Assembly (NCBI RefSeq): GCF_004146235.1
Contig: NZ_SELO01000013.1
Span: forward strand, 1-64,000
Direction: 5' to 3'
From: Tropicimonas sp. IMCC6043
GTDB lineage: Bacteria > Pseudomonadota > Alphaproteobacteria > Rhodobacterales > Rhodobacteraceae
DNA: 64,000 bases
Within the stretch, counting starts at the first letter, position 1. Every line of letters starts with the position of its first letter. Made by a program: the position numbers and the translations under genes. Shown here piece after piece: positions 1 to 64,000 of the stretch. The notes under the pieces are model-generated. The model was not told the DNA's origin. It saw only the letters and a list, made by a program, of their open reading frames with translations, and ran no database searches.

Positions 1-1
1 C

Positions 2-166
2 CTCGCGGACCAAGGCGCCCCGGCAACCGCCAGCTACATAGGGAGCGCGTCTGCCGGGGCGCCGATCACGCTGGAACTGGCCGGATTTTGTGCTGCCCTC
101 TGGCAGGAAATCGCACCGCCGTTGACACTGGTTGGACCCGCCCAAGAAACTTGGCTCTCTTGGTGA
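2..166 (+). CDS. C-terminal fragment of an unrecognised protein (runs in from left edge)
   Basis: An open frame enters from the left edge and ends at a TGA at 164-166, giving 54 residues with protein-like composition (segments PITLELAGF and ALWQEIAPPL). No start is visible because the gene begins outside the window. I recognise no family. It could be a chance open frame in GC-rich DNA, so confidence is low. Confidence 0.3.
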   Translation, partial: LADQGAPATASYIGSASAGAPITLELAGFCAALWQEIAPPLTLVGPAQETWLSW

Positions 167-456
167 TGCAGGATAGACTGAAACTGGACCACAAAACTGA
201 ACGGTTAGACGCAGCCCAATCCATGGTCGGACATAGCAACGCAAAATGAACCAGCAGGAATGCGGTTCGACGAATTTTTTTGCGCGGAGTCGGCCCAACT
301 GGAGAAACGCAGCAGCTTCGAAGCCGGTGACGATTCATTGCCGTGCCGTTTGAATGATTGGAGGCAACAATTTCTCGTCGCCCAAGTTGAGAGCTTTCCT
401 TCACGGAGGTGTCGTTTGCCGAAAAAAGCGATCGCCATTTACACCTTGAATAGCGG

Positions 457-1080
457 CTAAGTGAAGGCCTCGGGAACGATAGCGATGGGCAGTAGACGTC
501 CTGCAGCTTTCATCGTGGTTTCCGTGGCTGACCGGTATTTGTCATGCGCCACCGTCACGTCGCGGATCAATTCCGGGGCGATTGGGGAAAGAACCTGGAC
601 CTCGGCATCGTTCCTTGTGGGCATGTTGTCCGGTGTGTTGAAAACAGCGCGGAAAGAGCGTTCATCGCCAATACTTACACTGCGGTCAGCAAACATTTCG
701 TTGAAGGCCCAGGGCCCTCCGATAAAGCGTGAATGCTTCACGATCTCCGATGACGCGGCGTTTATCCAACAGAACCGACACGGGTGGGTCCAAAGCACCG
801 ATGCGTCGATTTCCAAGATGACCCAGGTGCAGGAAGAGTTGCGTATTTTTTTGGAAAACATCGACTGGTTAATGTCGTGGATCGATACTGAGACAGCGTT
901 AAGATAGCCGTCTTTGCGCCAGCTATCCGAATAGACGTAGTCGATTTCGTTCTCTTCCATAACAGTCCTAGAGAGAAGTCCGTGCGTAAGGATGCTTTCT
1001 AGGTTCATCGTCGGCGTGAAATGGTAGAGCGAGGTGATCCCACGCCAACGTACTGCATTGCGGATCTTGGTTGAGTTCAT
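457..1080 (-). CDS. DarT-like (DUF4433) ADP-ribosyltransferase
   Basis: Probable toxin-type ADP-ribosyltransferase of 207 residues. The N-terminus has the DarT-like NAD-binding opening YHFTPTMNLESILTHGLLSR, followed by VSIHDINQSMF where DarT proteins carry the loop leading to PMLY/MF. Near the C-terminus DAEVQVLSPI matches the DarT segment that holds the catalytic glutamate. Characterised DarT enzymes ADP-ribosylate thymidine in single-stranded DNA and are countered by the macrodomain antitoxin DarG. No macrodomain gene adjoins this one. The gene starts 36 bp after the end of an unrecognised 242-residue gene on the same strand, so the two probably share a transcript. Composition is less GC-rich than the rest of the window. 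The family call is by motif; substrate is not shown. Confidence 0.6.
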   Translation of the reverse strand: MNSTKIRNAVRWRGITSLYHFTPTMNLESILTHGLLSRTVMEENEIDYVYSDSWRKDGYLNAVSVSIHDINQSMFSKKIRNSSCTWVILEIDASVLWTHPCRFCWINAASSEIVKHSRFIGGPWAFNEMFADRSVSIGDERSFRAVFNTPDNMPTRNDAEVQVLSPIAPELIRDVTVAHDKYRSATETTMKAAGRLLPIAIVPEAFT

Positions 1081-1116
1081 GTCTGGCTTCGTCCTAAAGC
1101 TTTAGGGCAGTCTGTC

Positions 1117-1845
1117 TCATTCGCGCCCAAGTCCCCAGTTTCTGTTTGGATCCGAGCGACGGTTAGGCGCGGGAGGATTGGGATCGCCGTGCTGGTTTCC
1201 GTCGGGGTCAATCCAAGAAATCCGGGGATCTGTCCTGCGGGTCTTGCCACTGTTTGATACGTAGCGGTCCAATACCTTGCTACAGCGGCATCCGGCTAGA
1301 TCGATTTCACCGCCACGACCGTAGCCGTATTTCGCTATGAAGACGCGGTCGATCAGAGTGGAGTTGATTTCCTCGAGCTTTGCATCTTCGGGGTGTTCAG
1401 CCAAGTGGGCAGCGCGAGCCTCAATGGCTCGCCAAGCTGCCTCCCCTTCTTCCTTTTCCGCCTTCACTTTCTCATCGAGCAGAATGGCCTTCTGCCGAAT
1501 GGAACCCTCACTGTCGATGTAGGCATCAAGCGCAGAAAGGTCTTTCGGGGATAACTTCCGCTTCTGCGGGATCATGCCAGCCTCGAACATCCTCTTGAGT
1601 AGCTTTGCTCCATGCGGTGTGATTACCTCGCGATCGCCACCATAATCGTCGATGTAGGACGCACTTGCTCCGGAAACCTCTTCGGTGGCCACCTCCAACG
1701 ACCCGTTGTACTCGTCAATAGCTACTTCGAAGATCAGGTTCTGGAACGCTTGGAGCGCCAGCCGCGGCTTCACCTCTGGGATCAACTTGATCACTTCGGT
1801 TCGCCGTTTACACAGGGAATGGAAGCTCTGATTGTTTGGCGACAT
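1117..1845 (-). CDS. unrecognised 242-residue protein upstream of the DarT-like gene
   Basis: Soluble, charged protein with no signal peptide or membrane segment. The start at 1845 (MSPNNQSF) is chosen because GGAG lies 7 nt before it; an upstream in-frame ATG at 1920 lacks such a site. The middle (about residues 75-150) is rich in Lys, Glu and Ala and probably helical. The C-terminal 40 residues are rich in Pro, Asn, Asp and Arg (DPNPPAPNRR), like an unstructured tail. A CRC motif sits near residue 186. Its position directly upstream of the DarT-like gene makes it a candidate antitoxin, substrate adaptor or carrier domain, but nothing in the sequence proves this. I do not recognise a family. 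Confidence 0.6.
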   Translation of the reverse strand: MSPNNQSFHSLCKRRTEVIKLIPEVKPRLALQAFQNLIFEVAIDEYNGSLEVATEEVSGASASYIDDYGGDREVITPHGAKLLKRMFEAGMIPQKRKLSPKDLSALDAYIDSEGSIRQKAILLDEKVKAEKEEGEAAWRAIEARAAHLAEHPEDAKLEEINSTLIDRVFIAKYGYGRGGEIDLAGCRCSKVLDRYVSNSGKTRRTDPRISWIDPDGNQHGDPNPPAPNRRSDPNRNWGLGRE

Positions 1846-2047
1846 GGTGCTACTCCGAGAATGGTGTTTTTCATTGTATTCGGACTGAACAGAGTTGGGC
1901 GCAACCCACTCTTGGGGCACGGATAGTGCGGGTCGAAAATTTGAACCATCCGATAACGCACCAATGTCCGGCTTGGAGTGAGCCGCGGGTTCCGGGAATC
2001 ATCGATACCCGCACGAAAGCGCAACAACTCACAAGAATGAAGCGGCC

Positions 2048-3262
2048 CTATCCAGTTACTGTTTCTATGGCCGCCGCCGAAGAAAGCTGCAACGACGTGT
2101 TAGTATACTCTGATGCCGTCCGTTCGCGCGCCAGAGTGCCGCTGCGGGTCATATTGCTCAATGCCACTTTGTTTCTTTCGGGAAGGTCGTCCCACCAAGT
2201 CGGATTTAGGAAAATATTATCTGAATGAATAAATAGCAACCGTATTAGAGCATCGGCAATGCGCGCTTTTTCGATGGAAAGAAAGGAGTTCGAAAGAGAT
2301 CGCGCAGGTCCATTCTCTGGTCCAATCCACCCAAGAACTGCAATTGTATTTCCTTCAAACGGCGTTACCGTAATTGTTATGTTGTCGAGCTCCACCTTAT
2401 CTTGACCTAACTGCTGTAAGCGAACTCCCGTAAGATCAAACTCGGGCTGAAATGCACAACATGCAACAACCGGTAGGACTTGATCGAAGCGAATGGCGAA
2501 ATAATGGAAGCCCTCATAGGAGTCATCTAACAACAACCGATCGAAACTTTCTTTCACTCGGTTTATTTCGCGTTTGCCCAGATCCACACCAAAAGATACG
2601 TCGTAAAGAAGCGACTGCATCGCGGCCTGTTTCCAGAATGGTTGCCCGCGATCAGCGACTTCTTTCATGATTGCGATGAAGCGTCCCTCCGCCTCCTTGG
2701 AGAAGCGTTCATAGGCCACGGCTCGATAAGAGAAGAGAAATGCTGATTGAGTGTCGAGGTTAAGTGACTTCCCCTCTATAGGCTTGAAAGTCTCCGAGTC
2801 GTGTTTACTACAAAACCCAGGGAACACCGAAGCGTTATTTAGGCCGATCTTCCGTGGCTTCGGGTTGCCGCTTGATTGGATCAAGTCTTTCATGAGAGGT
2901 TTCACAGTCAGCACATGATTGCTCTCGGCGATCGTATCGAGGCCACCTCTTTTTTGTATGGTGTGAGCTTTCGTGATTGTTGAGCTGCAAGGGTTTTCAC
3001 CATCAGTCTTAGGTAGAGAACAGTAGCCCTCTCTAAGCTCCGCAAACATCCTTTGTTCTTGCTCGAAAGCATTTATTGGCTCAAGTGTTTCGCGAATTAG
3101 GTGGCAGTGCTTAAACTTTTTTCCCGATAGGCACCAGCATCGCTCGTTCCTCCCCATTTTTTCGAGCGGATTTAGTCGCCTGTGAGTGAGAGAAATTCTC
3201 GGTGCAACAAGTGATTGATGGCGGACCATTTCCTCTAACTTCTTTTTTGGTTTGTCTTGCAA
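2048..3262 (-). CDS. SEC-C motif protein with N-terminal zinc-binding region
   Basis: A 404-residue protein with a SEC-C-type zinc motif near residues 37-54 (GRNERCWCLSGKKFKHCH: CxC followed later by C and H), here N-terminal rather than at the C-terminus as in SecA. It is followed by a conserved-looking Cys/His patch (NPCSSTITKAHTIQKRGGL) and then FCSKHD, which together look like a second metal site. The remainder (about 170-404) is mixed alpha/beta with no motif I know. Similar SEC-C proteins occur as accessory genes of unknown function. It is isolated from its neighbours by about 200 bp upstream of the 242-residue gene and by a geneless stretch on the other side, and is AT-richer than the chromosome around it. 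Role not assignable. Confidence 0.65.
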   Translation of the reverse strand: MQDKPKKKLEEMVRHQSLVAPRISLTHRRLNPLEKMGRNERCWCLSGKKFKHCHLIRETLEPINAFEQEQRMFAELREGYCSLPKTDGENPCSSTITKAHTIQKRGGLDTIAESNHVLTVKPLMKDLIQSSGNPKPRKIGLNNASVFPGFCSKHDSETFKPIEGKSLNLDTQSAFLFSYRAVAYERFSKEAEGRFIAIMKEVADRGQPFWKQAAMQSLLYDVSFGVDLGKREINRVKESFDRLLLDDSYEGFHYFAIRFDQVLPVVACCAFQPEFDLTGVRLQQLGQDKVELDNITITVTPFEGNTIAVLGWIGPENGPARSLSNSFLSIEKARIADALIRLLFIHSDNIFLNPTWWDDLPERNKVALSNMTRSGTLARERTASEYTNTSLQLSSAAAIETVTG

Positions 3263-3635
3263 TCAACTGGTACTTTTTCTTTGGCGCACGCAGGCGGCGG
3301 GATGAGCCCAACTTGCCGTTCGAGCTATTAGGATTTGTCGATAGTTGGGGGTAAATTTATCCAAATCTAAAGTCTACAACGGCAGGACGTAACGGCGATA
3401 AACCACTTGCTCGATAGGGCGTCAAGAGTTGGGTTCCTGTGATCCGCTGCGCGCCGCAGGATGTCCAGCATGGGCCTGGTTTGCCAGTTCAGGTGTACGG
3501 TCCCAAGGCCTTTTCGTCCAGATTGCCACCGAATGCCTGAAACTAGGAGTCTGATCGTGTCTGTTTTGGCAACTAGCTTCGAGCGGCGGAGGGCCAGGCC
3601 AATCCAAAAAAACCTAGCCCACCGGTGCAACGAAC
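3263..3635. other. intergenic region with no supported gene
   Basis: 373 bp between the SEC-C gene and the primase remnant. Short open frames exist on both strands but none has a ribosome-binding site or recognisable motif. Given the neighbouring remnants it may be decayed mobile-element DNA, but I see nothing that identifies it. Confidence 0.4.
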
Positions 3636-4196
3636 CTAATCGGGCCAGCTAATTTGCTCCTCTCCGCCCATGTATTTGGAGAAGGCGGCCCGACAGGCGC
3701 CCAAGGGCGGGAAAACATACTTCCAGATGCGATCCCCGTCCTCTGTGGGGCGGGTCGAGTTCACTGCAGGGCACATGTCCCGCAGGATCCCGCCGAACTC
3801 GGAGGGACCGACAATTTCGCCCTGATAACGCCGCTCCGCCATCCAAGCTTGATACGCCTGCCTAAAACTGTCACGACGAACGGACTTCGACGCGTCTTCC
3901 CAGTGGGCTTCGTCAAAGCCGAAATCAGTCGCCGGAAGGGACCCTTCGCAGAGCACCTCATACCACCAACGCTCAGGCCCACGGAGCCCAGAGATCTTCT
4001 GTTCCATCAGCCCCCGGGTACGGGGCGGGCTCCGCAATTCGATCGTGTCCGGTTGTTCCCAGCCAAGAAGGAACGCCATGAATCCCTCACAACCCCCGTG
4101 TTGGATTTCGTAAAAAAGCCGGTTGAAGTACTCGCGGTCACCGCGGTGCTTCGCGGAAACCTCGAAGACAGCAAGGCGTCGCTCATCAGCCGACAT
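3636..4196 (-). pseudogene. C-terminal remnant of phage/ICE primase-helicase (DUF5906-type)
   Basis: The 186 residues match the C-terminal end of P4-type phage or integrative-element primase/helicases: an opening SADERRLAVFEVSAKHRGD, then YFNRLFYEIQHGGCEGFMAFLL and LMEQK. In intact proteins this segment follows the superfamily 3 helicase core and the SADERR-like motif lies inside the protein. Here the same frame hits a stop a few codons upstream of the ATG at 4196, so the primase and Walker motifs are missing. The ATG is an internal Met rather than a true start. I read this as a truncated, probably non-functional relic of a prophage or integrative element. Confidence 0.7.
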
Positions 4197-4409
4197 CAGA
4201 TCAGCCCAAGATCAGGACACGAACACGGCTCGATGCCCCGCCCGATGAATATGGCGGGGTTATTCACTCTGAATCAGGTCGTTTGTTTGGCGTGCAAAGC
4301 TGCGGACGACCGCGGCGATCCTGTTCGAACTGAGCGAGGTGGAGATCAGCGGCCAGGTGATCTGCGCCATCCTTGCTGCCCAGAGGATGGTCGCAGAAGA
4401 TGGTGCGGG

Positions 4410-4514
4410 TCAGTGTTGGCGACGCGGCGCGCGTGGTGCCTTTTGGCGAGGCCAGACGCAGAATGGACCAATGACAGTGGCCTTCTCGGCGGGAGTGAAT
4501 CGATTGGTTTTCAT
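4410..4514 (-). CDS. short ORF (34 aa) downstream of globin, possibly a truncated gene
   Basis: A strong ribosome-binding site (AAGGAG with 7 nt spacing) precedes the ATG at 4514, 21 bp after the haemoglobin stop. The reading starts MKTNRFTPAEKATVIG and stops after 34 codons. Another frame stays open further downstream (to about 4270), which would fit a frameshifted gene. No family recognised. The good translation start argues that a gene began here; whether the short product is functional is unclear. Confidence 0.35.
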   Translation of the reverse strand: MKTNRFTPAEKATVIGPFCVWPRQKAPRAPRRQH

Positions 4515-4535
4515 TTCGGATCTCCTTCCAAGGGT

Positions 4536-4970
4536 TCAGGCGGATTGACGGGTGAGGTCCGCTGCGCCGGCTTGCATGGTGCCAGCCACAGCAGAGTAGG
4601 CCGCGATCCAGGCATCGCGCGCGGCAGGGGTGAAGGTTGGGCCGAGGCGAGCCTGCAACGTGGCGATCAATGCCTGGCCCACAGCATCGTAATGCCTGTC
4701 CTCGACACCGTAGCCGGCATGTCGCGCACCCATCTCGCGCAGCGGTGCGACCATCGGCACGAGGTTGTCTGCGTGCCGAACCACGAGGCCGATTGCAGCG
4801 GCGAGTTTGCGCCCCTGCTTGGTCAGGTCGGTGTCGGCAAACATCGGGCGTACATCCGGGGCGATGCGGAACAATTCCGCATAAAAAGCATCAGTGGTGC
4901 CTTCCGCGTCCTGTGCCAACTCCGACCAGGTTGCGCGGATGTCGTGGATATTTTGAGAAGAAAGGCTCAT
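4536..4970 (-). CDS. single-domain bacterial haemoglobin
   Basis: A 144-residue globin of the Vitreoscilla haemoglobin/flavohaemoglobin class without the reductase domain. The protein keeps the E-helix glutamine (DLTKQGRKL), the proximal-histidine segment GARHAGYG, and the G/H helices (DAVGQALIATL, AWIAAYSAVAGTM). Such globins bind O2 and NO and are linked to microaerobic growth or NO detoxification. I prefer the ATG at 4970 because AAGGA lies 8 nt upstream; an in-frame ATG at 4979 sits too close to that site. A short ORF with its own ribosome-binding site follows 21 bp downstream. It lies between a primase relic and an IS66 relic, so it may be cargo of a former mobile element. Confidence 0.85.
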   Translation of the reverse strand: MSLSSQNIHDIRATWSELAQDAEGTTDAFYAELFRIAPDVRPMFADTDLTKQGRKLAAAIGLVVRHADNLVPMVAPLREMGARHAGYGVEDRHYDAVGQALIATLQARLGPTFTPAARDAWIAAYSAVAGTMQAGAADLTRQSA

Positions 4971-5037
4971 CTGGGACATCCTTGTATAGAAGCGATGCCG
5001 TCAATTTCACTTGGGCCCGTTTCCGAAATGTGTCTTG

Positions 5038-5052
5038 CCAAGGCATTCTTGG
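5038..5052. promoter_or_regulatory. inverted repeat upstream of globin gene
   Basis: Perfect 5-bp arms with a 5-bp spacer (CCAAG-N5-CTTGG), centred about 75 bp upstream of the haemoglobin start. ACATTT occurs on either side of it on the - strand. It could be an operator for an NO- or O2-responsive regulator, but it matches no consensus I can name with confidence. Confidence 0.25.
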
Positions 5053-5157
5053 TTTCAAATGTTTCGGTGTGCGCCCGCCAACTCAAAAAGAGGGGCCATG
5101 GCAGATAACGAGTAGCCGTCCGGCGAGAGCGTTCTGGCGCCGCTTCGAAGTGCCCGG

Positions 5158-5379
5158 TTACGCCGCCAGTGCCGTGTTACTCCACGGCACGACGTCGTTG
5201 GGACCAATGATCTTGTGATTGGCGATGCAACCGAGTTCCCAAGACAGCCAGGCTTGCGGATTCACGTCGTTCAGCTTGGCGCTTTCGATCAGCGCGATGG
5301 GAATGGCGATGGAGTTCCCGCCGGGTTCGGACTCGGTGACCGTCCAGTATTTCCTGCCAAGAGCCACGGGCTTCATCAA
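5158..5379 (-). pseudogene. IS66-family transposase (TnpC) C-terminal remnant
   Basis: The 73 residues follow the C-terminal end of IS66 TnpC transposases: MMKPVALGRKYW corresponds to the usual MRPVALGRKNW, GGNSIAIPIALIESAKLND to the GGERAA...LIETAKLND segment, then NPQAWL and a terminal VVPW equivalent of LLPW. The frame continues a little upstream (about 5410), where NAAERA is degraded. The catalytic DDE domain and the accessory tnpA/tnpB genes are absent. This is a dead insertion-sequence fragment. Confidence 0.75.
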
Positions 5380-5931
5380 ATGCGCAGCTGAAATGTCGTC
5401 CGTTTACCCAAATCCATGGACGAGGTATGAACGTGCTTTCGGCATCATCCGGCAAGGAGAAAAACCGGCAGGTCGGGTTCACCGGACACTTTCCGTTTAC
5501 CGTGGGTATCGGAGCCCTTGGCAGTGATGCGCCCAATCGTTGGGACGACTTGCTTCTGAACGACGAGCTTGCCGACCAATCAGACCTTCGTTGGAAACGC
5601 AGCAGTCTCTTCTTGGTTTATCCGCCAGAAAAACGAGTGAGAAGCGGACATCGGCGGCGCACACTCAGGACGGTTCTGCGGAACCAGACTTTCGGTCGGA
5701 TCAAATGCGAAGCCAATGACCGACATCCGAACAGAGAGCACAATCCTGAAGTCGGAGTGCGGATCAAGCCTGCGAACCACGGTTGCACGGGTACAAGCTC
5801 TGCCGACCGGCAAGCTGGCCAAGCGTTACCACATGTCCGCGGATCCTTTGGACCATGCGGACCGTCCATTCAGTTTGGGATCGCGGAAGACTTTGCTGGA
5901 GCAAAAGTCCGCCGCGACTCGCCGCGTCGGG
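5380..5931. other. region with no supported gene; probable decayed IS DNA
   Basis: 552 bp upstream of the IS66 remnant and downstream of the flavoenzyme gene. Open frames on both strands lack ribosome-binding sites and recognisable motifs. Apart from a few codons extending the transposase remnant, I can identify nothing. Confidence 0.4.
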
Positions 5932-7302
5932 TTACGGCGCGATGTTCTGGTTTACCCTGAACAGGTTGCCGGGATCGTATTTGCGTTTGATCGAGAGAAG
6001 CCGATCATAGTTTGCGCCGTAGTTCGCCTTCACCCGACCGCCGTCGTCGTCGTCCATGAAGTTGATGTAGCCGCCCTGCTCCGAATGAGGCGCCAGCGCG
6101 TCGGAATAGTCGCGCACCCACTTGATGTTGCGCTCGTCGTCCGCTGCGTCATTCGAGGCTGCCAGCATCACCATCGCGAAATTGGCGTCGCGATGCCCGA
6201 AGGCGGTGGCGTCAGATGCGACGCGGTGACAAGCTCCGTTGATCGGATAGAGATGCATCGAGGCGCTGACTCCTGGAGCATTCGGCCCATGGCTCACATG
6301 CTCGGCTATGGCTGCGTCGGTGAGTTCCTTGACGTAGTTGCCCTTCCAGTATTGCCGGATACCCCTCGGGAAAAGGCCGTCGAAGGCAGCGTTGATCGCC
6401 GGGAACGGGACTGGGCCGACATGTTCGGCCTTGACCTCCGCGACGTCGTGAAAGGCCTTGAACATCTTTTCACCCTCCGCCGGGTCGCCCGCCCAGCAGG
6501 CGACGATGGCCACGAACATGTCGCCGTGACGGTCCTCGGGGATGAACGGCAGCGGTGGTGCGACCTGGAATGCGGGAAACCCGCCCATCTGTTCCGGCGC
6601 GTCCTTGATGTATTCCCGGAAGAATTTCAGGATGTTTTCGGTCTCGGAGACTTCGTAGAACATCGGCCCCCAGTAGACGGTATCGACCGGGTGCAGCCGG
6701 TATTCGAAGGAGGTGCAAACGCCGAAATTTCCGCCGCCGCCTCTCAGCGCCCAAAATAGATCAGCGTTCTCGTCCTCGCTTGCGATCAACATCTCGCCGT
6801 CGGCGGTGACCACGTCGACCGAGATCAAGTTGTCCGCCGAGAGACCGTAGCCGCGGGTGAGGTACCCGACCCCGCCGCCGAGTGTCAGGCCTGCTATTCC
6901 CGTCGTCGAGATGATTCCGCCGGGCGTCGCGAGGCCGAACGCATGGGTCGCGGCGTTGATGTCTCCCCAGGTCACGCCTGGCTCCGCGCGCGCGGTTCGG
7001 GCTTTCGGGTCGACTCTCACTCCGCGCATACCCGAGAAGTCGATGACGACGCCGTCGTCGACGGTTCCGAAGCCGGGTCCGCTGTGCCCTCCGCCCCGGA
7101 TTGCAAGCTTCAGGTTGTTGTCGGCTGCATATCTCACGGCCGTCATGACATCGCCGGCATTGGCCACGCGAACGATCACCGCCGGCCGCTTGTCGATCAT
7201 GCCATTGTGAACGCGTCGGGCCTCGTCGTAGCCGTCGTCTTCGCGTGCAATTACCGCTCCGTGAACCTGGTCACGAAGTTCGCCTGGCGTCTTGGCAGTC
7301 AT
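5932..7302 (-). CDS. FAD-linked oxidoreductase, berberine bridge enzyme-like
   Basis: A 456-residue flavoprotein of the PCMH/BBE (FAD-binding type 4) family. It has the FAD-binding PP-loop with the attachment histidine in RGGGHSGPG (about residue 72), the TPGGIISTTGIAGLTLGGG segment, and a C-terminal BBE signature ending YDPGNLFRVNQNI. In enzymes with bicovalent FAD a cysteine lies near GIAGLTLGGG; none is seen there, so single 8-alpha-histidyl attachment is expected. BBE-like enzymes oxidise sugars, alkaloids or other alcohols and amines with O2, and the substrate here cannot be read. No signal peptide is visible. It is monocistronic, preceded by about 600 bp without genes. Confidence 0.9.
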   Translation of the reverse strand: MTAKTPGELRDQVHGAVIAREDDGYDEARRVHNGMIDKRPAVIVRVANAGDVMTAVRYAADNNLKLAIRGGGHSGPGFGTVDDGVVIDFSGMRGVRVDPKARTARAEPGVTWGDINAATHAFGLATPGGIISTTGIAGLTLGGGVGYLTRGYGLSADNLISVDVVTADGEMLIASEDENADLFWALRGGGGNFGVCTSFEYRLHPVDTVYWGPMFYEVSETENILKFFREYIKDAPEQMGGFPAFQVAPPLPFIPEDRHGDMFVAIVACWAGDPAEGEKMFKAFHDVAEVKAEHVGPVPFPAINAAFDGLFPRGIRQYWKGNYVKELTDAAIAEHVSHGPNAPGVSASMHLYPINGACHRVASDATAFGHRDANFAMVMLAASNDAADDERNIKWVRDYSDALAPHSEQGGYINFMDDDDGGRVKANYGANYDRLLSIKRKYDPGNLFRVNQNIAP

Positions 7303-7893
7303 TTTCGTTCCCCCCTGTTATCGCTAGAGGATATCACAGATCGGCCAAATTCCTGACAGAAGATGCACTTTCGCTGTTTGGAGGCCCCATGGACGGCTTC
7401 GGCACAAGCGATGCATGAGTGAATGAATGGCAGCATTCGGTGGCGGCAGATCTCCTTTTGGGCGCCCAATCGCTGTTTCTCTGGGCGCGGGAAACTGCCG
7501 TAGGCCAGATTCTCCGATCAGACGGACTTGACTCTGAAAGCCCTCCGACCCAGCAACGACAATCGGCGGGGACCTTGGCGTCGACCGGGTATCAAACCAG
7601 TTGAACCATGTGCGCTCGATGTTGGCGCGTTCGCCAGAGCAGACGTGAGTTCAGCGCCGCCGCGCCAGAAGACGCAGGATGCCCGGGACCATTGGTCGGA
7701 CTTCGATCGCGGTGCTCATACAGTGGCAACGGTCTCCTGCAGGCTCGGCTGCGGGGGGAACACCACTCGAATGAAGCCGCGGCGCAAGAAATACGACAAA
7801 TTTGTGGGCCGACTGCGTCGAGTCGCCAAATTGGCGCCGCCTTTCGCTGCATAGTTGTTCTTGTCACCGACAATTTGACTAAAGGCTTCTGCT
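7303..7893. other. intergenic region with no supported gene
   Basis: 591 bp between two divergently transcribed genes (flavoenzyme on -, lipoprotein on +). It must hold both promoters, but I see no clear -35/-10 pair. Overlapping short frames on both strands look like GC-rich noise. Confidence 0.4.
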
Positions 7894-8742
7894 TTGAACG
7901 CTCCTGTCATGACCTGCCTTGCCGCCCTTGGCGCGATGCTCCTGGCGTCCTGCACCCCGGAGGGCACAGCCACCCGGACGCGCACGTCTCCTTACGTCAG
8001 CTCAGGAAGATCAACCGGCGAGTTGGCGGCGCAGTTTCGGGCGGCGACACCGGAAACGATATATTTCGACTTTGGCTCTGCAGCCCTCGACACCGAGGCC
8101 AAGCGCAGGCTGCGGATTCAGGCAAACTGGATAAATCGACATGACGACGTGAAATTCAGCGTGACCGGTCACGCTGACAAGGTCGGAGACACCGCGCTCA
8201 ATCGTCGGTTGGGCATGCGTCGCGCGGAAGCCGCGTTGTCCTTTCTCGTCGCGCAAGGCGTGCAAGAAAGCCGCCTGATTGCGATGGTCTCGCTCGGGGA
8301 GGAGCGCCCCAAGGTCAAGACCGACGGAAGAGAGAGGCTTAACCGGCGTGTTGAAACCGAAGTGATCGGTTTCATTCGACGAGACGCGGACAGTGCTGCG
8401 CCGAGGTTGAAGAGCAGCGCGAGCCCGCAAAGGCCGAGCCAGACCGCGTCCCCATCATCTCCACCGTCCACTCGAACGCCAGAGCCGGCGCGAGCCTCGG
8501 TGCCCGAATCTGCGACTCCGGCTCCGACCGCATCGTCGCGATCCACGCGTGAAGACGCGTCGGTATCGTCGACCACATCTTCGCCGCAGCCCGCACCAGA
8601 ACCGGCAACGACCGCTCCCGCTGTCACCTCAACCAATCCATCGGGCAAGATCAATCCGAACAACGGCAAGGGAAACGGATCTGAGGGTACGGAACTTGAT
8701 CCGGGGCGCTCCAGCAAGACGAAGGCGGCTGGAAACGATTGA
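7894..8742 (+). CDS. OmpA-family lipoprotein with long Ser/Pro/Thr-rich tail
   Basis: Outer-membrane lipoprotein with a peptidoglycan-binding OmpA domain. Reading from a TTG at 7894 (AAAGG 8 nt upstream) gives a short signal ending in the lipobox LLASC with the lipidated Cys at residue 20; an ATG at 7909 would leave a very short signal without a basic residue. The OmpA domain (about 50-155) shows YFDFGSAALDTEAKRRL, the TGHAD loop, and NRRLGMRRAEAALSFL, with LNRRVE as the meso-DAP-contacting Arg region. Residues 165-282 are a low-complexity Ser/Pro/Thr/Ala tail, which is unusual after an OmpA domain and might span the periplasm or be surface-exposed. No operon partner. Confidence 0.85.
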   Translation: MNAPVMTCLAALGAMLLASCTPEGTATRTRTSPYVSSGRSTGELAAQFRAATPETIYFDFGSAALDTEAKRRLRIQANWINRHDDVKFSVTGHADKVGDTALNRRLGMRRAEAALSFLVAQGVQESRLIAMVSLGEERPKVKTDGRERLNRRVETEVIGFIRRDADSAAPRLKSSASPQRPSQTASPSSPPSTRTPEPARASVPESATPAPTASSRSTREDASVSSTTSSPQPAPEPATTAPAVTSTNPSGKINPNNGKGNGSEGTELDPGRSSKTKAAGND

Positions 8743-8856
8743 TCCTCCAGTTCAGGTGGATTGAGCCCAAAGACAACGGTACCGGGCCAGCTTTTTCACT
8801 CGTGGGATTCCGGAAGGAGTCGGAATGGACACGACCGGCTCTGATAGTCTGTCGGA

Positions 8857-9681
8857 TCAGTCCCGCGATCGTCCGAGGGCGATATCCTTCAGCGCATCGC
8901 GGACAATCACCAACGAGGAGTGGAGAAAGAGCGCCGCGATGGCAAAGGCCACGATGAGATCGGGCCAGGACGTTCCGGTCAGCGCGACGAGCACCGCAGC
9001 CGCAACGACGGCGGCATTTCCGATGGCGTCGTTGCGCGAGAACAGCCAGACCGCGCGCACATTCGCGTCTCCGGCGCGGTGCGGGACCAGAACCATCGCG
9101 GCCGCGACATTCACCGCGAGAGCGACGAGGGCAACCATGCCCATGAGCTCGGCCTCGACCTGCTGTTGCGCGAACAGTCTCCAGACCGTGTTGGCGATCA
9201 CCCCCAATCCGAGCGCCCCGAGGAACAGGCCCTGGATGAGGGCGGAGCGTGCGCGCCAGAGCAGGCTCCAGCCAATTGCCAGCACACCGAGAAGCGTGAT
9301 CAAGCCGTCACCGAGGAAGTCGAGGGCGTCCGCTTTCAATGCCTGAGAGCCGGCGAGGAAACCTCCGATCATCTCGATTATTCCGTAGCCCACATTGAGA
9401 GCGACGACGATCCAGAGCGCCCGCCTGTATCCGGCCGAGAGATGCGGCCGGGCTTCTCGCGGATCGCCGGAGGCGTCTGGCAGCAAACGCTCGAGGTGAT
9501 ACCCGGCATCCGTCACGGCATGCTCGACATCCGAAAGGCGCCTGTCATCGAGAGCGACCTGCAATGTGAGGATTTGCGTGGCCGTCGAAATCGTCGGGGT
9601 CTCGACACCGGCGGACCTCACCGCCTTTTCGATCTTCGCCGCACAGGAAGGGCAGTCCATTCCTGTCACCCGATACTTCAC
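8857..9681 (-). CDS. HMA domain-cation diffusion facilitator fusion (metal/cation transporter)
   Basis: An inner-membrane transporter. Residues 1-65 form a heavy-metal-associated domain with the metal motif GMDCPSCAAKI. Residues 80-274 are a cation-diffusion-facilitator membrane domain with about six hydrophobic helices (ALWIVVALNVGYGIIEMIGG onward) and the acidic ADALDFLGD site of CDF proteins. It presumably exports a divalent or soft metal, with the HMA domain as sensor or delivery site. I chose the GTG at 9681 because it places VKYRVTGMDC at the N-terminus, as in relatives; the frame is open further upstream with ATGs at 9771 and 9831 that give an unconserved extension. No metal-responsive regulator gene lies next to it. 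Confidence 0.85.
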   Translation of the reverse strand: MKYRVTGMDCPSCAAKIEKAVRSAGVETPTISTATQILTLQVALDDRRLSDVEHAVTDAGYHLERLLPDASGDPREARPHLSAGYRRALWIVVALNVGYGIIEMIGGFLAGSQALKADALDFLGDGLITLLGVLAIGWSLLWRARSALIQGLFLGALGLGVIANTVWRLFAQQQVEAELMGMVALVALAVNVAAAMVLVPHRAGDANVRAVWLFSRNDAIGNAAVVAAAVLVALTGTSWPDLIVAFAIAALFLHSSLVIVRDALKDIALGRSRD

Positions 9682-9831
9682 AGCCTGGTCCAAAGCGACG
9701 ATTCCCGGTTGTTTTCCTGAGAGATAATCCAACGTCAGGCCTCCCAAAAGACCAGAATGCGAAAACGGCATGCTCCCGTGCAGATCCCCGCTCTGCGCAG
9801 GACGCAACTGTCCGGCCAGATAGCGACCCAC

Positions 9832-10149
9832 AGGGACCCGGCGACACGGAGATCCCGCCGTCGCGAACGATTATCGTCACGGCATTGAATCTCCGGTCCA
9901 ATATACGGGCGGCGACCGCCGGAAGGATCGGAACCCGCGACCGGTGGGATGCGCCATCGCTCGGTGGCCCTCCGACCCCGCTGCACCCGAGTCGACGGGC
10001 GAATGCGGCGCGGCGGTGTCCCGTGACTTTCTCCCGGCACCAGGCAACATTCCTGTTTCTCACAGTTCCGGAAAAGCTATACCCCGACAGGAAAAGCGTT
10101 CCATCGTGCCGCGCGATCGGGCGTTCAGAGCCAATGAAGGAAGGCCGTG
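9832..10149. other. intergenic region, divergent promoters expected
   Basis: 318 bp between the transporter gene on - and the acyl-CoA dehydrogenase gene on +. No gene is supported. Both promoters should lie here, but I cannot pick convincing boxes. Confidence 0.35.
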
Positions 10150-11334
10150 ATGTCTGGTTCCAGTTTTGCCCCGCTCGACCCGCTGCTTCTGGAGCAGCAA
10201 CTTACCGAGGAGGAACGACTGCTTGCCGAAGCGGCCAGGGCGTTTTGCAGCGACCTGCTGGCGCCGCGGGTCACCGACGCTTTCGAGACCGAGACGACCG
10301 ATCCGGCGATCTTTTCCGAAATGGGCGCACAGGGTCTGCTGGGCGTCACGATCCCCGAGGAATATGGCGGGATCGGCGCGGGCTATGTCTCCTACGGGCT
10401 AGTGGCCCGGGAAGTGGAGCGGATCGACAGCGGCTATCGCTCGATGATGTCGGTGCAAAGCTCGCTGGTGATGTATCCGATCCACGCCTACGGCAGCGAG
10501 GCGCAGCGGCAGAAATACCTGCCGAAGCTCGCCACCGGGGAGTGGATCGGCTGTTTCGGCCTGACCGAACCAGATGCCGGCAGCGACCCCGGCAGCATGA
10601 AGACCCGCGCCGAGAAGGTCGCGGGCGGCTATGTGCTCACTGGGTCTAAGATGTGGATCACCAACAGTCCGATCGCAGATGTTTTCGTAGTCTGGGCAAA
10701 GTCCGAGGCGCATGGCGGCAAGATCCGGGGATTCGTGCTGGAGAAGGGCATGAAGGGCCTGTCCGCGCCGAAGATCGCCCGGAAGCTGAGCCTGCGCGCA
10801 TCGGTCACCGGCGAGATCGTCATGGACCGCGTGGAGGTCGGCGAAGACGCGTTGCTGCCCGGCGTCGAGGGGCTCAAGGGGCCATTCGGCTGCCTGAACC
10901 GCGCGCGCTACGGCATCGCCTGGGGCGTGCTGGGGGCGGCGGAGGATTGCTGGCAGCGCAGCCTTCAATACGGGCGCGACCGGGTTCAGTTTGGCCGGCC
11001 GCTGGCGCAGACTCAGCTCTTCCAGAAGAAGCTCGCCGACATGCAGACCGAGATCGCGCTCGGGCTCCAGGCGGCCCTCCGGGTCGGGCGGCTGTTCGAC
11101 GAGGGCCAGATGGCGCCGGAGATGATCTCGCTCATCAAGCGCAACAATTGCGGCAAGGCGCTGGAAATCGCCCGGGCTTCTCGCGACATGCATGGCGGCA
11201 ACGGCATCTCGGGCGAATTCCAGGTGATCCGCCACATGATCAACCTGGAGACCGTGAACACCTATGAGGGAACGCATGATATCCATGCGCTGATCCTTGG
11301 CAGGGCGCAGACCGGCCTTCAGGCATTCTTCTGA
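10150..11334 (+). CDS. gcdH: glutaryl-CoA dehydrogenase-like acyl-CoA dehydrogenase
   Basis: A 394-residue FAD enzyme expected to oxidise and decarboxylate glutaryl-CoA to crotonyl-CoA, the last dedicated step of lysine breakdown through glutarate. Hallmarks are [19 protein letters not shown], the FAD loop [14 protein letters not shown] and WITNSP. The C-terminal [23 protein letters not shown] carries the catalytic glutamate and matches the glutaryl-CoA dehydrogenase signature closely. The ATG at 10150 is preferred over the adjacent GTG because GGAAGG lies 5 nt before it. It is the first gene of a three-gene unit with the fused E1 gene (10 bp downstream) and the acyltransferase-like gene. The converging amaA/amaB-like genes support a lysine role. 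Confidence 0.88.
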
Positions 11335-11344
11335 GGGCCGGAAG

Positions 11345-13534
11345 ATGGATCGCTGCGCCATTGTCCACGACAATTTCAGGCGCCGGGTCGCGGCGGCGGA
11401 CCTGCCGCAGGGCGCCGCCCCGCGCGGGCCGCTCGACTCAGCCCGGGCGGTCTCGGTCTTCCGGTCCGGCTGCCTGAGCCGGGCGCTGGACCGCAAGAGC
11501 CGGGCGATGCAGGCCGCCGGCCAGGGCTTCTACACCATCGGCTCCTCGGGGCACGAAGGGCTGGCGGCGGTTGCGGCGGCGCTGCGGCCGACCGACCCGG
11601 CCTTCCTGCATTACCGCGACGCCGCCTTCCAGATCCAGCGCGCCGAGCAGGTGCCGGGCCAGACCATGGCCTGGGACATGCTACTGTCCTTCGCCTGTTC
11701 CTCCGAAGACCCGATCTCCGGCGGCCGGCACAAGGTTCTGGGCTCGAAGGCGCTGAACATCCCGCCGCAGACCTCGACCATCGCCAGCCACCTGCCCAAG
11801 GCGGTGGGCGCCGCCTATGCCATCGGCGCGGCGCGACGCAGGCGACCGGAGCACGCCAGTCTGCCCGACGATGCCATCGTCTATTGCAGCTTCGGCGACG
11901 CCTCCGCCAACCACTCAACGGCGCAGGGCGCCTTCAATACCGCCGGCTGGACGGCGTTCCAGTCCGTCCCCCTGCCGCTTCTGTTCTGCTGCGAGGACAA
12001 CGGCATCGGCATTTCCACCAAGACGCCAGAAGGCTGGATCGCGGCCAGCTTCGCCAACCGTCCGGGAATTCGGTATTTCGCCTGCGACGGGCTCGACATC
12101 TACGACACCTATGCCACGGCGCTGGACGCCGCCGCCTATGTGCGGACCTTCCGAAAACCCGCCTTCCTGCATGTCCGCACGGTGCGGCTCTACGGTCACG
12201 CCGGTGCCGATGTCGCGACGAGTTACCTGCCCAGGGCCGAGGTCGAGGCGGACGAGGCCAACGATCCGCTGCTGCATTCGGTGCGCCTGCTCGGCGCCGC
12301 CAAGGTCATCTCGCCGGCCGAGGCGCTCGATATCTACGATGCCACGACGGCACGCGTCGACCGGATCGCCGAGGAGGCCGTCAAGAGACCGCGGTTGAAG
12401 ACCGCGGCGGACGTCATGGCGAGTCTGATCCCGCCGCGGCGCTCCTGCGCGCCGAGCAACGGGCCCTCGGACGCGCTCCGATCCGAGATCTTCGGTTCGG
12501 ACATCGCGGCGATGACGGAGCCGCAGCCGATGTCGCGCCAGATCAACTGGGCGCTCACAGACCTGATGCTGGCGCATTCCGAGATCGTGTTGATGGGTGA
12601 AGACGTGGGACGCAAGGGTGGCGTCTATGGCGTCACCCAGAGACTTCGGCAACGCTTCGGTCCGGACCGGGTGATCGACACACTGCTCGACGAGCAGAGC
12701 ATTCTCGGCCTCGCCATCGGCATGGCACAGAACGGCTTTACGCCGATTCCGGAGATCCAGTTCCTCGCCTATCTGCACAATGCCGAGGACCAGTTGCGTG
12801 GCGAGGCGGCGACGCTGCCGTTCTTTTCCCGGGGCCAGTACACCAACCCGATGGTGGTCCGCATCGCCGGGCTGGGCTACCAGAGGGGCTTTGGCGGACA
12901 TTTCCACAACGACAACTCGGTTGCCGTGCTGCGCGACATTCCCTGTCTCGTCCTCGCCGTGCCGTCGCGCGGCGCGGATGCCGCACGAATGCTGCGCGAA
13001 TGCGTGCGGCTGGCGCGCGAGGAGCAACGGGTCGTGGTTTTCCTTGAGCCGATCGCGCTCTACTCGATGCGCGACCTCCTCGAGGAGAAGGACGGCGGAT
13101 GGATGTGCCTCTATCCGGACCCGTCCGAGACGCTGGCCCTGGGCGAGGTCGGCATCGAGGGCGACGGCACGGACCTGGCCATGGTCACCTTCGGCAACGG
13201 CGTGTATCTCTCCAACCAGGCGCTGCCGCGGCTCACCGCCGCCGGGATCGATGCGCGCATCGTCGATATCCGCTGGCTGTCGCCTCTGCCGAAAGCCGCG
13301 CTGACCGAGGCCGTCCGAGGATGTCGGAACATCCTCATCGTGGACGAGACGCGCCATTCCGGCGGCGTGGCCGAGGGCCTGATGGCGCATTTCCACGAGA
13401 CGGTGGAGGCACGGCTTGCCCGCCTGACCGCCGAGGACAGTTTCATCGCCACGGGCCCGGCCTATGCCGCCACGATGCCATCGGCCGACAGCATCGCCGA
13501 GGCCGCGCAGAGACTGGTGGAGGGCCGGCCGTGA
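11345..13534 (+). CDS. 2-oxoacid dehydrogenase E1, fused alpha and beta subunits
   Basis: A 729-residue thiamin-diphosphate enzyme that joins the alpha and beta chains found as separate proteins in branched-chain and pyruvate dehydrogenases. The alpha part (1 to about 370) has GSSGHEGLAAVAAAL, HYRDAAFQ, the ThDP motif from GDASANHST to EDNGIGIST, and YGHAGADV. The beta part (about 395-729) has GEDVGRKGGVYGVT, DEQSILGLAIGMA and RGQYTNPMVVRIAG. It would decarboxylate a 2-oxoacid and pass the acyl group to a lipoyl-E2 that is not in the window. Lying between glutaryl-CoA dehydrogenase and an acyltransferase-like protein, 2-oxoadipate to glutaryl-CoA is an attractive but unproven reaction; a branched-chain substrate is the alternative. 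ATG 11345 follows GAGGGCCGGAAG. Confidence 0.85.
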   Translation: MDRCAIVHDNFRRRVAAADLPQGAAPRGPLDSARAVSVFRSGCLSRALDRKSRAMQAAGQGFYTIGSSGHEGLAAVAAALRPTDPAFLHYRDAAFQIQRAEQVPGQTMAWDMLLSFACSSEDPISGGRHKVLGSKALNIPPQTSTIASHLPKAVGAAYAIGAARRRRPEHASLPDDAIVYCSFGDASANHSTAQGAFNTAGWTAFQSVPLPLLFCCEDNGIGISTKTPEGWIAASFANRPGIRYFACDGLDIYDTYATALDAAAYVRTFRKPAFLHVRTVRLYGHAGADVATSYLPRAEVEADEANDPLLHSVRLLGAAKVISPAEALDIYDATTARVDRIAEEAVKRPRLKTAADVMASLIPPRRSCAPSNGPSDALRSEIFGSDIAAMTEPQPMSRQINWALTDLMLAHSEIVLMGEDVGRKGGVYGVTQRLRQRFGPDRVIDTLLDEQSILGLAIGMAQNGFTPIPEIQFLAYLHNAEDQLRGEAATLPFFSRGQYTNPMVVRIAGLGYQRGFGGHFHNDNSVAVLRDIPCLVLAVPSRGADAARMLRECVRLAREEQRVVVFLEPIALYSMRDLLEEKDGGWMCLYPDPSETLALGEVGIEGDGTDLAMVTFGNGVYLSNQALPRLTAAGIDARIVDIRWLSPLPKAALTEAVRGCRNILIVDETRHSGGVAEGLMAHFHETVEARLARLTAEDSFIATGPAYAATMPSADSIAEAAQRLVEGRP

Positions 13535-14559
13535 CGACCGCCGTCATCGTCTGCCCCGGCCGCGGCACCTACAACAGGTCGGAACTGGGCTATCTTGACC
13601 GGAACTTTCCGGACGCCGCGCTTCTTGACCGCTTCGACGCGCTGCGCCGCGAGGCCGGGCAGGACAGTCTCACGGCGCTCGACGGGGCCGCGCAGTTTTC
13701 AGCGTCGACACATGGACGCGGCGACAACGCCTCGGCCCTGATCTATGCCGCGAGCTACGGCGACGTCCTGTCAATCGACCGCGACCGGATCGAAATCGTC
13801 GCGGTGACCGGCAACTCCATGGGTTGGTACACCGCGCTGGCCTGCGGCGGGGCGCTCACCGCGGATGCGGGATTCCGGGTGAGCAACACCATGGGCACGC
13901 TGATGCAGGAGGCGCGGATCGGCGGGCAGACGGTGTATCCCTGGATGGAGGATAACTGGCGCCCGCTGCCGGATCGGCGCGCGGCGCTTCTTGCACAGGT
14001 TGCCGAGATCGACCGGCGGGCGGACCATGTGCTGCGCCTGTCGATCGACCTGGGCGGCATGCTGATCCTGGCCGGAAACGCGGCCGGGCTCAATGCCTTC
14101 GAGGCCGAAATCGCGCCGACGCAAGGGCGCTTCCCGATGCGCCTTGCCAACCACGCGGCCTTCCACAGCGCACTGCAAGCGCCTGTTGCGGCGCGCGGGC
14201 GGGCAGCCCTGCCACAGTCGCTCTTCTCGCAACCGGATCTGCCACTAATCGACGGCCGCGGCGCAATCTGGTGGCCCGGCGCGTCGGACCTGACGGAGCT
14301 CTGGGAATACACGTTCGGCCAACAGGTGACCGAGACCTACGATTTTACCCGGGCCATCACCGTCGCCGCCCGCGAGTTCGCCCCGGACATCTTCATCGTG
14401 CCCGGCCCGGGCACGACGCTTGGCGGCGCGGTCGCGCAATCCCTGATCCTCGCCAACTGGCGCGGCTTGTCCGACAAGGCGTCGTTCCGGCAGCAACAGG
14501 CGAACCGACCGCTGCTTCTTTCCATGGGAATGGCAGACCAACGTCCTCTCGCGGTGTAG
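13531..14559 (+). CDS. acyltransferase (FabD-like) domain protein
   Basis: A 342-residue protein resembling malonyl-CoA:ACP transacylases. The nucleophile motif appears as TGNSMGWYTA (GxSxG), and the second catalytic His as NHAAFHS. The N-terminal VCPGRGTYN replaces the usual FPGQGSQ. It starts at a GTG whose GTGA overlaps the stop of the E1 gene, indicating translational coupling. The family moves acyl groups from CoA to a carrier thiol. Here it could transfer or release the acyl group made by the E1 complex, since no E2 is nearby, but this is inference. It is the last gene of the unit and converges on amaA. Confidence 0.75.
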   Translation: MTTAVIVCPGRGTYNRSELGYLDRNFPDAALLDRFDALRREAGQDSLTALDGAAQFSASTHGRGDNASALIYAASYGDVLSIDRDRIEIVAVTGNSMGWYTALACGGALTADAGFRVSNTMGTLMQEARIGGQTVYPWMEDNWRPLPDRRAALLAQVAEIDRRADHVLRLSIDLGGMLILAGNAAGLNAFEAEIAPTQGRFPMRLANHAAFHSALQAPVAARGRAALPQSLFSQPDLPLIDGRGAIWWPGASDLTELWEYTFGQQVTETYDFTRAITVAAREFAPDIFIVPGPGTTLGGAVAQSLILANWRGLSDKASFRQQQANRPLLLSMGMADQRPLAV

Positions 14560-14572
14560 CGCCCGACGCCCT

Positions 14573-14610
14573 GCCCGTCCCGCCTCGACCCGCGATCGCG
14601 ACTGACGGGC
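14573..14610. terminator. possible bidirectional hairpin between convergent genes
   Basis: GCCCGTC at 14573-14579 pairs with GACGGGC at 14604-14610 around a 24-nt loop, between two converging genes. There is no T-run and the loop is long, so this is only a weak terminator candidate. Confidence 0.3.
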
Positions 14611-14620
14611 GACAGCCGGT

Positions 14621-15916
14621 CTACCGGAGAGGGTCGACCGCATGGGCGACGGCCGCGCCAAACTCGAAGAATGCGGTTCTGGCGGCGGTGAACCGCTCTG
14701 AATAGGCGTCCTGCACCGGAATCGGGAACGCATCGGGCTGGTCGTTCAGCAACGCTCGGGCCGCGGAGGTTCCGAAGACCGTTCCCGGCGCGATCCCCCG
14801 CCCGGAATAGCCGAAGACCGCACAGGCGCGCGGCCCGATCCGCAGCACTTTCGGAATGTGGTCCGCGGTCATGGCGATCCGTCCGTGCCAGCGATGCGCG
14901 AAGGGGACCCCGGCAAGCGCGGGAAAGACCTCGCGCAGCTTGCGCCGGGCCCAGGCGCCGTGGATGGCCCCCGCGGGGCCGCCGGCGCTGCCCATACCAC
15001 CGAGGATCAGGCGGCCGGCCCGGTCGACCCGGAACGAGGACATCACCATCGCGGTGTCCCAGCAACCTTCGCCGTCCGGCAGGATTTGCGCACGCATGTC
15101 GTCCGGCAAGGGCTCGGTGGCAAACTGGCCATAGGTGACGACGGAGAAACGCGCCTGTGCGAGCCCGGTCACAAAACGCGGATAGGCATTGGTCGCCACA
15201 AGCAGCGCCGCGGCGCGGACGTCATGCCCGTTGGCCGAGACCCGCCACCGATCGCCGTCCCGAACGACGCCGTCTGCCGGCGACGCCTCGAAGAGATGCG
15301 CCCCCTTTGCCTGCGCCGCGCGGGCAAGGCCCTGGCAATAGGCCAGCGGCTGGATCGTGCCAGCCCGCGGGTCGAACAGCGCGCCGTGGAAACGCCGCGT
15401 GCCGGTGCGCCGTGCTGTTTCGTCCGCATCGAGCAGCCGCAGCGGCGCTCCGATGCGGTTGCCTTGCCGATAGCGGTCCTCGAGATCCGCGCGCCCGGCG
15501 GCGGAATGCGCCAGATGCAGGGTGCCGGCGCGGACCGGCTCGCACTCGATCGCCTCGCGCTCGATGATCCGGAAGACCGCCTCGGGGCCCTTCCCGAGAT
15601 CTTCCAGAAGACGCATTCCGGCTGACTCGCCCATCTGGCGCAGAATCGCGTCCGGCGGCAGCCAGAGCCCGGCATTGACCAGCCCCACATTGCGTCCGGA
15701 GCCGCCATGACCGATGAACTTCGCTTCCAGCAGCGCCACCGACGCGCCCGAACGGGCCGCCTCCAGCGCGGCCGAGCAGCCGGTATAACCGCCGCCGATC
15801 ACCACAAGGTTGACATCGAGATCACGGTCGAGAGGCCGGGTGGTCACCCACTCGGTCGTGCTGACGCCCCAGAGGCCGGTGTCCGCCCTAGAGGTCAAAC
15901 CTGACACCCTGGGCAA
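14621..15916 (-). CDS. amaA: FAD-dependent amine oxidase, probable L-pipecolate oxidase
   Basis: A DAO/DadA-superfamily flavoprotein of up to 431 residues. The Rossmann FAD motif is VVIGGGYTGCSAALEA, followed by SGRNVGLVNAGLW; the C-terminal region has GYSGRGIAPGT, typical of this family. In Pseudomonas putida AmaA oxidises L-pipecolate to piperideine-6-carboxylate, which AmaB then oxidises. Here the gene lies directly downstream of an amaB-like gene on the same strand, which is the main reason for the assignment; gamma-glutamylputrescine oxidase or another secondary-amine oxidase is the alternative. The longest frame overlaps the amaB end by 29 bp. A TTG overlapping the amaB stop is another possible start, so the first residues are uncertain. 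Confidence 0.72.
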   Translation of the reverse strand: MPRVSGLTSRADTGLWGVSTTEWVTTRPLDRDLDVNLVVIGGGYTGCSAALEAARSGASVALLEAKFIGHGGSGRNVGLVNAGLWLPPDAILRQMGESAGMRLLEDLGKGPEAVFRIIEREAIECEPVRAGTLHLAHSAAGRADLEDRYRQGNRIGAPLRLLDADETARRTGTRRFHGALFDPRAGTIQPLAYCQGLARAAQAKGAHLFEASPADGVVRDGDRWRVSANGHDVRAAALLVATNAYPRFVTGLAQARFSVVTYGQFATEPLPDDMRAQILPDGEGCWDTAMVMSSFRVDRAGRLILGGMGSAGGPAGAIHGAWARRKLREVFPALAGVPFAHRWHGRIAMTADHIPKVLRIGPRACAVFGYSGRGIAPGTVFGTSAARALLNDQPDAFPIPVQDAYSERFTAARTAFFEFGAAVAHAVDPLR

Positions 15917-17420
15917 GCGGCAGGTCGGCGGAGAAGTTCACGGTGCTGGTCTGACGGCGCATGTATCCCTTCCAGGCGTCCGAGCCGCTCTCGCGCCCGC
16001 CGCCAGTCTCCTTCTCGCCGCCGAACGCCCCGCCGATCTCAGCGCCCGAGGGCCCGATATTGACATTGGCGATGCCACAATCCGAACCGACCGCCGAGAG
16101 GAACGCCTCTGCCTCGCGCAGGTTCAGCGTGAAAATGCAGGAGCTGAGCCCCTGAGGCACGCCGTTCTGCAAGGCGATGGCCGCGTCGAGATCGCGGTAG
16201 GACATGACGTAGAGGATCGGCGCGAAGGTCTCGGTCCGGACGGTCTCGGTCTGGCCGGGCATTTCGACCAGTGCCGGCGCGGCATAGGCGCCGCCGGGCA
16301 CGGCATCCGTGACCGGAGCGCCGCCATGCACGATGCCGCCCTCGGCGCGAGCCCGTTCAAGCGCGGCCTGCATCGCGTCGAGCGCAACCTTGTCCACAAG
16401 CGGCCCGATCAGCGTGCCGGCCTTGCGCGGATCACCGACCGGCAGGCTTGCATAGGCCGACTTGAGCCGGGCCAGCAGATCCTCGCGGATGCTCTCATGC
16501 ACGATCAGCCGGCGCAGCGAGGTGCAGCGCTGGCCCGCCGTGCCCACAGCGGAAAAGACGATGGCCCGCACCGCCATGTCGAGATCGGCCGAGGGCGCAA
16601 CAATCATGGCGTTGTTGCCGCCAAGCTCGAGGATCGACCGTCCCCAGCGGGCCATCACCCTGGGCCCCACAACCGCGCCCATGCGAGTCGAGCCGGTGGC
16701 CGAGATCACCGGGACATCCGGGCTTTCGACCAGCGCCGCCCCGACCTCGGCACCTCCGATCGCCAGTTGCACCAGGCCCTCGGGAGCATCCGCGCCGAAA
16801 CGGGCGATGGCGCGGCCGAGGATCTTCATGCAGGCCATCGCGGTCAGCGGGGTCTTTTCCGACGGCTTCCAGATCACCGGGTCGCCGCAGACCAGCGCCA
16901 GAGCGGTGTTCCAGGACCAGACCGCGACGGGGAAGTTGAAAGCCGAGATCACGCCCACCGGGCCGAGCGGGTGCCATGTCTCGCTCATCCGGTGGCCGGG
17001 ACGCTCGGAGGCGATGGTGAGCCCGTAGAGCTGCCGCGAGACACCGACAGCGAAGTCGCAGATGTCGATCATCTCCTGCACTTCGCCAAGGCCCTCGGAG
17101 GCGATCTTGCCGACCTCGAGCGTCACCAGCGCCCCGAGCGCCTCCTTCGCGGCGCGCAACTCCTCGCCGAGGAGCCGCACCAATTCGCCGCGGCGCGGAG
17201 CGGGCAGGTTGCGCCAGTCCCGGAAGGCCGTTTGGGCGCGGGCGATCACTGCCGGCATCTCGCCCGGGTCGGTCTCGGTAACGCGCGCGATCTCGGCGCC
17301 GTCGATCGGCGAAGTCACGGACAGCGTGCCGCCCCACAGTTCCGCTTCGGTCAACCCCGCGGCGGCCAGAATGTCGGCATGTGCCGGGGGGTCGGCCATG
17401 AGGCTGCCTGAATCGGTCAT
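15888..17420 (-). CDS. amaB: L-piperidine-6-carboxylate / 2-aminoadipate semialdehyde dehydrogenase (ALDH7 family)
   Basis: A 510-residue NAD(P)-dependent aldehyde dehydrogenase that would convert piperideine-6-carboxylate (2-aminoadipate semialdehyde) to 2-aminoadipate. The ALDH7/AmaB signature is strong: APRRGELVRLLGEELR, EVQEMIDICDFAVGVSRQLYG, SERPGHRM, SATGSTRMG, the catalytic glutamate in LELGGNNAM and the catalytic cysteine in GTAGQRCTSLRRL. The C-terminal IGGAFGGEKETGGGRESGSD is also characteristic. The amaA-like oxidase follows with overlapping ends, so the two are co-transcribed. Convergence with the glutaryl-CoA dehydrogenase unit fits a lysine-pipecolate-aminoadipate pathway. No Lrp/AsnC-type regulator was found next to it. 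Confidence 0.9.
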   Translation of the reverse strand: MTDSGSLMADPPAHADILAAAGLTEAELWGGTLSVTSPIDGAEIARVTETDPGEMPAVIARAQTAFRDWRNLPAPRRGELVRLLGEELRAAKEALGALVTLEVGKIASEGLGEVQEMIDICDFAVGVSRQLYGLTIASERPGHRMSETWHPLGPVGVISAFNFPVAVWSWNTALALVCGDPVIWKPSEKTPLTAMACMKILGRAIARFGADAPEGLVQLAIGGAEVGAALVESPDVPVISATGSTRMGAVVGPRVMARWGRSILELGGNNAMIVAPSADLDMAVRAIVFSAVGTAGQRCTSLRRLIVHESIREDLLARLKSAYASLPVGDPRKAGTLIGPLVDKVALDAMQAALERARAEGGIVHGGAPVTDAVPGGAYAAPALVEMPGQTETVRTETFAPILYVMSYRDLDAAIALQNGVPQGLSSCIFTLNLREAEAFLSAVGSDCGIANVNIGPSGAEIGGAFGGEKETGGGRESGSDAWKGYMRRQTSTVNFSADLPLAQGVRFDL

Positions 17421-18120
17421 TTCGGTGTCTCCTGTCAGCGGGCACCGGCACCCGCGCTCATGTGTCTAATCCGGTCAAGCCGGTGTAGCGTCACGGCAAT
17501 CGGCCGGAGTAGACGGATCTCCGGCAAGCGCCGCCAGCGCGACGATGTCGCAACGGCGCGTCCCATTGAGTGCCGAAGCAATGCCTCTCGCAGCCCCGAC
17601 CGGGCCTGACCGGACCCGCGTCGGCGCGCCTCTTCCGAACGCCCGCGGAATGCACGATCCCATCCTGTCCGGCCTCCGACTGGCGCAGCATTGTTTCGCA
17701 GAAATGATCAGGCACCGAAATCTCCATGTCGAAGATCCACGCCGCCCGCCTGAACGCAACGCTCTGTGTCATCGCGAGTCCCCGTCCGGATTGAATGTCA
17801 CAACAGTACAGCTCCGGCGCGGCAGGCAAAATCAAAATGGGTCGATCAAGGGCGGCAGTTGGATTCACCTGACCCGACGCGCGCCGCCTCTGTCCAGGCG
17901 GCACGAAACCTGGGCGAGTTCGAAACGCGTCCACCTTCGACGACTCGCTGCGCTCTCCCGGTCCTGCTCAGGCCATCGGACCGCGATGTTGCGCGACTGG
18001 TCAGCTGCGGACTCATGCGTGGGGCCGCTTGACGAAGCGGTCGTCGCAGCTGTCATCGCGCCACCGCCGAATAACCTGCGCAGTGATGGACGTGACCAGA
18101 CCTGCAATGTGATTCTGCTG
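17421..18120. other. intergenic region with no supported gene
   Basis: About 700 bp upstream of amaB. Open frames on both strands have compositions typical of GC-rich noise. One - strand frame opening MTQSVAFRRAAWIFDMEI (ATG at 17772, purine-rich site upstream) begins like a protein but soon becomes Arg/Pro/Gly-rich; it might be a small gene or a remnant. The amaB promoter should lie near the left end. Confidence 0.35.
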
Positions 18121-18273
18121 CTACCTGGGGCCGTAGGCGCGATCCTGAGTCAGGCCGCTGGCCACGGATTTCAGCGTTTCCCGCTCCATTTCCCCGCCTG
18201 GAAGGGCCATGAAGACGGCCAAAAGACCCAGAAGCCCCGCGAAACCCGCGAGTTCGTATTTCATAGATTTCAT
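18121..18273 (-). CDS. small single-pass membrane peptide
   Basis: A 50-residue reading starting MKSMKYELAGF with one hydrophobic stretch (AGLLGLLAVFMAL) followed by a charged tail (GGEMERETLKSV). GAGG lies about 8 nt before the ATG at 18273. The combination of ribosome-binding site and clean membrane segment makes it more than noise, but I recognise no family and it stands alone between two large units. Confidence 0.45.
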   Translation of the reverse strand: MKSMKYELAGFAGLLGLLAVFMALPGGEMERETLKSVASGLTQDRAYGPR

Positions 18274-18723
18274 TTGTCCTGCCTCGTTTTTTCTCACGAT
18301 GGCATCAAGCCCTCTGCGCCTCAATCGAGACCTGGCGAAATGGGTAAAACGTTGCCGCCGCGCCCCATCGGTTGTCGCCGGAGATCGTCCTTCCGGACCC
18401 CCGACTCGACTTGGAGCGGCCGCGACCTGCCGGCGGTTGCTCCGCCGGGACCAAGGCGTTCTTGCCGCAGCAAGCGGAGGCCTGAAGCAAGGATTGCGGA
18501 TGCTGCCAATGCACCTCTATCGCGTCGTGGTGGGGAATGAATCCTGCGCGGAACGGGCAGGTCGAACCGGCGATGTGGCAGGCTCCACTCCGCTGCGCCG
18601 GGCGCGCAGCCGCATCGCGCGGTACAAATCGATCGGCCATGTCTGGGACAGGATCGTCCATTTACCGCAGTTCAAAAATCATACTTATTCGACGTTGGAG
18701 GACTTTGCATTAGGGAGGCAAAC
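18274..18723. other. intergenic region upstream of the galactofuranose transporter
   Basis: 450 bp without a supported gene. The right end (about 18670-18720) is more AT-rich and should contain the promoter and any operator of the ytfQ operon. The GGGAGG 5 nt before the GTG at 18724 is a strong ribosome-binding site. Confidence 0.4.
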
Positions 18724-19677
18724 GTGAAACTCAAGACAGCACTACTCATTTCGGCCATGGCCCTTGCGCCGGCTATTGCTTCGGCCGCCGACAAGACCGT
18801 CGGCTTCTCGCAGATCGGCTCCGAGTCCGGCTGGCGGGCGGCGGAAACCACCGTCACCAAGCAACAGGCCGAAGAGCGTGGCATCGACCTGAAATTCGCC
18901 GACGCCCAGCAGAAACAGGAAAACCAGATCAAGGCACTGCGCAGCTTCATCGCGCAGGGCGTCGACGCGATCCTGCTTGCACCCGTCGTCGCGACCGGCT
19001 GGGATTCGGTTCTGGAAGAAGCCCAGGACGCCGAGATCCCGGTGATCCTGCTCGACCGTAAGGTCGACGCCTCGGACGATCTCTACATGACCGCCGTCAC
19101 CTCCGACACGGTCTACGAGGGCGAAGTCGCCGGCAAGTGGCTGGTCGACGCCGTGGGCAGCGAGGAATGCCGCGTGGTCGAACTTCAGGGCACGACGGGC
19201 TCGTCGCCCGCCATCGACCGCAAGGCCGGCTTCGAGAAGGCCATCGCCGACGCGCCGAACATCACCATCGTTCGCAGCCAGACCGGCGACTTCACCCGCG
19301 CCCAGGGCAAGGTCGTGATGGAAAGCTTCCTCAAGGCGGAAGGTGCCGAGAACATCTGCGCGCTCTATGCCCATAACGACGACATGGCCGTCGGCGCCAT
19401 CCAGGCGATCAAGGAAGCCGGCGCGACGCCCGGCGATGACATCCTCGTCGTTGCCATCGACGCCGTGCCCGACATGCACCTGGCGATTGCCAATGGCGAG
19501 GCCAACGCGACGGTCGAACTGACGCCGAACATGGCCGGCCCGGCCTTCGACATCCTCGACGCCTACTGGGCAGACGGCACCATGCCGCCGAAATGGGTGC
19601 AGACCGAATCCCGGCTCTATACCGCGGATGACGACAACCAGGCCATCTACGAGATGAAAAAGGGTCTCGGTTACTGA
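18724..19677 (+). CDS. ytfQ: galactofuranose-type ABC transporter, periplasmic binding protein
   Basis: Periplasmic sugar-binding protein of 317 residues. The signal peptide ends ASA-AD near residue 22, followed by KTVGFSQIGSESGWRAAETT, the conserved opening of YtfQ proteins, and LLAPVVATGWDSVL. In E. coli YtfQ binds galactofuranose. The start is a GTG with GGGAGG 5 nt upstream. It heads an operon with the ATPase, two permeases and a GntR regulator, the same order as E. coli ytfQ-ytfR-ytfT-yjfF. Two hairpins follow its stop before the ATPase gene, which probably set a higher level of this protein than of the membrane components. Confidence 0.93.
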   Translation: MKLKTALLISAMALAPAIASAADKTVGFSQIGSESGWRAAETTVTKQQAEERGIDLKFADAQQKQENQIKALRSFIAQGVDAILLAPVVATGWDSVLEEAQDAEIPVILLDRKVDASDDLYMTAVTSDTVYEGEVAGKWLVDAVGSEECRVVELQGTTGSSPAIDRKAGFEKAIADAPNITIVRSQTGDFTRAQGKVVMESFLKAEGAENICALYAHNDDMAVGAIQAIKEAGATPGDDILVVAIDAVPDMHLAIANGEANATVELTPNMAGPAFDILDAYWADGTMPPKWVQTESRLYTADDDNQAIYEMKKGLGY

Positions 19678-19692
19678 TACCCTCATCGGGCG

Positions 19693-19744
19693 GGAAGGCC
19701 GGGAACGGCCTTTCCGTTGCGCCGCCGGCCAACCCGCCGGCGGC
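19693..19744 (+). terminator. two adjacent hairpins between ytfQ and ytfR
   Basis: The first stem pairs GGAAGGCC (19693-19700) with GGCCTTTCC across GGGAAC, with one bulge. The second is a perfect 9-bp stem (GCCGCCGGC with GCCGGCGGC, 19721-19744) with a 6-nt loop and a short CCCTTTC tail. Together they look like a partial terminator or mRNA-stabilising structure after the binding-protein gene, a common arrangement in ABC operons. Confidence 0.5.
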
Positions 19745-19766
19745 CCTTTCGACGGGGGAGCAAGGC

Positions 19767-21275
19767 ATGACTGAAACGCGAAAACCGGCCCTGCGGGCAA
19801 CAGCAATCGACAAGTTCTTCGCAGGCGCGATCGCGCTCGACCAGGTGGACCTGACGCTCTATCCCGGCGAGGTCCACGCGCTGCTGGGTGAGAACGGCGC
19901 CGGAAAATCCACCCTGATCAAATGCATCACCGGCGCCTATCACCGCGACGGCGGCACGATCGAGTTGGACGGAAGCCCGATCGACCCGCGCGGGCCGGTC
20001 GAGAGCCAGGCGCTCGGCATCGGCACGGTCTACCAGGAGGTCAACCTCCTCGAGAACATGACCGTTGCGGACAACCTGTTCCTCGGCTGGCAGCCGATGC
20101 GGGCCGGCATGGTCGACCGGCGAAGGATGAACCGGCGCGCAGCCGAGATCCTTGCAGGCTACGGGCTCCATATCGACCCGTCGCTGCTCCTCTCCTCCTA
20201 TTCCATCGCGATCCAGCAGGTCGTCGCGATCGCCCGCGCCGTCGAGCTTTCCGGCAAGGTGTTGATCCTCGACGAACCGACGGCGAGCCTCGACCGCGAG
20301 GAGATCGACCTGCTCTTCTCGGTCGTCCGCGAACTGACGGCGCGCGGCATGGCGGTGGTCTTCATCACCCATTTCCTCGACCAGGTCTTCGAGATCTCGG
20401 ACCGCGCCACGGTGTTGCGCAACGGCCGCGTCGTCGGCACGCGCAAGCTCGCCGACGTGACCCAGGGCGACATCGTCGAGCTGATGCTCGGCCGCCATCT
20501 CGAGGCCACCAAGCGCAAATCCCAGCAGACCGAGCCCGGCGACGCCATCCTGAGCCTCAAGGATTTCGGCAAGCGCGGCATGATCGACCCCTTCGATCTC
20601 GATCTGCGGCAGGGCGAGGTGGTCGGTCTCGCCGGACTGCTCGGCTCGGGGCGCACCGAGACCTGCAAGGTGATCTTCGGCGTCGTGTCGGCGGATCGCG
20701 GTTCGGCGCAGCTCCGCGGCACGCCGGTCCGCCTGTCCAGCCCGCGCACCGCGCTCGAACACAGGCTGGGGCTCTGCCCCGAGGACCGCAAGACCGACGG
20801 CATCGTCGGAGACCTCTCGGTCCGCGAGAACATCATCCTGTCGCTGCAGGCACGGCAGGGGTGGACGCGTCCGCTCTCGCGGTCGCGGATCAACGCGATC
20901 GTCGATGAATACGTGAAGGCTCTCGACATCCGCCTGGCAAGCCCCGACATGCCGATCCGCCTGCTTTCGGGCGGCAACCAGCAGAAGGCGCTGCTGGCAC
21001 GCTGGTTGGCCACGGAGCCGGACATCCTGATCCTTGACGAACCGACGCGCGGCATCGATGTCGGCGCGCATGCCGAGATCATCCAGCTCATCGAGCGGCT
21101 CTGCGCGCAGGGCATGGCGCTGATCGTCGCCTCCTCCGAGATGGAGGAACTTGTGGCCTATTCCACCCGCGTGATCGTGCTACGCGACCGCCGCCAGGTG
21201 CGCGAATTGCAGGGCGACGAGATCACCACCGACAGGATCGTCAAGTCCATCAGCCAGGGGGAGAGCGCAGCATGA
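19767..21275 (+). CDS. ytfR: galactofuranose-type ABC transporter, ATPase
   Basis: A 502-residue double ATPase of the sugar-transport type. The first cassette has Walker A GENGAGKSTLIK and Walker B LILDEPTASLD. The second has a degenerate Walker A (GLLGSGRTETCK), signature LLSGGNQQKALLARWL and Walker B LILDEPTRGID, as usual in RbsA/MglA/YtfR. It energises uptake through the two permeases encoded next. Its stop overlaps the next start by 4 bp (ATGA), so translation is coupled. The start ATG at 19767 follows GGGGGAGCAAGGC. Confidence 0.93.
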   Translation: MTETRKPALRATAIDKFFAGAIALDQVDLTLYPGEVHALLGENGAGKSTLIKCITGAYHRDGGTIELDGSPIDPRGPVESQALGIGTVYQEVNLLENMTVADNLFLGWQPMRAGMVDRRRMNRRAAEILAGYGLHIDPSLLLSSYSIAIQQVVAIARAVELSGKVLILDEPTASLDREEIDLLFSVVRELTARGMAVVFITHFLDQVFEISDRATVLRNGRVVGTRKLADVTQGDIVELMLGRHLEATKRKSQQTEPGDAILSLKDFGKRGMIDPFDLDLRQGEVVGLAGLLGSGRTETCKVIFGVVSADRGSAQLRGTPVRLSSPRTALEHRLGLCPEDRKTDGIVGDLSVRENIILSLQARQGWTRPLSRSRINAIVDEYVKALDIRLASPDMPIRLLSGGNQQKALLARWLATEPDILILDEPTRGIDVGAHAEIIQLIERLCAQGMALIVASSEMEELVAYSTRVIVLRDRRQVRELQGDEITTDRIVKSISQGESAA

Positions 21276-22321
21276 TCGGGGCAACGTTTCGCCGCATCAC
21301 ACCGCAGCTCATCATTCTCGGCATCGTCCTGCTGCTGAACTTCCTGGTCTTTCCCGGCTTCTTCTCCATCGAATTCCAGAACGGCCGGCTCTTCGGCAAC
21401 CTGATCGACGTTCTGAACCGCGGCGCGCCGGTGGCGCTGCTCTCGATCGGCATGACACTGGTCATCGCCACCAAGGGGATCGACCTGTCGGTCGGCGCGG
21501 TCATGGCGATCGCCGGGGCCGTGGCGGCCAGCGTCGTCACCGGCGGCGGCGGCTGGTTCACGGCGCTGATCGCCGCCCTCGCCGCGGGGCTTCTCTGCGG
21601 GCTCTGGAACGGTGTGCTGGTGGCCTTTCTGCGGGTTCAGCCGATCGTCGCCACGCTGGTTCTGATGGTCGCGGGCCGTGGTGTCGCGCAGCTCATCACC
21701 GAGGGCAAGATCATGACCTTCCTCAACGAGGGCCTGATCTTCCTCGGAGCGGGCACGATCCTCGGCCTGCCCACCCCGATCATCATCTGGCTGGCGATGG
21801 GAACGCTCGTCACCTTCGTGGTGCGGCGCACCGCGCTCGGCATGCTGATCGAGGCGATCGGCATCAACGAGACGGCCTCGCGGCTCGCGGGCATCAACTC
21901 GCGTGTGCTGCTGCTCGCCGTCTACCTGATCTCCGGGGTCTGCGCGGCGACCGCCGGTGTGATCGTGGCCGCCGACATCAAGGGGGCGGATGCCAACAAT
22001 GCCGGGCTCTGGATGGAGCTCGACGCGATCCTCGCCGTGGTGATCGGCGGCAACTCGCTGCTCGGCGGGCGCTTCTCCATCGTCGCCTCGCTCCTTGGCG
22101 CGCTCATCATCCAGTCTGTGAACTCGGTGATCCTGCTCTCCGGGATGCCGCCCGAGTTCAACCTCGTCATCAAGGCGCTGATCATCATCGTCATCCTGGT
22201 GATCCAGTCGCCCACCGTGAAACACGCGCTCTACCTGCTGCGCGCCTCGGCCGGCTCCGCCGTGCCCGAGGCCCATGCGGTCGGGCCGCGCAACTCTCCG
22301 GCAAAGGAGACCCGCTCATGA
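21272..22321 (+). CDS. ytfT: galactofuranose-type ABC transporter, permease 1
   Basis: Inner-membrane permease of the RbsC/AraH family, 349 residues with about 8-10 hydrophobic helices. Family segments are GAPVALLSIGMTLVIATKGIDLSVGAVMAIAG and AVVIGGNSLLGGRFS. It pairs with the following YjfF-like permease to form the channel. Both ends overlap neighbouring genes by 4 bp. The C-terminal 30 residues form a hydrophilic tail. Confidence 0.92.
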   Translation: MIGATFRRITPQLIILGIVLLLNFLVFPGFFSIEFQNGRLFGNLIDVLNRGAPVALLSIGMTLVIATKGIDLSVGAVMAIAGAVAASVVTGGGGWFTALIAALAAGLLCGLWNGVLVAFLRVQPIVATLVLMVAGRGVAQLITEGKIMTFLNEGLIFLGAGTILGLPTPIIIWLAMGTLVTFVVRRTALGMLIEAIGINETASRLAGINSRVLLLAVYLISGVCAATAGVIVAADIKGADANNAGLWMELDAILAVVIGGNSLLGGRFSIVASLLGALIIQSVNSVILLSGMPPEFNLVIKALIIIVILVIQSPTVKHALYLLRASAGSAVPEAHAVGPRNSPAKETRS

Positions 22322-23310
22322 CGCGCTCTCCCCGACTCTCGCTCTACATCACCATGGCGACCTTCGTGCTGGCCTACGCAGTCTGCGCCTGGCAGTACCC
22401 GGCGATGTTCTCGACCCGTGTTGTCGCAAACCTTCTGACCGACAACGCCTTTCTTGGGATTACGGCAGTTGGCATGACATTCGTCATCCTGTCGGGCGGC
22501 ATCGACCTTTCGGTCGGCTCGGTCATCGCCTTCTCCGGCGTCTTCCTCGCCGTGATCCTGCGCGACACCACAATGCACCCGCTGGTGGCCTTCGCGCTCC
22601 TGCTGGCCATCACCATCAGCTTCGGTGCAGCGGTCGGTGCGATCATCCACTATCTCGAGATGCCACCCTTCATCGTGACACTGGCCGGCATGTTCCTGAT
22701 GCGCGGGCTCGCCTATGTGCTCTCCACCGATTCCGTGCCGATCACCCACGAGTTCTACGACACGATCCAGGATGTCTACTGGAAGGCGCCGAGCGGAGGG
22801 CGGTTCCGGCTGATCGGCGGCATCATGATCCTGTGCTACATCGCGGCGATGATCGTGCTGCACCGCACCCGCTTCGGACAGAATGTCTATGCGCTCGGCG
22901 GCAACCTCGCCACGGCGCGGCTGATGGGCGTGCCGATCGCACGAACCACCGTCATGATCTATGCCATTGCCGGCGGTCTCGCGGGGCTCGCGGGGATCGT
23001 CTATTCGGTCTACACCTCCGCCGGATATTCCCTGTCCACAGTCGGTGTCGAACTCGACGCCATCGCCGCCGTCGTCATAGGTGGCACGCTCCTGACCGGC
23101 GGCTCCGGATTCGTCGCCGGGACTTTCTTCGGCATCCTGATTATGGGATTGATACAGACCTACATCGTATTCGACGGTTCGCTGTCGAGCTGGTGGACCA
23201 AGATCGTGATCGGCGGTCTGCTCTTTGCGTTCATCATGCTGCAGAAGGCACTAAGTTGGGCAACGACGACGCGAAGACGACCGGCTACCGAATTCGCGAC
23301 GCGATCATGA
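22318..23310 (+). CDS. yjfF: galactofuranose-type ABC transporter, permease 2
   Basis: Second inner-membrane permease (330 residues) of the sugar importer. It shares ITAVGMTFVILSGGIDLSVGSVIAFSG and AVVIGGTLLTGGSG with its partner, marking the conserved cytoplasmic loop that contacts the ATPase. Its ATG overlaps the ytfT stop. Its own stop overlaps the ATG of the regulator gene (ATGA at 23307-23310), so the regulator is made from the same transcript. Confidence 0.92.
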   Translation: MTRSPRLSLYITMATFVLAYAVCAWQYPAMFSTRVVANLLTDNAFLGITAVGMTFVILSGGIDLSVGSVIAFSGVFLAVILRDTTMHPLVAFALLLAITISFGAAVGAIIHYLEMPPFIVTLAGMFLMRGLAYVLSTDSVPITHEFYDTIQDVYWKAPSGGRFRLIGGIMILCYIAAMIVLHRTRFGQNVYALGGNLATARLMGVPIARTTVMIYAIAGGLAGLAGIVYSVYTSAGYSLSTVGVELDAIAAVVIGGTLLTGGSGFVAGTFFGILIMGLIQTYIVFDGSLSSWWTKIVIGGLLFAFIMLQKALSWATTTRRRPATEFATRS

Positions 23311-24032
23311 ACTTCGCCGCGCCCGGCGGACTGTCCCGGCGGGCGCTCAATAGCACCATGCATGTTGTCGAACAACTGGGCCTGGCCATCGTCGACGGCG
23401 AATACCCCGAAGGCACGCTGGTTCCACTCGATCCCGATCTCGAGGAGATGTTCGGCGTGTCGCGCACGGTGGTGCGCGAGGCCAAGAAGACGCTCATTGC
23501 CAAAGGATTGCTCGAATCGAAGGCCAAGGTCGGCACGCGCGTGCGGCCGGCCTCGGAATGGAGCATGTTCGACCCCGACGTTCTGCGCTGGCATGCCTCG
23601 CTGCGCCATTCCCGCACCTTCCTCGACGAGCTCTTCGAAATCCGCCTGATCTTCGAGCCCGAGGCCGCCGCGATGGCCGCCCGGCGCGCCGGCCCCGAGG
23701 AGCATCGCCTCCTCGAGTCGAGGTGCCGGGCGCTCGCGCAATCCGCCAGCCGGCGGGAATTCATTGCCGCGGATATCGACTTTCACACCGCCATCCTCGG
23801 CATGACGGGAAACAGGTTCATGCATTCGCTGGGAGATCTCGTGCAGACCACGCTCTATTCGGTGCTGGATCGGGAGTTTCGCGCCGAGACCGATCATCGC
23901 AGCAGCGAGGAGCTTGAGAAAAGCGCCGCCGAGCATTGGGTGATCGTCCGGGCGATCTCCAAGGGCGATGCCGAAAGCGCCCGCGCCGCGATGGACCAGG
24001 TCATCCGCATGGCACGGTTCGGCGCCGATTGA
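23307..24032 (+). CDS. GntR-family regulator with FCD domain
   Basis: A 241-residue transcription factor. The N-terminal winged helix includes LGLAIVDGEYPEGTLV, LEEMFGVSRTVVREAKKTLIAKGLLESKAKVGTRV; the C-terminal FCD domain starts around LFEIRLIFEPEAAAMAA and has the metal-binding DIDFHTAIL and a later AEHWVIVRAI. FCD regulators of this DgoR-like type bind sugar acids or lactones. The ATG at 23307 overlaps the yjfF stop; a TTG at 23256 would extend it by 17 residues. Location at the end of the importer operon suggests that it controls this operon. Confidence 0.88.
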   Translation: MNFAAPGGLSRRALNSTMHVVEQLGLAIVDGEYPEGTLVPLDPDLEEMFGVSRTVVREAKKTLIAKGLLESKAKVGTRVRPASEWSMFDPDVLRWHASLRHSRTFLDELFEIRLIFEPEAAAMAARRAGPEEHRLLESRCRALAQSASRREFIAADIDFHTAILGMTGNRFMHSLGDLVQTTLYSVLDREFRAETDHRSSEELEKSAAEHWVIVRAISKGDAESARAAMDQVIRMARFGAD

Positions 24033-24131
24033 CTCCGGACATCGGAGACGCACGACGACGGAGTTTCGATCCTGCCCTTGCGCCGGGTCCGGAGAATTGA
24101 TCTGTCCGTCTCTGCGAAAGACCTGCAGGGA

Positions 24132-25595
24132 ATGGTGATCAGTTTGGACGACTTCGATACATATGACGCAACCGCACTCGCCGATCTCGTTTCGCGTGGC
24201 GAGGTGAGCCCCGGCGAACTTCTCGACACGGCGCTGGAACGCGTGCAGGCGGTGAATGGTGAGATCAACGCGGTGGTCATGCTCGCCGAGGAGGTCGCGC
24301 GGAAGAAGATCGCCGCCGGGCTGCCGGACGGGCCGCTGCGCGGAGTTCCGTTCCTGCTAAAGGACCTTGGGGCCGAGGCCATCGACTATCCCTGCAACAA
24401 CGGATCGCGGCTTTTCGCGAAGACAGTCTACGCGCGCGATTCCGCTATCTACGCGCGGCTTGCGGCAATGGGCCTTGTGATCTTCGGGCGTACCACCGCG
24501 CCCGAGGGTGGGATCGGGCCGGCCACCGAGGCGGCGGTCTATGGCGGTCCGACACGCAACCCGTGGAACACCGGTCGGACCCCGGGCGGATCGTCGGGCG
24601 GGGCGGGCGCCGCGGTGGCGGCCGGCATTGTGCCCGCGGCGCATGGCTCGGACGGCGGCGGATCGGTCCGGATCCCGGCGTCGAATTGCGGCCTCTTCGG
24701 AGTGAAGGCGACCCGCGCGCGCCTTCCCGACGGTCCCTATGTGGGCGAGGGCTGGGCCGGCATGGCGATCGACGGGTTCCTTACGCGCAGCGTGCGCGAC
24801 ATGGCGGTGCTGCTGGACGGCACCCAGGGCGCGGATCTCGGCGCGCCCTACCGGGCGCCCCCGTTGCGCGGGACTTTCCGCGAGGCGATCGAGCGGGCGC
24901 CGGGACCGTTGCGGATTGCGCTCTGCGAGACCACCTTCACCGGCGAGCCGGTGCATCCCGAATGTCTCCGTGCCGTGCTCGACGCGGCGGAGCTGCTGGC
25001 AGAGATGGGGCACCGGGTCGAGCCGGCCCGGCCCGCGGAGGCCGACACCGCCGGGATGATGCGGGCCTGGACCGACATCGTGGCCTGCGGCTCCGCCCTG
25101 TCGGTCCGCAAGGCGGTGGCGGCGCGCGGCCGGCCGCTTGGCGATGACGAGGTGGAGGGCGTCACCCGGGGCGCGATCGCCCATGCGGCGACCCTGTCCG
25201 GCGACCGGTACCTGGAATGCGTCAACACCGTCCATGCCTATGGGCGCGCGATGGCCGTGTTCATGCAGGACCACGACGTCCTGCTCTCGCCGACCATGGC
25301 CGAGCCGCCGGCCAGGATCGGGCGGTTCAGCCACGCGACCGAGGACTATGTCGGCTACCGAACCGGCGCCGACGGCGTCTTTGCCTATTCGCCCTTCACA
25401 GCCGCGTTCAACGCAAGCGGCCAGCCCGCCGCGACGCTGCCATTGCACTGGTCCGAAGAAGGGCTGCCGATCGGCGTTCACCTCGCCGCACGGTTCGGCG
25501 AAGACGAGCTGCTGTTGGCGCTCTGCGCAGATATTGAGCGCGCGCGTCCCTGGTTCGACCGAAGACCGCCCCTCGCACAGACGGCAGGAAAGTGA
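24132..25595 (+). CDS. amidase-signature family enzyme
   Basis: A 487-residue amidase with the Ser-cisSer-Lys triad of the amidase-signature family: Lys in FLLKDLG, the cis-Ser and nucleophile in the Gly/Ser-rich [18 protein letters not shown] and [11 protein letters not shown]. The substrate cannot be inferred from the fold. It lies just upstream of a polyamine transporter operon that has a second amidase at its other end, so an acylated amine or nitrogenous solute is plausible. The first Met at 24132 (MVISLDDFD) is taken as the start; the frame is open further upstream. Confidence 0.88.
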
Positions 25596-25663
25596 CGGCA
25601 GAGGAGACTTGCCTTTCGTACGAAGCTCCGACAATCCTGCCCTAAACGGGTGCGGAGGGACGA

Positions 25664-26731
25664 GTGCCGAAAGAAAATGCGATCGAGACACGATCGTCGC
25701 GCAAGGTCTACGGCGCAGGTTCCGAAGCAGTCGTCGCGCTCGATGACGTTTCCATCGCCATTCGCAAGGGCGAGTTCTTTACCCTTCTCGGGCCGTCGGG
25801 ATGTGGGAAAACGACGCTGCTTCGCCTGATCGCCGGTTTCGAAACGCCGACCTCCGGGCATATCCTCCTCAACGGGCAGGACATCACCGACGTGCCGCCG
25901 AACCGGCGTCCGGTGAACACGGTGTTCCAGAGCTATGCCCTGTTCCCGCACCTGAGCGTGCGCGAAAATGTGGGGTTCGGCCTGCAGATGAAGGGGCGAC
26001 CAGCCTCCGAGATCGGCACCAAGGTCGAACGGGCGTTGTCGATGGTGCAGCTTGGCGCGATGGCGGACCGCAAGCCGGCCCAGCTCTCCGGCGGCCAGCA
26101 GCAGCGCGTCGCGCTTGCCCGCGCGCTGGCGCCGTCGCCCGAGGTGCTGCTTCTCGACGAGCCGCTCTCGGCGCTCGACCTGAAGCTCCGCAAGGAGATG
26201 CAGTCGGAACTCAAGCGATTGCAGCATGAGCTCGGCATCACCTTCATCTTCGTCACCCACGACCAGGAAGAGGCGCTGACCATGTCCGACCGGATCGGCG
26301 TGATGAGCTCGGGGCGCCTGCTGCAGATCGGCTCGCCGCGCGAGATCTACAATCACCCGGTCAACCGCTTCGTGGCCGATTTCATTGGCGAGACGAATTT
26401 CATCCCGGCGGATGTCCATGACGGCACGGCGACAATCGCGGGCGACATTGCCATGCAGGTGGCGCCCGACTCGCCGCAGGGACGGCACACGATCGCCGTG
26501 CGTCCCGAGCATGTCCGGATCCTCAACGATCCGGCGGCGGCGCCGATGCGGGCGACGGTCACCGATACGACCTATTTCGGCACCGACAGCCACGTCCGCA
26601 TGCTGCTTCAGGGCGGCACCGAGATCGTGGCGCGCTACCAGAGCGAGGCCGCGGGCGGCGACGCACCGACGACCGGAACCGATGTGGGCGTGAGCTTCGC
26701 GCCCGGCTCGGTCCAGGTCCTGCAGGATTGA
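25664..26731 (+). CDS. potA: spermidine/putrescine-type ABC transporter, ATPase
   Basis: ATPase of 355 residues. Walker A is [12 protein letters not shown]-loop [11 protein letters not shown], signature [15 protein letters not shown], Walker [12 protein letters not shown], switch His in [11 protein letters not shown]-terminal TOBE domain (about 275-355) is typical of PotA/FbpC ATPases. The GTG start at 25664 follows GGAGGGA with 3-5 nt spacing. It begins a potABCD unit with the two permease genes and the binding-protein gene. Neighbouring polyamine-degrading genes support polyamine transport. Confidence 0.92.
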
Positions 26732-26735
26732 GCCG

Positions 26736-27644
26736 ATGAGTGCACGCGAGGAGGCAGAGACGCGGCGCGATGCGCGCAACACCTGGCTGCTGTCGGCGCC
26801 GGCGCTGGTCATTCTGACCCTGGCCGCGGCCGGCCCTTTGCTGATCATGCTGGTCTATTCCTTCCTGACGCCCGGCGATTACGGCAATGTCGTCTGGAAG
26901 TTCTCCACCGACGCCTGGGTCGGCACGATCCTGAGCAAGGACATCTTCGACGGCACCTACAGCCTCGCGGATGCGCACCTGACGATCTTCTGGCGGTCGG
27001 TGAAGCTCTCTCTCATCACCACGCTCTTCACCTTCATCGTGGGCTTTCCGACGGCCTGGTTCATCGCCACCCGGACCGCGCGAACCCGCACCGCGCTGCT
27101 CTTCCTGATCACCATCCCGTTCTGGACCAACCTGCTGATCCGGACCTTCGCGATCAACCAGATCATCCGCAACGAGGGAATCCTGAACACCTTCCTGATA
27201 TACCTGGGCGTGATCGACACGCCGCTGGTGATCATCTATTCCGATTTCGCGGTGTTTCTCGGCATGACCTATGTCTACCTGCCGCTGATGGTGCTGCCGC
27301 TCTTCGCAGCGATTGACCGGTTCGACATGAAGCTGCTCGAGGCGGCCTACGACCTCTACGCGACGCGGCTGCAGGTGCTGCGCAAGGTCGTGTTCCCGAT
27401 CGTGCGGCCGGGCATCGTGGCCGGCTCGATCCTCGTCTTCATCCCGTCGCTCGGCGCCTATGTGACGCCGCGGATCCTCGGCGGCGGACGCAACATGATG
27501 ATCGGCAACTTCATCGAGCTGCAATTCGGCCAGGGACGGAACTGGCCGCTCGGTGCGGCGCTCTCGGTGCTGCTGCTGCTGATCGTGGCCGCGGCTCTTG
27601 TGGTCTACATACGCGCCACCTCGCGGGAGACTTCCAATGGCTAG
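26736..27644 (+). CDS. potB: spermidine/putrescine-type ABC transporter, permease PotB
   Basis: Inner-membrane permease of 302 residues with about six helices. The binding-protein-dependent permease motif appears as EAAYDLYATRLQVLRKVVFP, with GSILVFIPSLGAYVTPRILGG after it, as in PotB. It begins 4 bp after potA and overlaps potC by 8 bp. Confidence 0.92.
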   Translation: MSAREEAETRRDARNTWLLSAPALVILTLAAAGPLLIMLVYSFLTPGDYGNVVWKFSTDAWVGTILSKDIFDGTYSLADAHLTIFWRSVKLSLITTLFTFIVGFPTAWFIATRTARTRTALLFLITIPFWTNLLIRTFAINQIIRNEGILNTFLIYLGVIDTPLVIIYSDFAVFLGMTYVYLPLMVLPLFAAIDRFDMKLLEAAYDLYATRLQVLRKVVFPIVRPGIVAGSILVFIPSLGAYVTPRILGGGRNMMIGNFIELQFGQGRNWPLGAALSVLLLLIVAAALVVYIRATSRETSNG

Positions 27645-28440
27645 GCGCGAATTCTCCGCCTCGCGGATACCGGGGTTCCCGACTGTCGCGATCCTGGTGT
27701 TCGTGGCGCTCTACATGCCGATCCTGATGCTGGTCATCTACTCCTTCAATGCCGGCGACAGCATCGCGATCTGGGAAGGCTTCTCGTTCAAGTGGTATCC
27801 CGTCGCCTGGAACAACGAGCAGGTGCGCGAGGTCACCTTCCGGTCCCTGACAGTCGCGACCATGGCCTCGGTGATTGCGACGACGGTGGCGACGATGGCC
27901 GCGCTCGGGACGACGCGCCGGCGGCGCACCGGCGGCCAGACTTTCATCTACCTGATGATCAACCAGCCGCTGATGGTGCCGGAAATCGTGACCGCCGTCG
28001 CCCTCCTGATCTTTTTCGCCTCGATCAAGGTTGCAACGGGCTACCAGGGTTTGGGCTATCTCATCGCCGCCCATTCCGCCTTCTGCATCCCCTTCGCCTA
28101 TCTTCCGATCCGTGCGCGGCTGGAGGGAATGGACCGGACGCTCGAAGTCGCCGCGTCCGATCTCTACGCCACGCCCTGGCAGGCGTTCCGTCATGTCACG
28201 CTGCCACTCCTTATGCCCGGCATCGCCGCCGGGCTGATGCTGGCTTTCGTGACGTCGCTCGACGACGTGGTGATTACGCTCTTCGTGAAATCGGCCGGGC
28301 AGGATACCCTGCCGACCTACATGCTGGCCCAGATTCGCCGTTCGGTCTCGGCCGAGGTCAACGCGATCTCGACCCTGCTACTGCTGCTTACGGTCATTCT
28401 GCTGACGGCATTCTTCCTGCTCACAAGAAAGCGGGACTGA
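27637..28440 (+). CDS. potC: spermidine/putrescine-type ABC transporter, permease PotC
   Basis: Second inner-membrane permease, 267 residues. The EAA loop is EVAASDLYATPWQAFRHVTLP, followed by FVTSLDDVVITLFVKSAG, a PotC signature. Starts at ATG 27637 (MARREFSA) within the end of potB, with GGGAG upstream. The binding-protein gene follows after about 30 bp. Confidence 0.92.
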   Translation: MARREFSASRIPGFPTVAILVFVALYMPILMLVIYSFNAGDSIAIWEGFSFKWYPVAWNNEQVREVTFRSLTVATMASVIATTVATMAALGTTRRRRTGGQTFIYLMINQPLMVPEIVTAVALLIFFASIKVATGYQGLGYLIAAHSAFCIPFAYLPIRARLEGMDRTLEVAASDLYATPWQAFRHVTLPLLMPGIAAGLMLAFVTSLDDVVITLFVKSAGQDTLPTYMLAQIRRSVSAEVNAISTLLLLLTVILLTAFFLLTRKRD

Positions 28441-28473
28441 GACAAAAAGACGAGACTCAACATGGAGAATTAC

Positions 28474-29499
28474 ATGAAGACGACACTGACCGCGATCGCC
28501 CTTCTGCTCGGGGGAACGGCGCTCGCCAGCGCCGAGGGCGAACTTCAGCTGTTCAACTGGGGCGACTACACGAGCCCGGAGATGATCAAGAAGTTCGAGG
28601 ACGAGACGGGCATCAATGTGACGATCACCGACTATGACAGCAACGACACCGCGATGGCCAAGATCGAGGCCGGCGGGCACGGGTTCGACCTCGTCGTGCC
28701 GTCCAACAGCTGGGTGCCGATCTTCATCGAGAAGGGTCTCATACAGGAACTCGACCTTTCGAAACTGCCCAATCACGGCAACATCGCGCAGCAATGGCTC
28801 GAGTCGCCCTACGATCCTGGCCGCAAATACTCGGTTCCGTGGCAGTGGGGATCGACCGGCATCGCTGTGAACAAAACCGCCTATGACGGCGACATCAACA
28901 CCTCGTCGATCTTCATGGACCCGCCGGAGGAGTTGGTAGGCAAGGTCAACGTCACGCCCGAGATGAACGACGTGATGTCGCTTGCGCTCTGGTATGTCGG
29001 CGGCGAACCCTGCACCGAAGACACCGAGATGCTGAAGAAGGCGCGCGACGCCCTGATGGAAGCCAAGCCCAAATGGCAGTCGATGGACTATGGCATGACC
29101 GAGAAGATGGCGGCCAACGACGTCATGGCCTCGGTCTACTGGAACGGCGCCATCTTCCGCGCCCGGCTGAAGAATCCCGACGTGGTCTATGGCTATCCGA
29201 AGGAAGGGTATCCGCTCTGGATGGACCAGGTGATGCTGCTGTCGGACGCCAAGAATGTCGACGAGGCGCACCAGTTTCTCAACTTCATCATGGATCCCGA
29301 AAATGCCGCCATGATCTCGTCCTTCGCGCGCTACGCGAACGGCATCGCCGGGTCGGAACCTTTCATGCCCGAAGACATGATGACCGCTCCCGAGATCGTC
29401 GTCGCCGAGGAGTTCCAGAGTTCCGGGCATTTCCTGCCGACCTGTTCTCCGAAGGCGCAGGAATACTACACCGCGATCTGGACCGAGCTCCAGAAATAG
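28474..29499 (+). CDS. potD: spermidine/putrescine-binding periplasmic protein
   Basis: A 341-residue extracytoplasmic solute-binding protein. The signal peptide (MKTTLTAIALLLGGTALASA) precedes ELQLFNWGDYTSPEMIKKFE, the classic PotD/PotF start. Later segments (GFDLVVPSNSWVPIFIEKG, PWQWGSTGIAVNK, YWNGAIF) line the polyamine-binding cleft in the family. ATG 28474 has GGAG 6 nt upstream; an ATG at 28462 is less well placed. Two strong hairpins follow the stop. Confidence 0.92.
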   Translation: MKTTLTAIALLLGGTALASAEGELQLFNWGDYTSPEMIKKFEDETGINVTITDYDSNDTAMAKIEAGGHGFDLVVPSNSWVPIFIEKGLIQELDLSKLPNHGNIAQQWLESPYDPGRKYSVPWQWGSTGIAVNKTAYDGDINTSSIFMDPPEELVGKVNVTPEMNDVMSLALWYVGGEPCTEDTEMLKKARDALMEAKPKWQSMDYGMTEKMAANDVMASVYWNGAIFRARLKNPDVVYGYPKEGYPLWMDQVMLLSDAKNVDEAHQFLNFIMDPENAAMISSFARYANGIAGSEPFMPEDMMTAPEIVVAEEFQSSGHFLPTCSPKAQEYYTAIWTELQK

Positions 29500-29504
29500 A
29501 AACC

Positions 29505-29547
29505 CGGGCGCTTCGGCGCCCGCCCCGCCGGGGGCATGTCCCCCGGC
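29505..29547 (+). terminator. tandem hairpins after potD
   Basis: A 7-bp stem closed by a TTCG tetraloop (CGGGCGC-TTCG-GCGCCCG, 29505-29522) is followed by an 8-bp stem with a 5-nt loop (GCCGGGGG-CATGT-CCCCCGGC, 29527-29547). No T-tract follows, so it may terminate partially or protect the mRNA end before the amidase gene. Confidence 0.5.
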
Positions 29548-29566
29548 CATTTCCGGGACATGCCGG

Positions 29567-30994
29567 ATGAAGGATTTCGACGCCGACACCCTGATCTCTG
29601 CCGAGGCCACCAGCCTGGCTACGGCGCTGCGAAACCGCGAGGTTTCGGCCAGCGCGGTCATGTCGGCATTCCTCGACCGGATCGAGGCGACCAACCCCCG
29701 TGTCAATGCCATCGTCTCCCTGCGCGCGCGCGCCGGGCTTCTCGCCGAGGCCGAGGCGGCGGACCGGGCGGATCCGGCCGGGTCGCTCTGGGGCCTGCCG
29801 GTCGCGATCAAGGACCTGGTCGCGACGAAGGGGCTGCGCACGACCTATGGCTCGCTGATCTACGCCGACTATGTTCCCGCCGAAGACGATCTGCTGGCGG
29901 CGCGGCTGAGAGCGGCCGGCGCAATTGTCGTCGGCAAGACCAACACGCCGGAGTGGGGCCACGGATCCCACACGTTCAACCCGGTCTTCGGGGCAACTCG
30001 GAATCCCTACGATCTCGCGCGCAGCGCCGGCGGCTCCTCGGGCGGGGCGGCGGCGGCGGTTTCGGCGCGCCTGCTGCCGCTTGCCGACGGATCGGACATG
30101 ATGGGCTCGCTCCGCAACCCGGCCGCCTTCTGCAACATCTACGGCTTCCGGCCGACTGTGGGGCTCGTTCCGCGGGATGCGAGTGGCGACACCTTCCTCT
30201 CGACGCTCAGCACCGATGGTCCGATGGCCCGGTCTCCGCGCGACCTGGTGCTGCTTCTGTCGGTGCTGGCCGGGCCGAACCCGGAAGTGCCCTTCGACCG
30301 GCCTCTCGAGGATTTCGCGGCGGGTTTCGGCGGCGATCTGAAAGGCAAGCGGATCGGCTGGCTTGCCGATTGGGGCGGTGCCTACCGGATGGAGTCGGGG
30401 ATCCTCAGAACCTGCGAGGCGGCCCTTCGGGTCTTCGAGGAACTTGGTGCGATCGTCGAGCCTCTTGCGCCGCCATTTCCGGCCGAGGCGCTCTGGTCGT
30501 CCTGGACAACATTGCGGGCCGGGATCATCGCCGGCGCACGCGAGGAACTCGCCGCCGATCCGGCAAAACGCGCGGCGACCAAGCCCGAGACGCTCTGGGA
30601 AATCGAGCAGGGCGCGGATCTGAGCGCCCGCGCCTTCTACGCGGCGAGCGAGATCCGGTCCGGCTGGTTCAGGCGTGCCGCGCAACTCCTGTCGAAATTC
30701 GACGCGCTCGCGCTTCCGGCGGCGCAGGTCTGGCCGTTTCCGGTGGCCTGGCGCTGGCCAGAGGAGGTCGCGGGGCGGAAGATGGACAGCTATCACCGGT
30801 GGATGGAGGTCGTCGTCCCGGTGAGCCTCCTCGGCGCCCCGTGCCTTGCCCTGCCCGCGGGTTTCTCGGAAACCGGCCTGCCGACCGGGCTGCAACTCTT
30901 CGGGCCGACCGGCACGGACGCCGCGCTGCTGGCAATGGGGGATGCCTATCACCGGGCGACAGACTGGCCAAACCGCCGGCCGCCGCCGCTTTGA
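29567..30994 (+). CDS. amidase-signature family enzyme
   Basis: A 475-residue amidase with Lys in VAIKDLV, GSAGGSSGGAAAAVSAR containing the cis-Ser, and the nucleophile region DGSDMMGSLRNPA. The DMMGS spelling replaces the usual DxGGS. It ends 3 bp from the converging N-carbamoylputrescine amidase gene. Being distal in the potABCD unit, it probably acts on an imported amide-bearing amine. This paralogue differs enough from the amidase at 24.1 kb to suggest a separate substrate. Confidence 0.88.
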   Translation: MKDFDADTLISAEATSLATALRNREVSASAVMSAFLDRIEATNPRVNAIVSLRARAGLLAEAEAADRADPAGSLWGLPVAIKDLVATKGLRTTYGSLIYADYVPAEDDLLAARLRAAGAIVVGKTNTPEWGHGSHTFNPVFGATRNPYDLARSAGGSSGGAAAAVSARLLPLADGSDMMGSLRNPAAFCNIYGFRPTVGLVPRDASGDTFLSTLSTDGPMARSPRDLVLLLSVLAGPNPEVPFDRPLEDFAAGFGGDLKGKRIGWLADWGGAYRMESGILRTCEAALRVFEELGAIVEPLAPPFPAEALWSSWTTLRAGIIAGAREELAADPAKRAATKPETLWEIEQGADLSARAFYAASEIRSGWFRRAAQLLSKFDALALPAAQVWPFPVAWRWPEEVAGRKMDSYHRWMEVVVPVSLLGAPCLALPAGFSETGLPTGLQLFGPTGTDAALLAMGDAYHRATDWPNRRPPPL

Positions 30995-30997
30995 CGG

Positions 30998-31861
30998 CTA
31001 GCCGCCGAACCCCTTCAGCGCATTGTAGAGATCCGGCCGACGGTCCCGGAACAGGCCCCAGCTGCGGCGCAGCTCGCCAATCGCGTCGAGATCGAACTTC
31101 GCGACCAGGCACGCTTCCTCTGTGCGTCCCGCCTGGGTGACGAGCTGGCCGGCCGGATCCGAGATAAAGGAGGTGCCATAGAAGATGACCTCCTGCCCGT
31201 CCTGCACCTCCCGTCCGATCCGGTTGGAAGCCGCGACCGGCAGGATGTTGGCCGCCGCATGTCCGCGCATGGTCATCTCCCAATGCGGTTGGCTGTCATA
31301 GCCCGGCGCCGGTGGCTCCGAGCCGATCGCAGTTGGGTAAAGCAGCATCTCGGCGCCCATCAAGGCCATGGCCCGTGCCGCTTCGGGGAACCACTGGTCC
31401 CAGCAGATGCCGACGCCGATCCGTCCGAAGCCGGTGTCCCAGACGCGAAACCCGGTGTCGCCGGGCGAGAAGTAGTATTTCTCCTCGTAGCCCGGCCCCT
31501 GCGGGATGTGGCTCTTGCGATAGCAGCCGAGGATCTTTCCGTCCGCATCGACCATCGCGAGCGAGTTGAAATGCGCCGGCCCTGCACGCTCGAAGAACGA
31601 GATCGGCAGCACCACGCCAAGCTCGCGCGCCAGGTCCGCGAACCGCGCCACGAGCGGGTTGCCCTCGAAGGGCTGCGCCCAGGCAAAGTAGCGCGGGTCT
31701 TCGGTCTTGCAGAAATACGGTCCGTGGAACAGTTCCTGAAGCAGGATCACCTGACCGCCGGCCGCCGCCGCCTGCCGTACCAGCGCCTCGGCGCGGTCGG
31801 CATTGGTGTCGTGGTCGTCGCCACAGGCGAATTGCGTTACCGCGATTGCGACCTCAGGCAT
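30998..31861 (-). CDS. aguB: N-carbamoylputrescine amidase
   Basis: A 287-residue nitrilase-superfamily hydrolase, expected to convert N-carbamoylputrescine to putrescine, CO2 and ammonia in the agmatine route. The Glu-Lys-Cys triad is visible in LLQELFHGPYF, CYRKSHIPQGPGYEEKYYF and GVGICWDQWFPEAARAMAL. The GPGYEEKYYF segment and the EPPAPGYDSQPHWE substrate loop are typical of AguB. The start at 31861 overlaps the end of the acetylpolyamine amidohydrolase gene by 8 bp, so the two are coupled. Confidence 0.9.
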   Translation of the reverse strand: MPEVAIAVTQFACGDDHDTNADRAEALVRQAAAAGGQVILLQELFHGPYFCKTEDPRYFAWAQPFEGNPLVARFADLARELGVVLPISFFERAGPAHFNSLAMVDADGKILGCYRKSHIPQGPGYEEKYYFSPGDTGFRVWDTGFGRIGVGICWDQWFPEAARAMALMGAEMLLYPTAIGSEPPAPGYDSQPHWEMTMRGHAAANILPVAASNRIGREVQDGQEVIFYGTSFISDPAGQLVTQAGRTEEACLVAKFDLDAIGELRRSWGLFRDRRPDLYNALKGFGG

Positions 31862-32885
31862 CGAGGAATCCTTCCAGAACATTCACGACATTGATCCCGA
31901 CGGCCTCGACCGCATAGCCGCCCTCCATGCAGAACAGGGTCGGCAGGCCGAGCGTTCCGATCCGGCGACCGGCATCGGTGAAATCCGGGCTGTCGAGCTT
32001 GAAGAAACTGATGGGGTCGTCCTTGTAGGCATCGACGCCCAGTGACACCACCAGCGCTTCGGCGCCGAAGCCGCGAATGCGCGCCAGCGCATCGTCAAGC
32101 GCGCCCGACCAGACGTCGTAGCCGGTGCCGGGCGACATCGGGTAGTTCGCGGTCGCGCCCTCGCCATCGCCGCTGCCGGTCTCGTCGGCGTAGCCGAGGA
32201 AATAGGGGAAGGCATCCTCCGGCGCACCGTGAAGCGAGGCAAAGAAGATGTCGCCGCGCCCGTAGAGGATGTCCTGAGTGCCGTTGCCGTGGTGAAAATC
32301 GATGTCGAGCACGGCAACACGTTCCGCACCGTCGCGCCGGAACGCCTCGGCCGCCAGCGCCGCGTTGTTGATGAAGCAATAACCGCCATACATGTCGGCC
32401 GTCGCATGGTGTCCGGGCGGGCGGCAAAGCGCGAAGGCCGCCTTCGCGCCCGCAGCGACATGGGCCTGCGCCGCCTGTGCGGATGCCGCCGAGGACAGCG
32501 CGGCGATCCAGGTGCCCGCCGTGATCGCCGTTTCCGAGGCAAGCGCGTAGTAGCCGACCTTGCCGTCGATGTCGCGCGGCGGGCGCGCGGTCTGCATGCG
32601 CCGCGCCGGGAAGTTGGCGGCGATGACCTCGCCGGCCATGCCGGCCGCCTTCCACTCGGTCCAGGCCGTCTCGAGGAAGTCGAGGTAATCGGGAGCACAG
32701 AGCGCGCGGATCGCCTCCATGTCCGCCGCGCCGGGGGCGACGATATCGGCCAGCCCGCATTCCTTGAGCCGGTTCAGCACATATTCCACGCGGCTCGGCC
32801 GCTCGAAAGGTGTCACGAACTGGCCGCCGTTGAGCTCCGCCTGCGGGAAGTGGCGACGGTGATCCTCGCTGAAGAAAGTTCTCAA
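31854..32885 (-). CDS. aphA: acetylpolyamine amidohydrolase (histone deacetylase family)
   Basis: A 343-residue zinc hydrolase that removes acetyl groups from acetylputrescine, acetylspermidine and related amines. It aligns along its length with the Mycoplana ramosa enzyme as I remember it: MRTFFSEDHRRHFPQAELNGG, CRPPGHHA, YGGYCFINNAA, the zinc ligands Asp and His in LDIDFHHGNGTQD and the third ligand in GVDAYKDDPISFFKL, then MEGGYAVE. With AguB it would feed putrescine into a common pool, matching the nearby pot importer. It lies 88 bp downstream of the cytochrome b gene. Confidence 0.93.
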   Translation of the reverse strand: MRTFFSEDHRRHFPQAELNGGQFVTPFERPSRVEYVLNRLKECGLADIVAPGAADMEAIRALCAPDYLDFLETAWTEWKAAGMAGEVIAANFPARRMQTARPPRDIDGKVGYYALASETAITAGTWIAALSSAASAQAAQAHVAAGAKAAFALCRPPGHHATADMYGGYCFINNAALAAEAFRRDGAERVAVLDIDFHHGNGTQDILYGRGDIFFASLHGAPEDAFPYFLGYADETGSGDGEGATANYPMSPGTGYDVWSGALDDALARIRGFGAEALVVSLGVDAYKDDPISFFKLDSPDFTDAGRRIGTLGLPTLFCMEGGYAVEAVGINVVNVLEGFLDA

Positions 32886-32973
32886 TTCTGCCTCGCTGCT
32901 AATTGCTGCGGCAGACCGTCGATGCTTCGAAGTGCAAGGTCAAGCGTGGAAACGGCCTCACGCCTCCGGACGG

Positions 32974-33606
32974 TCAGTCCGGCTCGCTCTCGCCGTGCCG
33001 GTCCCAGCCGGTGATCATCGCGCGAAGCTGCGAGGTGAGCGTCTCGCCCGTCGTGATCAGGTAGAGGTGAGAGATCAGGAAGGCCGCGATCAGGAAGGCC
33101 GTGGCGACATGGATGCCGTTCACCCACAGGACCGGCAGGTCGTCGGGGTAGAGCGCCGGGAACTTGCCGTAGACCCAGAGGATCAGTCCGGAGATCCAGA
33201 TCGCGGGCGCCATAGCCACCTTGAAGATGAGGTAGACCAGCGCCTGCATCGGATTGTGCTTGCGCCTGACGCTCGGCCGAAAGGGGTGCGGCGCGCCGAA
33301 GAAGATCCCCGTGGCATAGAACAGCATGGTCGCCCACATCCGGTCCGTGCTCGGAACGTAGTGGCGCCACTGCCCGGTCACGAAATGCCAGAATATCGCG
33401 AAGGCCCACAGCACGAGCAGGGAAAACGCCGCGAAGATGTGGAGATTCAGCGCCCGCTCGAAGCCGAGCAGGCTGTAGAAGCCGTGGATCTCGAAGCCCG
33501 TGGTCAGCAGGAAGATGATGAGCACCGCCTGGACCCAGTGCCAGAAGCGCTCGAATGCGGTGAAGAGATAGACGCCACGTGCGTCCTGCGCAGGAATGTC
33601 AGCCAT
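32974..33606 (-). CDS. cytochrome b/b6-domain membrane protein
   Basis: A 210-residue inner-membrane di-haem cytochrome b of the kind that anchors multihaem or molybdo-reductases. Four to five hydrophobic helices are seen, with candidate haem ligands in FWHWVQ, NLHIFAAF, FWHFVTG, NGIHVATAF and ISHLYLITTGET. Its start overlaps the stop of the nine-haem cytochrome gene by 8 bp. It probably links the quinone pool to that cytochrome. Confidence 0.85.
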   Translation of the reverse strand: MADIPAQDARGVYLFTAFERFWHWVQAVLIIFLLTTGFEIHGFYSLLGFERALNLHIFAAFSLLVLWAFAIFWHFVTGQWRHYVPSTDRMWATMLFYATGIFFGAPHPFRPSVRRKHNPMQALVYLIFKVAMAPAIWISGLILWVYGKFPALYPDDLPVLWVNGIHVATAFLIAAFLISHLYLITTGETLTSQLRAMITGWDRHGESEPD

Positions 33607-35407
33607 GCCGGCCCCTCCCGTTGAAGAACCCGAAGCCGAGTCGCAGCACCCCGTGCAGGATCACGCCGGCCAGCACTGCGGCGAGCAGTGCGAGCCCTGC
33701 GCGATCGAGCCAGGAATAGCCGTCGCGTCCCGGCAGATATCCGCCCGGCAGGTTGGCGAGCAGGCCGTCGGACACATGGCAGGACTGGCAGGCCAAGGCC
33801 TCGCTCGCAGGGGCCACCATGTGGTTGACTGGAATCATCTGCCGGACGCGAGCAAAGGCCACGTCACCGCTGAACGGTGTGTTGGCCGCTTCCATGCCGG
33901 CGTCGATCGCCTTTTCCCAGTCGAAGCGGTTCCACAGCGCGTCACCGCTGCGGCCTGAGAATTTCACCGCCGCAAGGCGCCGGTCCTCGGCATCGACCGG
34001 TACCACCGAATGCATCACCTTGACCGGCGCGATCCGGGAATCCTCATCCGTGGGATCGCCCTCGAAGGATGCGATCCAGGGTGTTCCGGCAAACGCGGCT
34101 TCGATCATCGCGAGATCGGCCAGGTCTTCTGTCTCGCTCTCCCCCGGATCGCTCCCCTCAGCGAGAGGCTCGCCGGGGCGGTGCATGGCAAGACGGCCGT
34201 TGGACCAGATGAGCGTCGGCTTCACGTCACCGGCGGCGACGAGGTTGCCCTTCTCGGTGGCATAAGTGATGCGGCCGTCCTCGTCCTTCTGGACCATCGG
34301 CTTGCGATCGCGCCCGCGTTTGCCGACCGACGACCAGTCCCAGAGAACCCGCGTCTGCGTCTCGCCACGCGCGATGGAGGGGATGTGACAAGTCTCGCAG
34401 GCGACCCGGTCGATATGCCGGTCGAGCCGTGCGCCGCTGGCAAGGTCCTCATGCGGCGTGGCACTGTGGCACCCCTGGCAGGACGCCGCGGCACCGGCCA
34501 GAGCCGGCCTGTCGGGCCCGTCGCCGGGACCACCGGCGTAACGGCTTCCCGAGATCGCATGTTCGGTCGTGGTGTGGCAGGTGCTGCAAGTGAAGCCCGC
34601 CCCATCCGGCGCGGCCGCCATATGCACGTCGAGCGCCACTGGCGGGTTGATCAGGTCTGGGTTCAGGTCTCCATGCTTGACGCCTGGGCCGCCGTCGGCC
34701 TGGAAGTGGCAGCTGCCGCAGCTCGCCAGCGTCGACGGACCCACCGACTGGGCCGCGGCCACGAGATCCTCGACCTCCGGCGTGTCACCGCGGAGCCGTT
34801 CGTCATGGCACATCGAACAGGCTGCGCCGCCCTCGTGGAAATTCGCGCGCGTCCATTGACCTGTCGGCTCGTGGCAGGACAGGCAGTCCACCGGCGCGAC
34901 GGGCTCGCTGGACGCGTCGAACATCGCCGGATCGTCGAAACGGGTGCCGGCGATGTGGCAGGAAGTGCAGGCGTCCAGGTTGGACGGCGTCGAGAGCAGG
35001 AAGCCGTTGGCGACATGGCGCATCCCGGACGGTTCGGCATCTTCCGTGGAAAGAGCCCCGAAGAAGGCGAGCAGTTCGGCGCCCGGCGCCTCCATGTTGC
35101 GCACGGGGGCCGGCGGCCATGTCCATTCGAAATGCACCGTGCCATGAAGCTGTTCCGGTCCGGTGTTGTGACAGCCAAGGCAAGCCTGATTGACCTCCGC
35201 GGCATCGCTGAACGGACCGGCGAGTTCCTCGAACTTGCTGTGATCGGCGGTTGACGGCGGGACAGCGAGCGCCGAAAGGAGCGCAGCCGTCTCGGTTCCG
35301 CCCGTCGCTGCGGCCGATTGCGAAACCGCCGGCGCCGTGGCCGCGGCGGTCAGACCGAGCGCCAGAATCGTCCTGCGGAGCCAGACGCCTGCCCAGTTCC
35401 CTGCCAT
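33599..35407 (-). CDS. multihaem c-type cytochrome, octahaem tetrathionate reductase-like, with nine CXXCH motifs
   Basis: A 602-residue exported cytochrome. I count nine CXXCH sites: CLGCH, CTSCH, CLSCH, CSMCH, CGSCH, CSTCH, CQGCH, CETCH and CQSCH. The first eight lie in the spacing expected of octahaem tetrathionate reductase-family proteins. The ninth is about 190 residues further on, just before a C-terminal membrane helix (about 570-592, LALLAAVLAGVILHGVL). A signal sequence occupies the first 30 residues. The family reduces tetrathionate, nitrite or hydroxylamine in vitro; the physiological acceptor here is unknown. It sits between a pentahaem cytochrome and a membrane cytochrome b, forming a complete quinol-to-periplasm chain. 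Confidence 0.85.
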   Translation of the reverse strand: MAGNWAGVWLRRTILALGLTAAATAPAVSQSAAATGGTETAALLSALAVPPSTADHSKFEELAGPFSDAAEVNQACLGCHNTGPEQLHGTVHFEWTWPPAPVRNMEAPGAELLAFFGALSTEDAEPSGMRHVANGFLLSTPSNLDACTSCHIAGTRFDDPAMFDASSEPVAPVDCLSCHEPTGQWTRANFHEGGAACSMCHDERLRGDTPEVEDLVAAAQSVGPSTLASCGSCHFQADGGPGVKHGDLNPDLINPPVALDVHMAAAPDGAGFTCSTCHTTTEHAISGSRYAGGPGDGPDRPALAGAAASCQGCHSATPHEDLASGARLDRHIDRVACETCHIPSIARGETQTRVLWDWSSVGKRGRDRKPMVQKDEDGRITYATEKGNLVAAGDVKPTLIWSNGRLAMHRPGEPLAEGSDPGESETEDLADLAMIEAAFAGTPWIASFEGDPTDEDSRIAPVKVMHSVVPVDAEDRRLAAVKFSGRSGDALWNRFDWEKAIDAGMEAANTPFSGDVAFARVRQMIPVNHMVAPASEALACQSCHVSDGLLANLPGGYLPGRDGYSWLDRAGLALLAAVLAGVILHGVLRLGFGFFNGRGRHG

Positions 35408-35498
35408 GTCGGTCGTCCTTGTGCCTCTTGTTGTCCTTCTGCGGAAAAGGCCGCCAGGGCGGCCAGTTCCGTTTCGTGCCTGTGGTATGCGTCAGCGA

Positions 35499-36674
35499 TC
35501 AGTTCGGACGCTCTCCGGGAACCGCGACCCCGCTTCCGGCATCCGCCAGATCGGCGATGCTGTCATGCAGGAGTTGCAGCGCATAGTAGGGGTTGTGCGT
35601 GAACATCCCCGGATCCTTCGCCACGACCTGGTAGTTGTAGGCCGCTTCGAGAAGGCGCGGCGTCCAGGTCTGATACCGGTTCGGATACTTGGCTTCACCC
35701 TCTTCGATCGCACCGCTTCCGTCGCCATCGACGAAGAAATACGGGTAGTTGTGCGAGTCATACCCGATCGCGGCGCCGGCGGTTTTCTCGCCATAGGCCA
35801 TGATCGCGTCGAGCAACGTGGTGTGAAGCGCCTGGATCTCGGCCTGGATGCCTTCCTTGACGTCGCCATTGCCGTCGAAATCGGCCTTGGACGTCCGGAT
35901 CTGGAGCAGCGAGTCCTTGTCGCCCTCGACCACCTCGTCATGGCACTCCATGCAGGACTCGACCTTCACCTCCAGCGTGTGGGGGTTGTGGCAGTCATTG
36001 CAGGTCTGCGAGATCTGGTCGTGGAAGTAGTAGCCGACATAGTCCTTGCCGTCATACTCGAAGCCGCCCTGGACTTCGCCGCCGAAACGGCTCGCCGCCG
36101 CGGCCCTGTAGTGAATGTTGACGAATCCGAGGTCGGGCGAGGTCGTGTCGGGATCCGGCGAGCCGGCCTCCTCGATCTTGGCCAGGACCTGAACGGTCGA
36201 GTTGCGACCGCCGTGGCAGGTCATGCAGCGAATATCGGGCGTGAAGACTTCCTGCTCGATGCCCGAGGGGAAGGTCACCACCGTCCGCTCCTCAGCCGTC
36301 TCGTCGTGACAGGCCATGCAAGAGATGCCCATCGCCGTGGCCGGGTCAGGCGACTGTTTGGCGTCCACCACGCCGGCTTCGCTGCCATCGGCACCGATAT
36401 AGTCGAGGAAACCCGCCGTCGAGTGGCACTGCGAGCAGGCTTCCGGAATCATCTTGTCGTCTTCTTCATCCCAATGGCGGAACGCCTCCTTGGTGATGTC
36501 GGCATGCGGCGAGGTGCGCCATTCGTCCAGATTGGGAATCTCGGGCATCAGGGTCGCGGGCGCAGGTATCATGCTTTCCTGGGCCGAGGCCGTCTGCTGC
36601 CATGCCATCCCTCCCCATGCGGCGATGCCTGCCGCGATCGTTATTGCAACGGCGGTCCTAAGTGTCGATTTCAT
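35499..36674 (-). CDS. pentahaem c-type cytochrome with EF-hand-like loops
   Basis: A 391-residue periplasmic protein with a signal peptide (cleavage near TASAQE) and five haem-binding sites (CSQCH, CMACH, CMTCH, CNDCH, CMECH) in the first 260 residues. Two calcium-loop-like segments follow, DFDGNGDVKEG and DGDGSGAIEEGE, which is unusual in a multihaem cytochrome. AGGAGGG lies just before the ATG. It is first in a unit with the nine-haem cytochrome (91 bp downstream) and cytochrome b, and probably delivers or accepts electrons for them. Confidence 0.85.
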   Translation of the reverse strand: MKSTLRTAVAITIAAGIAAWGGMAWQQTASAQESMIPAPATLMPEIPNLDEWRTSPHADITKEAFRHWDEEDDKMIPEACSQCHSTAGFLDYIGADGSEAGVVDAKQSPDPATAMGISCMACHDETAEERTVVTFPSGIEQEVFTPDIRCMTCHGGRNSTVQVLAKIEEAGSPDPDTTSPDLGFVNIHYRAAAASRFGGEVQGGFEYDGKDYVGYYFHDQISQTCNDCHNPHTLEVKVESCMECHDEVVEGDKDSLLQIRTSKADFDGNGDVKEGIQAEIQALHTTLLDAIMAYGEKTAGAAIGYDSHNYPYFFVDGDGSGAIEEGEAKYPNRYQTWTPRLLEAAYNYQVVAKDPGMFTHNPYYALQLLHDSIADLADAGSGVAVPGERPN

Positions 36675-36700
36675 GGGTCCCTCCTATTCGCGCTCAGATT

Positions 36701-36714
36701 TTCATTTATCTCAA
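36701..36714 (-). promoter_or_regulatory. degenerate FNR/CRP-type site upstream of the cytochrome unit
   Basis: Read on the - strand the site is TTGAG-ATAA-ATGAA, two mismatches from TTGAT-N4-ATCAA, about 26 bp before the pentahaem cytochrome start. Anaerobic control by an FNR/DNR-type protein would suit a multihaem reductase. The match is imperfect and the position close to the start, so this is tentative. Confidence 0.25.
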
Positions 36715-37149
36715 GCGTTTAAATTCGAGCGTAGACCTGCCATTTGGCTCTTGCAAGGCCAGCGATCGCACCGAAAGCGCTCAGGAAAGGGCTCCGCGGC
36801 AGATTTTCGACGGCCTAAATATCTATCCCAAAAACGAGTTCTTCCAGCGCCGCCGCAATGCGGCTCCCGGGGCACGCCGCCGAACACGCGGAATCCATCG
36901 GATGACGCGCAGCCCCCTCAGGTTTGTCAGCCGTTTGATATCCCGGCCGCGGAGAAAGCCCGTCTTTTGGCCTGAGGCGCGCATACGAATCTGCCCGCAT
37001 GTCGACGGAGTTAACAAGTATCCACAATTCACATTCTGCTCGATGCGGGCATCTCGCGGATATCTCTCCATTTCGTCGCAGGTACCCCAGTCCCCGCGAT
37101 TTCACGGGCAACAAGGCCCGGCGGTGAATCAGCTGTGGCAAAACCGGCA

Positions 37150-37177
37150 AATTCAATTCAAATATATGAATTGAATT
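37150..37177. repeat. perfect AT-rich inverted repeat (11-bp arms)
   Basis: AATTCAATTCA and its exact complement TGAATTGAATT are separated by AATATA. It stands out in GC-rich DNA. It lies 73 bp past the aminotransferase stop and about 480 bp before the cytochrome start. It could be an operator, a weak terminator for the aminotransferase, or a remnant of a mobile element end. Confidence 0.6.
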
Positions 37178-37249
37178 ATCCAAATACGGGCACCCATCCT
37201 GACTGCCTTCGGTCAGGCCCCTCCGCCCCGTCCGCCGGGGCCGATCCGG

Positions 37250-38377
37250 TCAGACGACTTTCTCGAGGACCGACCGCAGCCGTGCCACCGTCCCGTCGAT
37301 GTCGGACAGCTTGTCGAGCCCGAAGAGTCCGATCCGGAAGGTCCGGAACTCGGAACCTTCGCCGACCTGAAGCGGCACGCCGGCAGCGATCTGCATGCCA
37401 TGGGCGAGGAACTTCCGGCCGTTCTGGATCTCCGGATCGTCCGTATAGCTGACAACGACGCCCGGCGCGCCGAAGCCCGACGCGGCGACGGAGACCACGC
37501 CCATCCCGGCCAGCATCTCGCGCACCGCGGCGCCGAGCCGCCACTGCGCCTCCTTGGAGGCCTCGAACCCCATCGCCTTCGTCTCGGCCATCGCGTCGCG
37601 CAGCCCGACAAGGGCGTCCGTGGGCATGGTGGCATGATAGGCGTGGCCGCCGTCCTCATACGCCTTCATGATGGCGCGCCATTTCTTGAGGTCCATTGCA
37701 AAGGAGGTCGACTGCGTCTCCTCCAGCCGTTCCGCCGCCCGCGCAGAGAGCATCACCATGCCGGCCGAGGGCGAGGCCGACCAGCCCTTCTGCGGCGCGG
37801 AGATCAGCACGTCGACGCCGGTCTCGGCCATGTCCACCCAGACACAGCCCGACGCGATACAGTCGAGAACCATGAGAGCGCCGGCCTCATGCGCGGCCGC
37901 AGCCATGTCGCGAATGTAGTCGTCCGGAAGGATGATGCCGGACGAGGTCTCCACATGCGGCGCAAAGACCATGTCGGGTTGGGTGTCGCGGATGGCGGCC
38001 GTCACGTCCTCGATCGGCGGCGGCGCGAAGGGGGCAACCGCCGTGTTGCCAGCCCGCTGCGCCATGACAACCGCCGTCTCGGACGCGAAGCCGCCGGCCT
38101 CGAAAATCTGCGTCCAGCGATAGGAGAACCAGCCGTTGCGGACGATCAGCGCCCTTCGGCCAGTCGCGAACTGCCGCGCGACAGCTTCCATAGCGAATGT
38201 GCCGCCACCGGGCACGAGCGCCACGGCTTCCGCGGCATAGACCTCCCGCAGCATGGCGGCGATGTCGCGCATCACACCCTGGAACTTGGCCGACATGTGG
38301 TTCAGCGAACGGTCGGTGAATACGACCGAAAACTCGCTCAAACCGTCAGGGTCGATATCGGGGCGCAGGCCGGGCAT
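37250..38377 (-). CDS. class V PLP-dependent aminotransferase
   Basis: A 375-residue fold-type I aminotransferase of the alanine/serine-glyoxylate group. Family features are VALVPGGGTFAMEAVARQF, LDCIASGCVWVDMAE and the PLP lysine in SAPQKGWSASPSAGMV. The amino-acid donor cannot be read from sequence. The ATG at 38377 is chosen because AGGAG lies 8 nt upstream; the frame stays open further but without conserved residues. It is transcribed away from the epimerase gene, with a 186-bp shared promoter region. Confidence 0.88.
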   Translation of the reverse strand: MPGLRPDIDPDGLSEFSVVFTDRSLNHMSAKFQGVMRDIAAMLREVYAAEAVALVPGGGTFAMEAVARQFATGRRALIVRNGWFSYRWTQIFEAGGFASETAVVMAQRAGNTAVAPFAPPPIEDVTAAIRDTQPDMVFAPHVETSSGIILPDDYIRDMAAAAHEAGALMVLDCIASGCVWVDMAETGVDVLISAPQKGWSASPSAGMVMLSARAAERLEETQSTSFAMDLKKWRAIMKAYEDGGHAYHATMPTDALVGLRDAMAETKAMGFEASKEAQWRLGAAVREMLAGMGVVSVAASGFGAPGVVVSYTDDPEIQNGRKFLAHGMQIAAGVPLQVGEGSEFRTFRIGLFGLDKLSDIDGTVARLRSVLEKVV

Positions 38378-38563
38378 CGCAACAACTCCTCTCTGTTTCG
38401 CCGCAGAACCTATGTCCGCAACGCATCCTGCGCCAGCGGAAATCCCAAGCGGAATCGCGGAGAAGGCGACATCGACAGCCGGGTTCGGGCGGCGCCGAAA
38501 GGCTGGACGGCATGCATCCGCTGCGCCAGTGTAGGGCGAACATGGCAGGGAGGCACGAGGACC

Positions 38564-39538
38564 ATGGACTTTCTGACGGACGCATTTCTGATCGACCCGA
38601 ACCGGATCAACGGGCCGGTCCTCGTCACCGGTGCGGGCGGCTGCATCGGCGCCTGGACGCTTGCCATCCTTTCCCGGTCCGGCGTGCCGCTCGTCGCCTT
38701 CGACCTCAACGAGGACCGGCGGCGGCCGGCGCTCGTCCTCGGCGAGGAAGGCGCGCAGGATCTGCTCTGGGAGACCGGCGACATCACCGATCAGAGCTGC
38801 CTGAACGAAATCTGCGACCGCCACGGCATCACGGCGATCATTCACCTTGCGGGGTTGCAGGTGCCCTTCTGCAAGGCCGACCCCGCTCGCGGGGCTCGGG
38901 TCAATGTCGAGGGCACGATCAACATCCTCGAGGCCGCCCGCCGCACCGGGATCCGCCGGCTGGTCTATGCCAGCTCAACAGCGGTCCACGGCATGCCGCC
39001 GGGCGGCCCGGTGATTTCGACTCTCTATGGCGCCTACAAGCTCGCGAACGAGTATACCGCAAAGGTCTTCTGGCTCGACTGGGGCGTGCCGTCCATCGGC
39101 ATTCGCCCGAATGTCGTCTACGGCATCGCCCGCGACCAGGGAATGACCTCGGGATTCAGCGTCGCGCTGTCGCATGTTGCGCGGGGAGAGCCGTTCGAAG
39201 TTGCCTTCGGCGGTCCGGCCAGCTGGCTCTATGCAGGCGAGGCCGCGGCGGCCTTCATCGCAGCGATCTGTCGCGACGGCGAAGACGCGCCCGTCTTCGA
39301 CCTCAACGGCACCTGCATGACGGTGGAAGACGCGATCGCCCTGCTGTCGGATCTCGCGCCGGACCACGGCGTGACCACGACGGGAACCGTGCTGCCGATT
39401 CCCGCCGACCTGGACGATGCGCCGATCCGTGCCCATCTGGGTGACTATCCCTCGATCGCACCCGCAGACGGGATTCGTGACACGCTCAGAGCCTTCCGCC
39501 AGCTTGCATCCGGAGGGAGCTCCGCGCCCGGCGCGTAG
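38564..39538 (+). CDS. NAD-dependent epimerase/dehydratase
   Basis: A 324-residue extended short-chain dehydrogenase. The nucleotide motif is LVTGAGGCIGAWT, NVEGTINILEAA follows, the catalytic Ser lies in YASSTAVHG and the Tyr-Lys pair in YGAYKLANEY. Substrate is unknown: a sugar nucleotide, a sugar acid or a lignin-type ketone are all possible. GAGG lies just before ATG 38564. It is 200 bp upstream of an AEC transporter on the same strand. Confidence 0.88.
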   Translation: MDFLTDAFLIDPNRINGPVLVTGAGGCIGAWTLAILSRSGVPLVAFDLNEDRRRPALVLGEEGAQDLLWETGDITDQSCLNEICDRHGITAIIHLAGLQVPFCKADPARGARVNVEGTINILEAARRTGIRRLVYASSTAVHGMPPGGPVISTLYGAYKLANEYTAKVFWLDWGVPSIGIRPNVVYGIARDQGMTSGFSVALSHVARGEPFEVAFGGPASWLYAGEAAAAFIAAICRDGEDAPVFDLNGTCMTVEDAIALLSDLAPDHGVTTTGTVLPIPADLDDAPIRAHLGDYPSIAPADGIRDTLRAFRQLASGGSSAPGA

Positions 39539-39738
39539 CCACTCGGCAGCCTGTCAGGGCGCCGACCGAACGTGTCGGACCGGTGCAACCGCCTCTGCTA
39601 TGCGAAAGAAACTTCTCGGGTCGCTCCCGGACCATGCTCCGCGCGCCACTCCGAGCGCGCGGCTCGATTTCTCAGACCTGAGCCCTTGTGCCGGACCGGC
39701 CAAAGTGATTTCACCGGGGCGATTTCACGGCGCGCCGC

Positions 39739-40641
39739 ATGCTCCACGTTCTGACACAAGATATCCTTCCGGTTTTTTCGATGCTGGCTCTGGGGTTCCT
39801 CCTCGGCCGCACCGGGAAGGTGTCTCGCGCCGAGGCCGCCGCGATCAACCGCGTCGCCTTCCTCGTGCTGCAACCGGCGCTCATCTTTCCGCTGATGAAC
39901 GGGCTGGACTGGACACTCTTTCGCCTAGACGCGATCGGCCTCTACGCCGGCTCCCAGGTCATTCTCTTCGCGGTGGCCTTCCTTGTCGGCCATGTCCTCC
40001 TGAGACGCGACGTGATCGAGGCCTGGCTGCTGGCGATGGCGACGATCTTCGTCAACTCGCTGCTCTATATCTGGCCGATCTCCGCTCTGATCTACGGCGA
40101 TGCGGCAGTGCTGCCGGTGACCGGCGTCGTGGCCTGGGACACGGCCGTAAGCTTTTCCTTCTTCATCGTGACGACGGACCTTCTGGTTAATCGGGGGTCC
40201 GCGCCCGGGAAATCCGCGCTGCGAATCGTAACGAACCCGGTGCTGATCGCCATTGTCCTCGGCAGTCTCGGGAACGCCCTGGGGTTGACCACCCCGACGC
40301 CCGTCCTGACCGCGATGGACTTCGCCGGTTCCGCCGCCGCGCCGCTCACGCTCTTCGCGCTCGGGGTCATCCTGTCCGGGCAGACGCTCACGCCCACGCC
40401 GACCGTTTCAGCGATCTCCGCGCTGAAACTGCTGGCCTTCCCCGCTCTCGTCTGGGCGGTGCTGCATCTCGGCGAGCGGCCGGCAGACTGGAACGCGATG
40501 CTCGTCCTTTGCGCGGCCGGCCCCTCCGGGGCGATGGCCTTCTCCCTGGCGATGCTGCACGGCGTGCGAACCGACCAGATCGCGCCTGTCATCATCTGGA
40601 CCTCGGCCCTGTCCCTTATCACCCTCGCGTGGCTCGCCTGA
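39739..40641 (+). CDS. AEC (auxin efflux carrier-like) family transporter
   Basis: A 300-residue membrane protein with about ten helices. The opening ILPVFSMLALGFLLGRTGKVS and the later NPVLIAIVLGSLGNALG and LFALGVILSGQ segments are typical of the AEC family, which includes malate and other organic-acid carriers. It may export or import the substrate of the neighbouring epimerase, but no direct evidence ties them. Confidence 0.88.
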   Translation: MLHVLTQDILPVFSMLALGFLLGRTGKVSRAEAAAINRVAFLVLQPALIFPLMNGLDWTLFRLDAIGLYAGSQVILFAVAFLVGHVLLRRDVIEAWLLAMATIFVNSLLYIWPISALIYGDAAVLPVTGVVAWDTAVSFSFFIVTTDLLVNRGSAPGKSALRIVTNPVLIAIVLGSLGNALGLTTPTPVLTAMDFAGSAAAPLTLFALGVILSGQTLTPTPTVSAISALKLLAFPALVWAVLHLGERPADWNAMLVLCAAGPSGAMAFSLAMLHGVRTDQIAPVIIWTSALSLITLAWLA

Positions 40642-40760
40642 CGCGCCCTGCTCCCGGCCGCTTCGCCCCCAAACGGACGCTACGTAATATCGCCGATTGA
40701 GCGGTTCCCGGCATGATGTACACTTCCGGCATAGCCTGAGTTTTTCCGCCGGAGCCTTTC

Positions 40761-42728
40761 ATGGACGAACGCATCCTCGAGCTGCCGCGTATCACGCTCG
40801 TTTCCACCCGGCTTGGCCCACCCTTGGAAATGGCCCGATGGCTTCTCGAGCGAAGGCGGATTCCCTACGAGGAACAGGCACATGCGCCGATTTTCCACGC
40901 CTTCGTCTCGCGCCGCCACGGTGTCGGCATCGAACTGCCGCTTGTCCGGACACCCGAGGGCCCATGGGTCGGCCTGAAGGGATTCCTGCACGGCCTCGAT
41001 GCAAAATGCCGGCCCGGCGAGAAGGTGCTGGGCGAGACAGATGCCGAACGGGAGCGCGCCGAAAACTGGATCGCACTGTTCTATGACAAGCTCTTCTGGC
41101 CCGCAGTGCAGGTCTATTACCACTTCATGCTGGACCACCGCGAGACGGTCACGCGCTACGCGCTCGACCGCGCGCCCGACTGGCAGAAATTCCTCGTGCG
41201 GACCGGCTTCGGAACCTGGCAGAAGGCCATGCGAAAGGGCATCGGCCTCAAGGATTTCGATCTCGACGCCGCGCTTGGGAGCATCGGCGCGGTCTTCGAC
41301 GCGGTCGAGGCGGAAAGCGGCGAGACCGGGTTTCTCGGCGGTGCCACGCCGTCCGATCTCGACGTGATCTTCGCCGCGCTCGCCGGCCCAATGCTCCTGC
41401 CGACCGATTTCCCGGCCCCGCTTCCCTCCGTGGAGGAACTGCCGGAAGACTATCGCGAGATCGTCATACGTTTCCGCGACCGCCGAGCCGGAATCCTGGC
41501 GCTCGAGACATACCGGCTGGCCCGACCCGAGCCGCAGCCACCCATGACGCGACTGCGCAGCCGTGGCAGCCTCGCCAACCGCCTGACGGAATCGCGCCCT
41601 GCCCTCTGGGCCGCGCGCTGGCTCGCGGCCCGCCGCAGCACGATCTCGCTCCGCGGAACCGTGCTGGCGGTGAACTGGCAGAGCGTCACCGAGATGCTGG
41701 AACGCGATAGCGATTTCATCATCGCCCCAGTGAACGCGCCCCGGATCGAGGGCGTGAGCGGCCCCTTCATCCTCTCGATGGACCGCGGCGACCCCGACCT
41801 CTTTCCGCAGCGCGAGGCCGTCTACGCCTCGCTGCGTCAGGCCGGCCCCGGCGCGGCACGCGATATCCTCGACCGGGAGGCCTCTGCGCTGCTGGAGGCT
41901 GCGCGCGAACGCCATGGACGGATCGATGTCATCAACGGCTACGCCCGCCTCGTCGCGGCCCGAACCGCCGCCGAGATCTTCGGCATTTCCGGGCCGACCG
42001 AGGCGGATCTTGTGCGGGTCATCCGTGCGGTCTTTCACGAAACCTTCCTGAACCTCGGCGACGACCCGGAGGTCCAGGCGCGCGGGCGGGCCGCCGGCGA
42101 AGAACTCGCCGACTGGTTCGCCGCCGAGATCGCCCGGCGCGGTGAGGATGCCGGATCGGACGTTCTCGGCGGTCTCATCCGGGCGCAGCGCGAGTTGCCG
42201 CTGGAGCCGCAGGCGGTGGTCTGGATGGCGGCGGGGCTGATCGTGGGGGCGATCGACACGACGGCGACCTCGGTCGCCAACGCCGCCCGCGTGATTCTCG
42301 AACGCCCGAAGGTTCTCCGGGCGGTGCGTCGCGACCTGGACGACCCGGCCGCCATGACGCGCTGGTGCAAGGAGGCGCTCCGGCAGCGCCCGCACAACCC
42401 AATCGTCCTGCGCAGGACACGGCACGCAACACGCCTGGCCGGCCGCGACATCGCCCCCGGCACGACGGTCATCGCGACGACGCTGGCTGCGATGCAGGAT
42501 GCGAGCGTCTTCCCCCGTCCCGGCAGGCTCCTGCCGCAGCGCGAAGCGAGCCGCTACCTGCATTACGGCCACGGCCTGCATGTCTGCGCCGGCCGCGACA
42601 TCAACGACGTGCAGATTCCTGCCCTCGTGGCGCATCTGCTGCGGGCCGGCGCGGACAAGGTCGTGAGCACCGCTGCTCGGGGGCCCTTCCCCGACGAACT
42701 CGTCGTGCGACTGGGAGAAACGCCATGA
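40761..42728 (+). CDS. GST-like domain fused to cytochrome P450
   Basis: A 655-residue fusion. Residues about 8-240 resemble a glutathione S-transferase: a thioredoxin-like start (LVSTRLGPPLEMARWLLERRRIPYEE), then a helical half ending TPSDLDVIFAALAG. Residues about 270-655 form a short cytochrome P450 with the I-helix motif GAIDTTATS, the ExxR pair E538/R541 in KEALRQRP, and the haem loop YGHGLHVCAGR with Cys609. I know of no common family with this order. It could oxidise a hydrophobic substrate and conjugate or reduce the product. No ferredoxin or reductase gene is adjacent. The stop overlaps the start of the DyP-type peroxidase gene, so the two haem enzymes are coupled. Confidence 0.82.
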   Translation: MDERILELPRITLVSTRLGPPLEMARWLLERRRIPYEEQAHAPIFHAFVSRRHGVGIELPLVRTPEGPWVGLKGFLHGLDAKCRPGEKVLGETDAERERAENWIALFYDKLFWPAVQVYYHFMLDHRETVTRYALDRAPDWQKFLVRTGFGTWQKAMRKGIGLKDFDLDAALGSIGAVFDAVEAESGETGFLGGATPSDLDVIFAALAGPMLLPTDFPAPLPSVEELPEDYREIVIRFRDRRAGILALETYRLARPEPQPPMTRLRSRGSLANRLTESRPALWAARWLAARRSTISLRGTVLAVNWQSVTEMLERDSDFIIAPVNAPRIEGVSGPFILSMDRGDPDLFPQREAVYASLRQAGPGAARDILDREASALLEAARERHGRIDVINGYARLVAARTAAEIFGISGPTEADLVRVIRAVFHETFLNLGDDPEVQARGRAAGEELADWFAAEIARRGEDAGSDVLGGLIRAQRELPLEPQAVVWMAAGLIVGAIDTTATSVANAARVILERPKVLRAVRRDLDDPAAMTRWCKEALRQRPHNPIVLRRTRHATRLAGRDIAPGTTVIATTLAAMQDASVFPRPGRLLPQREASRYLHYGHGLHVCAGRDINDVQIPALVAHLLRAGADKVVSTAARGPFPDELVVRLGETP

Positions 42729-45625
42729 GCTTCACCTACCTGACCCTCGCCTTCCCATTCGACGCCGGCCGCGTGGCCGAGACCGACGCCGTGCTGGCCG
42801 CCGAAGGGCGCGAGACCTATCGCGGCGGCAAGGTGCGCAATGCGCTGCGCGGCAAGGGCGTGCATTTCCTGTCGATCACGACGGTGCCTGCCACTGGCAC
42901 GGAGAAGGCGCACCTTGTCCTCGAATCGTCCCATGACGGCGACAGGGGCCACGCGCTCGACGTGATCGCCAATGATCTGGAGGAGAGCCTCCGGGCAATC
43001 TTCGCCGCCGCCGGCATCTACGCATCGACGGGCGGGCTGCGCCGGTTCCTCGGGGAGCATGCGATCGAGACCGGAATCGGCCTCTTCGACACGCCGGGGC
43101 TGAATCACCGTGGCGTGCCGGGCATGACGGTCGACCGGATCTTTCGCGAGGAGGCCTTCGCCAACCGCCTGCGCGATCTGGTCGTCGCGGACAAGTCTGA
43201 CGGCTCGCCGCTGAGCCGGCTGAAGGCGATCCGGGCGCTGGCCGCGGACCTGCCCGAGGCCGAAGGGCTGATGCAGCCCGAGGATGTCGGCTTCCTCGCC
43301 CCGCGCGAGGTTCCAGAGGGGCGCGGCTATCTGCCAGGCCTCGTGGTCCGCGGCATCGTCATCTTCACCTGGCCTGTCCTCATCCTCGCCGCGCTCAGCA
43401 TCCTCGGGCTCGGGGTCTGGGCCGGCATGACAAGCGGCGTATGGACCGGGATCACCGTCGCAGGGCTCGCACTCATCGCCTGGGTCGTGCTGCTGATCGC
43501 GCTGCTTCTGCTCTTCTATACCGGTCTGCGCAGGCGGGAGACCACCGACGCTCCGGACGACACGACGCCCGACTACAGGGTCCTGAACGATGTCATGAGC
43601 ATCGAGGATGACGGCGACATCAACCACCTTGCGGGAATCTCGATCATGAAGCCGGGGCTGCTGCGCCGCTTGACGCTCAAGATCGCCTTCTGGTTCGTGG
43701 GCCAACTCGCCGCAACACGCTTCCGGCCCGGCTATCTCGGCGAGATCGGCACTATCCACTCCGCCCGCTGGGTCTTGCTGCCGGGCACCGACAAGCTCCT
43801 CTTCTTCTCCAATTTCGGCGGCAGCTGGGAGAGCTATCTGGAGGATTTCATCACCAAGGCCGCGAACGGCCTTACCGGCGTCTGGAGCAACACGCTCGGC
43901 TTCCCGCGCACCTCCAACCTCTTCTTCGAGGGTGCGCGCGACGGCGACCGGTTCAAACGCTGGGCCCGTCGGCAGCAGCGCCCCTCGTGGTTCTGGTACC
44001 GAGCCTATCCCAACAAGACGACCGGAACGGTCCGCCTGAACGCAGCGATGCGGCACGGCCTGCTGACGGCCGCGACCGAGGACCAGGCGCGCGAATGGTT
44101 CGAGCTCTTCGGCTCGCGCCAGCGGCGGGCGAATTCTTTGCAGGCGCCGGAGATCCAGAAGATCGCCTTTGGCGGCATGCGGTCGCTGGCAGACGGCGCC
44201 TGCTGCCTCATCCGCCTGCCGGAGGACGCGGAGGCGGCACGGAGCTGGCTCCGGAAGATCGCCCCGCGCGTCTCCTTCGGCGACGAGAAACCTGGAGACT
44301 CGGCGCTGCTCCTGGCCTTCACGGCGCGGGGGCTGGAGCGGCTTGGCCTCGGCGAGGCCGAAATGGCCACATTTCCCGCCGCCTTCCGGCAGGGAATGGA
44401 CGAGGCGCGCCGGGCACGCTCGGTGCTGATGGACACCGGCGACGACAAGCCCGAGGGCTGGGATTGGGGCCATGGCGCTGCGGCCGTTGACGCGGCGCTC
44501 TACCTGCTCGCCGCCCCCGCCGGCGAGGACAATGCCGCGCTGGCGCTGGTCGAAGACCTGTTGCCGCCGCTCGAGGCGGCCGGTGGCGGGTTCGTGGCGA
44601 TCGTGGAAACCGAGCGGATGCCGGACTCGGGCCCGATCACCGAACCCTTCGGCTTTGTCGATGGAGTCTCGCAGCCGATCCTGCGCGGCACCCGACGCTG
44701 GCCCGCCAACCAGGGCTCGCGCGACGTGGTCGAGCCGGGCGAATTCCTGCTTGGCTATCCCGACAACCGGGGCTTCCTGCCCCCGTCGCCCCACGTCGCG
44801 GCCTCCTGCGACCCCGCGAACCTGCTGCCCGCCCTCGACCGCAACCCGGCCAATCTCGACTGGCCGGACCCGCGCCGCAGCACCGCCAATGCCGCGCGCG
44901 ACCTCGGCTGCAACGGCTCCTACCTCGTCATCCGGCAGCTCGAACAGGCGGTGGAGCGTTTCAACGCGCAGGCGCGGGAGATGGCCACCGCGTTCGAAGG
45001 TCACCCCTGCGTTCCGGCAGGCCTCACCGGCGAACGGCTCTCGATCTGGGTCAAATCGAAGGCGGTCGGGCGCTGGCCGGATGGCTCCTCGCTGACGCGA
45101 CACCCGAACGCTCCCGCGAGCGGTTGGGACGGCAGCAGGGAGGTGGTGCCGGACAACGATTTCCTGCACGGCGTCGAGGACCCGGAGGGCGAGCGTTGCC
45201 CGTTCGGCTCGCATATTCGCCGCTCCAACCCGCGGGACAGTTTCACTCCAGGCTCGGAGGAACAGATCTCCATCGTCAATCGGCACCGAATCCTGCGCGC
45301 GGGTCGCGGTTACCGGCAGCTGCGCGAGGACGGCACGGAGGCGCGCGGGCTGCTCTTCATCTGCCTCAATGCAGATCTCGAACGGCAGTTCGAATTCGTC
45401 CAGCAGACCTGGAACATGTCGCGCCAGTTCCACGGCCTCACCGACGAGGTCGACGCGATCATCGGACGGGGAAAGAAGGGCGGCCAGATCACCATCCCCA
45501 CGGCGCGCGGCCCGATCGTCGTTCAGGGCTTCCAGGACGTGGTGAGGGTCCGCGGCGGCGGATATTTCTTCATGCCCGGGCGGAGCGCGCTGCGGTTCCT
45601 GAGCGGCGGCAATGTCGCCATGTAG
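42725..45625 (+). CDS. DyP-type peroxidase with long N-terminal membrane-associated region
   Basis: A 966-residue protein. The C-terminal half (about 480-966) is a dye-decolourising peroxidase: FGFVDGVSQP with the distal Asp at 646, and CPFGSHIRRSNPRD with the haem-ligand His at 830. The N-terminal half has an alpha/beta region (1 to about 200), two strong transmembrane helices (about 210-268), then a region with EIGTIHSARW and LLFFSNFGGSWESYLEDFI. I recognise the latter only as a segment that accompanies some large DyP proteins. No signal peptide precedes it. The start overlaps the P450 stop (ATGA). A membrane-tethered oxidant generator beside a P450 and a hydrolase arsenal is unusual; substrate unknown. 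Confidence 0.85.
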   Translation: MSFTYLTLAFPFDAGRVAETDAVLAAEGRETYRGGKVRNALRGKGVHFLSITTVPATGTEKAHLVLESSHDGDRGHALDVIANDLEESLRAIFAAAGIYASTGGLRRFLGEHAIETGIGLFDTPGLNHRGVPGMTVDRIFREEAFANRLRDLVVADKSDGSPLSRLKAIRALAADLPEAEGLMQPEDVGFLAPREVPEGRGYLPGLVVRGIVIFTWPVLILAALSILGLGVWAGMTSGVWTGITVAGLALIAWVVLLIALLLLFYTGLRRRETTDAPDDTTPDYRVLNDVMSIEDDGDINHLAGISIMKPGLLRRLTLKIAFWFVGQLAATRFRPGYLGEIGTIHSARWVLLPGTDKLLFFSNFGGSWESYLEDFITKAANGLTGVWSNTLGFPRTSNLFFEGARDGDRFKRWARRQQRPSWFWYRAYPNKTTGTVRLNAAMRHGLLTAATEDQAREWFELFGSRQRRANSLQAPEIQKIAFGGMRSLADGACCLIRLPEDAEAARSWLRKIAPRVSFGDEKPGDSALLLAFTARGLERLGLGEAEMATFPAAFRQGMDEARRARSVLMDTGDDKPEGWDWGHGAAAVDAALYLLAAPAGEDNAALALVEDLLPPLEAAGGGFVAIVETERMPDSGPITEPFGFVDGVSQPILRGTRRWPANQGSRDVVEPGEFLLGYPDNRGFLPPSPHVAASCDPANLLPALDRNPANLDWPDPRRSTANAARDLGCNGSYLVIRQLEQAVERFNAQAREMATAFEGHPCVPAGLTGERLSIWVKSKAVGRWPDGSSLTRHPNAPASGWDGSREVVPDNDFLHGVEDPEGERCPFGSHIRRSNPRDSFTPGSEEQISIVNRHRILRAGRGYRQLREDGTEARGLLFICLNADLERQFEFVQQTWNMSRQFHGLTDEVDAIIGRGKKGGQITIPTARGPIVVQGFQDVVRVRGGGYFFMPGRSALRFLSGGNVAM

Positions 45626-45639
45626 TGGCCCGGCAGATC

Positions 45640-45673
45640 GCCGATTGGTACCGGCAACCGGTTTCCAATCGGC
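45640..45673 (+). terminator. hairpin after the peroxidase gene
   Basis: Nine-base arms (GCCGATTGG with CCAATCGGC) enclose a nested CCGG-CAA-CCGG, 15 bp after the peroxidase stop. A strong stem without a T-run. It probably separates the P450-peroxidase unit from the next gene. Confidence 0.5.
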
Positions 45674-45861
45674 CGCGCGATTTTCGGAACCGATTACCGT
45701 GCTCACTGCAATTCGACGGGGATTGTCCTTTTTACGATTCCGAAAATGTGCGTGTCTTCGTGCAACGGCCGCCTGGAATTAAACTTGGATATCATTCGCA
45801 CCCCAGAATTATCGTTCGTTCTGTGATATATTCCTAGACGCGCGATACAGGAGACATTCCC

Positions 45862-48800
45862 ATGCCCGAGAGAATTTCCCTGGCCGGATTTCAATCCATG
45901 CTCGACGACCCGAGCGTGCCGGACTCCGAAATTGCCGAGTATCTGAAAGCCGAAAGCGGAGTCGGCGCATTCGACCCGGTTTTCGTTCCGGACCCGGAGC
46001 TTGTCGATACCGGGCGCGAAGAACGCGGGATGGTGATCGGCAACCGGATCTGCCGGCAAAGGCGCCGCGCGCGGTTCTGGTGGCGCCGCCGCAACGGGGT
46101 CGATCTGCCGGTCATTGTCACCGAGGGCGACAGCTGGTTCCAGTTCCCGTTCCTGATCGAGGACGTCGTCGACCATCTCGACGCGGGTTACCTCGCCTAT
46201 AGCTGCGGCGCGGCGGGCGACACCGCGCGGAACATGATCTTCGACGCACCCGAATACATGAGCGCGCTGGACGAGCAGGCCAAGGATGTCGCGGCGTTCC
46301 TCCTGTCTGCGGCCGGCAACGACGTCATCGGCGCCGACGAAAACGGCGTCCCGGCGCTGGAACGCATTCTGCACCGGCGCTCCGATGCGAAACGCACCGC
46401 TCACCAGCTTGTCAACAAGACCGAGCTCAACCGCGTCCTTGCCGCGCTCCGCGAGGGGTATGAGACGGTGGTCCGCACGATCCGCTCGGATGCCCGCTTC
46501 GCGAACCTGCCCATCCTGTTCCACGGCTACGATTACGCGCTTCCCTTCCCGGCCGGCGCGCGCGATCCGCGCGATCCGCCCTATGCCGGCAGGGACCATT
46601 GGCTCGGCGCACCGATGGCGGCCAAGGAGATCGACGATCCGGAGCTGCGGCGCGAGATCGTCGAGATCCTGATCGACGCGCTCTACGACATGCTCGAAAG
46701 CGTCGCCGAGACTGACCAGCATGTCCATGTCGTGGACATCCGCGGCACGCTTCCGAGGCTGCGGGACTGGACCGACGAGATCCATGCCACCTCGGACGGC
46801 TTTGCCCGGGTCGCCGAACGTTTCAGCGGGGTCCTGAGGGATGTCGTCCGGCAGCGCCCGCCCCGGATTGCTGGCATTCCGGGCCCGGAGGGCACGGTCC
46901 CTGCGCCGGAGATCGATGTCGAGATCCGGGAAATGAACCTTCTCAAGGACCGGATCGAGGACCTCGACCCGGCGCTGCTCGGCTTCGGGGATGTCGACAA
47001 GTTCGCCTCCGGATTTGCGCGCACCCGGGAGCGGATCGCCCGGCGGGCCACCCCCGAGATGGCCATCGACGACGACGATTCCCTGCCCTTCCGCTTCCTT
47101 GCGAACGGTGCGGAGGTCGGCCGTGCGGTCTGCAAGCTGACCTGCGAGGGGATCAGCTTCAACGGCCGGAGCGGGCGCTGGCGCGGCACCGGTTTCCTCG
47201 TCGCGCCAAACCTGCTGCTGACCAACAATCACGTCATCAACTCGGCCGAGGTCGCGCGGTCGGCGCGGGCGATCTTCGACTTCTACGAGGAATCCGCCGG
47301 CCGGTTCGCCGCCACGACGACCTTCACGCTCAATCCCGAGCGCCTCTTCATCTCCAGCGCCTTCAGCGAGCTCGACTACAGCTTCGTCTGGATCGATGGC
47401 GCCCCGCACGAGAGCTTCGGGACAATCCCGTTCTGGCGCGGCTCCTTCATGGCGCGCGACCGGGCCAATGCGAATATCGTTCATCATCCGCAGGGCCAGC
47501 CCAAGCGCAGTTCGATCAAGAACAATCAGGTGGTCGATCTCGGCAAGCGGGAGGTCCTGATCCACTATGCGACCGATACCGATCAGGGCAGCTCGGGCTC
47601 GCCGGTCCTGACCGATGACTGGCGTCTCTTCGCGCTGCACCACGCGGTGAGCGAGGCGCTTCCCGACGAGATCCGCACGCGCATCCTGAACCAGATCGGC
47701 CGTGACGTGACCGTGCTGAACGAAGGAATCAAGACCTCGGCGATCGCGATCGACATCGACCGCCGGGCGGCGCGCGGACCGGACCAGGCGGCCGCGCGGC
47801 ACGTGCAGTCCTATCTTGGTGGAACGGACTCGCGCACCGGTTACTTCGGCTCGCTCGGCCGGAGCGGCAAGGGAGAGGGCCTGGAAGCCGTGGTCGACAC
47901 CTACCGGGGCACCTCGGAGGATGTCGACATCGCCTTCTGGAACGTCGAGTGGTTCAACCGCCGCTACGAGGAGAAGATCGACGACGTCGCCCGCATCGTG
48001 GCCGATCTGAGCCTCGACATCTGGGCCATGGAAGAAACCTCGCCGCAGGCGACCGAAGCGCTTGTGGACTATCTCAACAGCACGTTCGGCCAGAGCTTCA
48101 ACTTCGCTGCCTCTGAGCCCGGGGCGGCCTCAGGCCGGCAGTCGACCACCGTGATGTGGAACACGCGGACCGTGGACGGGGTGCGGCTGGACTGGCCGGA
48201 GGAGATCCATTCGCTGCTCAAGCTCAGAAGCGACGATCCGGAAGCACGCCGGTTCGAGGCGGTCGAAGGCAGGATCTTCGATCGCTACCCCGGCCTCTTC
48301 CGGTTCACGGCGCTGCACCAACCAGCGGGCGCGCCGCCCTTCGATTTCAACCTCGTGCCGGTGCATCTCAAGGCGAAGAGCGAGGGTGCCAAGCGTCGGC
48401 GCATGGCGAGTGCGATCCTCGCCCGAGCGGTGGAGCTAACGTCCGGGACCGGGGTCGCGGAGAACGACTGGATCATAGGCGGCGATTTCAATGCCGAGCT
48501 TGCGACCGGCGAGTTCGACCCGTTGCAGGATGCCGGCTTCCGCTCCATGAGCGCGGCCGACGAAAAGGGCGGCGCCGTCACCTATCTCAACCGACCCCAC
48601 CGGTCGCTGATCGATTCGATCTTCCTGTCGCCGGGCTTCCGTCCGCGCGTCGATGCCGACGACTTCATGATCGTCGCGCAGGACCGGCGGGATTCCGGCT
48701 TCGTCACGCGCGTCTCCGATCACCGCCCTGTCATGTTGCGCCTCAGCATCTCCGAGGAACCCCGCATCCGGCGCGCCCCGGTCGCAGCGACGGCGGCTCC

Positions 48801-48909
48801 GCGTCCGCCTGAGCGCGAACGGCCGTATCTCGACATCTTCGCGGAGGAGGTAAAGCGCGACCCGGCACAGGTCCTCGCGGATCTCGCCACGCGGTTCCGA
48901 AAGGACTGA
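45862..48909 (+). CDS. three-enzyme fusion: SGNH-like hydrolase, trypsin-like protease, EEP nuclease
   Basis: A 1015-residue cytoplasmic-looking protein with three catalytic modules. (1) About 83-330: SGNH/GDSL-like hydrolase with EGDSWF (Ser91), AGNDV and the DEIH block (His308). (2) About 408-635: trypsin-like protease introduced by LPFRFLANGAEVGRAVCKL, with His457 in LLTNNHVI, Asp505 in SELDYS and Ser578 in DQGSSGSPV. (3) About 687-980: endonuclease/exonuclease/phosphatase domain with AFWNVEW, MEET, VPVHLKAKSE, GGDFNAE and SDHRPVML. It therefore could cut esters, proteins and nucleic acids or phosphodiesters. CAGGAG lies 8 nt before the ATG. It converges on the VWA gene. No signal peptide. 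Domain calls are by motif; linkage of functions is inference. Confidence 0.85.
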   Translation: MPERISLAGFQSMLDDPSVPDSEIAEYLKAESGVGAFDPVFVPDPELVDTGREERGMVIGNRICRQRRRARFWWRRRNGVDLPVIVTEGDSWFQFPFLIEDVVDHLDAGYLAYSCGAAGDTARNMIFDAPEYMSALDEQAKDVAAFLLSAAGNDVIGADENGVPALERILHRRSDAKRTAHQLVNKTELNRVLAALREGYETVVRTIRSDARFANLPILFHGYDYALPFPAGARDPRDPPYAGRDHWLGAPMAAKEIDDPELRREIVEILIDALYDMLESVAETDQHVHVVDIRGTLPRLRDWTDEIHATSDGFARVAERFSGVLRDVVRQRPPRIAGIPGPEGTVPAPEIDVEIREMNLLKDRIEDLDPALLGFGDVDKFASGFARTRERIARRATPEMAIDDDDSLPFRFLANGAEVGRAVCKLTCEGISFNGRSGRWRGTGFLVAPNLLLTNNHVINSAEVARSARAIFDFYEESAGRFAATTTFTLNPERLFISSAFSELDYSFVWIDGAPHESFGTIPFWRGSFMARDRANANIVHHPQGQPKRSSIKNNQVVDLGKREVLIHYATDTDQGSSGSPVLTDDWRLFALHHAVSEALPDEIRTRILNQIGRDVTVLNEGIKTSAIAIDIDRRAARGPDQAAARHVQSYLGGTDSRTGYFGSLGRSGKGEGLEAVVDTYRGTSEDVDIAFWNVEWFNRRYEEKIDDVARIVADLSLDIWAMEETSPQATEALVDYLNSTFGQSFNFAASEPGAASGRQSTTVMWNTRTVDGVRLDWPEEIHSLLKLRSDDPEARRFEAVEGRIFDRYPGLFRFTALHQPAGAPPFDFNLVPVHLKAKSEGAKRRRMASAILARAVELTSGTGVAENDWIIGGDFNAELATGEFDPLQDAGFRSMSAADEKGGAVTYLNRPHRSLIDSIFLSPGFRPRVDADDFMIVAQDRRDSGFVTRVSDHRPVMLRLSISEEPRIRRAPVAATAAPRPPERERPYLDIFAEEVKRDPAQVLADLATRFRKD

Positions 48910-48934
48910 GCGCGGCGCCGTGCGGCTGCGCGCT

Positions 48935-50965
48935 TCAGCGAACGATCAGCGTCCGCCGCGCGAGGACGGCGGCATTGGGCCAGCTCATGTAGCGGATCTC
49001 GTATTGCCCGGGCTGCGCGGGAGCGACGAGTTCGAAGACATAGAGACCCTCGTCGTCGAGGAAGCCGCCGCCATCGGGTCCAGGGCTGAACCGGTCGTTG
49101 AGCGCGCCGGGATACCGGTTGTCCCCGGCCTCCTTCTCCATGAGAAAGACGATGTCGCCGGGCGCGCCCGGCCCCTTCGCGCCCAGTTCGAAACGCTCGC
49201 CGCGCTGCACCAGGCGCGGGGCGCTGAGGGCAACCTCCGGCTCGGTGATGGTGATGGCCCGGCGCGCAAGAAGCCCGCCATTCTCGCGACTGAAATAGCG
49301 AAGCTCGTACCGCCCCGGCTCGGCCGGCGCGGTGATCTGCGCCGGCGACCCCTTGCGGACGAGGTCGCTGCTCTCGCCGCCGAAATAGCGGTTGTCTTCG
49401 GTCCCCTCGGGCATGAAGAACAGGCTGTCCCCCTCCGCGCGCGGCCCGGTGAATTCGACCGATGTCACGGATCCTGCCGGAACTTTGTCCGGCGCGGACA
49501 GGCTAGCCGCCAGAAGTGTCACATCGAGTGGAACGCGCGCCAGCACCGTGGCATTGGCCCAGCTGAAGTAGCGGATCTCGTGCCTTCCGGGCGTCGGCGG
49601 CACCGGCAGGTCGAGCGTGCCGGGCGCAGTCGCGGCAACCCGGGCATCCTCATCCAGAGGATAGGTGTTCAGCTTCCAGTCGACGGGCGCGACAAACAGC
49701 AGATCTCTGGGAGCGGCGGGGCCGCTCCACTCGATGCGGACCATGCCTCCGGCGAGCGCTTCCGGCGGGCTGTCGATAGTGACGGCAGCTTCGGTCACAC
49801 GGAACGCGGCGCGGTACAGCAGGCCGTCCGCCGCGAGGCGGAAATAGCGCACCTCATAGTCGCCGGGCTCGGCCGGGGCGACAAGCCGGGCGACCGGGCC
49901 GTCCCGGACCACGTGCCGTCGATACTCGTCGCGCGCATATTGGTTGTCCGGAGCCCCGCGCGGCAGGATGAACAGGAAGTCGTCGGGTGCGCTGTCGGCG
50001 GTCCATTCCACGTCGAGCACCTGGCCCGCTTGCACCGTGTCGCTGGACAGGACCAACCCGACAGGTGCGGTCGCGACGATCTCGACGACGAGTTCTGTCG
50101 CCTGTCCGGGGCCAACGCGCGCACGGGCCTCGCCGATTCCGGCCGCGCTCTCGACGACGACATCATATTCGCCCGGCGCCAGCTTCGGCGCCGTGGCGCC
50201 GCTGGCGGCTTCGAACGCGGTCACCACCTCAGTCTCGCCGTGAATGAAGGTCCATTGCAGCGCGCCCTTCACCGGGGCCCCTGTCGCGGAGTCACGGGCG
50301 ACCAGCGCTAGCCCGGCCGGCTCTGCCGGTTCCGGTGCCACCACCTCGCGAACCTGTTCAAGTGCCGCCACGAGTTCGTCGGGCTTGCTCGCCTCGAGAA
50401 AGAGTCCGCCGGTAGACTGCGCAAAGCACTTGAGCTGCCGTGTCCCCTCCTCGTCGGCAAGGTCAAAGGCGATCGCGTGGACAGTAAGGTCGACGCCGGT
50501 CGCTTCGAGCTCCTCCGCCGTCGTGCAAGGGTCCATGCCGCAGCTTTCGCGCCCGTCGCCGAGGATCACGACCGTGGCACGCTCCTCGGTGTATTTCAGG
50601 GATTCTGCCGCCTTCCGGACCGCCGCCGCCAGCGGCGTCTTCCCCTTCGGCTGGATACTGCGGATCGCGGCCCCCAGAAGCTCCGGGTCGAACGGTAAAG
50701 GCGGGACGAGTTCCTCGATATCATTGCAATTGCCCTTCTCGCGGTGCCCGAAGGCGACGAGACCGACCTCCGCTTCGGTGGTGATCTCGGCCAGCAGCCG
50801 CTCCAAGCTGCGACGGAGAATGACGATCTTGTCCTCGCCATCCACCTCGCCCCACATGCTCCCCGACCCGTCCACGAGGAGGATGAACCGCTCTTGCGCC
50901 GGGAGCGCCGTTGCGGTGAAGAGCAGGACCGCCAGCAGGATCGGAAGGGATCGAAGGCTGTTCAT
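48935..50965 (-). CDS. secreted VWA-domain protein with four C-terminal repeats
   Basis: A 676-residue exported protein (signal to about residue 23). The von Willebrand A domain (about 26-210) has an intact MIDAS motif, DGSGSMW (Asp32, Ser34, Ser36), and VVILGDGRESCG. A beta-rich spacer (215-298) precedes four repeats of about 90 residues (300-392, 393-484, 485-576, 577-676), each ending in a close variant of GxYEVRYFxxxNGxLLAR. The repeats look like beta-sandwich adhesion or binding units. It begins 18 bp after the caspase-FGE gene and is the last gene of the - strand run. It may bind a partner or a surface target for the neighbouring proteases. Confidence 0.85.
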   Translation of the reverse strand: MNSLRSLPILLAVLLFTATALPAQERFILLVDGSGSMWGEVDGEDKIVILRRSLERLLAEITTEAEVGLVAFGHREKGNCNDIEELVPPLPFDPELLGAAIRSIQPKGKTPLAAAVRKAAESLKYTEERATVVILGDGRESCGMDPCTTAEELEATGVDLTVHAIAFDLADEEGTRQLKCFAQSTGGLFLEASKPDELVAALEQVREVVAPEPAEPAGLALVARDSATGAPVKGALQWTFIHGETEVVTAFEAASGATAPKLAPGEYDVVVESAAGIGEARARVGPGQATELVVEIVATAPVGLVLSSDTVQAGQVLDVEWTADSAPDDFLFILPRGAPDNQYARDEYRRHVVRDGPVARLVAPAEPGDYEVRYFRLAADGLLYRAAFRVTEAAVTIDSPPEALAGGMVRIEWSGPAAPRDLLFVAPVDWKLNTYPLDEDARVAATAPGTLDLPVPPTPGRHEIRYFSWANATVLARVPLDVTLLAASLSAPDKVPAGSVTSVEFTGPRAEGDSLFFMPEGTEDNRYFGGESSDLVRKGSPAQITAPAEPGRYELRYFSRENGGLLARRAITITEPEVALSAPRLVQRGERFELGAKGPGAPGDIVFLMEKEAGDNRYPGALNDRFSPGPDGGGFLDDEGLYVFELVAPAQPGQYEIRYMSWPNAAVLARRTLIVR

Positions 50966-50983
50966 GGGGCAAATCCGTTCTGT

Positions 50984-52777
50984 TCAGTTCGGTTTGACCG
51001 GCTCCCCGGTGGAAAGCGGGCGGACGACCCGGAAGCCGAAATCCTCCCGGCTCTGGCCGCGGGGATAGAAAAACCGGTTTGATGCGCGCGTCTCCTCGGG
51101 CGGAGAGCGCCAGCTGCCGCCACGCAGGACGCCGGTGCAGGTGGGGCTGTCGTCGACCGTACCGCCGAGGCCGTCCAGATAGGCCGTCGCGCAATTCGCG
51201 GTCCATTCCCAGACATTGCCCGAGAGGTCATGGAGGTCGAAGGCATTGGCCTTGTAGCTCGCAACCGGGACCGGCGCTTCGGAAAGATCGCCAAAATTCG
51301 CCGCGCCGGGAATCGCAACCGGTCCGGTCGGGAACTTAAGTTGCATGCCGCCGCGCGCGGCGTATTCCCACTCGACCTCCGTCGGCAGCCGATACGCCGC
51401 CCCGCTGCGTCGTCCGATCCAGGCCAGGTATTTGTCGAGATCCTCCCAGGTAACACCGGTGACCGGATGGTTGGCAGCGCCCGCTTTCGGCGGGCACGCG
51501 AGATCGCTCTCGCACAGGTCCCACTCGGCATGGGTGACCTCGGTCCGGGACATCGCAAACGGGCTGCCGATCACGACCGGGTGTTTCGGCTTCTCCACGT
51601 CCGAACCGAAATCGGCCCCCATCTCGAATGCGCCGGCGGGCAGCACCACCATCTCCGGGCATCCGGCGCAATCGGAGAAGGCCTCCGGTAGGTCCGCCGG
51701 GCGCGGCGGATCCGGTCGCGGCGATTGGGCCGCGCCACCGCCTGCGCCCGCGCCGAGCGCGGACACGACGTCGCTGGGAGGGGCCGGATCCTGCCGCGAC
51801 GCCACGGGTTCCTCCCCGGAGCGAAGCGGCACCTCGAAGAAGAACGCGCCGTCGTCGTCATGCAGCGCCGCGACCCGAGGCGACATTTTGTAGGGGCGCC
51901 CGAGGCGCCGGGAGTTCAGCCGCTCGATTTCCCTGTCGAGCGTCCGGGCGATGTGGATCTGGATTTCCTGGAGCGACACGAACCCATCCGGATCGCCACC
52001 CGCCGCGAGGTCCGCGTTCCGTGCGGCATCGATGAAGGCGTTGGTGAAGAGGCTCCTTCCATTGACGATCAGCGCCTCCTCGTCCTCAAGGCCGGCGGTC
52101 AGGATGTGATGCGCGCGTTGCGACAACCGAGCCAGAGTGGTGCGCCGCGGCGCGCTCATGGTCTGGGCCCCGGCGAGCCCGGAAAAACAGGCATCGACGA
52201 CCCAGAGGCCGTGGCGTGCCCGCGCGAGGTCGAGCGACCAGGCCTGGATCGACTCCATGCTGACCATGGCGCTCCAGTTCGTCCGGCTCCGCGCCTGGCT
52301 GGTCACGAGGTAGCCCCGCTTGCGCCCGCCGGCGAGGCTCCGTGTCTCGCCGTGGCCGGAATAGTGAAACAGGAAACGGTCGTCGGGACCGATCCGCGGC
52401 GGCAGGACTTCCGTCAGCAACCGTTCGAGGCGGGCCCGCGAGGCCGCCCGGTCGGTCAGCAGGACCACGAGGTCGAACCCCGCCTCCCCGAGCAGGAAAT
52501 CCCGCATCCGCTGCGCGTCCTCGGTGCGTCCCGGCAGGTCAGCATAGGCCGACTCGTAGTCGCCGATGCCGATCACCACTGCGATCGATTGCCCGAACGG
52601 GGTCTTTCCGAAAAGCCGCGCGAAGCGGGGCCAGGGCGGCCCCTCTCGCGCCGAGAAACGGACCTCGCACAGGCCGTTTTCCGGCGCGTGGCCGTCACAG
52701 ATCTCCTCGAGTTTGTCCGCGACGGCAGCGCCTGCAAGCAGGAAAAGGAGGAATACCGCTGCGACCGCGGCCGTCAT
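50984..52777 (-). CDS. caspase-like peptidase fused to FGE/sulfatase-modifying domain
   Basis: A 597-residue exported protein (signal MTAAVAAVFLLFLLAGAAVA). The caspase-like (C14) domain spans about 63-315, with the catalytic dyad His142 in FHYSGHGE and Cys197 in VVDACFSG. A Pro/Ala linker leads to a formylglycine-generating-enzyme-like domain (about 373-592): MVVLPAGAFEMG, RTEVTHAEWD, HPVTGVTWEDL, LPTEVEWEYAARGG, NVWEWT and RGGSW. In many such fusions the FGE-like domain is a binding module. The ATG at 52777 overlaps the stop of the 2-TM gene; the VWA gene follows 18 bp later. Caspase, VWA and CHAT proteins recur in bacterial conflict and cell-death systems, usually with NTPases that are not seen here. 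Confidence 0.88.
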   Translation of the reverse strand: MTAAVAAVFLLFLLAGAAVADKLEEICDGHAPENGLCEVRFSAREGPPWPRFARLFGKTPFGQSIAVVIGIGDYESAYADLPGRTEDAQRMRDFLLGEAGFDLVVLLTDRAASRARLERLLTEVLPPRIGPDDRFLFHYSGHGETRSLAGGRKRGYLVTSQARSRTNWSAMVSMESIQAWSLDLARARHGLWVVDACFSGLAGAQTMSAPRRTTLARLSQRAHHILTAGLEDEEALIVNGRSLFTNAFIDAARNADLAAGGDPDGFVSLQEIQIHIARTLDREIERLNSRRLGRPYKMSPRVAALHDDDGAFFFEVPLRSGEEPVASRQDPAPPSDVVSALGAGAGGGAAQSPRPDPPRPADLPEAFSDCAGCPEMVVLPAGAFEMGADFGSDVEKPKHPVVIGSPFAMSRTEVTHAEWDLCESDLACPPKAGAANHPVTGVTWEDLDKYLAWIGRRSGAAYRLPTEVEWEYAARGGMQLKFPTGPVAIPGAANFGDLSEAPVPVASYKANAFDLHDLSGNVWEWTANCATAYLDGLGGTVDDSPTCTGVLRGGSWRSPPEETRASNRFFYPRGQSREDFGFRVVRPLSTGEPVKPN

Positions 52778-52971
52778 CGCTTCCGGATCGTCGCGACCAG
52801 CGTCACCAGCGACGTCGCGAGGCCGGTCACCGAGGTCGCCAGTCCGATCCAGGCCAGGGTGGCGTCGCTGTCGCCCATGGTGTCGACGCCCGCGACGGGG
52901 CGCATCTGATACCAGAGTGCAAATCCGAGGACTGCTACGAGCAGCCCTCCGTAGAGGAGCCAGGATTTCAC
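52774..52971 (-). CDS. small two-helix membrane protein
   Basis: A 65-residue protein with two hydrophobic helices (LLYGGLLVAVLGFALWY and IGLATSVTGLATSLVTLVATI) joined by a short acidic loop. Its stop overlaps the caspase-FGE start (ATGA), so the pair is translationally coupled. The fold resembles small hole-forming or anchor proteins. It could hold or release the exported protease, but no family is recognised. Confidence 0.75.
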   Translation of the reverse strand: MKSWLLYGGLLVAVLGFALWYQMRPVAGVDTMGDSDATLAWIGLATSVTGLATSLVTLVATIRKR

Positions 52972-53083
52972 CGCACGTCACCATTCCGTTGCAATGGGCA
53001 CAGTATGCCAAAAATCGGAGACTCTGGCCACGCCCCGGCCGGTTGCCCGGAAGGACGGCGTGCCAGCCATCGCTCCTGGCGGG

Positions 53084-53860
53084 TCAGATCTCGATATCGG
53101 CCACGAAGTCTTGCGTCCGCTCGGCCAGCTTCCTCGCCACCGCGGGCCCTGCCGCCCCGAAGGCCGTCGGGTTGACCGTCATCCGCTTCGAGAAATGGCG
53201 CAGCCGCGCCCCGGAATCGGAAAACCGGAAGAACAGCACCTGGGTGACCGCGCGATGCGCCTCCAGCACGAAGGCCGCCAGCGAGATCACCGGGACGCCG
53301 TCGACGACATCGGCATAGCTGATCTGGAACTGGTTCGCCTCCGCGCGCTGGCTCGTGCGATCGAAGAGCGTGATCCAGGGGCTGTTCTTGTCCATCGCCG
53401 CGAGGCCGTCGAGCACCGCCTTGAGCGCCGTCGCCGCGCCGACCGCCGGCGCCATCACCGCCGTCAGCACCGGAATGATCTCCTTGTGGACCTCGAGCGT
53501 CGTCCCGGTCACCTCCTTGAGGGTGATCGCGCGGTCCTCGTCGGTCAGCCCGAGCCCGCCAAGGACCCGGACATATTCCCTGTACCAGGCTTCCGTGTCG
53601 CCGCCGGTCTTCTCGATTTGCTTGTCGGCGGCGAGCTGGGCCAGCAGGAAGGCGTTGGCGATCGGTTCGCGCAGGCCCTCGTCGAACCCCTCGGCAAAGG
53701 CGGCGATCTGCGACCCGACGGCGACGGAGTCGCTCCCGGTCTTGGTGAAATCGGGGGGCGGAAGAGCTGCCGCCTCGGTTCCACGCAGCGGGCCGAGGCC
53801 GATATCGGGCAGATCGAGGGTTTCGACGAATGCAATGGCGGCGGCGGGAGAATCGGACAT
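53084..53860 (-). CDS. conserved-looking protein of unknown function (258 aa)
   Basis: Soluble, mostly helical in appearance, without signal peptide. An alanine-rich hydrophobic segment (VLTAVMAPAVGAATALKAVL, about 130-150) might insert in a membrane or pack as a core helix. The second half has NQFQISYADVVDGVPVISLAAFVLEAHRAV and VLFFRFSDSGARLRHFSKRMTVN, which look like a structured beta/alpha domain. I do not recognise it. It lies 38 bp after the lipase-subtilase gene and 112 bp before the 2-TM gene, so it is part of the same run and could be a regulator, inhibitor or scaffold. Confidence 0.75.
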   Translation of the reverse strand: MSDSPAAAIAFVETLDLPDIGLGPLRGTEAAALPPPDFTKTGSDSVAVGSQIAAFAEGFDEGLREPIANAFLLAQLAADKQIEKTGGDTEAWYREYVRVLGGLGLTDEDRAITLKEVTGTTLEVHKEIIPVLTAVMAPAVGAATALKAVLDGLAAMDKNSPWITLFDRTSQRAEANQFQISYADVVDGVPVISLAAFVLEAHRAVTQVLFFRFSDSGARLRHFSKRMTVNPTAFGAAGPAVARKLAERTQDFVADIEI

Positions 53861-53898
53861 GGAAACCTCTCAGAAAATCCGGTTGGTGCGGAAGTGGC

Positions 53899-56640
53899 TC
53901 ACGCGAGCAGTTGCATGAGCCGTTCGGTGTCGAGCACACCGTAGCCGGCACCGAGATGGTGCCGCTGCGGCAGGCCGCGAACGGAGCGGACCAGCGCCGA
54001 GCGGAGCTGGACCGCGTTCCACTGCGGCAGACCGGATTTCTCCCGCGCCGAGAGCGCCAGGGCGAGCGCCCCCGTCACATGCGGCGCGGCCATCGACGTG
54101 CCCGTCTTGGCGGTCACCGCCTCGAGATCCGACTGCGCGCTCCAGCAGGAGACGATCTGGTGGCCCGGCGCGCAGAGCTCGGGCTTGCGCCTGCCGTCGC
54201 GCGTCAGACCCCAGGACGAGGATCGGTTGAGGCGCAACGGCAAGGCGGAATTGCAGGCGCCAACACAGATCACGCTCTGCGCCGTGCCGGGCACCGAGAG
54301 CGTCATCTCCTCGTCCTCCACGGCGAAGCGGACGGCACGGAACCGGTCGCGCTCGACCCAGACATGCACCTCGCCAAGTTCGCTCACCACCGAGCGCCCG
54401 TTCAGTTCGAGGGTCCACTGGCCGGGCTGGATCGGCTGCGGACTGGCCTGAATGTCGATGGTCAGCCGGTGGTGGCCGTTGTCGGGATGCCCGCCCGGTC
54501 CGGTCATGCCGAGCCGGCAGAGATTGCCACCGAGGACGGCGCTGACATTCCGGTTGTCGATCGAAACCTCGTCGGAACGGTTGCCCGACGGGTCGATCAC
54601 CGAGAAAGCGACGTCGTCGAGCCCGTCGAACCAGGCTTCGAAGTAATCCGAGCTGCGCAGGCGGGTGCCGCTCAGCCAGCGCAACTCCTCGACGCCCTGG
54701 AAGATCTTCTTGAGCGCGTGCCCCGCCTGGCCGCGCTCGTTGCCGGCCGACTTGACGATGACGAAGCCGGGGTCGCGCCCCATGCCGGTCGCCATGTCGA
54801 AGGCCGCCTCAAGCGTCGTTGTGCCGTCATGTGCGCCGGCATTCATGCCCTGGCTCACGTTGATCGCGATCGGCCGGGGCAGCGGGCTTACCGAGCTCCG
54901 CCCCTCGGCGACTGTCCGCAGGAAACCGAGCGCATCGACATGCGCGTTGGAATAGCCGATCGAGAACGGGTCGCCCGGCGCCTGGCTCAGGCTCGACATC
55001 ACGACGACGATGCCCGCCTCGGGGGCCATGCCGTCCGGTTGCGCGCCGGTCGCCCGGCCGGCGGCAATACCGGCGACATGCGTGCCGTGCTCGCCACGGT
55101 CGCGCAGGCGCACCGGGTGGGTCGGTGAACCGGCAGCATGCGCGGCAATGAAGGCGTCGATCTCGGATTTCACGTAGAGGCGCCCGTAGTCGGACTCGAA
55201 GGCCGGGTCGACATCCCTCGGGCTCGGCCCGGTCCGACCCGACTGGTCCCAGACGGCAAGGATCCGGGTCTTGCCGTCCGCCCCGAGGAAGGCCCGGTGC
55301 AGGATGTCGACCCCGGTATCGACGATGCCCACGAGCGCCGCGTCACCGCGTTCCCCGGTCGGCGGCCGGTGTACACTGTCGGCGCGGACGAAGGGAAGGC
55401 TATCGGAGAGATCGAGGATGCCCGCCTGCCGGCTCGCCTCGATCACCGCTACGTTGGGATCGTTCTCGAGCGCCTCGAGATCCGCCGCGCTGGCGCGGGC
55501 GGTGACGATCGTACCCATGCGCGAGCCGACCGGCATGCCGTCCGGCGGCGTCCAGTCGGCGCGTCGCAGCCGCAGCAGCACCGGTTGGCGCCGGACCGGC
55601 TCTCCCGCGGCGGTGCCCGGCGCCGCGGGGGCGCCGAAATCGCCTTCCAGGGTCGCGCCGCGCAGCGCGCCGAGGCCGAGATCCTGCTCGACGAGATGCG
55701 ACACCGCCTCGCCGAGATCCGGCTGCGCCGGCGGAAAGGCCTGTCGGCGCATCAGGTTGACATAGGCGTCGATGCGGTGGTCCTCCACGCCGGGCAGAAT
55801 GCCCTCGATGGCAATGTCGATATCCTCTTCGACGGTCGGGCCGACATCCTCCGGAAGGATGTCCTGCTCGGCCTCCGGCAGCACGCTGCGCGCAGTCTCG
55901 AAGCTCTCGATCTGGTCCCGAAGGTCGTCCAGCACGGTCTCCGAAACCGGGTCGGGGCCGTCATCTTCCGGCGGGCCCGCGTCCGCATCGAGGCTTTCGA
56001 ACGGGCTGATGCCGCGCAGCGCGCCGACGAAATCGAAGTGATGCAGGCGGCCGGTGTGGCGGTAGAAGGGCGGGATGCGCGCCACGATATCCGTGTCGTT
56101 GACGATCCGTGTGTAGCGGTCGCCAAAGATCCCGGCCACGTTGTGCGCCGCATCGGCGTCGAGCAGGCGCGGCTGGCCGAACGTCACGATGCCGCCCGTG
56201 GTTCTGGCGGCCTCGGCGGTTCCGCCGAGCAGGGCGACGGCGGCGCCGAGCGAATGCCCGGTGAACCAGACCGTGCGCCCCGGCGCCTCCGCGATCGTCT
56301 CGCTGACGATATCGGCCACCAGTTCCCAGCCATGCACGAATCCGACATGCGCATGCCCGCCCGCCGGCGGAAAGGCGCGGGGCGCAAGCCGGATATTGCC
56401 GATCCAGTCGCCGAGCCCCTTGGTGCCGCGGAAGGAAGCGACGATCACCTTCGGTCCGACGGCGACGAAGCCTTGCGTGTCGCCGCGGGAGAAGATCCGC
56501 CCTCCCATCCGCCAGCGGTCGCGCAGCATGCGCTGGATCTCGACGGGCTGCGCATAGGCAAGCTTGCAGGCCGAAGCCAGGGCATAGGCCTTGCGCCAGG
56601 TAAAGGCCGGCCCCTCGAGCCAGGACTGGTCGAATTGCAT
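53899..56640 (-). CDS. class 3 lipase-subtilisin protease fusion
   Basis: A 913-residue protein with no signal peptide. Residues about 1-215 are an alpha/beta-hydrolase of the class 3 lipase family (nucleophile Ser130 in FTGHSLGAA, acid in NDTDIVARIP, His near 200). An acidic linker (215-350) follows. Residues about 430-913 form a subtilase with Asp441 (GIVDTGVD), His518 (GEHGTHVAG), oxyanion Asn634 (SAGNERG) and Ser849 (TGTSMAAPH), interrupted by a beta-rich insert (about 665-790). A region at 350-425 resembles an inhibitor-like prodomain (TIVTARASAADLEALENDPNVAVIE). The start at 56640 has GGGAG 9 nt upstream. One polypeptide attacking lipid and protein parallels the SGNH-trypsin fusion nearby. 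Confidence 0.87.
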   Translation of the reverse strand: MQFDQSWLEGPAFTWRKAYALASACKLAYAQPVEIQRMLRDRWRMGGRIFSRGDTQGFVAVGPKVIVASFRGTKGLGDWIGNIRLAPRAFPPAGGHAHVGFVHGWELVADIVSETIAEAPGRTVWFTGHSLGAAVALLGGTAEAARTTGGIVTFGQPRLLDADAAHNVAGIFGDRYTRIVNDTDIVARIPPFYRHTGRLHHFDFVGALRGISPFESLDADAGPPEDDGPDPVSETVLDDLRDQIESFETARSVLPEAEQDILPEDVGPTVEEDIDIAIEGILPGVEDHRIDAYVNLMRRQAFPPAQPDLGEAVSHLVEQDLGLGALRGATLEGDFGAPAAPGTAAGEPVRRQPVLLRLRRADWTPPDGMPVGSRMGTIVTARASAADLEALENDPNVAVIEASRQAGILDLSDSLPFVRADSVHRPPTGERGDAALVGIVDTGVDILHRAFLGADGKTRILAVWDQSGRTGPSPRDVDPAFESDYGRLYVKSEIDAFIAAHAAGSPTHPVRLRDRGEHGTHVAGIAAGRATGAQPDGMAPEAGIVVVMSSLSQAPGDPFSIGYSNAHVDALGFLRTVAEGRSSVSPLPRPIAINVSQGMNAGAHDGTTTLEAAFDMATGMGRDPGFVIVKSAGNERGQAGHALKKIFQGVEELRWLSGTRLRSSDYFEAWFDGLDDVAFSVIDPSGNRSDEVSIDNRNVSAVLGGNLCRLGMTGPGGHPDNGHHRLTIDIQASPQPIQPGQWTLELNGRSVVSELGEVHVWVERDRFRAVRFAVEDEEMTLSVPGTAQSVICVGACNSALPLRLNRSSSWGLTRDGRRKPELCAPGHQIVSCWSAQSDLEAVTAKTGTSMAAPHVTGALALALSAREKSGLPQWNAVQLRSALVRSVRGLPQRHHLGAGYGVLDTERLMQLLA

Positions 56641-56693
56641 CTTTGCTGTCTCCCTCTTTGGCGGTTTCTGCCGGCCCGGCGTCCGGAGTCGGG

Positions 56694-59177
56694 TCAGGCG
56701 AACGGATCGAAGGGCGGGACCGGGCAATGCGCGGCCGGATCGCCATAGATCTTGAAGGCGAGCCAGGAGGCATCGCCGAATCCCTTGGCGGCGTTCCGGG
56801 CTTCCCGCGCCGCCCGGGCGAGGGACTCGCCGTTCAGCAGCACGCGGTAGAACTGCCGGGCGAAGGCGGCGGCCGGGCGGTCATAGACCGGCCAGGACGA
56901 TCCCACGAAGGCCCCAGCCCCGCGCTCCATGAAGACCTTCGGCCAGCCACCCCAGGAGGTCAACACCACACCCTCCCGGCCGGTCTCGCAGGCATTGAGG
57001 AAAACCAGCGGCCGGCGTGCCTTCAGGCGCGCCTCGGCCTGGATCGACACGGTGTCGACGCCAAGCCGCGTGGCCGCGCCTTCCGGTCCCGGCCGGTCGC
57101 CGATGATCAGCCGGGCGCCCTCGATCGCATCATGGTCGCTCTCGGCATGGCAGGCGAGGTGGAGGACGTCGAACTCGCCGCGCGATAGCGTCTCGAGCAA
57201 TGCATCGACGGTCGGCTCGATCGAGTCGAGACGGATCTGCGGATTTACCAGGGCCGGGTCGGGACCGGTGAAGAAATCGGTCTCGCTGCCGACCGCGGCA
57301 AGCGAGCCCATCGGGAAGTTCGCCGCCATCCAGCACCAGTCGCCCAGTTCCAGCGTCTGCGCCGCCTCGACCCCCGCGGAGCTGCGCACGAGCCCGTATT
57401 CTGCGAGGAACCTGTCGTCAACCTCCTGGCTGTCGGGATGCTCGAGCCGCACCAGCTCCCATGGCACATAGGGTTCGAAGGAAACCACCTGGATCACTTC
57501 GATCCGGTCCCGCATCGGCCAGAGCCGCCGGATCGCATCATCGGGGAAGAGCTCCCGCGACAGCATCTGGCCGATCCGCCTGAGATCGCTCGTCAATTGC
57601 CGCAAATCGGCGCTGGACCGGAGCTCCGGGGTCACGCGCTCATAGATGCGGCGTACGAAATCGATCTCGGTCCGCGCCCGGCCACCGCCGGCATCCCGAA
57701 GCGGTTCGGAGAGGAAATTCTCCACCACCCCGAGCTTCGGCCCGTAGAGGAAATACTCGTAGCGGAACTCGTCGCCCGTCATCCTTTCGCTGATCCTCAG
57801 CAGGAGCGTGCCCGCGTCGGCCACACGCGGCGGGCGCGCCGGAACGCGGCGCGGCGCGGCGACGGTGCTCGCTTCGTCTTCAACCACCTCCATCTCCAGC
57901 CCGATCACGCCCAGCTGCGAGCCCTCCTGCAAGAAGGCAAGCTCCATGCGTGCCGCACCCGCTTCACGCCCGCGCACCCGGAAGAACCCCGAGCGCGGCT
58001 GGTCGGCCGAAGGTGGGTCCACGACGTGGATAGATTGCCCAATCAACTCGAGCGCTGGCCCGTGCATCGCCAGCATCACGGTGATCGACCGGTCCGTCCG
58101 CGCCGCCGTCCGGATCGCGTGTATCAACGGGCGAGCGACCGCGCTGCGTTCGAGCAGGTAGAGGATCGTGGCCTCTGTCCCGACTTCGAGCTCCGCCGGC
58201 GCATTGGCCGACAGCGTCATGTCGACGGTCGCGGGCGACGCCGCCTCGGCATCGCCGGCCCCGCGCGGCGCGCCAAGGACGAGCAGGTCGCCGTCCGTGT
58301 CGTCGTCCTGAGGTGTCCCGGTTGCGCCGAAGTCGATCTCGAATGCGCCGGGAATGATGTCGTCCTCCTCCGGCGCTGCCGGAGCGTCCGCAGGTTCACG
58401 CGGCGCAAATGACGGCTGCGGCCGGTGCTCCTCTGCCGGCGACGCATCGCCCACACCGAACTCCCGGTCGAGGTCGAATTCTTCGAAGGACAACTCGGGT
58501 TCGGCCGGCGATCCCTCCTCCTCCGGCGCCGCGGTTTCCTCCATCGGCTCCTCGGCCGCATCTTCGTAGCTCGGTTCGGCGCTCGGCGCGCTCTCTTCCA
58601 TTGCGCCGCCATCGTGGCGCGGAAACTCGAGATCGAAGTCCAGATCGTCGACGGACGGCATCGGGGCAACCGGACCCAGGTCTCCTTCTGGAGCACCGGC
58701 ATCTTCCAAGTCGAAATCCGCCTCCACTGGGAAATCGGAGCCAGGCAGGTCGAGCTGCGGGGACGCGACATCGGGTTCGGCCGGATAAGCGAGCGCGACG
58801 ACGCTTCCCGTGGAGTCGAACTCGACAACCCTCTCGGCCGCTGGCCCCTGGCGGTTGTAGGTGTCCTCGGTGACGACCCGGTCGCCGCGCGCCTGAAGGC
58901 TCGACCCCCATTCATGGAGGCCCAGACCGTCGACCAGGGCCACCTGCCAGTGCGCGCCCGGCTCTCCGGCGATGTCGCGGATTTCCTCCACACGAAAGGC
59001 GTAGACGAAATGCTCCCCGGTGAATTCGTGCCGGCGGCGGACGACGACCCAGTCCGGGCGCGTCGATTCGATTGCCGACATCAGACTGCCGAGGCTGCGT
59101 TCAGCGGAAACCGTCAAAGCATTGGGCTGCCGTTCCACCCGTGGTTCGGCGCCGAAAAAATCGAAAAGACGTGTCAT
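56694..59177 (-). CDS. CHAT-domain protease with acidic linker
   Basis: An 827-residue protein. Residues 1-135 form an alpha/beta domain of unknown type (FDFFGAEPRVERQ, RRRHEFTGEHFVYAFRVEEI). Residues about 140-310 are a very acidic, low-complexity linker. Residues 320-440 look beta-rich. The C-terminal CHAT caspase-fold domain (about 555-827) has His677 in LHLACHAES and Cys730 in VFLNACETGR, followed by GAGAFVGSSWPVYD. CHAT proteases are activated by partner proteins in several bacterial immune systems. The ATG at 59177 follows GGAG by 8-9 nt. It lies 53 bp before the lipase-subtilase gene and shares its strand. Confidence 0.88.
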   Translation of the reverse strand: MTRLFDFFGAEPRVERQPNALTVSAERSLGSLMSAIESTRPDWVVVRRRHEFTGEHFVYAFRVEEIRDIAGEPGAHWQVALVDGLGLHEWGSSLQARGDRVVTEDTYNRQGPAAERVVEFDSTGSVVALAYPAEPDVASPQLDLPGSDFPVEADFDLEDAGAPEGDLGPVAPMPSVDDLDFDLEFPRHDGGAMEESAPSAEPSYEDAAEEPMEETAAPEEEGSPAEPELSFEEFDLDREFGVGDASPAEEHRPQPSFAPREPADAPAAPEEDDIIPGAFEIDFGATGTPQDDDTDGDLLVLGAPRGAGDAEAASPATVDMTLSANAPAELEVGTEATILYLLERSAVARPLIHAIRTAARTDRSITVMLAMHGPALELIGQSIHVVDPPSADQPRSGFFRVRGREAGAARMELAFLQEGSQLGVIGLEMEVVEDEASTVAAPRRVPARPPRVADAGTLLLRISERMTGDEFRYEYFLYGPKLGVVENFLSEPLRDAGGGRARTEIDFVRRIYERVTPELRSSADLRQLTSDLRRIGQMLSRELFPDDAIRRLWPMRDRIEVIQVVSFEPYVPWELVRLEHPDSQEVDDRFLAEYGLVRSSAGVEAAQTLELGDWCWMAANFPMGSLAAVGSETDFFTGPDPALVNPQIRLDSIEPTVDALLETLSRGEFDVLHLACHAESDHDAIEGARLIIGDRPGPEGAATRLGVDTVSIQAEARLKARRPLVFLNACETGREGVVLTSWGGWPKVFMERGAGAFVGSSWPVYDRPAAAFARQFYRVLLNGESLARAAREARNAAKGFGDASWLAFKIYGDPAAHCPVPPFDPFA

Positions 59178-59194
59178 TCGCGCCGCTCCATTTG

Positions 59195-59355
59195 CCGGAA
59201 TGGATCTGGCGCCGCGCCCGACGGAATTGGGCGAGGGCCGAAAATGGTCTGCGGGAAAGGTCTGAATTCCATGATCCAATCACCGACGAAATACCAATAT
59301 CCGACCCGCATCCGGGATCCGGAATGGAAAATAATTCGCGCGCCTGATCCGGAAT
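59195..59355 (-). promoter_or_regulatory. upstream region of CHAT gene with repeated GGAAT-containing elements
   Basis: GATCCGGAAT occurs at 59316-59325 and again at 59346-59355, exactly 30 bp apart, about three helical turns. CCGGAATGGA occurs at 59195-59204 and 59319-59328. The spacing suggests binding sites on one DNA face in front of the CHAT gene. No known consensus matches. Confidence 0.35.
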
Positions 59356-59399
59356 TTACCACGCCGAAGCATTTGGCGCTACCGCGCGTTGCCCTGACG

Positions 59400-61085
59400 T
59401 CAGCGAATCCCGCTCCAGAACAGGTGCCTTCCGATGGTCGCGACCAGAGTCGCCCCGGGGGATTTCCGGACCCAGCGTGGCTGGGCAATACTGCTCGCGT
59501 AGTAATGCAGGGCGCCGGCAACCCGGACAGGCAGACGGCCGAAGACCGCTGCCGCCGCGATCTCGAGCAGCGCGTCGAAGACCGGGTTCGCGCCGGGTTC
59601 CAGCGCCTCGATGACGCGCCGGTTCGGATCGGATTCGTTCCAGCAGGAGAATTGCCACCGTTGCAGGCAGACCTTCGCAATCGTGTTCGGATAGCGCGCC
59701 GACCGGACGCGGTTCAGGATCACGTTGGCCACGGCCTCCTGCCCCTCGCGCGGCTCGCCCCGCGCCTCGCCGTAAAGCGTGCGGGCGAGCGTCAGGATCT
59801 CGGCCTCGATCGCGGCGTCCCGAACCGGTGGCGCCGCAGCCAACGCCGGGCGGTCGGCCACCGGCGCCGCCTCCCAGATCTCGCCCAGCCCGAGGGCGCG
59901 GCCGGTCTCCGGCCCCAGTTCGCCATCCACCGCCAGACCGCGATCCTCCTGGAAGGCGGCCACCGCATCGGCCGTCGCGGCGTCGTAGATGCCGTTGACC
60001 TGACGCTCGACGAGCAGGCTCAGCTCGACGAGCCGCGTCTGCGCGCGCTCGACGATGGGGCTGTGGCCCGCTGGCGGGTCGAGGAGCTTGAACACCAGCA
60101 GGTCGCTGCCGATCCCGTCCGGCAGGTCGTAGAGGACGCCGGGCAGCAGCACCGCGCAATCCCAGCTTCGGTTCAACGCATTGTGCTGGCAGACACCGCG
60201 AGCGCGTCCATGCGCCTCGTAGGTGTCGCCGCCATTCCCGAGGGAAATCGCGACATGCCCGTAGGGCGGTGGCGACCCGCGCGGCGGAAAGCGCAACAGG
60301 ATCGCGCCGGGGATCTGCAACGCATCGCGCCAGGCGATCTTCAGACCGCGGTCGACCGCGTCCCGTTGCCAGTAACCCGAATAGGAGTTGAACCGCTTCT
60401 GCGGATCGCGGTTTACGCCATAGGGGATGCGATAGGCCCGCCAGGCGCAATAGGAGGCGTATTCGGCGCAGTCGAACGGGCCGGACCAGTTCGGGTCGTC
60501 GTAATCTGGCGTCGGCGAGAAGGCATAGCGCTGACCGATATGGCGGCGGGCGATGTCGAGGATCGCCGCGCCGAGCCGGAAAGCAACCGGGGACGAGCCG
60601 TCATCTGCTGCCGGCTGAACCGGCTCCGCGGTCGTCGCCGGGGCGTCATGCGTCGGCGGCGCGAGCGGTTGGGCCAGCAGCGCGGCCTCGAACGCCTGGC
60701 CGGGCGCGGCGTCCGGAGTGATCCACTCGGTGCCGGCGATCCAGTGGACGAGGCCGCGCAGCGCCGCCACCGTCACCGCCCGCATCGCCTCCTCGCCGCC
60801 GGCGTCCAGCGCTTCGGCGAGGCCGCGCGCGAGCACAATGGTGTTGCGCCGCGTCGAAATGTAGTGGCCCCGCGGATCGCTCCCTTCGATCTCGCCCGGC
60901 TCGGCGAGAGCGATCCAGGGATTGGTCGGATATCCGAGCGCATGGTCCAGCTTGTCGAGCCTGCCCGCACAGGCCGCCTCCAGCGCTTCCCGGAGCGCGG
61001 GATTGGCCGCGACACTCTCGGAGAGCCCCTCGATGGCGCCGCCGAGTTGCGGGAAATCGTCCGAAATGCTCGCCGCGATACGCAT
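59400..61085 (-). CDS. cell-wall hydrolase: NlpC/P60-like, PG-binding and SleB domains
   Basis: A 561-residue protein with four regions. Residues 1-125 resemble a zincin-like domain whose active motif is degenerate (AALRGLVHW, lacking the HE of HExxH). Residues about 168-335 look like an NlpC/P60-type peptidase with Cys206 (GPFDCAEYA) and His277 (PYGHVAIS). Residues 341-400 are a peptidoglycan-binding type 1 domain (VNGIYDAATADAVAAFQ). Residues 428-561 are a SleB/hydrolase-2 domain with catalytic Glu440 in TLYGEARGE and QFSCWN. No signal peptide is seen, so it needs another route to reach the wall or acts on incoming material. The gene lies 222 bp upstream of the CHAT gene. Confidence 0.83.
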   Translation of the reverse strand: MRIAASISDDFPQLGGAIEGLSESVAANPALREALEAACAGRLDKLDHALGYPTNPWIALAEPGEIEGSDPRGHYISTRRNTIVLARGLAEALDAGGEEAMRAVTVAALRGLVHWIAGTEWITPDAAPGQAFEAALLAQPLAPPTHDAPATTAEPVQPAADDGSSPVAFRLGAAILDIARRHIGQRYAFSPTPDYDDPNWSGPFDCAEYASYCAWRAYRIPYGVNRDPQKRFNSYSGYWQRDAVDRGLKIAWRDALQIPGAILLRFPPRGSPPPYGHVAISLGNGGDTYEAHGRARGVCQHNALNRSWDCAVLLPGVLYDLPDGIGSDLLVFKLLDPPAGHSPIVERAQTRLVELSLLVERQVNGIYDAATADAVAAFQEDRGLAVDGELGPETGRALGLGEIWEAAPVADRPALAAAPPVRDAAIEAEILTLARTLYGEARGEPREGQEAVANVILNRVRSARYPNTIAKVCLQRWQFSCWNESDPNRRVIEALEPGANPVFDALLEIAAAAVFGRLPVRVAGALHYYASSIAQPRWVRKSPGATLVATIGRHLFWSGIR

Positions 61086-61097
61086 GGCGCCACTCCC

Positions 61098-61808
61098 TCA
61101 GTCGAAGTCCGGAATGTCGAATGTCTCGACAAAGAGCGGGAAAAGGTCGATCGGGCTGAGATGGCCGATCTCTGCTGTTCCGTCCCCGGCCGGAATGCCG
61201 AAACGCGCCTTCTCCTCAGCCGTGAGATTCTCGATGTTGACGGTAAGATGCGTGGCGACAGCATCGATGGTCGCGGCGTCGGCCAGGCCGCTGCAATCCG
61301 CACCGCCGCAGTCGATGCCGAAAGAGCCCCCGGTTCCTTCGGACGTCAGGAACGCCTGCACCCGCCGGACGATCCGGCTCGGCGCCATCGGGTCTGCCGC
61401 GTCCGCTACGGTGGCAACCGCGCTGTCTGTCCCGGGACCGGCCGACGCGAGCGAGAGCACGCCCGGAAAGTCACACCGGATCGCCTGCGGGCCGCTCCCG
61501 AGCAGGAAGGTCTCGCCGATCTCCATCGCGTAAGGGCCGACCTTGCAGAAATAGGCGTAGCTCTCCGGGCAAACACTGCCTTCGGAAACCCACTGCCCGT
61601 CCTCGCAGGAATGCAGGACCGATACCACGTCGGTTCCCTGCGTCCGCGGGATGCAGGCAGAGGAACCGCTGGAATAGGCAGCTCCGCCGAGCGTGCAATC
61701 CGCGGCGGCAACTCCGGCGGACGGCAGGATCAGACAAAGAATCGCGAGCGCGGCTCGGAGGCGAAGCGGGTCGTCGGCGGCAGTGACGTGAGGTCGTCCT
61801 TTCGGCAT
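61098..61808 (-). CDS. secreted cysteine-containing protein of unknown function
   Basis: A 236-residue protein with a signal peptide (hydrophobic LAILCLILPSAGVAAA, cleavage before ADC) and at least eight Cys in the mature part (CTLGG, SACIP, HSCEDG, SVCPES, FCKVG, IRCDF, IDCGGADCSG), pointing to disulfides in the periplasm or outside the cell. No family recognised. ATG 61808 has GAGG 6 nt upstream. It is the first gene of the - strand run, 12 bp ahead of the wall hydrolase, and might be an inhibitor or exported partner of it. Confidence 0.7.
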   Translation of the reverse strand: MPKGRPHVTAADDPLRLRAALAILCLILPSAGVAAADCTLGGAAYSSGSSACIPRTQGTDVVSVLHSCEDGQWVSEGSVCPESYAYFCKVGPYAMEIGETFLLGSGPQAIRCDFPGVLSLASAGPGTDSAVATVADAADPMAPSRIVRRVQAFLTSEGTGGSFGIDCGGADCSGLADAATIDAVATHLTVNIENLTAEEKARFGIPAGDGTAEIGHLSPIDLFPLFVETFDIPDFD

Positions 61809-61957
61809 GGCAATCCTCGTTTCGTCGTCGCGGCGTTCCCGCCGGTCCGGCCCGGCAGGACGGGGATTTCGCGCTATTGCTGTGCGCTGCAACCTATCCG
61901 GGAAGCTTCGCACCCGGCTTTCGAACCTGTCAAGAAAATTGACGTAAGGTCACATCC

Positions 61958-61981
61958 GGCCCGCTGGAACTGCGGCGGGCC
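61958..61981 (-). terminator. hairpin downstream of the radical SAM gene
   Basis: GGCCCGC (61958-61964) pairs with GCGGGCC (61975-61981) around a 10-nt loop, about 70 bp past the stop of the radical SAM gene. An AT-rich stretch with TTTTC lies some way beyond, so termination is plausible but not typical. Confidence 0.35.
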
Positions 61982-62053
61982 GTGATCGCGGCGACGAGCA
62001 GGGTGTTTGTCGGGCCAACAGGCCGGGTGGAATGGCCGCCGGGGCAGGACGTG

Positions 62054-63160
<1,107 letters not shown>

Positions 63161-63199
63161 ATAGGGCGCCATGTCCCCGACAGACAGGGGGCGACGATC

Positions 63200-64000
63200 A
63201 TGGAATGGAAGATGTCCGAACGCCATTGCCGTTTCGCCGGCACGTTCTTTCCGGCTGACGCCCGGGTCCTCGCCGCCGAAGTCGAGGCCTGCCTGCAGGC
63301 AGCAGGGGAGGCCGGCGCGGCACCGCCCTGCGCCATCGTGTCGGCTCACGCCGGATACGCCTATTCGGGGCGCTTCGCCGGGCTGTCCTTCGCGTCGGTG
63401 ACCTGGACGCCCGCGCGGGTTGTCGTCGTGTCACCCTCGCACCGGTACTGGTTTCGGGGCCTTGCGTTCCCGAGCCAGGACGTCTTCGCGACCCCGCTCG
63501 GTCCCCTTGCCATCGACCGGCGCGCCTGCGCCGCCCTCGCCGACGCCGGCCTCGCGCATCAGGAAGACGCCGCACATGACAACGAGCACGGGATCGAGAC
63601 CCAGCTTCCCTTTATCCGCAGCCTCTGGCCGGAAGCGAGACTCGTGCCGCTCGTCTGCGGCGACGTGCCGGCCACGCAGGTGGCCGCCGCACTGGACGCG
63701 CTCGCGGATCCTGACACGCTCACGGTCCTGTCCTCCGATCTCAGCCACTTCCTGACCCAGGACGAGGCGACGCGGAAAGACGCCGAGACCGCGCGTCTGA
63801 TCGAGACCGGCGAGGCGGAGGCACTGAGACCCGACAATGCCTGCGGCGCCACCGGCCTCCGCGGCTGGCTGCTCTCGGAGGCCGGTCAGGGCGCCAGGGC
63901 GCTGCGGCTCGGCATGGGCGACAGCGCAGCGGTGACCGGGGATCGCGACAGGGTCGTGGGCTATGGCGCCTGGGCGTTCTACCCGTCCGGTGCGGCGATG
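63200..64000 (+). CDS. amrB: Memo-family protein (AmmeMemoRadiSam protein B), 3' end outside window
   Basis: The frame from ATG 63200 (GGGG about 8 nt upstream) stays open to the right edge for 267 codons. The Memo/LigB-like fold signatures are RFAGTFFPADARVL at the N-terminus, AHAGYAYSGRFAG, VSPSHR, DNEHGIETQLPFI and SSDLSHF, whose His residues correspond to the metal-binding positions of the family. GMGDSAAVTGDRDRVVGYGAWAF near the edge is the usual C-terminal part, so only a few residues, or a fused AMMECR1 domain, are missing. It is divergent from the radical SAM gene of the same system. Confidence 0.88.
   Translation, partial: MEWKMSERHCRFAGTFFPADARVLAAEVEACLQAAGEAGAAPPCAIVSAHAGYAYSGRFAGLSFASVTWTPARVVVVSPSHRYWFRGLAFPSQDVFATPLGPLAIDRRACAALADAGLAHQEDAAHDNEHGIETQLPFIRSLWPEARLVPLVCGDVPATQVAAALDALADPDTLTVLSSDLSHFLTQDEATRKDAETARLIETGEAEALRPDNACGATGLRGWLLSEAGQGARALRLGMGDSAAVTGDRDRVVGYGAWAFYPSGAAM

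Follow-up and report, generated by a model that had tools for sequence, protein, structure and literature searches.

A convergent array of lytic-enzyme genes with recurring protease modules and a possibly Cyt-like protein in Tropicimonas sp. IMCC6043

The locus described here lies in a 64,000-nucleotide stretch of the Tropicimonas sp. IMCC6043 genome (hereafter the window) and consists of eleven genes in two convergent groups (40761-61808), one on the plus strand (40761-48909) and the other on the minus strand (48935-61808). All eleven open reading frames (ORFs) recognized in an earlier sequence-only reading exist, and GC content by codon position was of the coding type in ten of them, the exception being a 65-residue ORF with two transmembrane (TM) segments. 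On the plus strand, P0001 (40761..42728) joins an N-terminal domain, called GST in that reading, to a cytochrome P450 (E 1e-10; EALR, GAIDTT, and GLHVCAG), and P0002 (42725..45625), whose ATG shares four bases with the P0001 stop codon, encodes a DyP-type membrane peroxidase that has two TM segments (TIGR01413, E 4e-20, under the curated cut-off; GxxDG and GSHIR). P0003 (45862..48909) is a fusion of an SGNH hydrolase, a trypsin (Trypsin_2, E 2e-16), and an EEP nuclease (Exo_endo_phos, E 5e-9), with motifs of all three.

On the minus strand, P0004 (48935..50965) is a repeat-containing VWA protein (VWA_2, E 2.5e-10; DGSGS), predicted to be exported owing to its hydrophobic N-terminal segment. 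P0005 (50984..52777; start placed at the ATG at codon 79 of a long ORF) is a caspase (C14)-FGE fusion (Peptidase_C14, E 6e-13; FGE-sulfatase, E 9e-45; SGHGE and DACFSG), likewise with a hydrophobic N terminus and predicted export. The two-TM protein (52774..52971), identified as an ORF and by hydropathy, begins with GTG and overlaps the caspase start by four bases, the second such overlap, together with that of P0001 and P0002, in a tightly spaced locus. Next by position is P0006 (53084..53860; here P6, the other names being shortened likewise in lists), a 258-residue possible Cyt-like membrane protein according to a family alignment (A1), structural alignment with VIA-align, and gene linkage. 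P0007 (53899..56640; start placed at codon 30 of a long ORF) fuses a class 3 lipase with a subtilase (Lipase_3, E 2.7e-21; Peptidase_S8, E 1e-29; GHSLG, DTGVD, HGTH, and GTSMA). P0008 (56694..59177; start placed at codon 35 of a long ORF) is a TCAD7-DUF7363-CHAT protease (CHAT, E 3e-20; ACHA and NACE), in which DUF7363 scored under its cut-off and TCAD7 (E 3e-7), missed by the sequence-only reading, scored over its own in Pfam. P0009 (59400..61085) is a wall hydrolase with CHAP, peptidoglycan-binding (PG_binding_1, E 6e-13), and Hydrolase_2 (E 9e-23) domains, and P0010 (61098..61808) is a small Cys-rich protein without a Pfam match, predicted to be exported from its hydrophobic N terminus.

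Searches against Pfam and NCBIfam upheld most domain labels first proposed from the sequence (P450, DyP, trypsin, EEP, VWA, caspase, FGE, class 3 lipase, subtilase, CHAT, peptidoglycan-binding, Hydrolase_2, and, weakly at E 0.004, CHAP), while the SGNH part of P0003 and the 'GST' half of P0001 had no direct Pfam match. A pattern search recovered every active-site motif that was sought, including the GDS, GND, and DxxH blocks of the SGNH domain that no Pfam model matched. The proposed mixture of exported and non-exported proteins agreed with a hydropathy scan, in which the VWA, caspase-FGE, and P0010 proteins were predicted to be exported and P3, P6, P7, P8, and P9 had no visible signal peptide, and the absence of an NTPase switch also held in the ten proteins scanned with Pfam.

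Relatives of P0003 revealed a recurring unit. Homologous proteins in three other loci (L076, L082, and L103) matched Lipase_GDSL_2, and of 80 loci with a P0003 homologue, 45 had SGNH and trypsin either fused or side by side; in relatives and here, trypsin was also fused to either EEP or Endonuclease_NS. For a comparison of near and far genes, the 78 loci in which a P0003-like gene was called were thinned to 45 at 60% identity, and the gene caller, which mis-calls antisense frames in high-GC loci, was therefore used only for choosing the neighbours. Trypsin_2 occurred in 17/84 near genes and was absent from the best 25 of 82 Pfam families in the 66 far genes, and phmmer likewise gave 17/84 near and 0/66 far. 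Because the far set covers the best 25 of 82 families, one Trypsin_2 match could be hidden there; with trypsin counted as 1/66 in the far set, the Fisher p value was 2e-4.

The full set of eleven genes recurred together in nothing examined, and the strong claim that they form one system therefore fails; the same linkage survey, proposed in the sequence-only reading as a refutation test, did detect recurring sub-modules, which makes the locus a modular array and not one fixed system. In the 80 P0003-homologue loci, single-sequence searches yielded no match to the VWA, caspase-FGE, lipase-subtilase, wall hydrolase, P0010, or P450 proteins of the window, and DyP matched in 4/80, little above the 2/80 of AEC, a flanking control gene. 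The VWA, caspase-FGE, wall hydrolase, two-TM, and secreted proteins are joined to the rest by this operon only. For the P450/DyP pair, the two parts were fused, by annotation, in 7 of 40 plasmid records among the matches listed, and DyP and trypsin-nuclease genes were linked on some rhizobial plasmids, with three of the eight closest DyP relatives adjoining a trypsin-nuclease gene and one adjoining a nuclease. A survey of 198 family genomes with the DyP half as the only query matched 17 genomes besides the window's own, in none of which the match shared a contig with one to P0003 or P6, and linkage of DyP with P0003 was not seen in this family sample. Ten hypothetical or uncharacterized genes of the DyP plasmid loci (seven in L105 and three in L121) had no match in Pfam. 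P450 and DyP probably make up an oxidant unit of their own, sitting beside such modules.

P6 is the element that joins the recurring modules. Searched alone, it had a CHAT, subtilase, or trypsin gene close by in 6/8 lineages, and among 198 family genomes one of these lay within 20 kb of P6 in all four of the other genomes with P6 (about 0.07 expected). In a genome of another genus (G157), P6 occurs with CHAT-nSTAND1, CHAT, and lipase-subtilase genes, the CHAT, lipase-subtilase, and P6 genes following the same order as in the window; the counterpart of P0007 (68% match) adjoins P6, and that of P0008 matches at 58%. The order is partly kept in G192, where P6 accompanies a lipase-subtilase gene, a trypsin gene lies about 10 kb further, and the ORF upstream of the lipase-subtilase (L109, 15512-19861) had no Pfam match. 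P6 is accompanied by a trypsin-SGNH protein in G146, and by a trypsin gene at 15 kb and an AAA_16 cyclase protein in G133. Similarly, Sinorhizobium fredii combines P6 with an amidase-M15-SGNH protein and a trypsin-EEP protein (EEP via phmmer only), of which S. meliloti holds a resembling, seemingly broken copy, whereas Rhizobium leguminosarum has CHAT-TPR-S, a GH108 muramidase, P6, and TIR-nSTAND1-WD40. In L027, CHAT, P6, subtilase, and SGNH lie inside 9 kb, and in L076 and L082 single proteins are SGNH-caspase-M15-P6 fusions. Some of these relatives carry a STAND-type NTPase, of which Pfam found none in ten window proteins. P6 without proteases nearby was seen as tandem copies in Sinorhizobium (L128 and L130) and once in Vibrio, and the tandem type, assigned by identity, accounted for 34 of 40 plasmid records among the matches listed. 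Across the class (385 genomes), only the window's own genome had a P6 match, and the genomes listed for that search include five of the window's family, its own among them. Phage carriage of P6 found no support, as neither phages nor viral contigs had a match.

These patterns bear on the possibility that the locus is a mosaic accessory region in which separate enzymes and small modules have gathered, each acting alone and without joint function. Similarity to two genomes of the same genus ends at 62070, left-flank genes lie on different contigs across the genus, nothing examined repeats the set of eleven genes, and the family sample has DyP unlinked, all in keeping with such a mosaic. The tight spacing with its two 4-base overlaps, the conserved order in another genus, and the occurrence of SGNH, caspase, M15, and P6 on one chain argue against it, leaving this a serious but rather unlikely explanation.

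For the fold of P6, models of two relatives were aligned with about 1000 chains in VIA-align, and the Cyt/volvatoxin family came top in both, with best Z of 5.6 and 7.3. It took ranks 1-5 for the first model (Z 5.1-5.6, with Evf at rank 8) and ranks 1-7 for the second (Z 5.7-7.3), all under the safe threshold of Z 8 and with unrelated chains close behind at Z 4.8 and 5.5, respectively. Both models were built from the same four sequences and score low in confidence (pLDDT 56 and 44), and the best 50 Foldseek matches of the first included no Cyt protein, the family emerging only on VIA-align realignment. A profile search of the PDB with alignment A1 matched Cyt1Aa at E 0.026, a match lost with a larger and with a smaller P6 alignment; phycoerythrin, at E 0.033, and prefoldin, at E 0.14 (0.044 with A1), matched with similar strength, so that the sequence evidence for Cyt is weak. 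The Cyt/Evf/volvatoxin fold family (PMC5390079) is nonetheless the best structural match of the two P6-family models. Cyt proteins are secreted or crystal toxins, whereas P6 sits among intracellular proteases and has no lasting sequence match to them. Pfam returned no Cyt family match for 13 P6 members at E 1, and in the lists from Pfam and PADLOC no match to gasdermin appeared for P6 or the locus. Taken from these models, a Cyt-like fold of P6 is suggested.

TCAD domains stem from the vWA-MoxR/ternary conflict systems, in agreement with the Pfam label. The locus shares with them a TCAD domain on an effector (TCAD7 on P0008) and groups VWA, caspase, and FGE proteins in a single operon; in contrast to them, ten locus proteins contain no MoxR or other NTPase, and the VWA and caspase-FGE proteins are predicted to be exported. 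The locus is close to, but distinct from, System 3 of Kaur et al. 2020 (PMC7159879), which is mostly alphaproteobacterial, has been proposed to release a nuclease through a proteolytic cascade, and combines trypsin and nuclease, sometimes with subtilase, lysozyme- or papain-like wall enzymes, and a STAND NTPase. Such parts are shared here, including the trypsin-like peptidase (Trypsin_2, E 2e-16, with the triad motifs in P0003), but the System 3 nuclease is NucA/Endonuclease_NS, which Pfam did not find in the ten proteins and in whose place P0003 has EEP. The locus further adds SGNH, lipase, CHAT, and P6, and the available part of the Kaur et al. text makes no mention of lipase, peroxidase, P450, EEP, GDSL, or Cyt toxin. 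The ten proteins had no EAD match at E 0.01 to the EAD1 adaptor found in a subset of System 3, for which the Pfam copy may hold no model. On plasmids, relatives in L101 and L119 do encode trypsin-NucA proteins, close to DyP or P6.

Activation of a pro-nuclease by a trypsin-like protease has been shown for Hachiman/AVAST pairs (Tuck et al. 2025, PMC12799240), where the protease and an MBL-fold nuclease are on separate genes, unlike the EEP and trypsin on one chain here. In Caulobacter, the CARD-NLR-like LypABC system needs a trypsin-endonuclease protein for lysis (PMC13236601), of which P0003, judged by its domains, would be the counterpart here, with an extra SGNH and an EEP nuclease; neither the CARD nor the NLR-like ATPase of LypABC was matched by Pfam in ten locus proteins. 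According to the available part of that source, the LypABC executioners are not yet known, and a P6-like protein is not mentioned. The locus also resembles the bacterial gasdermin-protease systems mentioned there, in that P6, a possibly membrane-active protein, has CHAT, caspase, or trypsin proteases as neighbours; it differs from them in that P6 has no gasdermin match. Among the open-access matches listed, no paper links Cyt-like proteins with bacterial conflict systems, and TCAD7 by name gave unrelated papers in the 20 of 26 matches listed.

The reading preferred here, with a probability of roughly 0.4, is that these genes encode a composite arsenal whose lytic enzymes, most of them cytoplasmic, are aimed at the producing cell, in which lysis would be triggered by proteases and a Cyt-like P6 would be the probable executioner. 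Its core would be the minus-strand module of CHAT protease, lipase-subtilase, and P6, and the plus-strand SGNH-trypsin-EEP protein would form a second, System 3-like protease-nuclease unit. A trigger would activate the proteases, for which a STAND-type NTPase may serve in some relatives, and these would cleave or release P6, which could then permeabilize the inner membrane. Lipid would next come under attack by the lipase and SGNH domains, damage to the membrane would let the signal-less wall hydrolase through to the peptidoglycan, and the EEP nuclease would degrade nucleic acid as the cell lyses.

Alternatively, the proteins may be weapons aimed outward: effectors that the cell delivers to competing bacteria or to protist predators, P6 attacking the membrane of the target in the way that Cyt, Evf, and volvatoxin attack eukaryotic cells. 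CHAT, STAND, and TIR proteins are typical of intracellular immunity, and these are the partners found in relatives; moreover, the core proteins P3, P6, P7, P8, and P9 lack a signal peptide and no secretion apparatus was present among the 20 window genes scanned, so that this explanation appears unlikely, even though the VWA, caspase-FGE, and P0010 proteins are predicted by hydropathy to be exported, relatives on rhizobial plasmids lie close to mobile or conjugation genes, and the known Cyt family targets foreign eukaryotic cells (PMC5390079). Programmed lysis serving gene transfer or release instead of antiviral suicide, the role that LypABC has with the gene transfer agents of Caulobacter, is quite improbable given no NLR or CARD match in ten proteins (Pfam), despite the trypsin-endonuclease protein of that alphaproteobacterial system, whose lytic effectors are still unidentified (PMC13236601), and the gene with autoinducer-binding and LuxR-type domains adjoining the module in G157.

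Beyond self-directed lysis at this locus, P6 might found a family of Cyt-fold intracellular pore formers for programmed lysis, switched on by CHAT, subtilase, trypsin, or caspase, a tentative and on balance doubtful proposal. If true, P6-type executioners would be an independent counterpart of gasdermins and a second membrane-executioner fold for bacterial cell death, deployed alongside hydrolases of wall, lipid, and DNA and, in certain species, within one polypeptide. They would also be candidates for the lytic effectors still missing in alphaproteobacterial systems. A known toxin fold would thereby be tied to self-directed lysis, and bacterial self-destruction proteins would count Evf and the Cyt toxins active on insects among their relatives.

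All eleven genes at 40761-61808, which the sequence-only reading had proposed as a candidate multi-effector system, were present in the window as open reading frames, on contig C39 of a 5.46 Mb genome. The plus strand carries three (P450, DyP peroxidase and SGNH-trypsin-EEP) and the minus strand eight, which are, in transcription order, the genes for the secreted Cys protein, wall hydrolase, CHAT protein, lipase-subtilase, P6 (53084-53860), two-TM protein, caspase-FGE and VWA. The two groups converge, as had been noted, with 25 bases separating their stops. With the starts chosen in the analysis, intergenic gaps ranged from 12 to 236 bases, and 4-base overlaps occurred twice (P450/DyP and two-TM/caspase). 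Every active-site motif sought by pattern search was found, and the CHAT protein also carries a TCAD7 domain (Pfam). Two labels lacked a direct Pfam match, namely GST for the N-terminal part of the P450 protein and SGNH for the SGNH-trypsin-EEP protein (P0003), but homologues of the latter in three loci (L076, L082 and L103) matched Lipase_GDSL_2. The G+C content of the array was 0.68 vs 0.65 for the whole window, and positions 1-6000 (0.51-0.59) fell below the rest of the window.

The array occupies a mosaic stretch, as evidenced by three observations. No strong match to P0003 was found in the eight other genomes of the genus, the sole match being a weak one to the trypsin part in G007; DNA similar to the window in G002 and G003 runs from 62070 rightwards, and the 18-19 kb fetched left of that point showed no similarity to the window; and the left-flank genes, though found in the genus, are spread over different contigs. 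The nearest named relatives of P0003 were in Alloyangia and Salipiger, which makes a rhodobacteral alphaproteobacterium the likely source. Multihaem c-type cytochrome genes (Cytochrome_cB, C7 and c3-like matches) were also detected on the minus strand at 33599-36674, with matching DNA in six of the eight other genus genomes.

Recurring linkage, the check named for the one-system claim, was surveyed around P0003 homologues in eighty loci (up to 10 kb on each side, phmmer with the window's own domains). SGNH and trypsin recurred together in 45/80 loci, fused in 5 and adjacent (<1.5 kb) in 40; neither arrangement was seen in the other 35, among them L019, which had no SGNH match. After reduction to 45 loci, trypsin was detected by phmmer in 17/84 directly neighbouring genes vs 0/66 genes located 6.5-9.5 kb away (Fisher P = 2e-5). 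Likewise, Pfam Trypsin_2 matched 17/84 near genes and was absent from the 25 families listed, of 82, for the far set; one unlisted far match would give P = 2e-4. Subtilase and CHAT were each found in 2/84 near genes, and neither was among the 25 of 82 families listed for the far set. That part of the claim held, but six other array members (VWA, caspase-FGE, lipase-subtilase, wall hydrolase, P0010 (the secreted Cys protein) and P450) were found in 0/80 loci by single-sequence search; DyP was found in four, P6 and CHAT in three each, the 'GST' part in one, and the control AEC transporter in two. Such searches let distant homologues escape: the caspase domains in L076 and L082, like the L027 subtilase, came up by Pfam only. 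SGNH partners vary by species and include trypsin-EEP, caspase (also in Rhizobium plasmids, by annotation), CHAT (L055, beside an alpha/beta-hydrolase-like part), subtilase (L102), and amidase-M15 (L103).

P6, which matched no Pfam family, is the link between modules of the array. It was found in 5 of 198 family genomes including its own, and in all four others it lay within 20 kb of array-type genes, against about 0.07 expected under uniform placement. G157, a genome 84% complete, has a 12.6 kb contig that carries CHAT-nSTAND1 as well as CHAT, lipase-subtilase (at 68% identity), and P6, the last three ordered as in the window; the CHAT match there runs through one TAG near its end. In G192, P6 accompanies a lipase-subtilase (54%), with trypsin encoded about 10 kb further along; in G146, it directly precedes a trypsin-SGNH protein; and in G133, a trypsin protein lies 15 kb away. 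At a distance of about 0.5 kb, the G133 P6 also has a neighbour (L112, 8849-11845) whose 999-residue product gave matches of amine oxidase and acetoacetate decarboxylase-like type.

Among plasmids, 43 records contained P6, with neighbourhoods examined for six and positions compared for one more. In both Sinorhizobium fredii and S. meliloti, P6 is followed by genes for amidase-M15-SGNH and trypsin(-EEP); in one S. meliloti copy the P6 frame is short and trypsin-EEP is split. In Rhizobium leguminosarum, it is flanked by CHAT-TPR-S and GH108 muramidase and by TIR-nSTAND1-WD40. No nearby proteases accompanied P6 in Vibrio or in a tandem-copy Sinorhizobium type (L128 and L130), to which 34 of the 40 plasmid records listed appear to belong, judged by identity with two examined. 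Per plasmid record the unlinked type is the majority, while six of the eight lineages found by P6 alone, grouped by judgement, were linked. The tandem genes are adjacent (L128, 11995-13660; L130, 7995-9656), the first of them sharing about 25% identity with P6 of the window, and tyrosinase and multicopper oxidase genes lie near the L128 pair. Moreover, L027 has CHAT, P6, subtilase, and SGNH together, and L076 and L082 carry SGNH-caspase-M15-P6 on a single chain; having been found via the SGNH search, these three are not independent of that search.

An AlphaFold2 model of P6 from four sequences had low confidence (pLDDT 56, pTM 0.62). Among 999 realigned chains, its ranks 1-5, with Z from 5.6 to 5.1, were volvatoxin A2, Cyt2Ba, and three Cyt1A entries, followed by an unrelated chain at 4.8, with Evf at rank 8. 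For the P6 part of L076, modeled from the same sequences (pLDDT 44, pTM 0.45), the top places at Z 7.3-5.7 went to two volvatoxins and five Cyt entries, with an unrelated chain next at 5.5. For both models, Z values of this size may be coincidental, and the Cyt family was absent from the Foldseek matches listed for the first; one small family nevertheless heads both rankings, suggesting that P6 may be Cyt-like. Sequence evidence was weak, as a profile search gave one match to Cyt1Aa (E 0.026) that was lost with other alignments.

The P450/DyP pair is regarded as a unit of its own, which attaches to arrays of this kind. The gene under the DyP match was annotated cytochrome P450 in 7 of the 40 plasmid records listed (81 in total), six of them Sulfitobacter; phmmer confirmed the P450 part in Pararhizobium (L105) but failed to do so for Sulfitobacter (L104), whose P450 label comes from annotation, and in Skermanella P450 is adjacent to DyP. 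No DyP linkage was found in the window's own family sample. Among the eight closest DyP plasmid records (H127-H134), with surroundings known for six, three had trypsin, by itself or with a nuclease, encoded less than 1 kb away (in L101 and L120 by examination, in the third from positions), and one had a nuclease alone (L122). The remaining two lay in arrays, with subtilase, CHAT, and phospholipase D in L102, and with amidase, GH25, subtilase, matrixin, and patatin in L121. By annotated names, the L121 array (1495-32769, Rhizobium ruizarguesonis plasmid) is still larger, including metallophosphoesterase, DUF2272, PG-binding, and serine protease followed by MBL-fold hydrolase. Directly ahead of the long DyP gene, annotated P450-DyP in L104 and L105, a gene of about 1.6-1.8 kb is hypothetical in L104 and of regulator or signalling type in L105 (adenylate/guanylate cyclase) and L123 (SARP regulator). 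Seven consecutive genes downstream of the L105 fusion (21774-36339) had no Pfam match.

No signal peptide was seen in the core proteins (P0003, P6, lipase-subtilase, CHAT, and wall hydrolase). As holin-endolysin lysis illustrates, a wall hydrolase in the cytoplasm requires that the membrane be breached. P6 is the candidate for breaching it, and the proteases are candidates for the switch, proposed by analogy with trypsin-like proteases that activate pro-nucleases in other systems (PMC12799240); every functional step of this lysis mechanism is inferred. G157 and R. leguminosarum have, next to P6, the NTPase switch that was not found in the window's array, and in G133 P6 has an AAA_16 cyclase protein nearby. 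Among the papers listed in searches of the open-access literature, none was seen that links Cyt-like proteins to conflict systems. The nearest described system is System 3 (Kaur et al., PMC7159879), of which NucA is a defining part; NucA is missing from the window's locus, which is therefore not filed there. The locus would work like System 3; its EEP, SGNH, lipase, CHAT with TCAD7, and P6 are the parts that vary from it.
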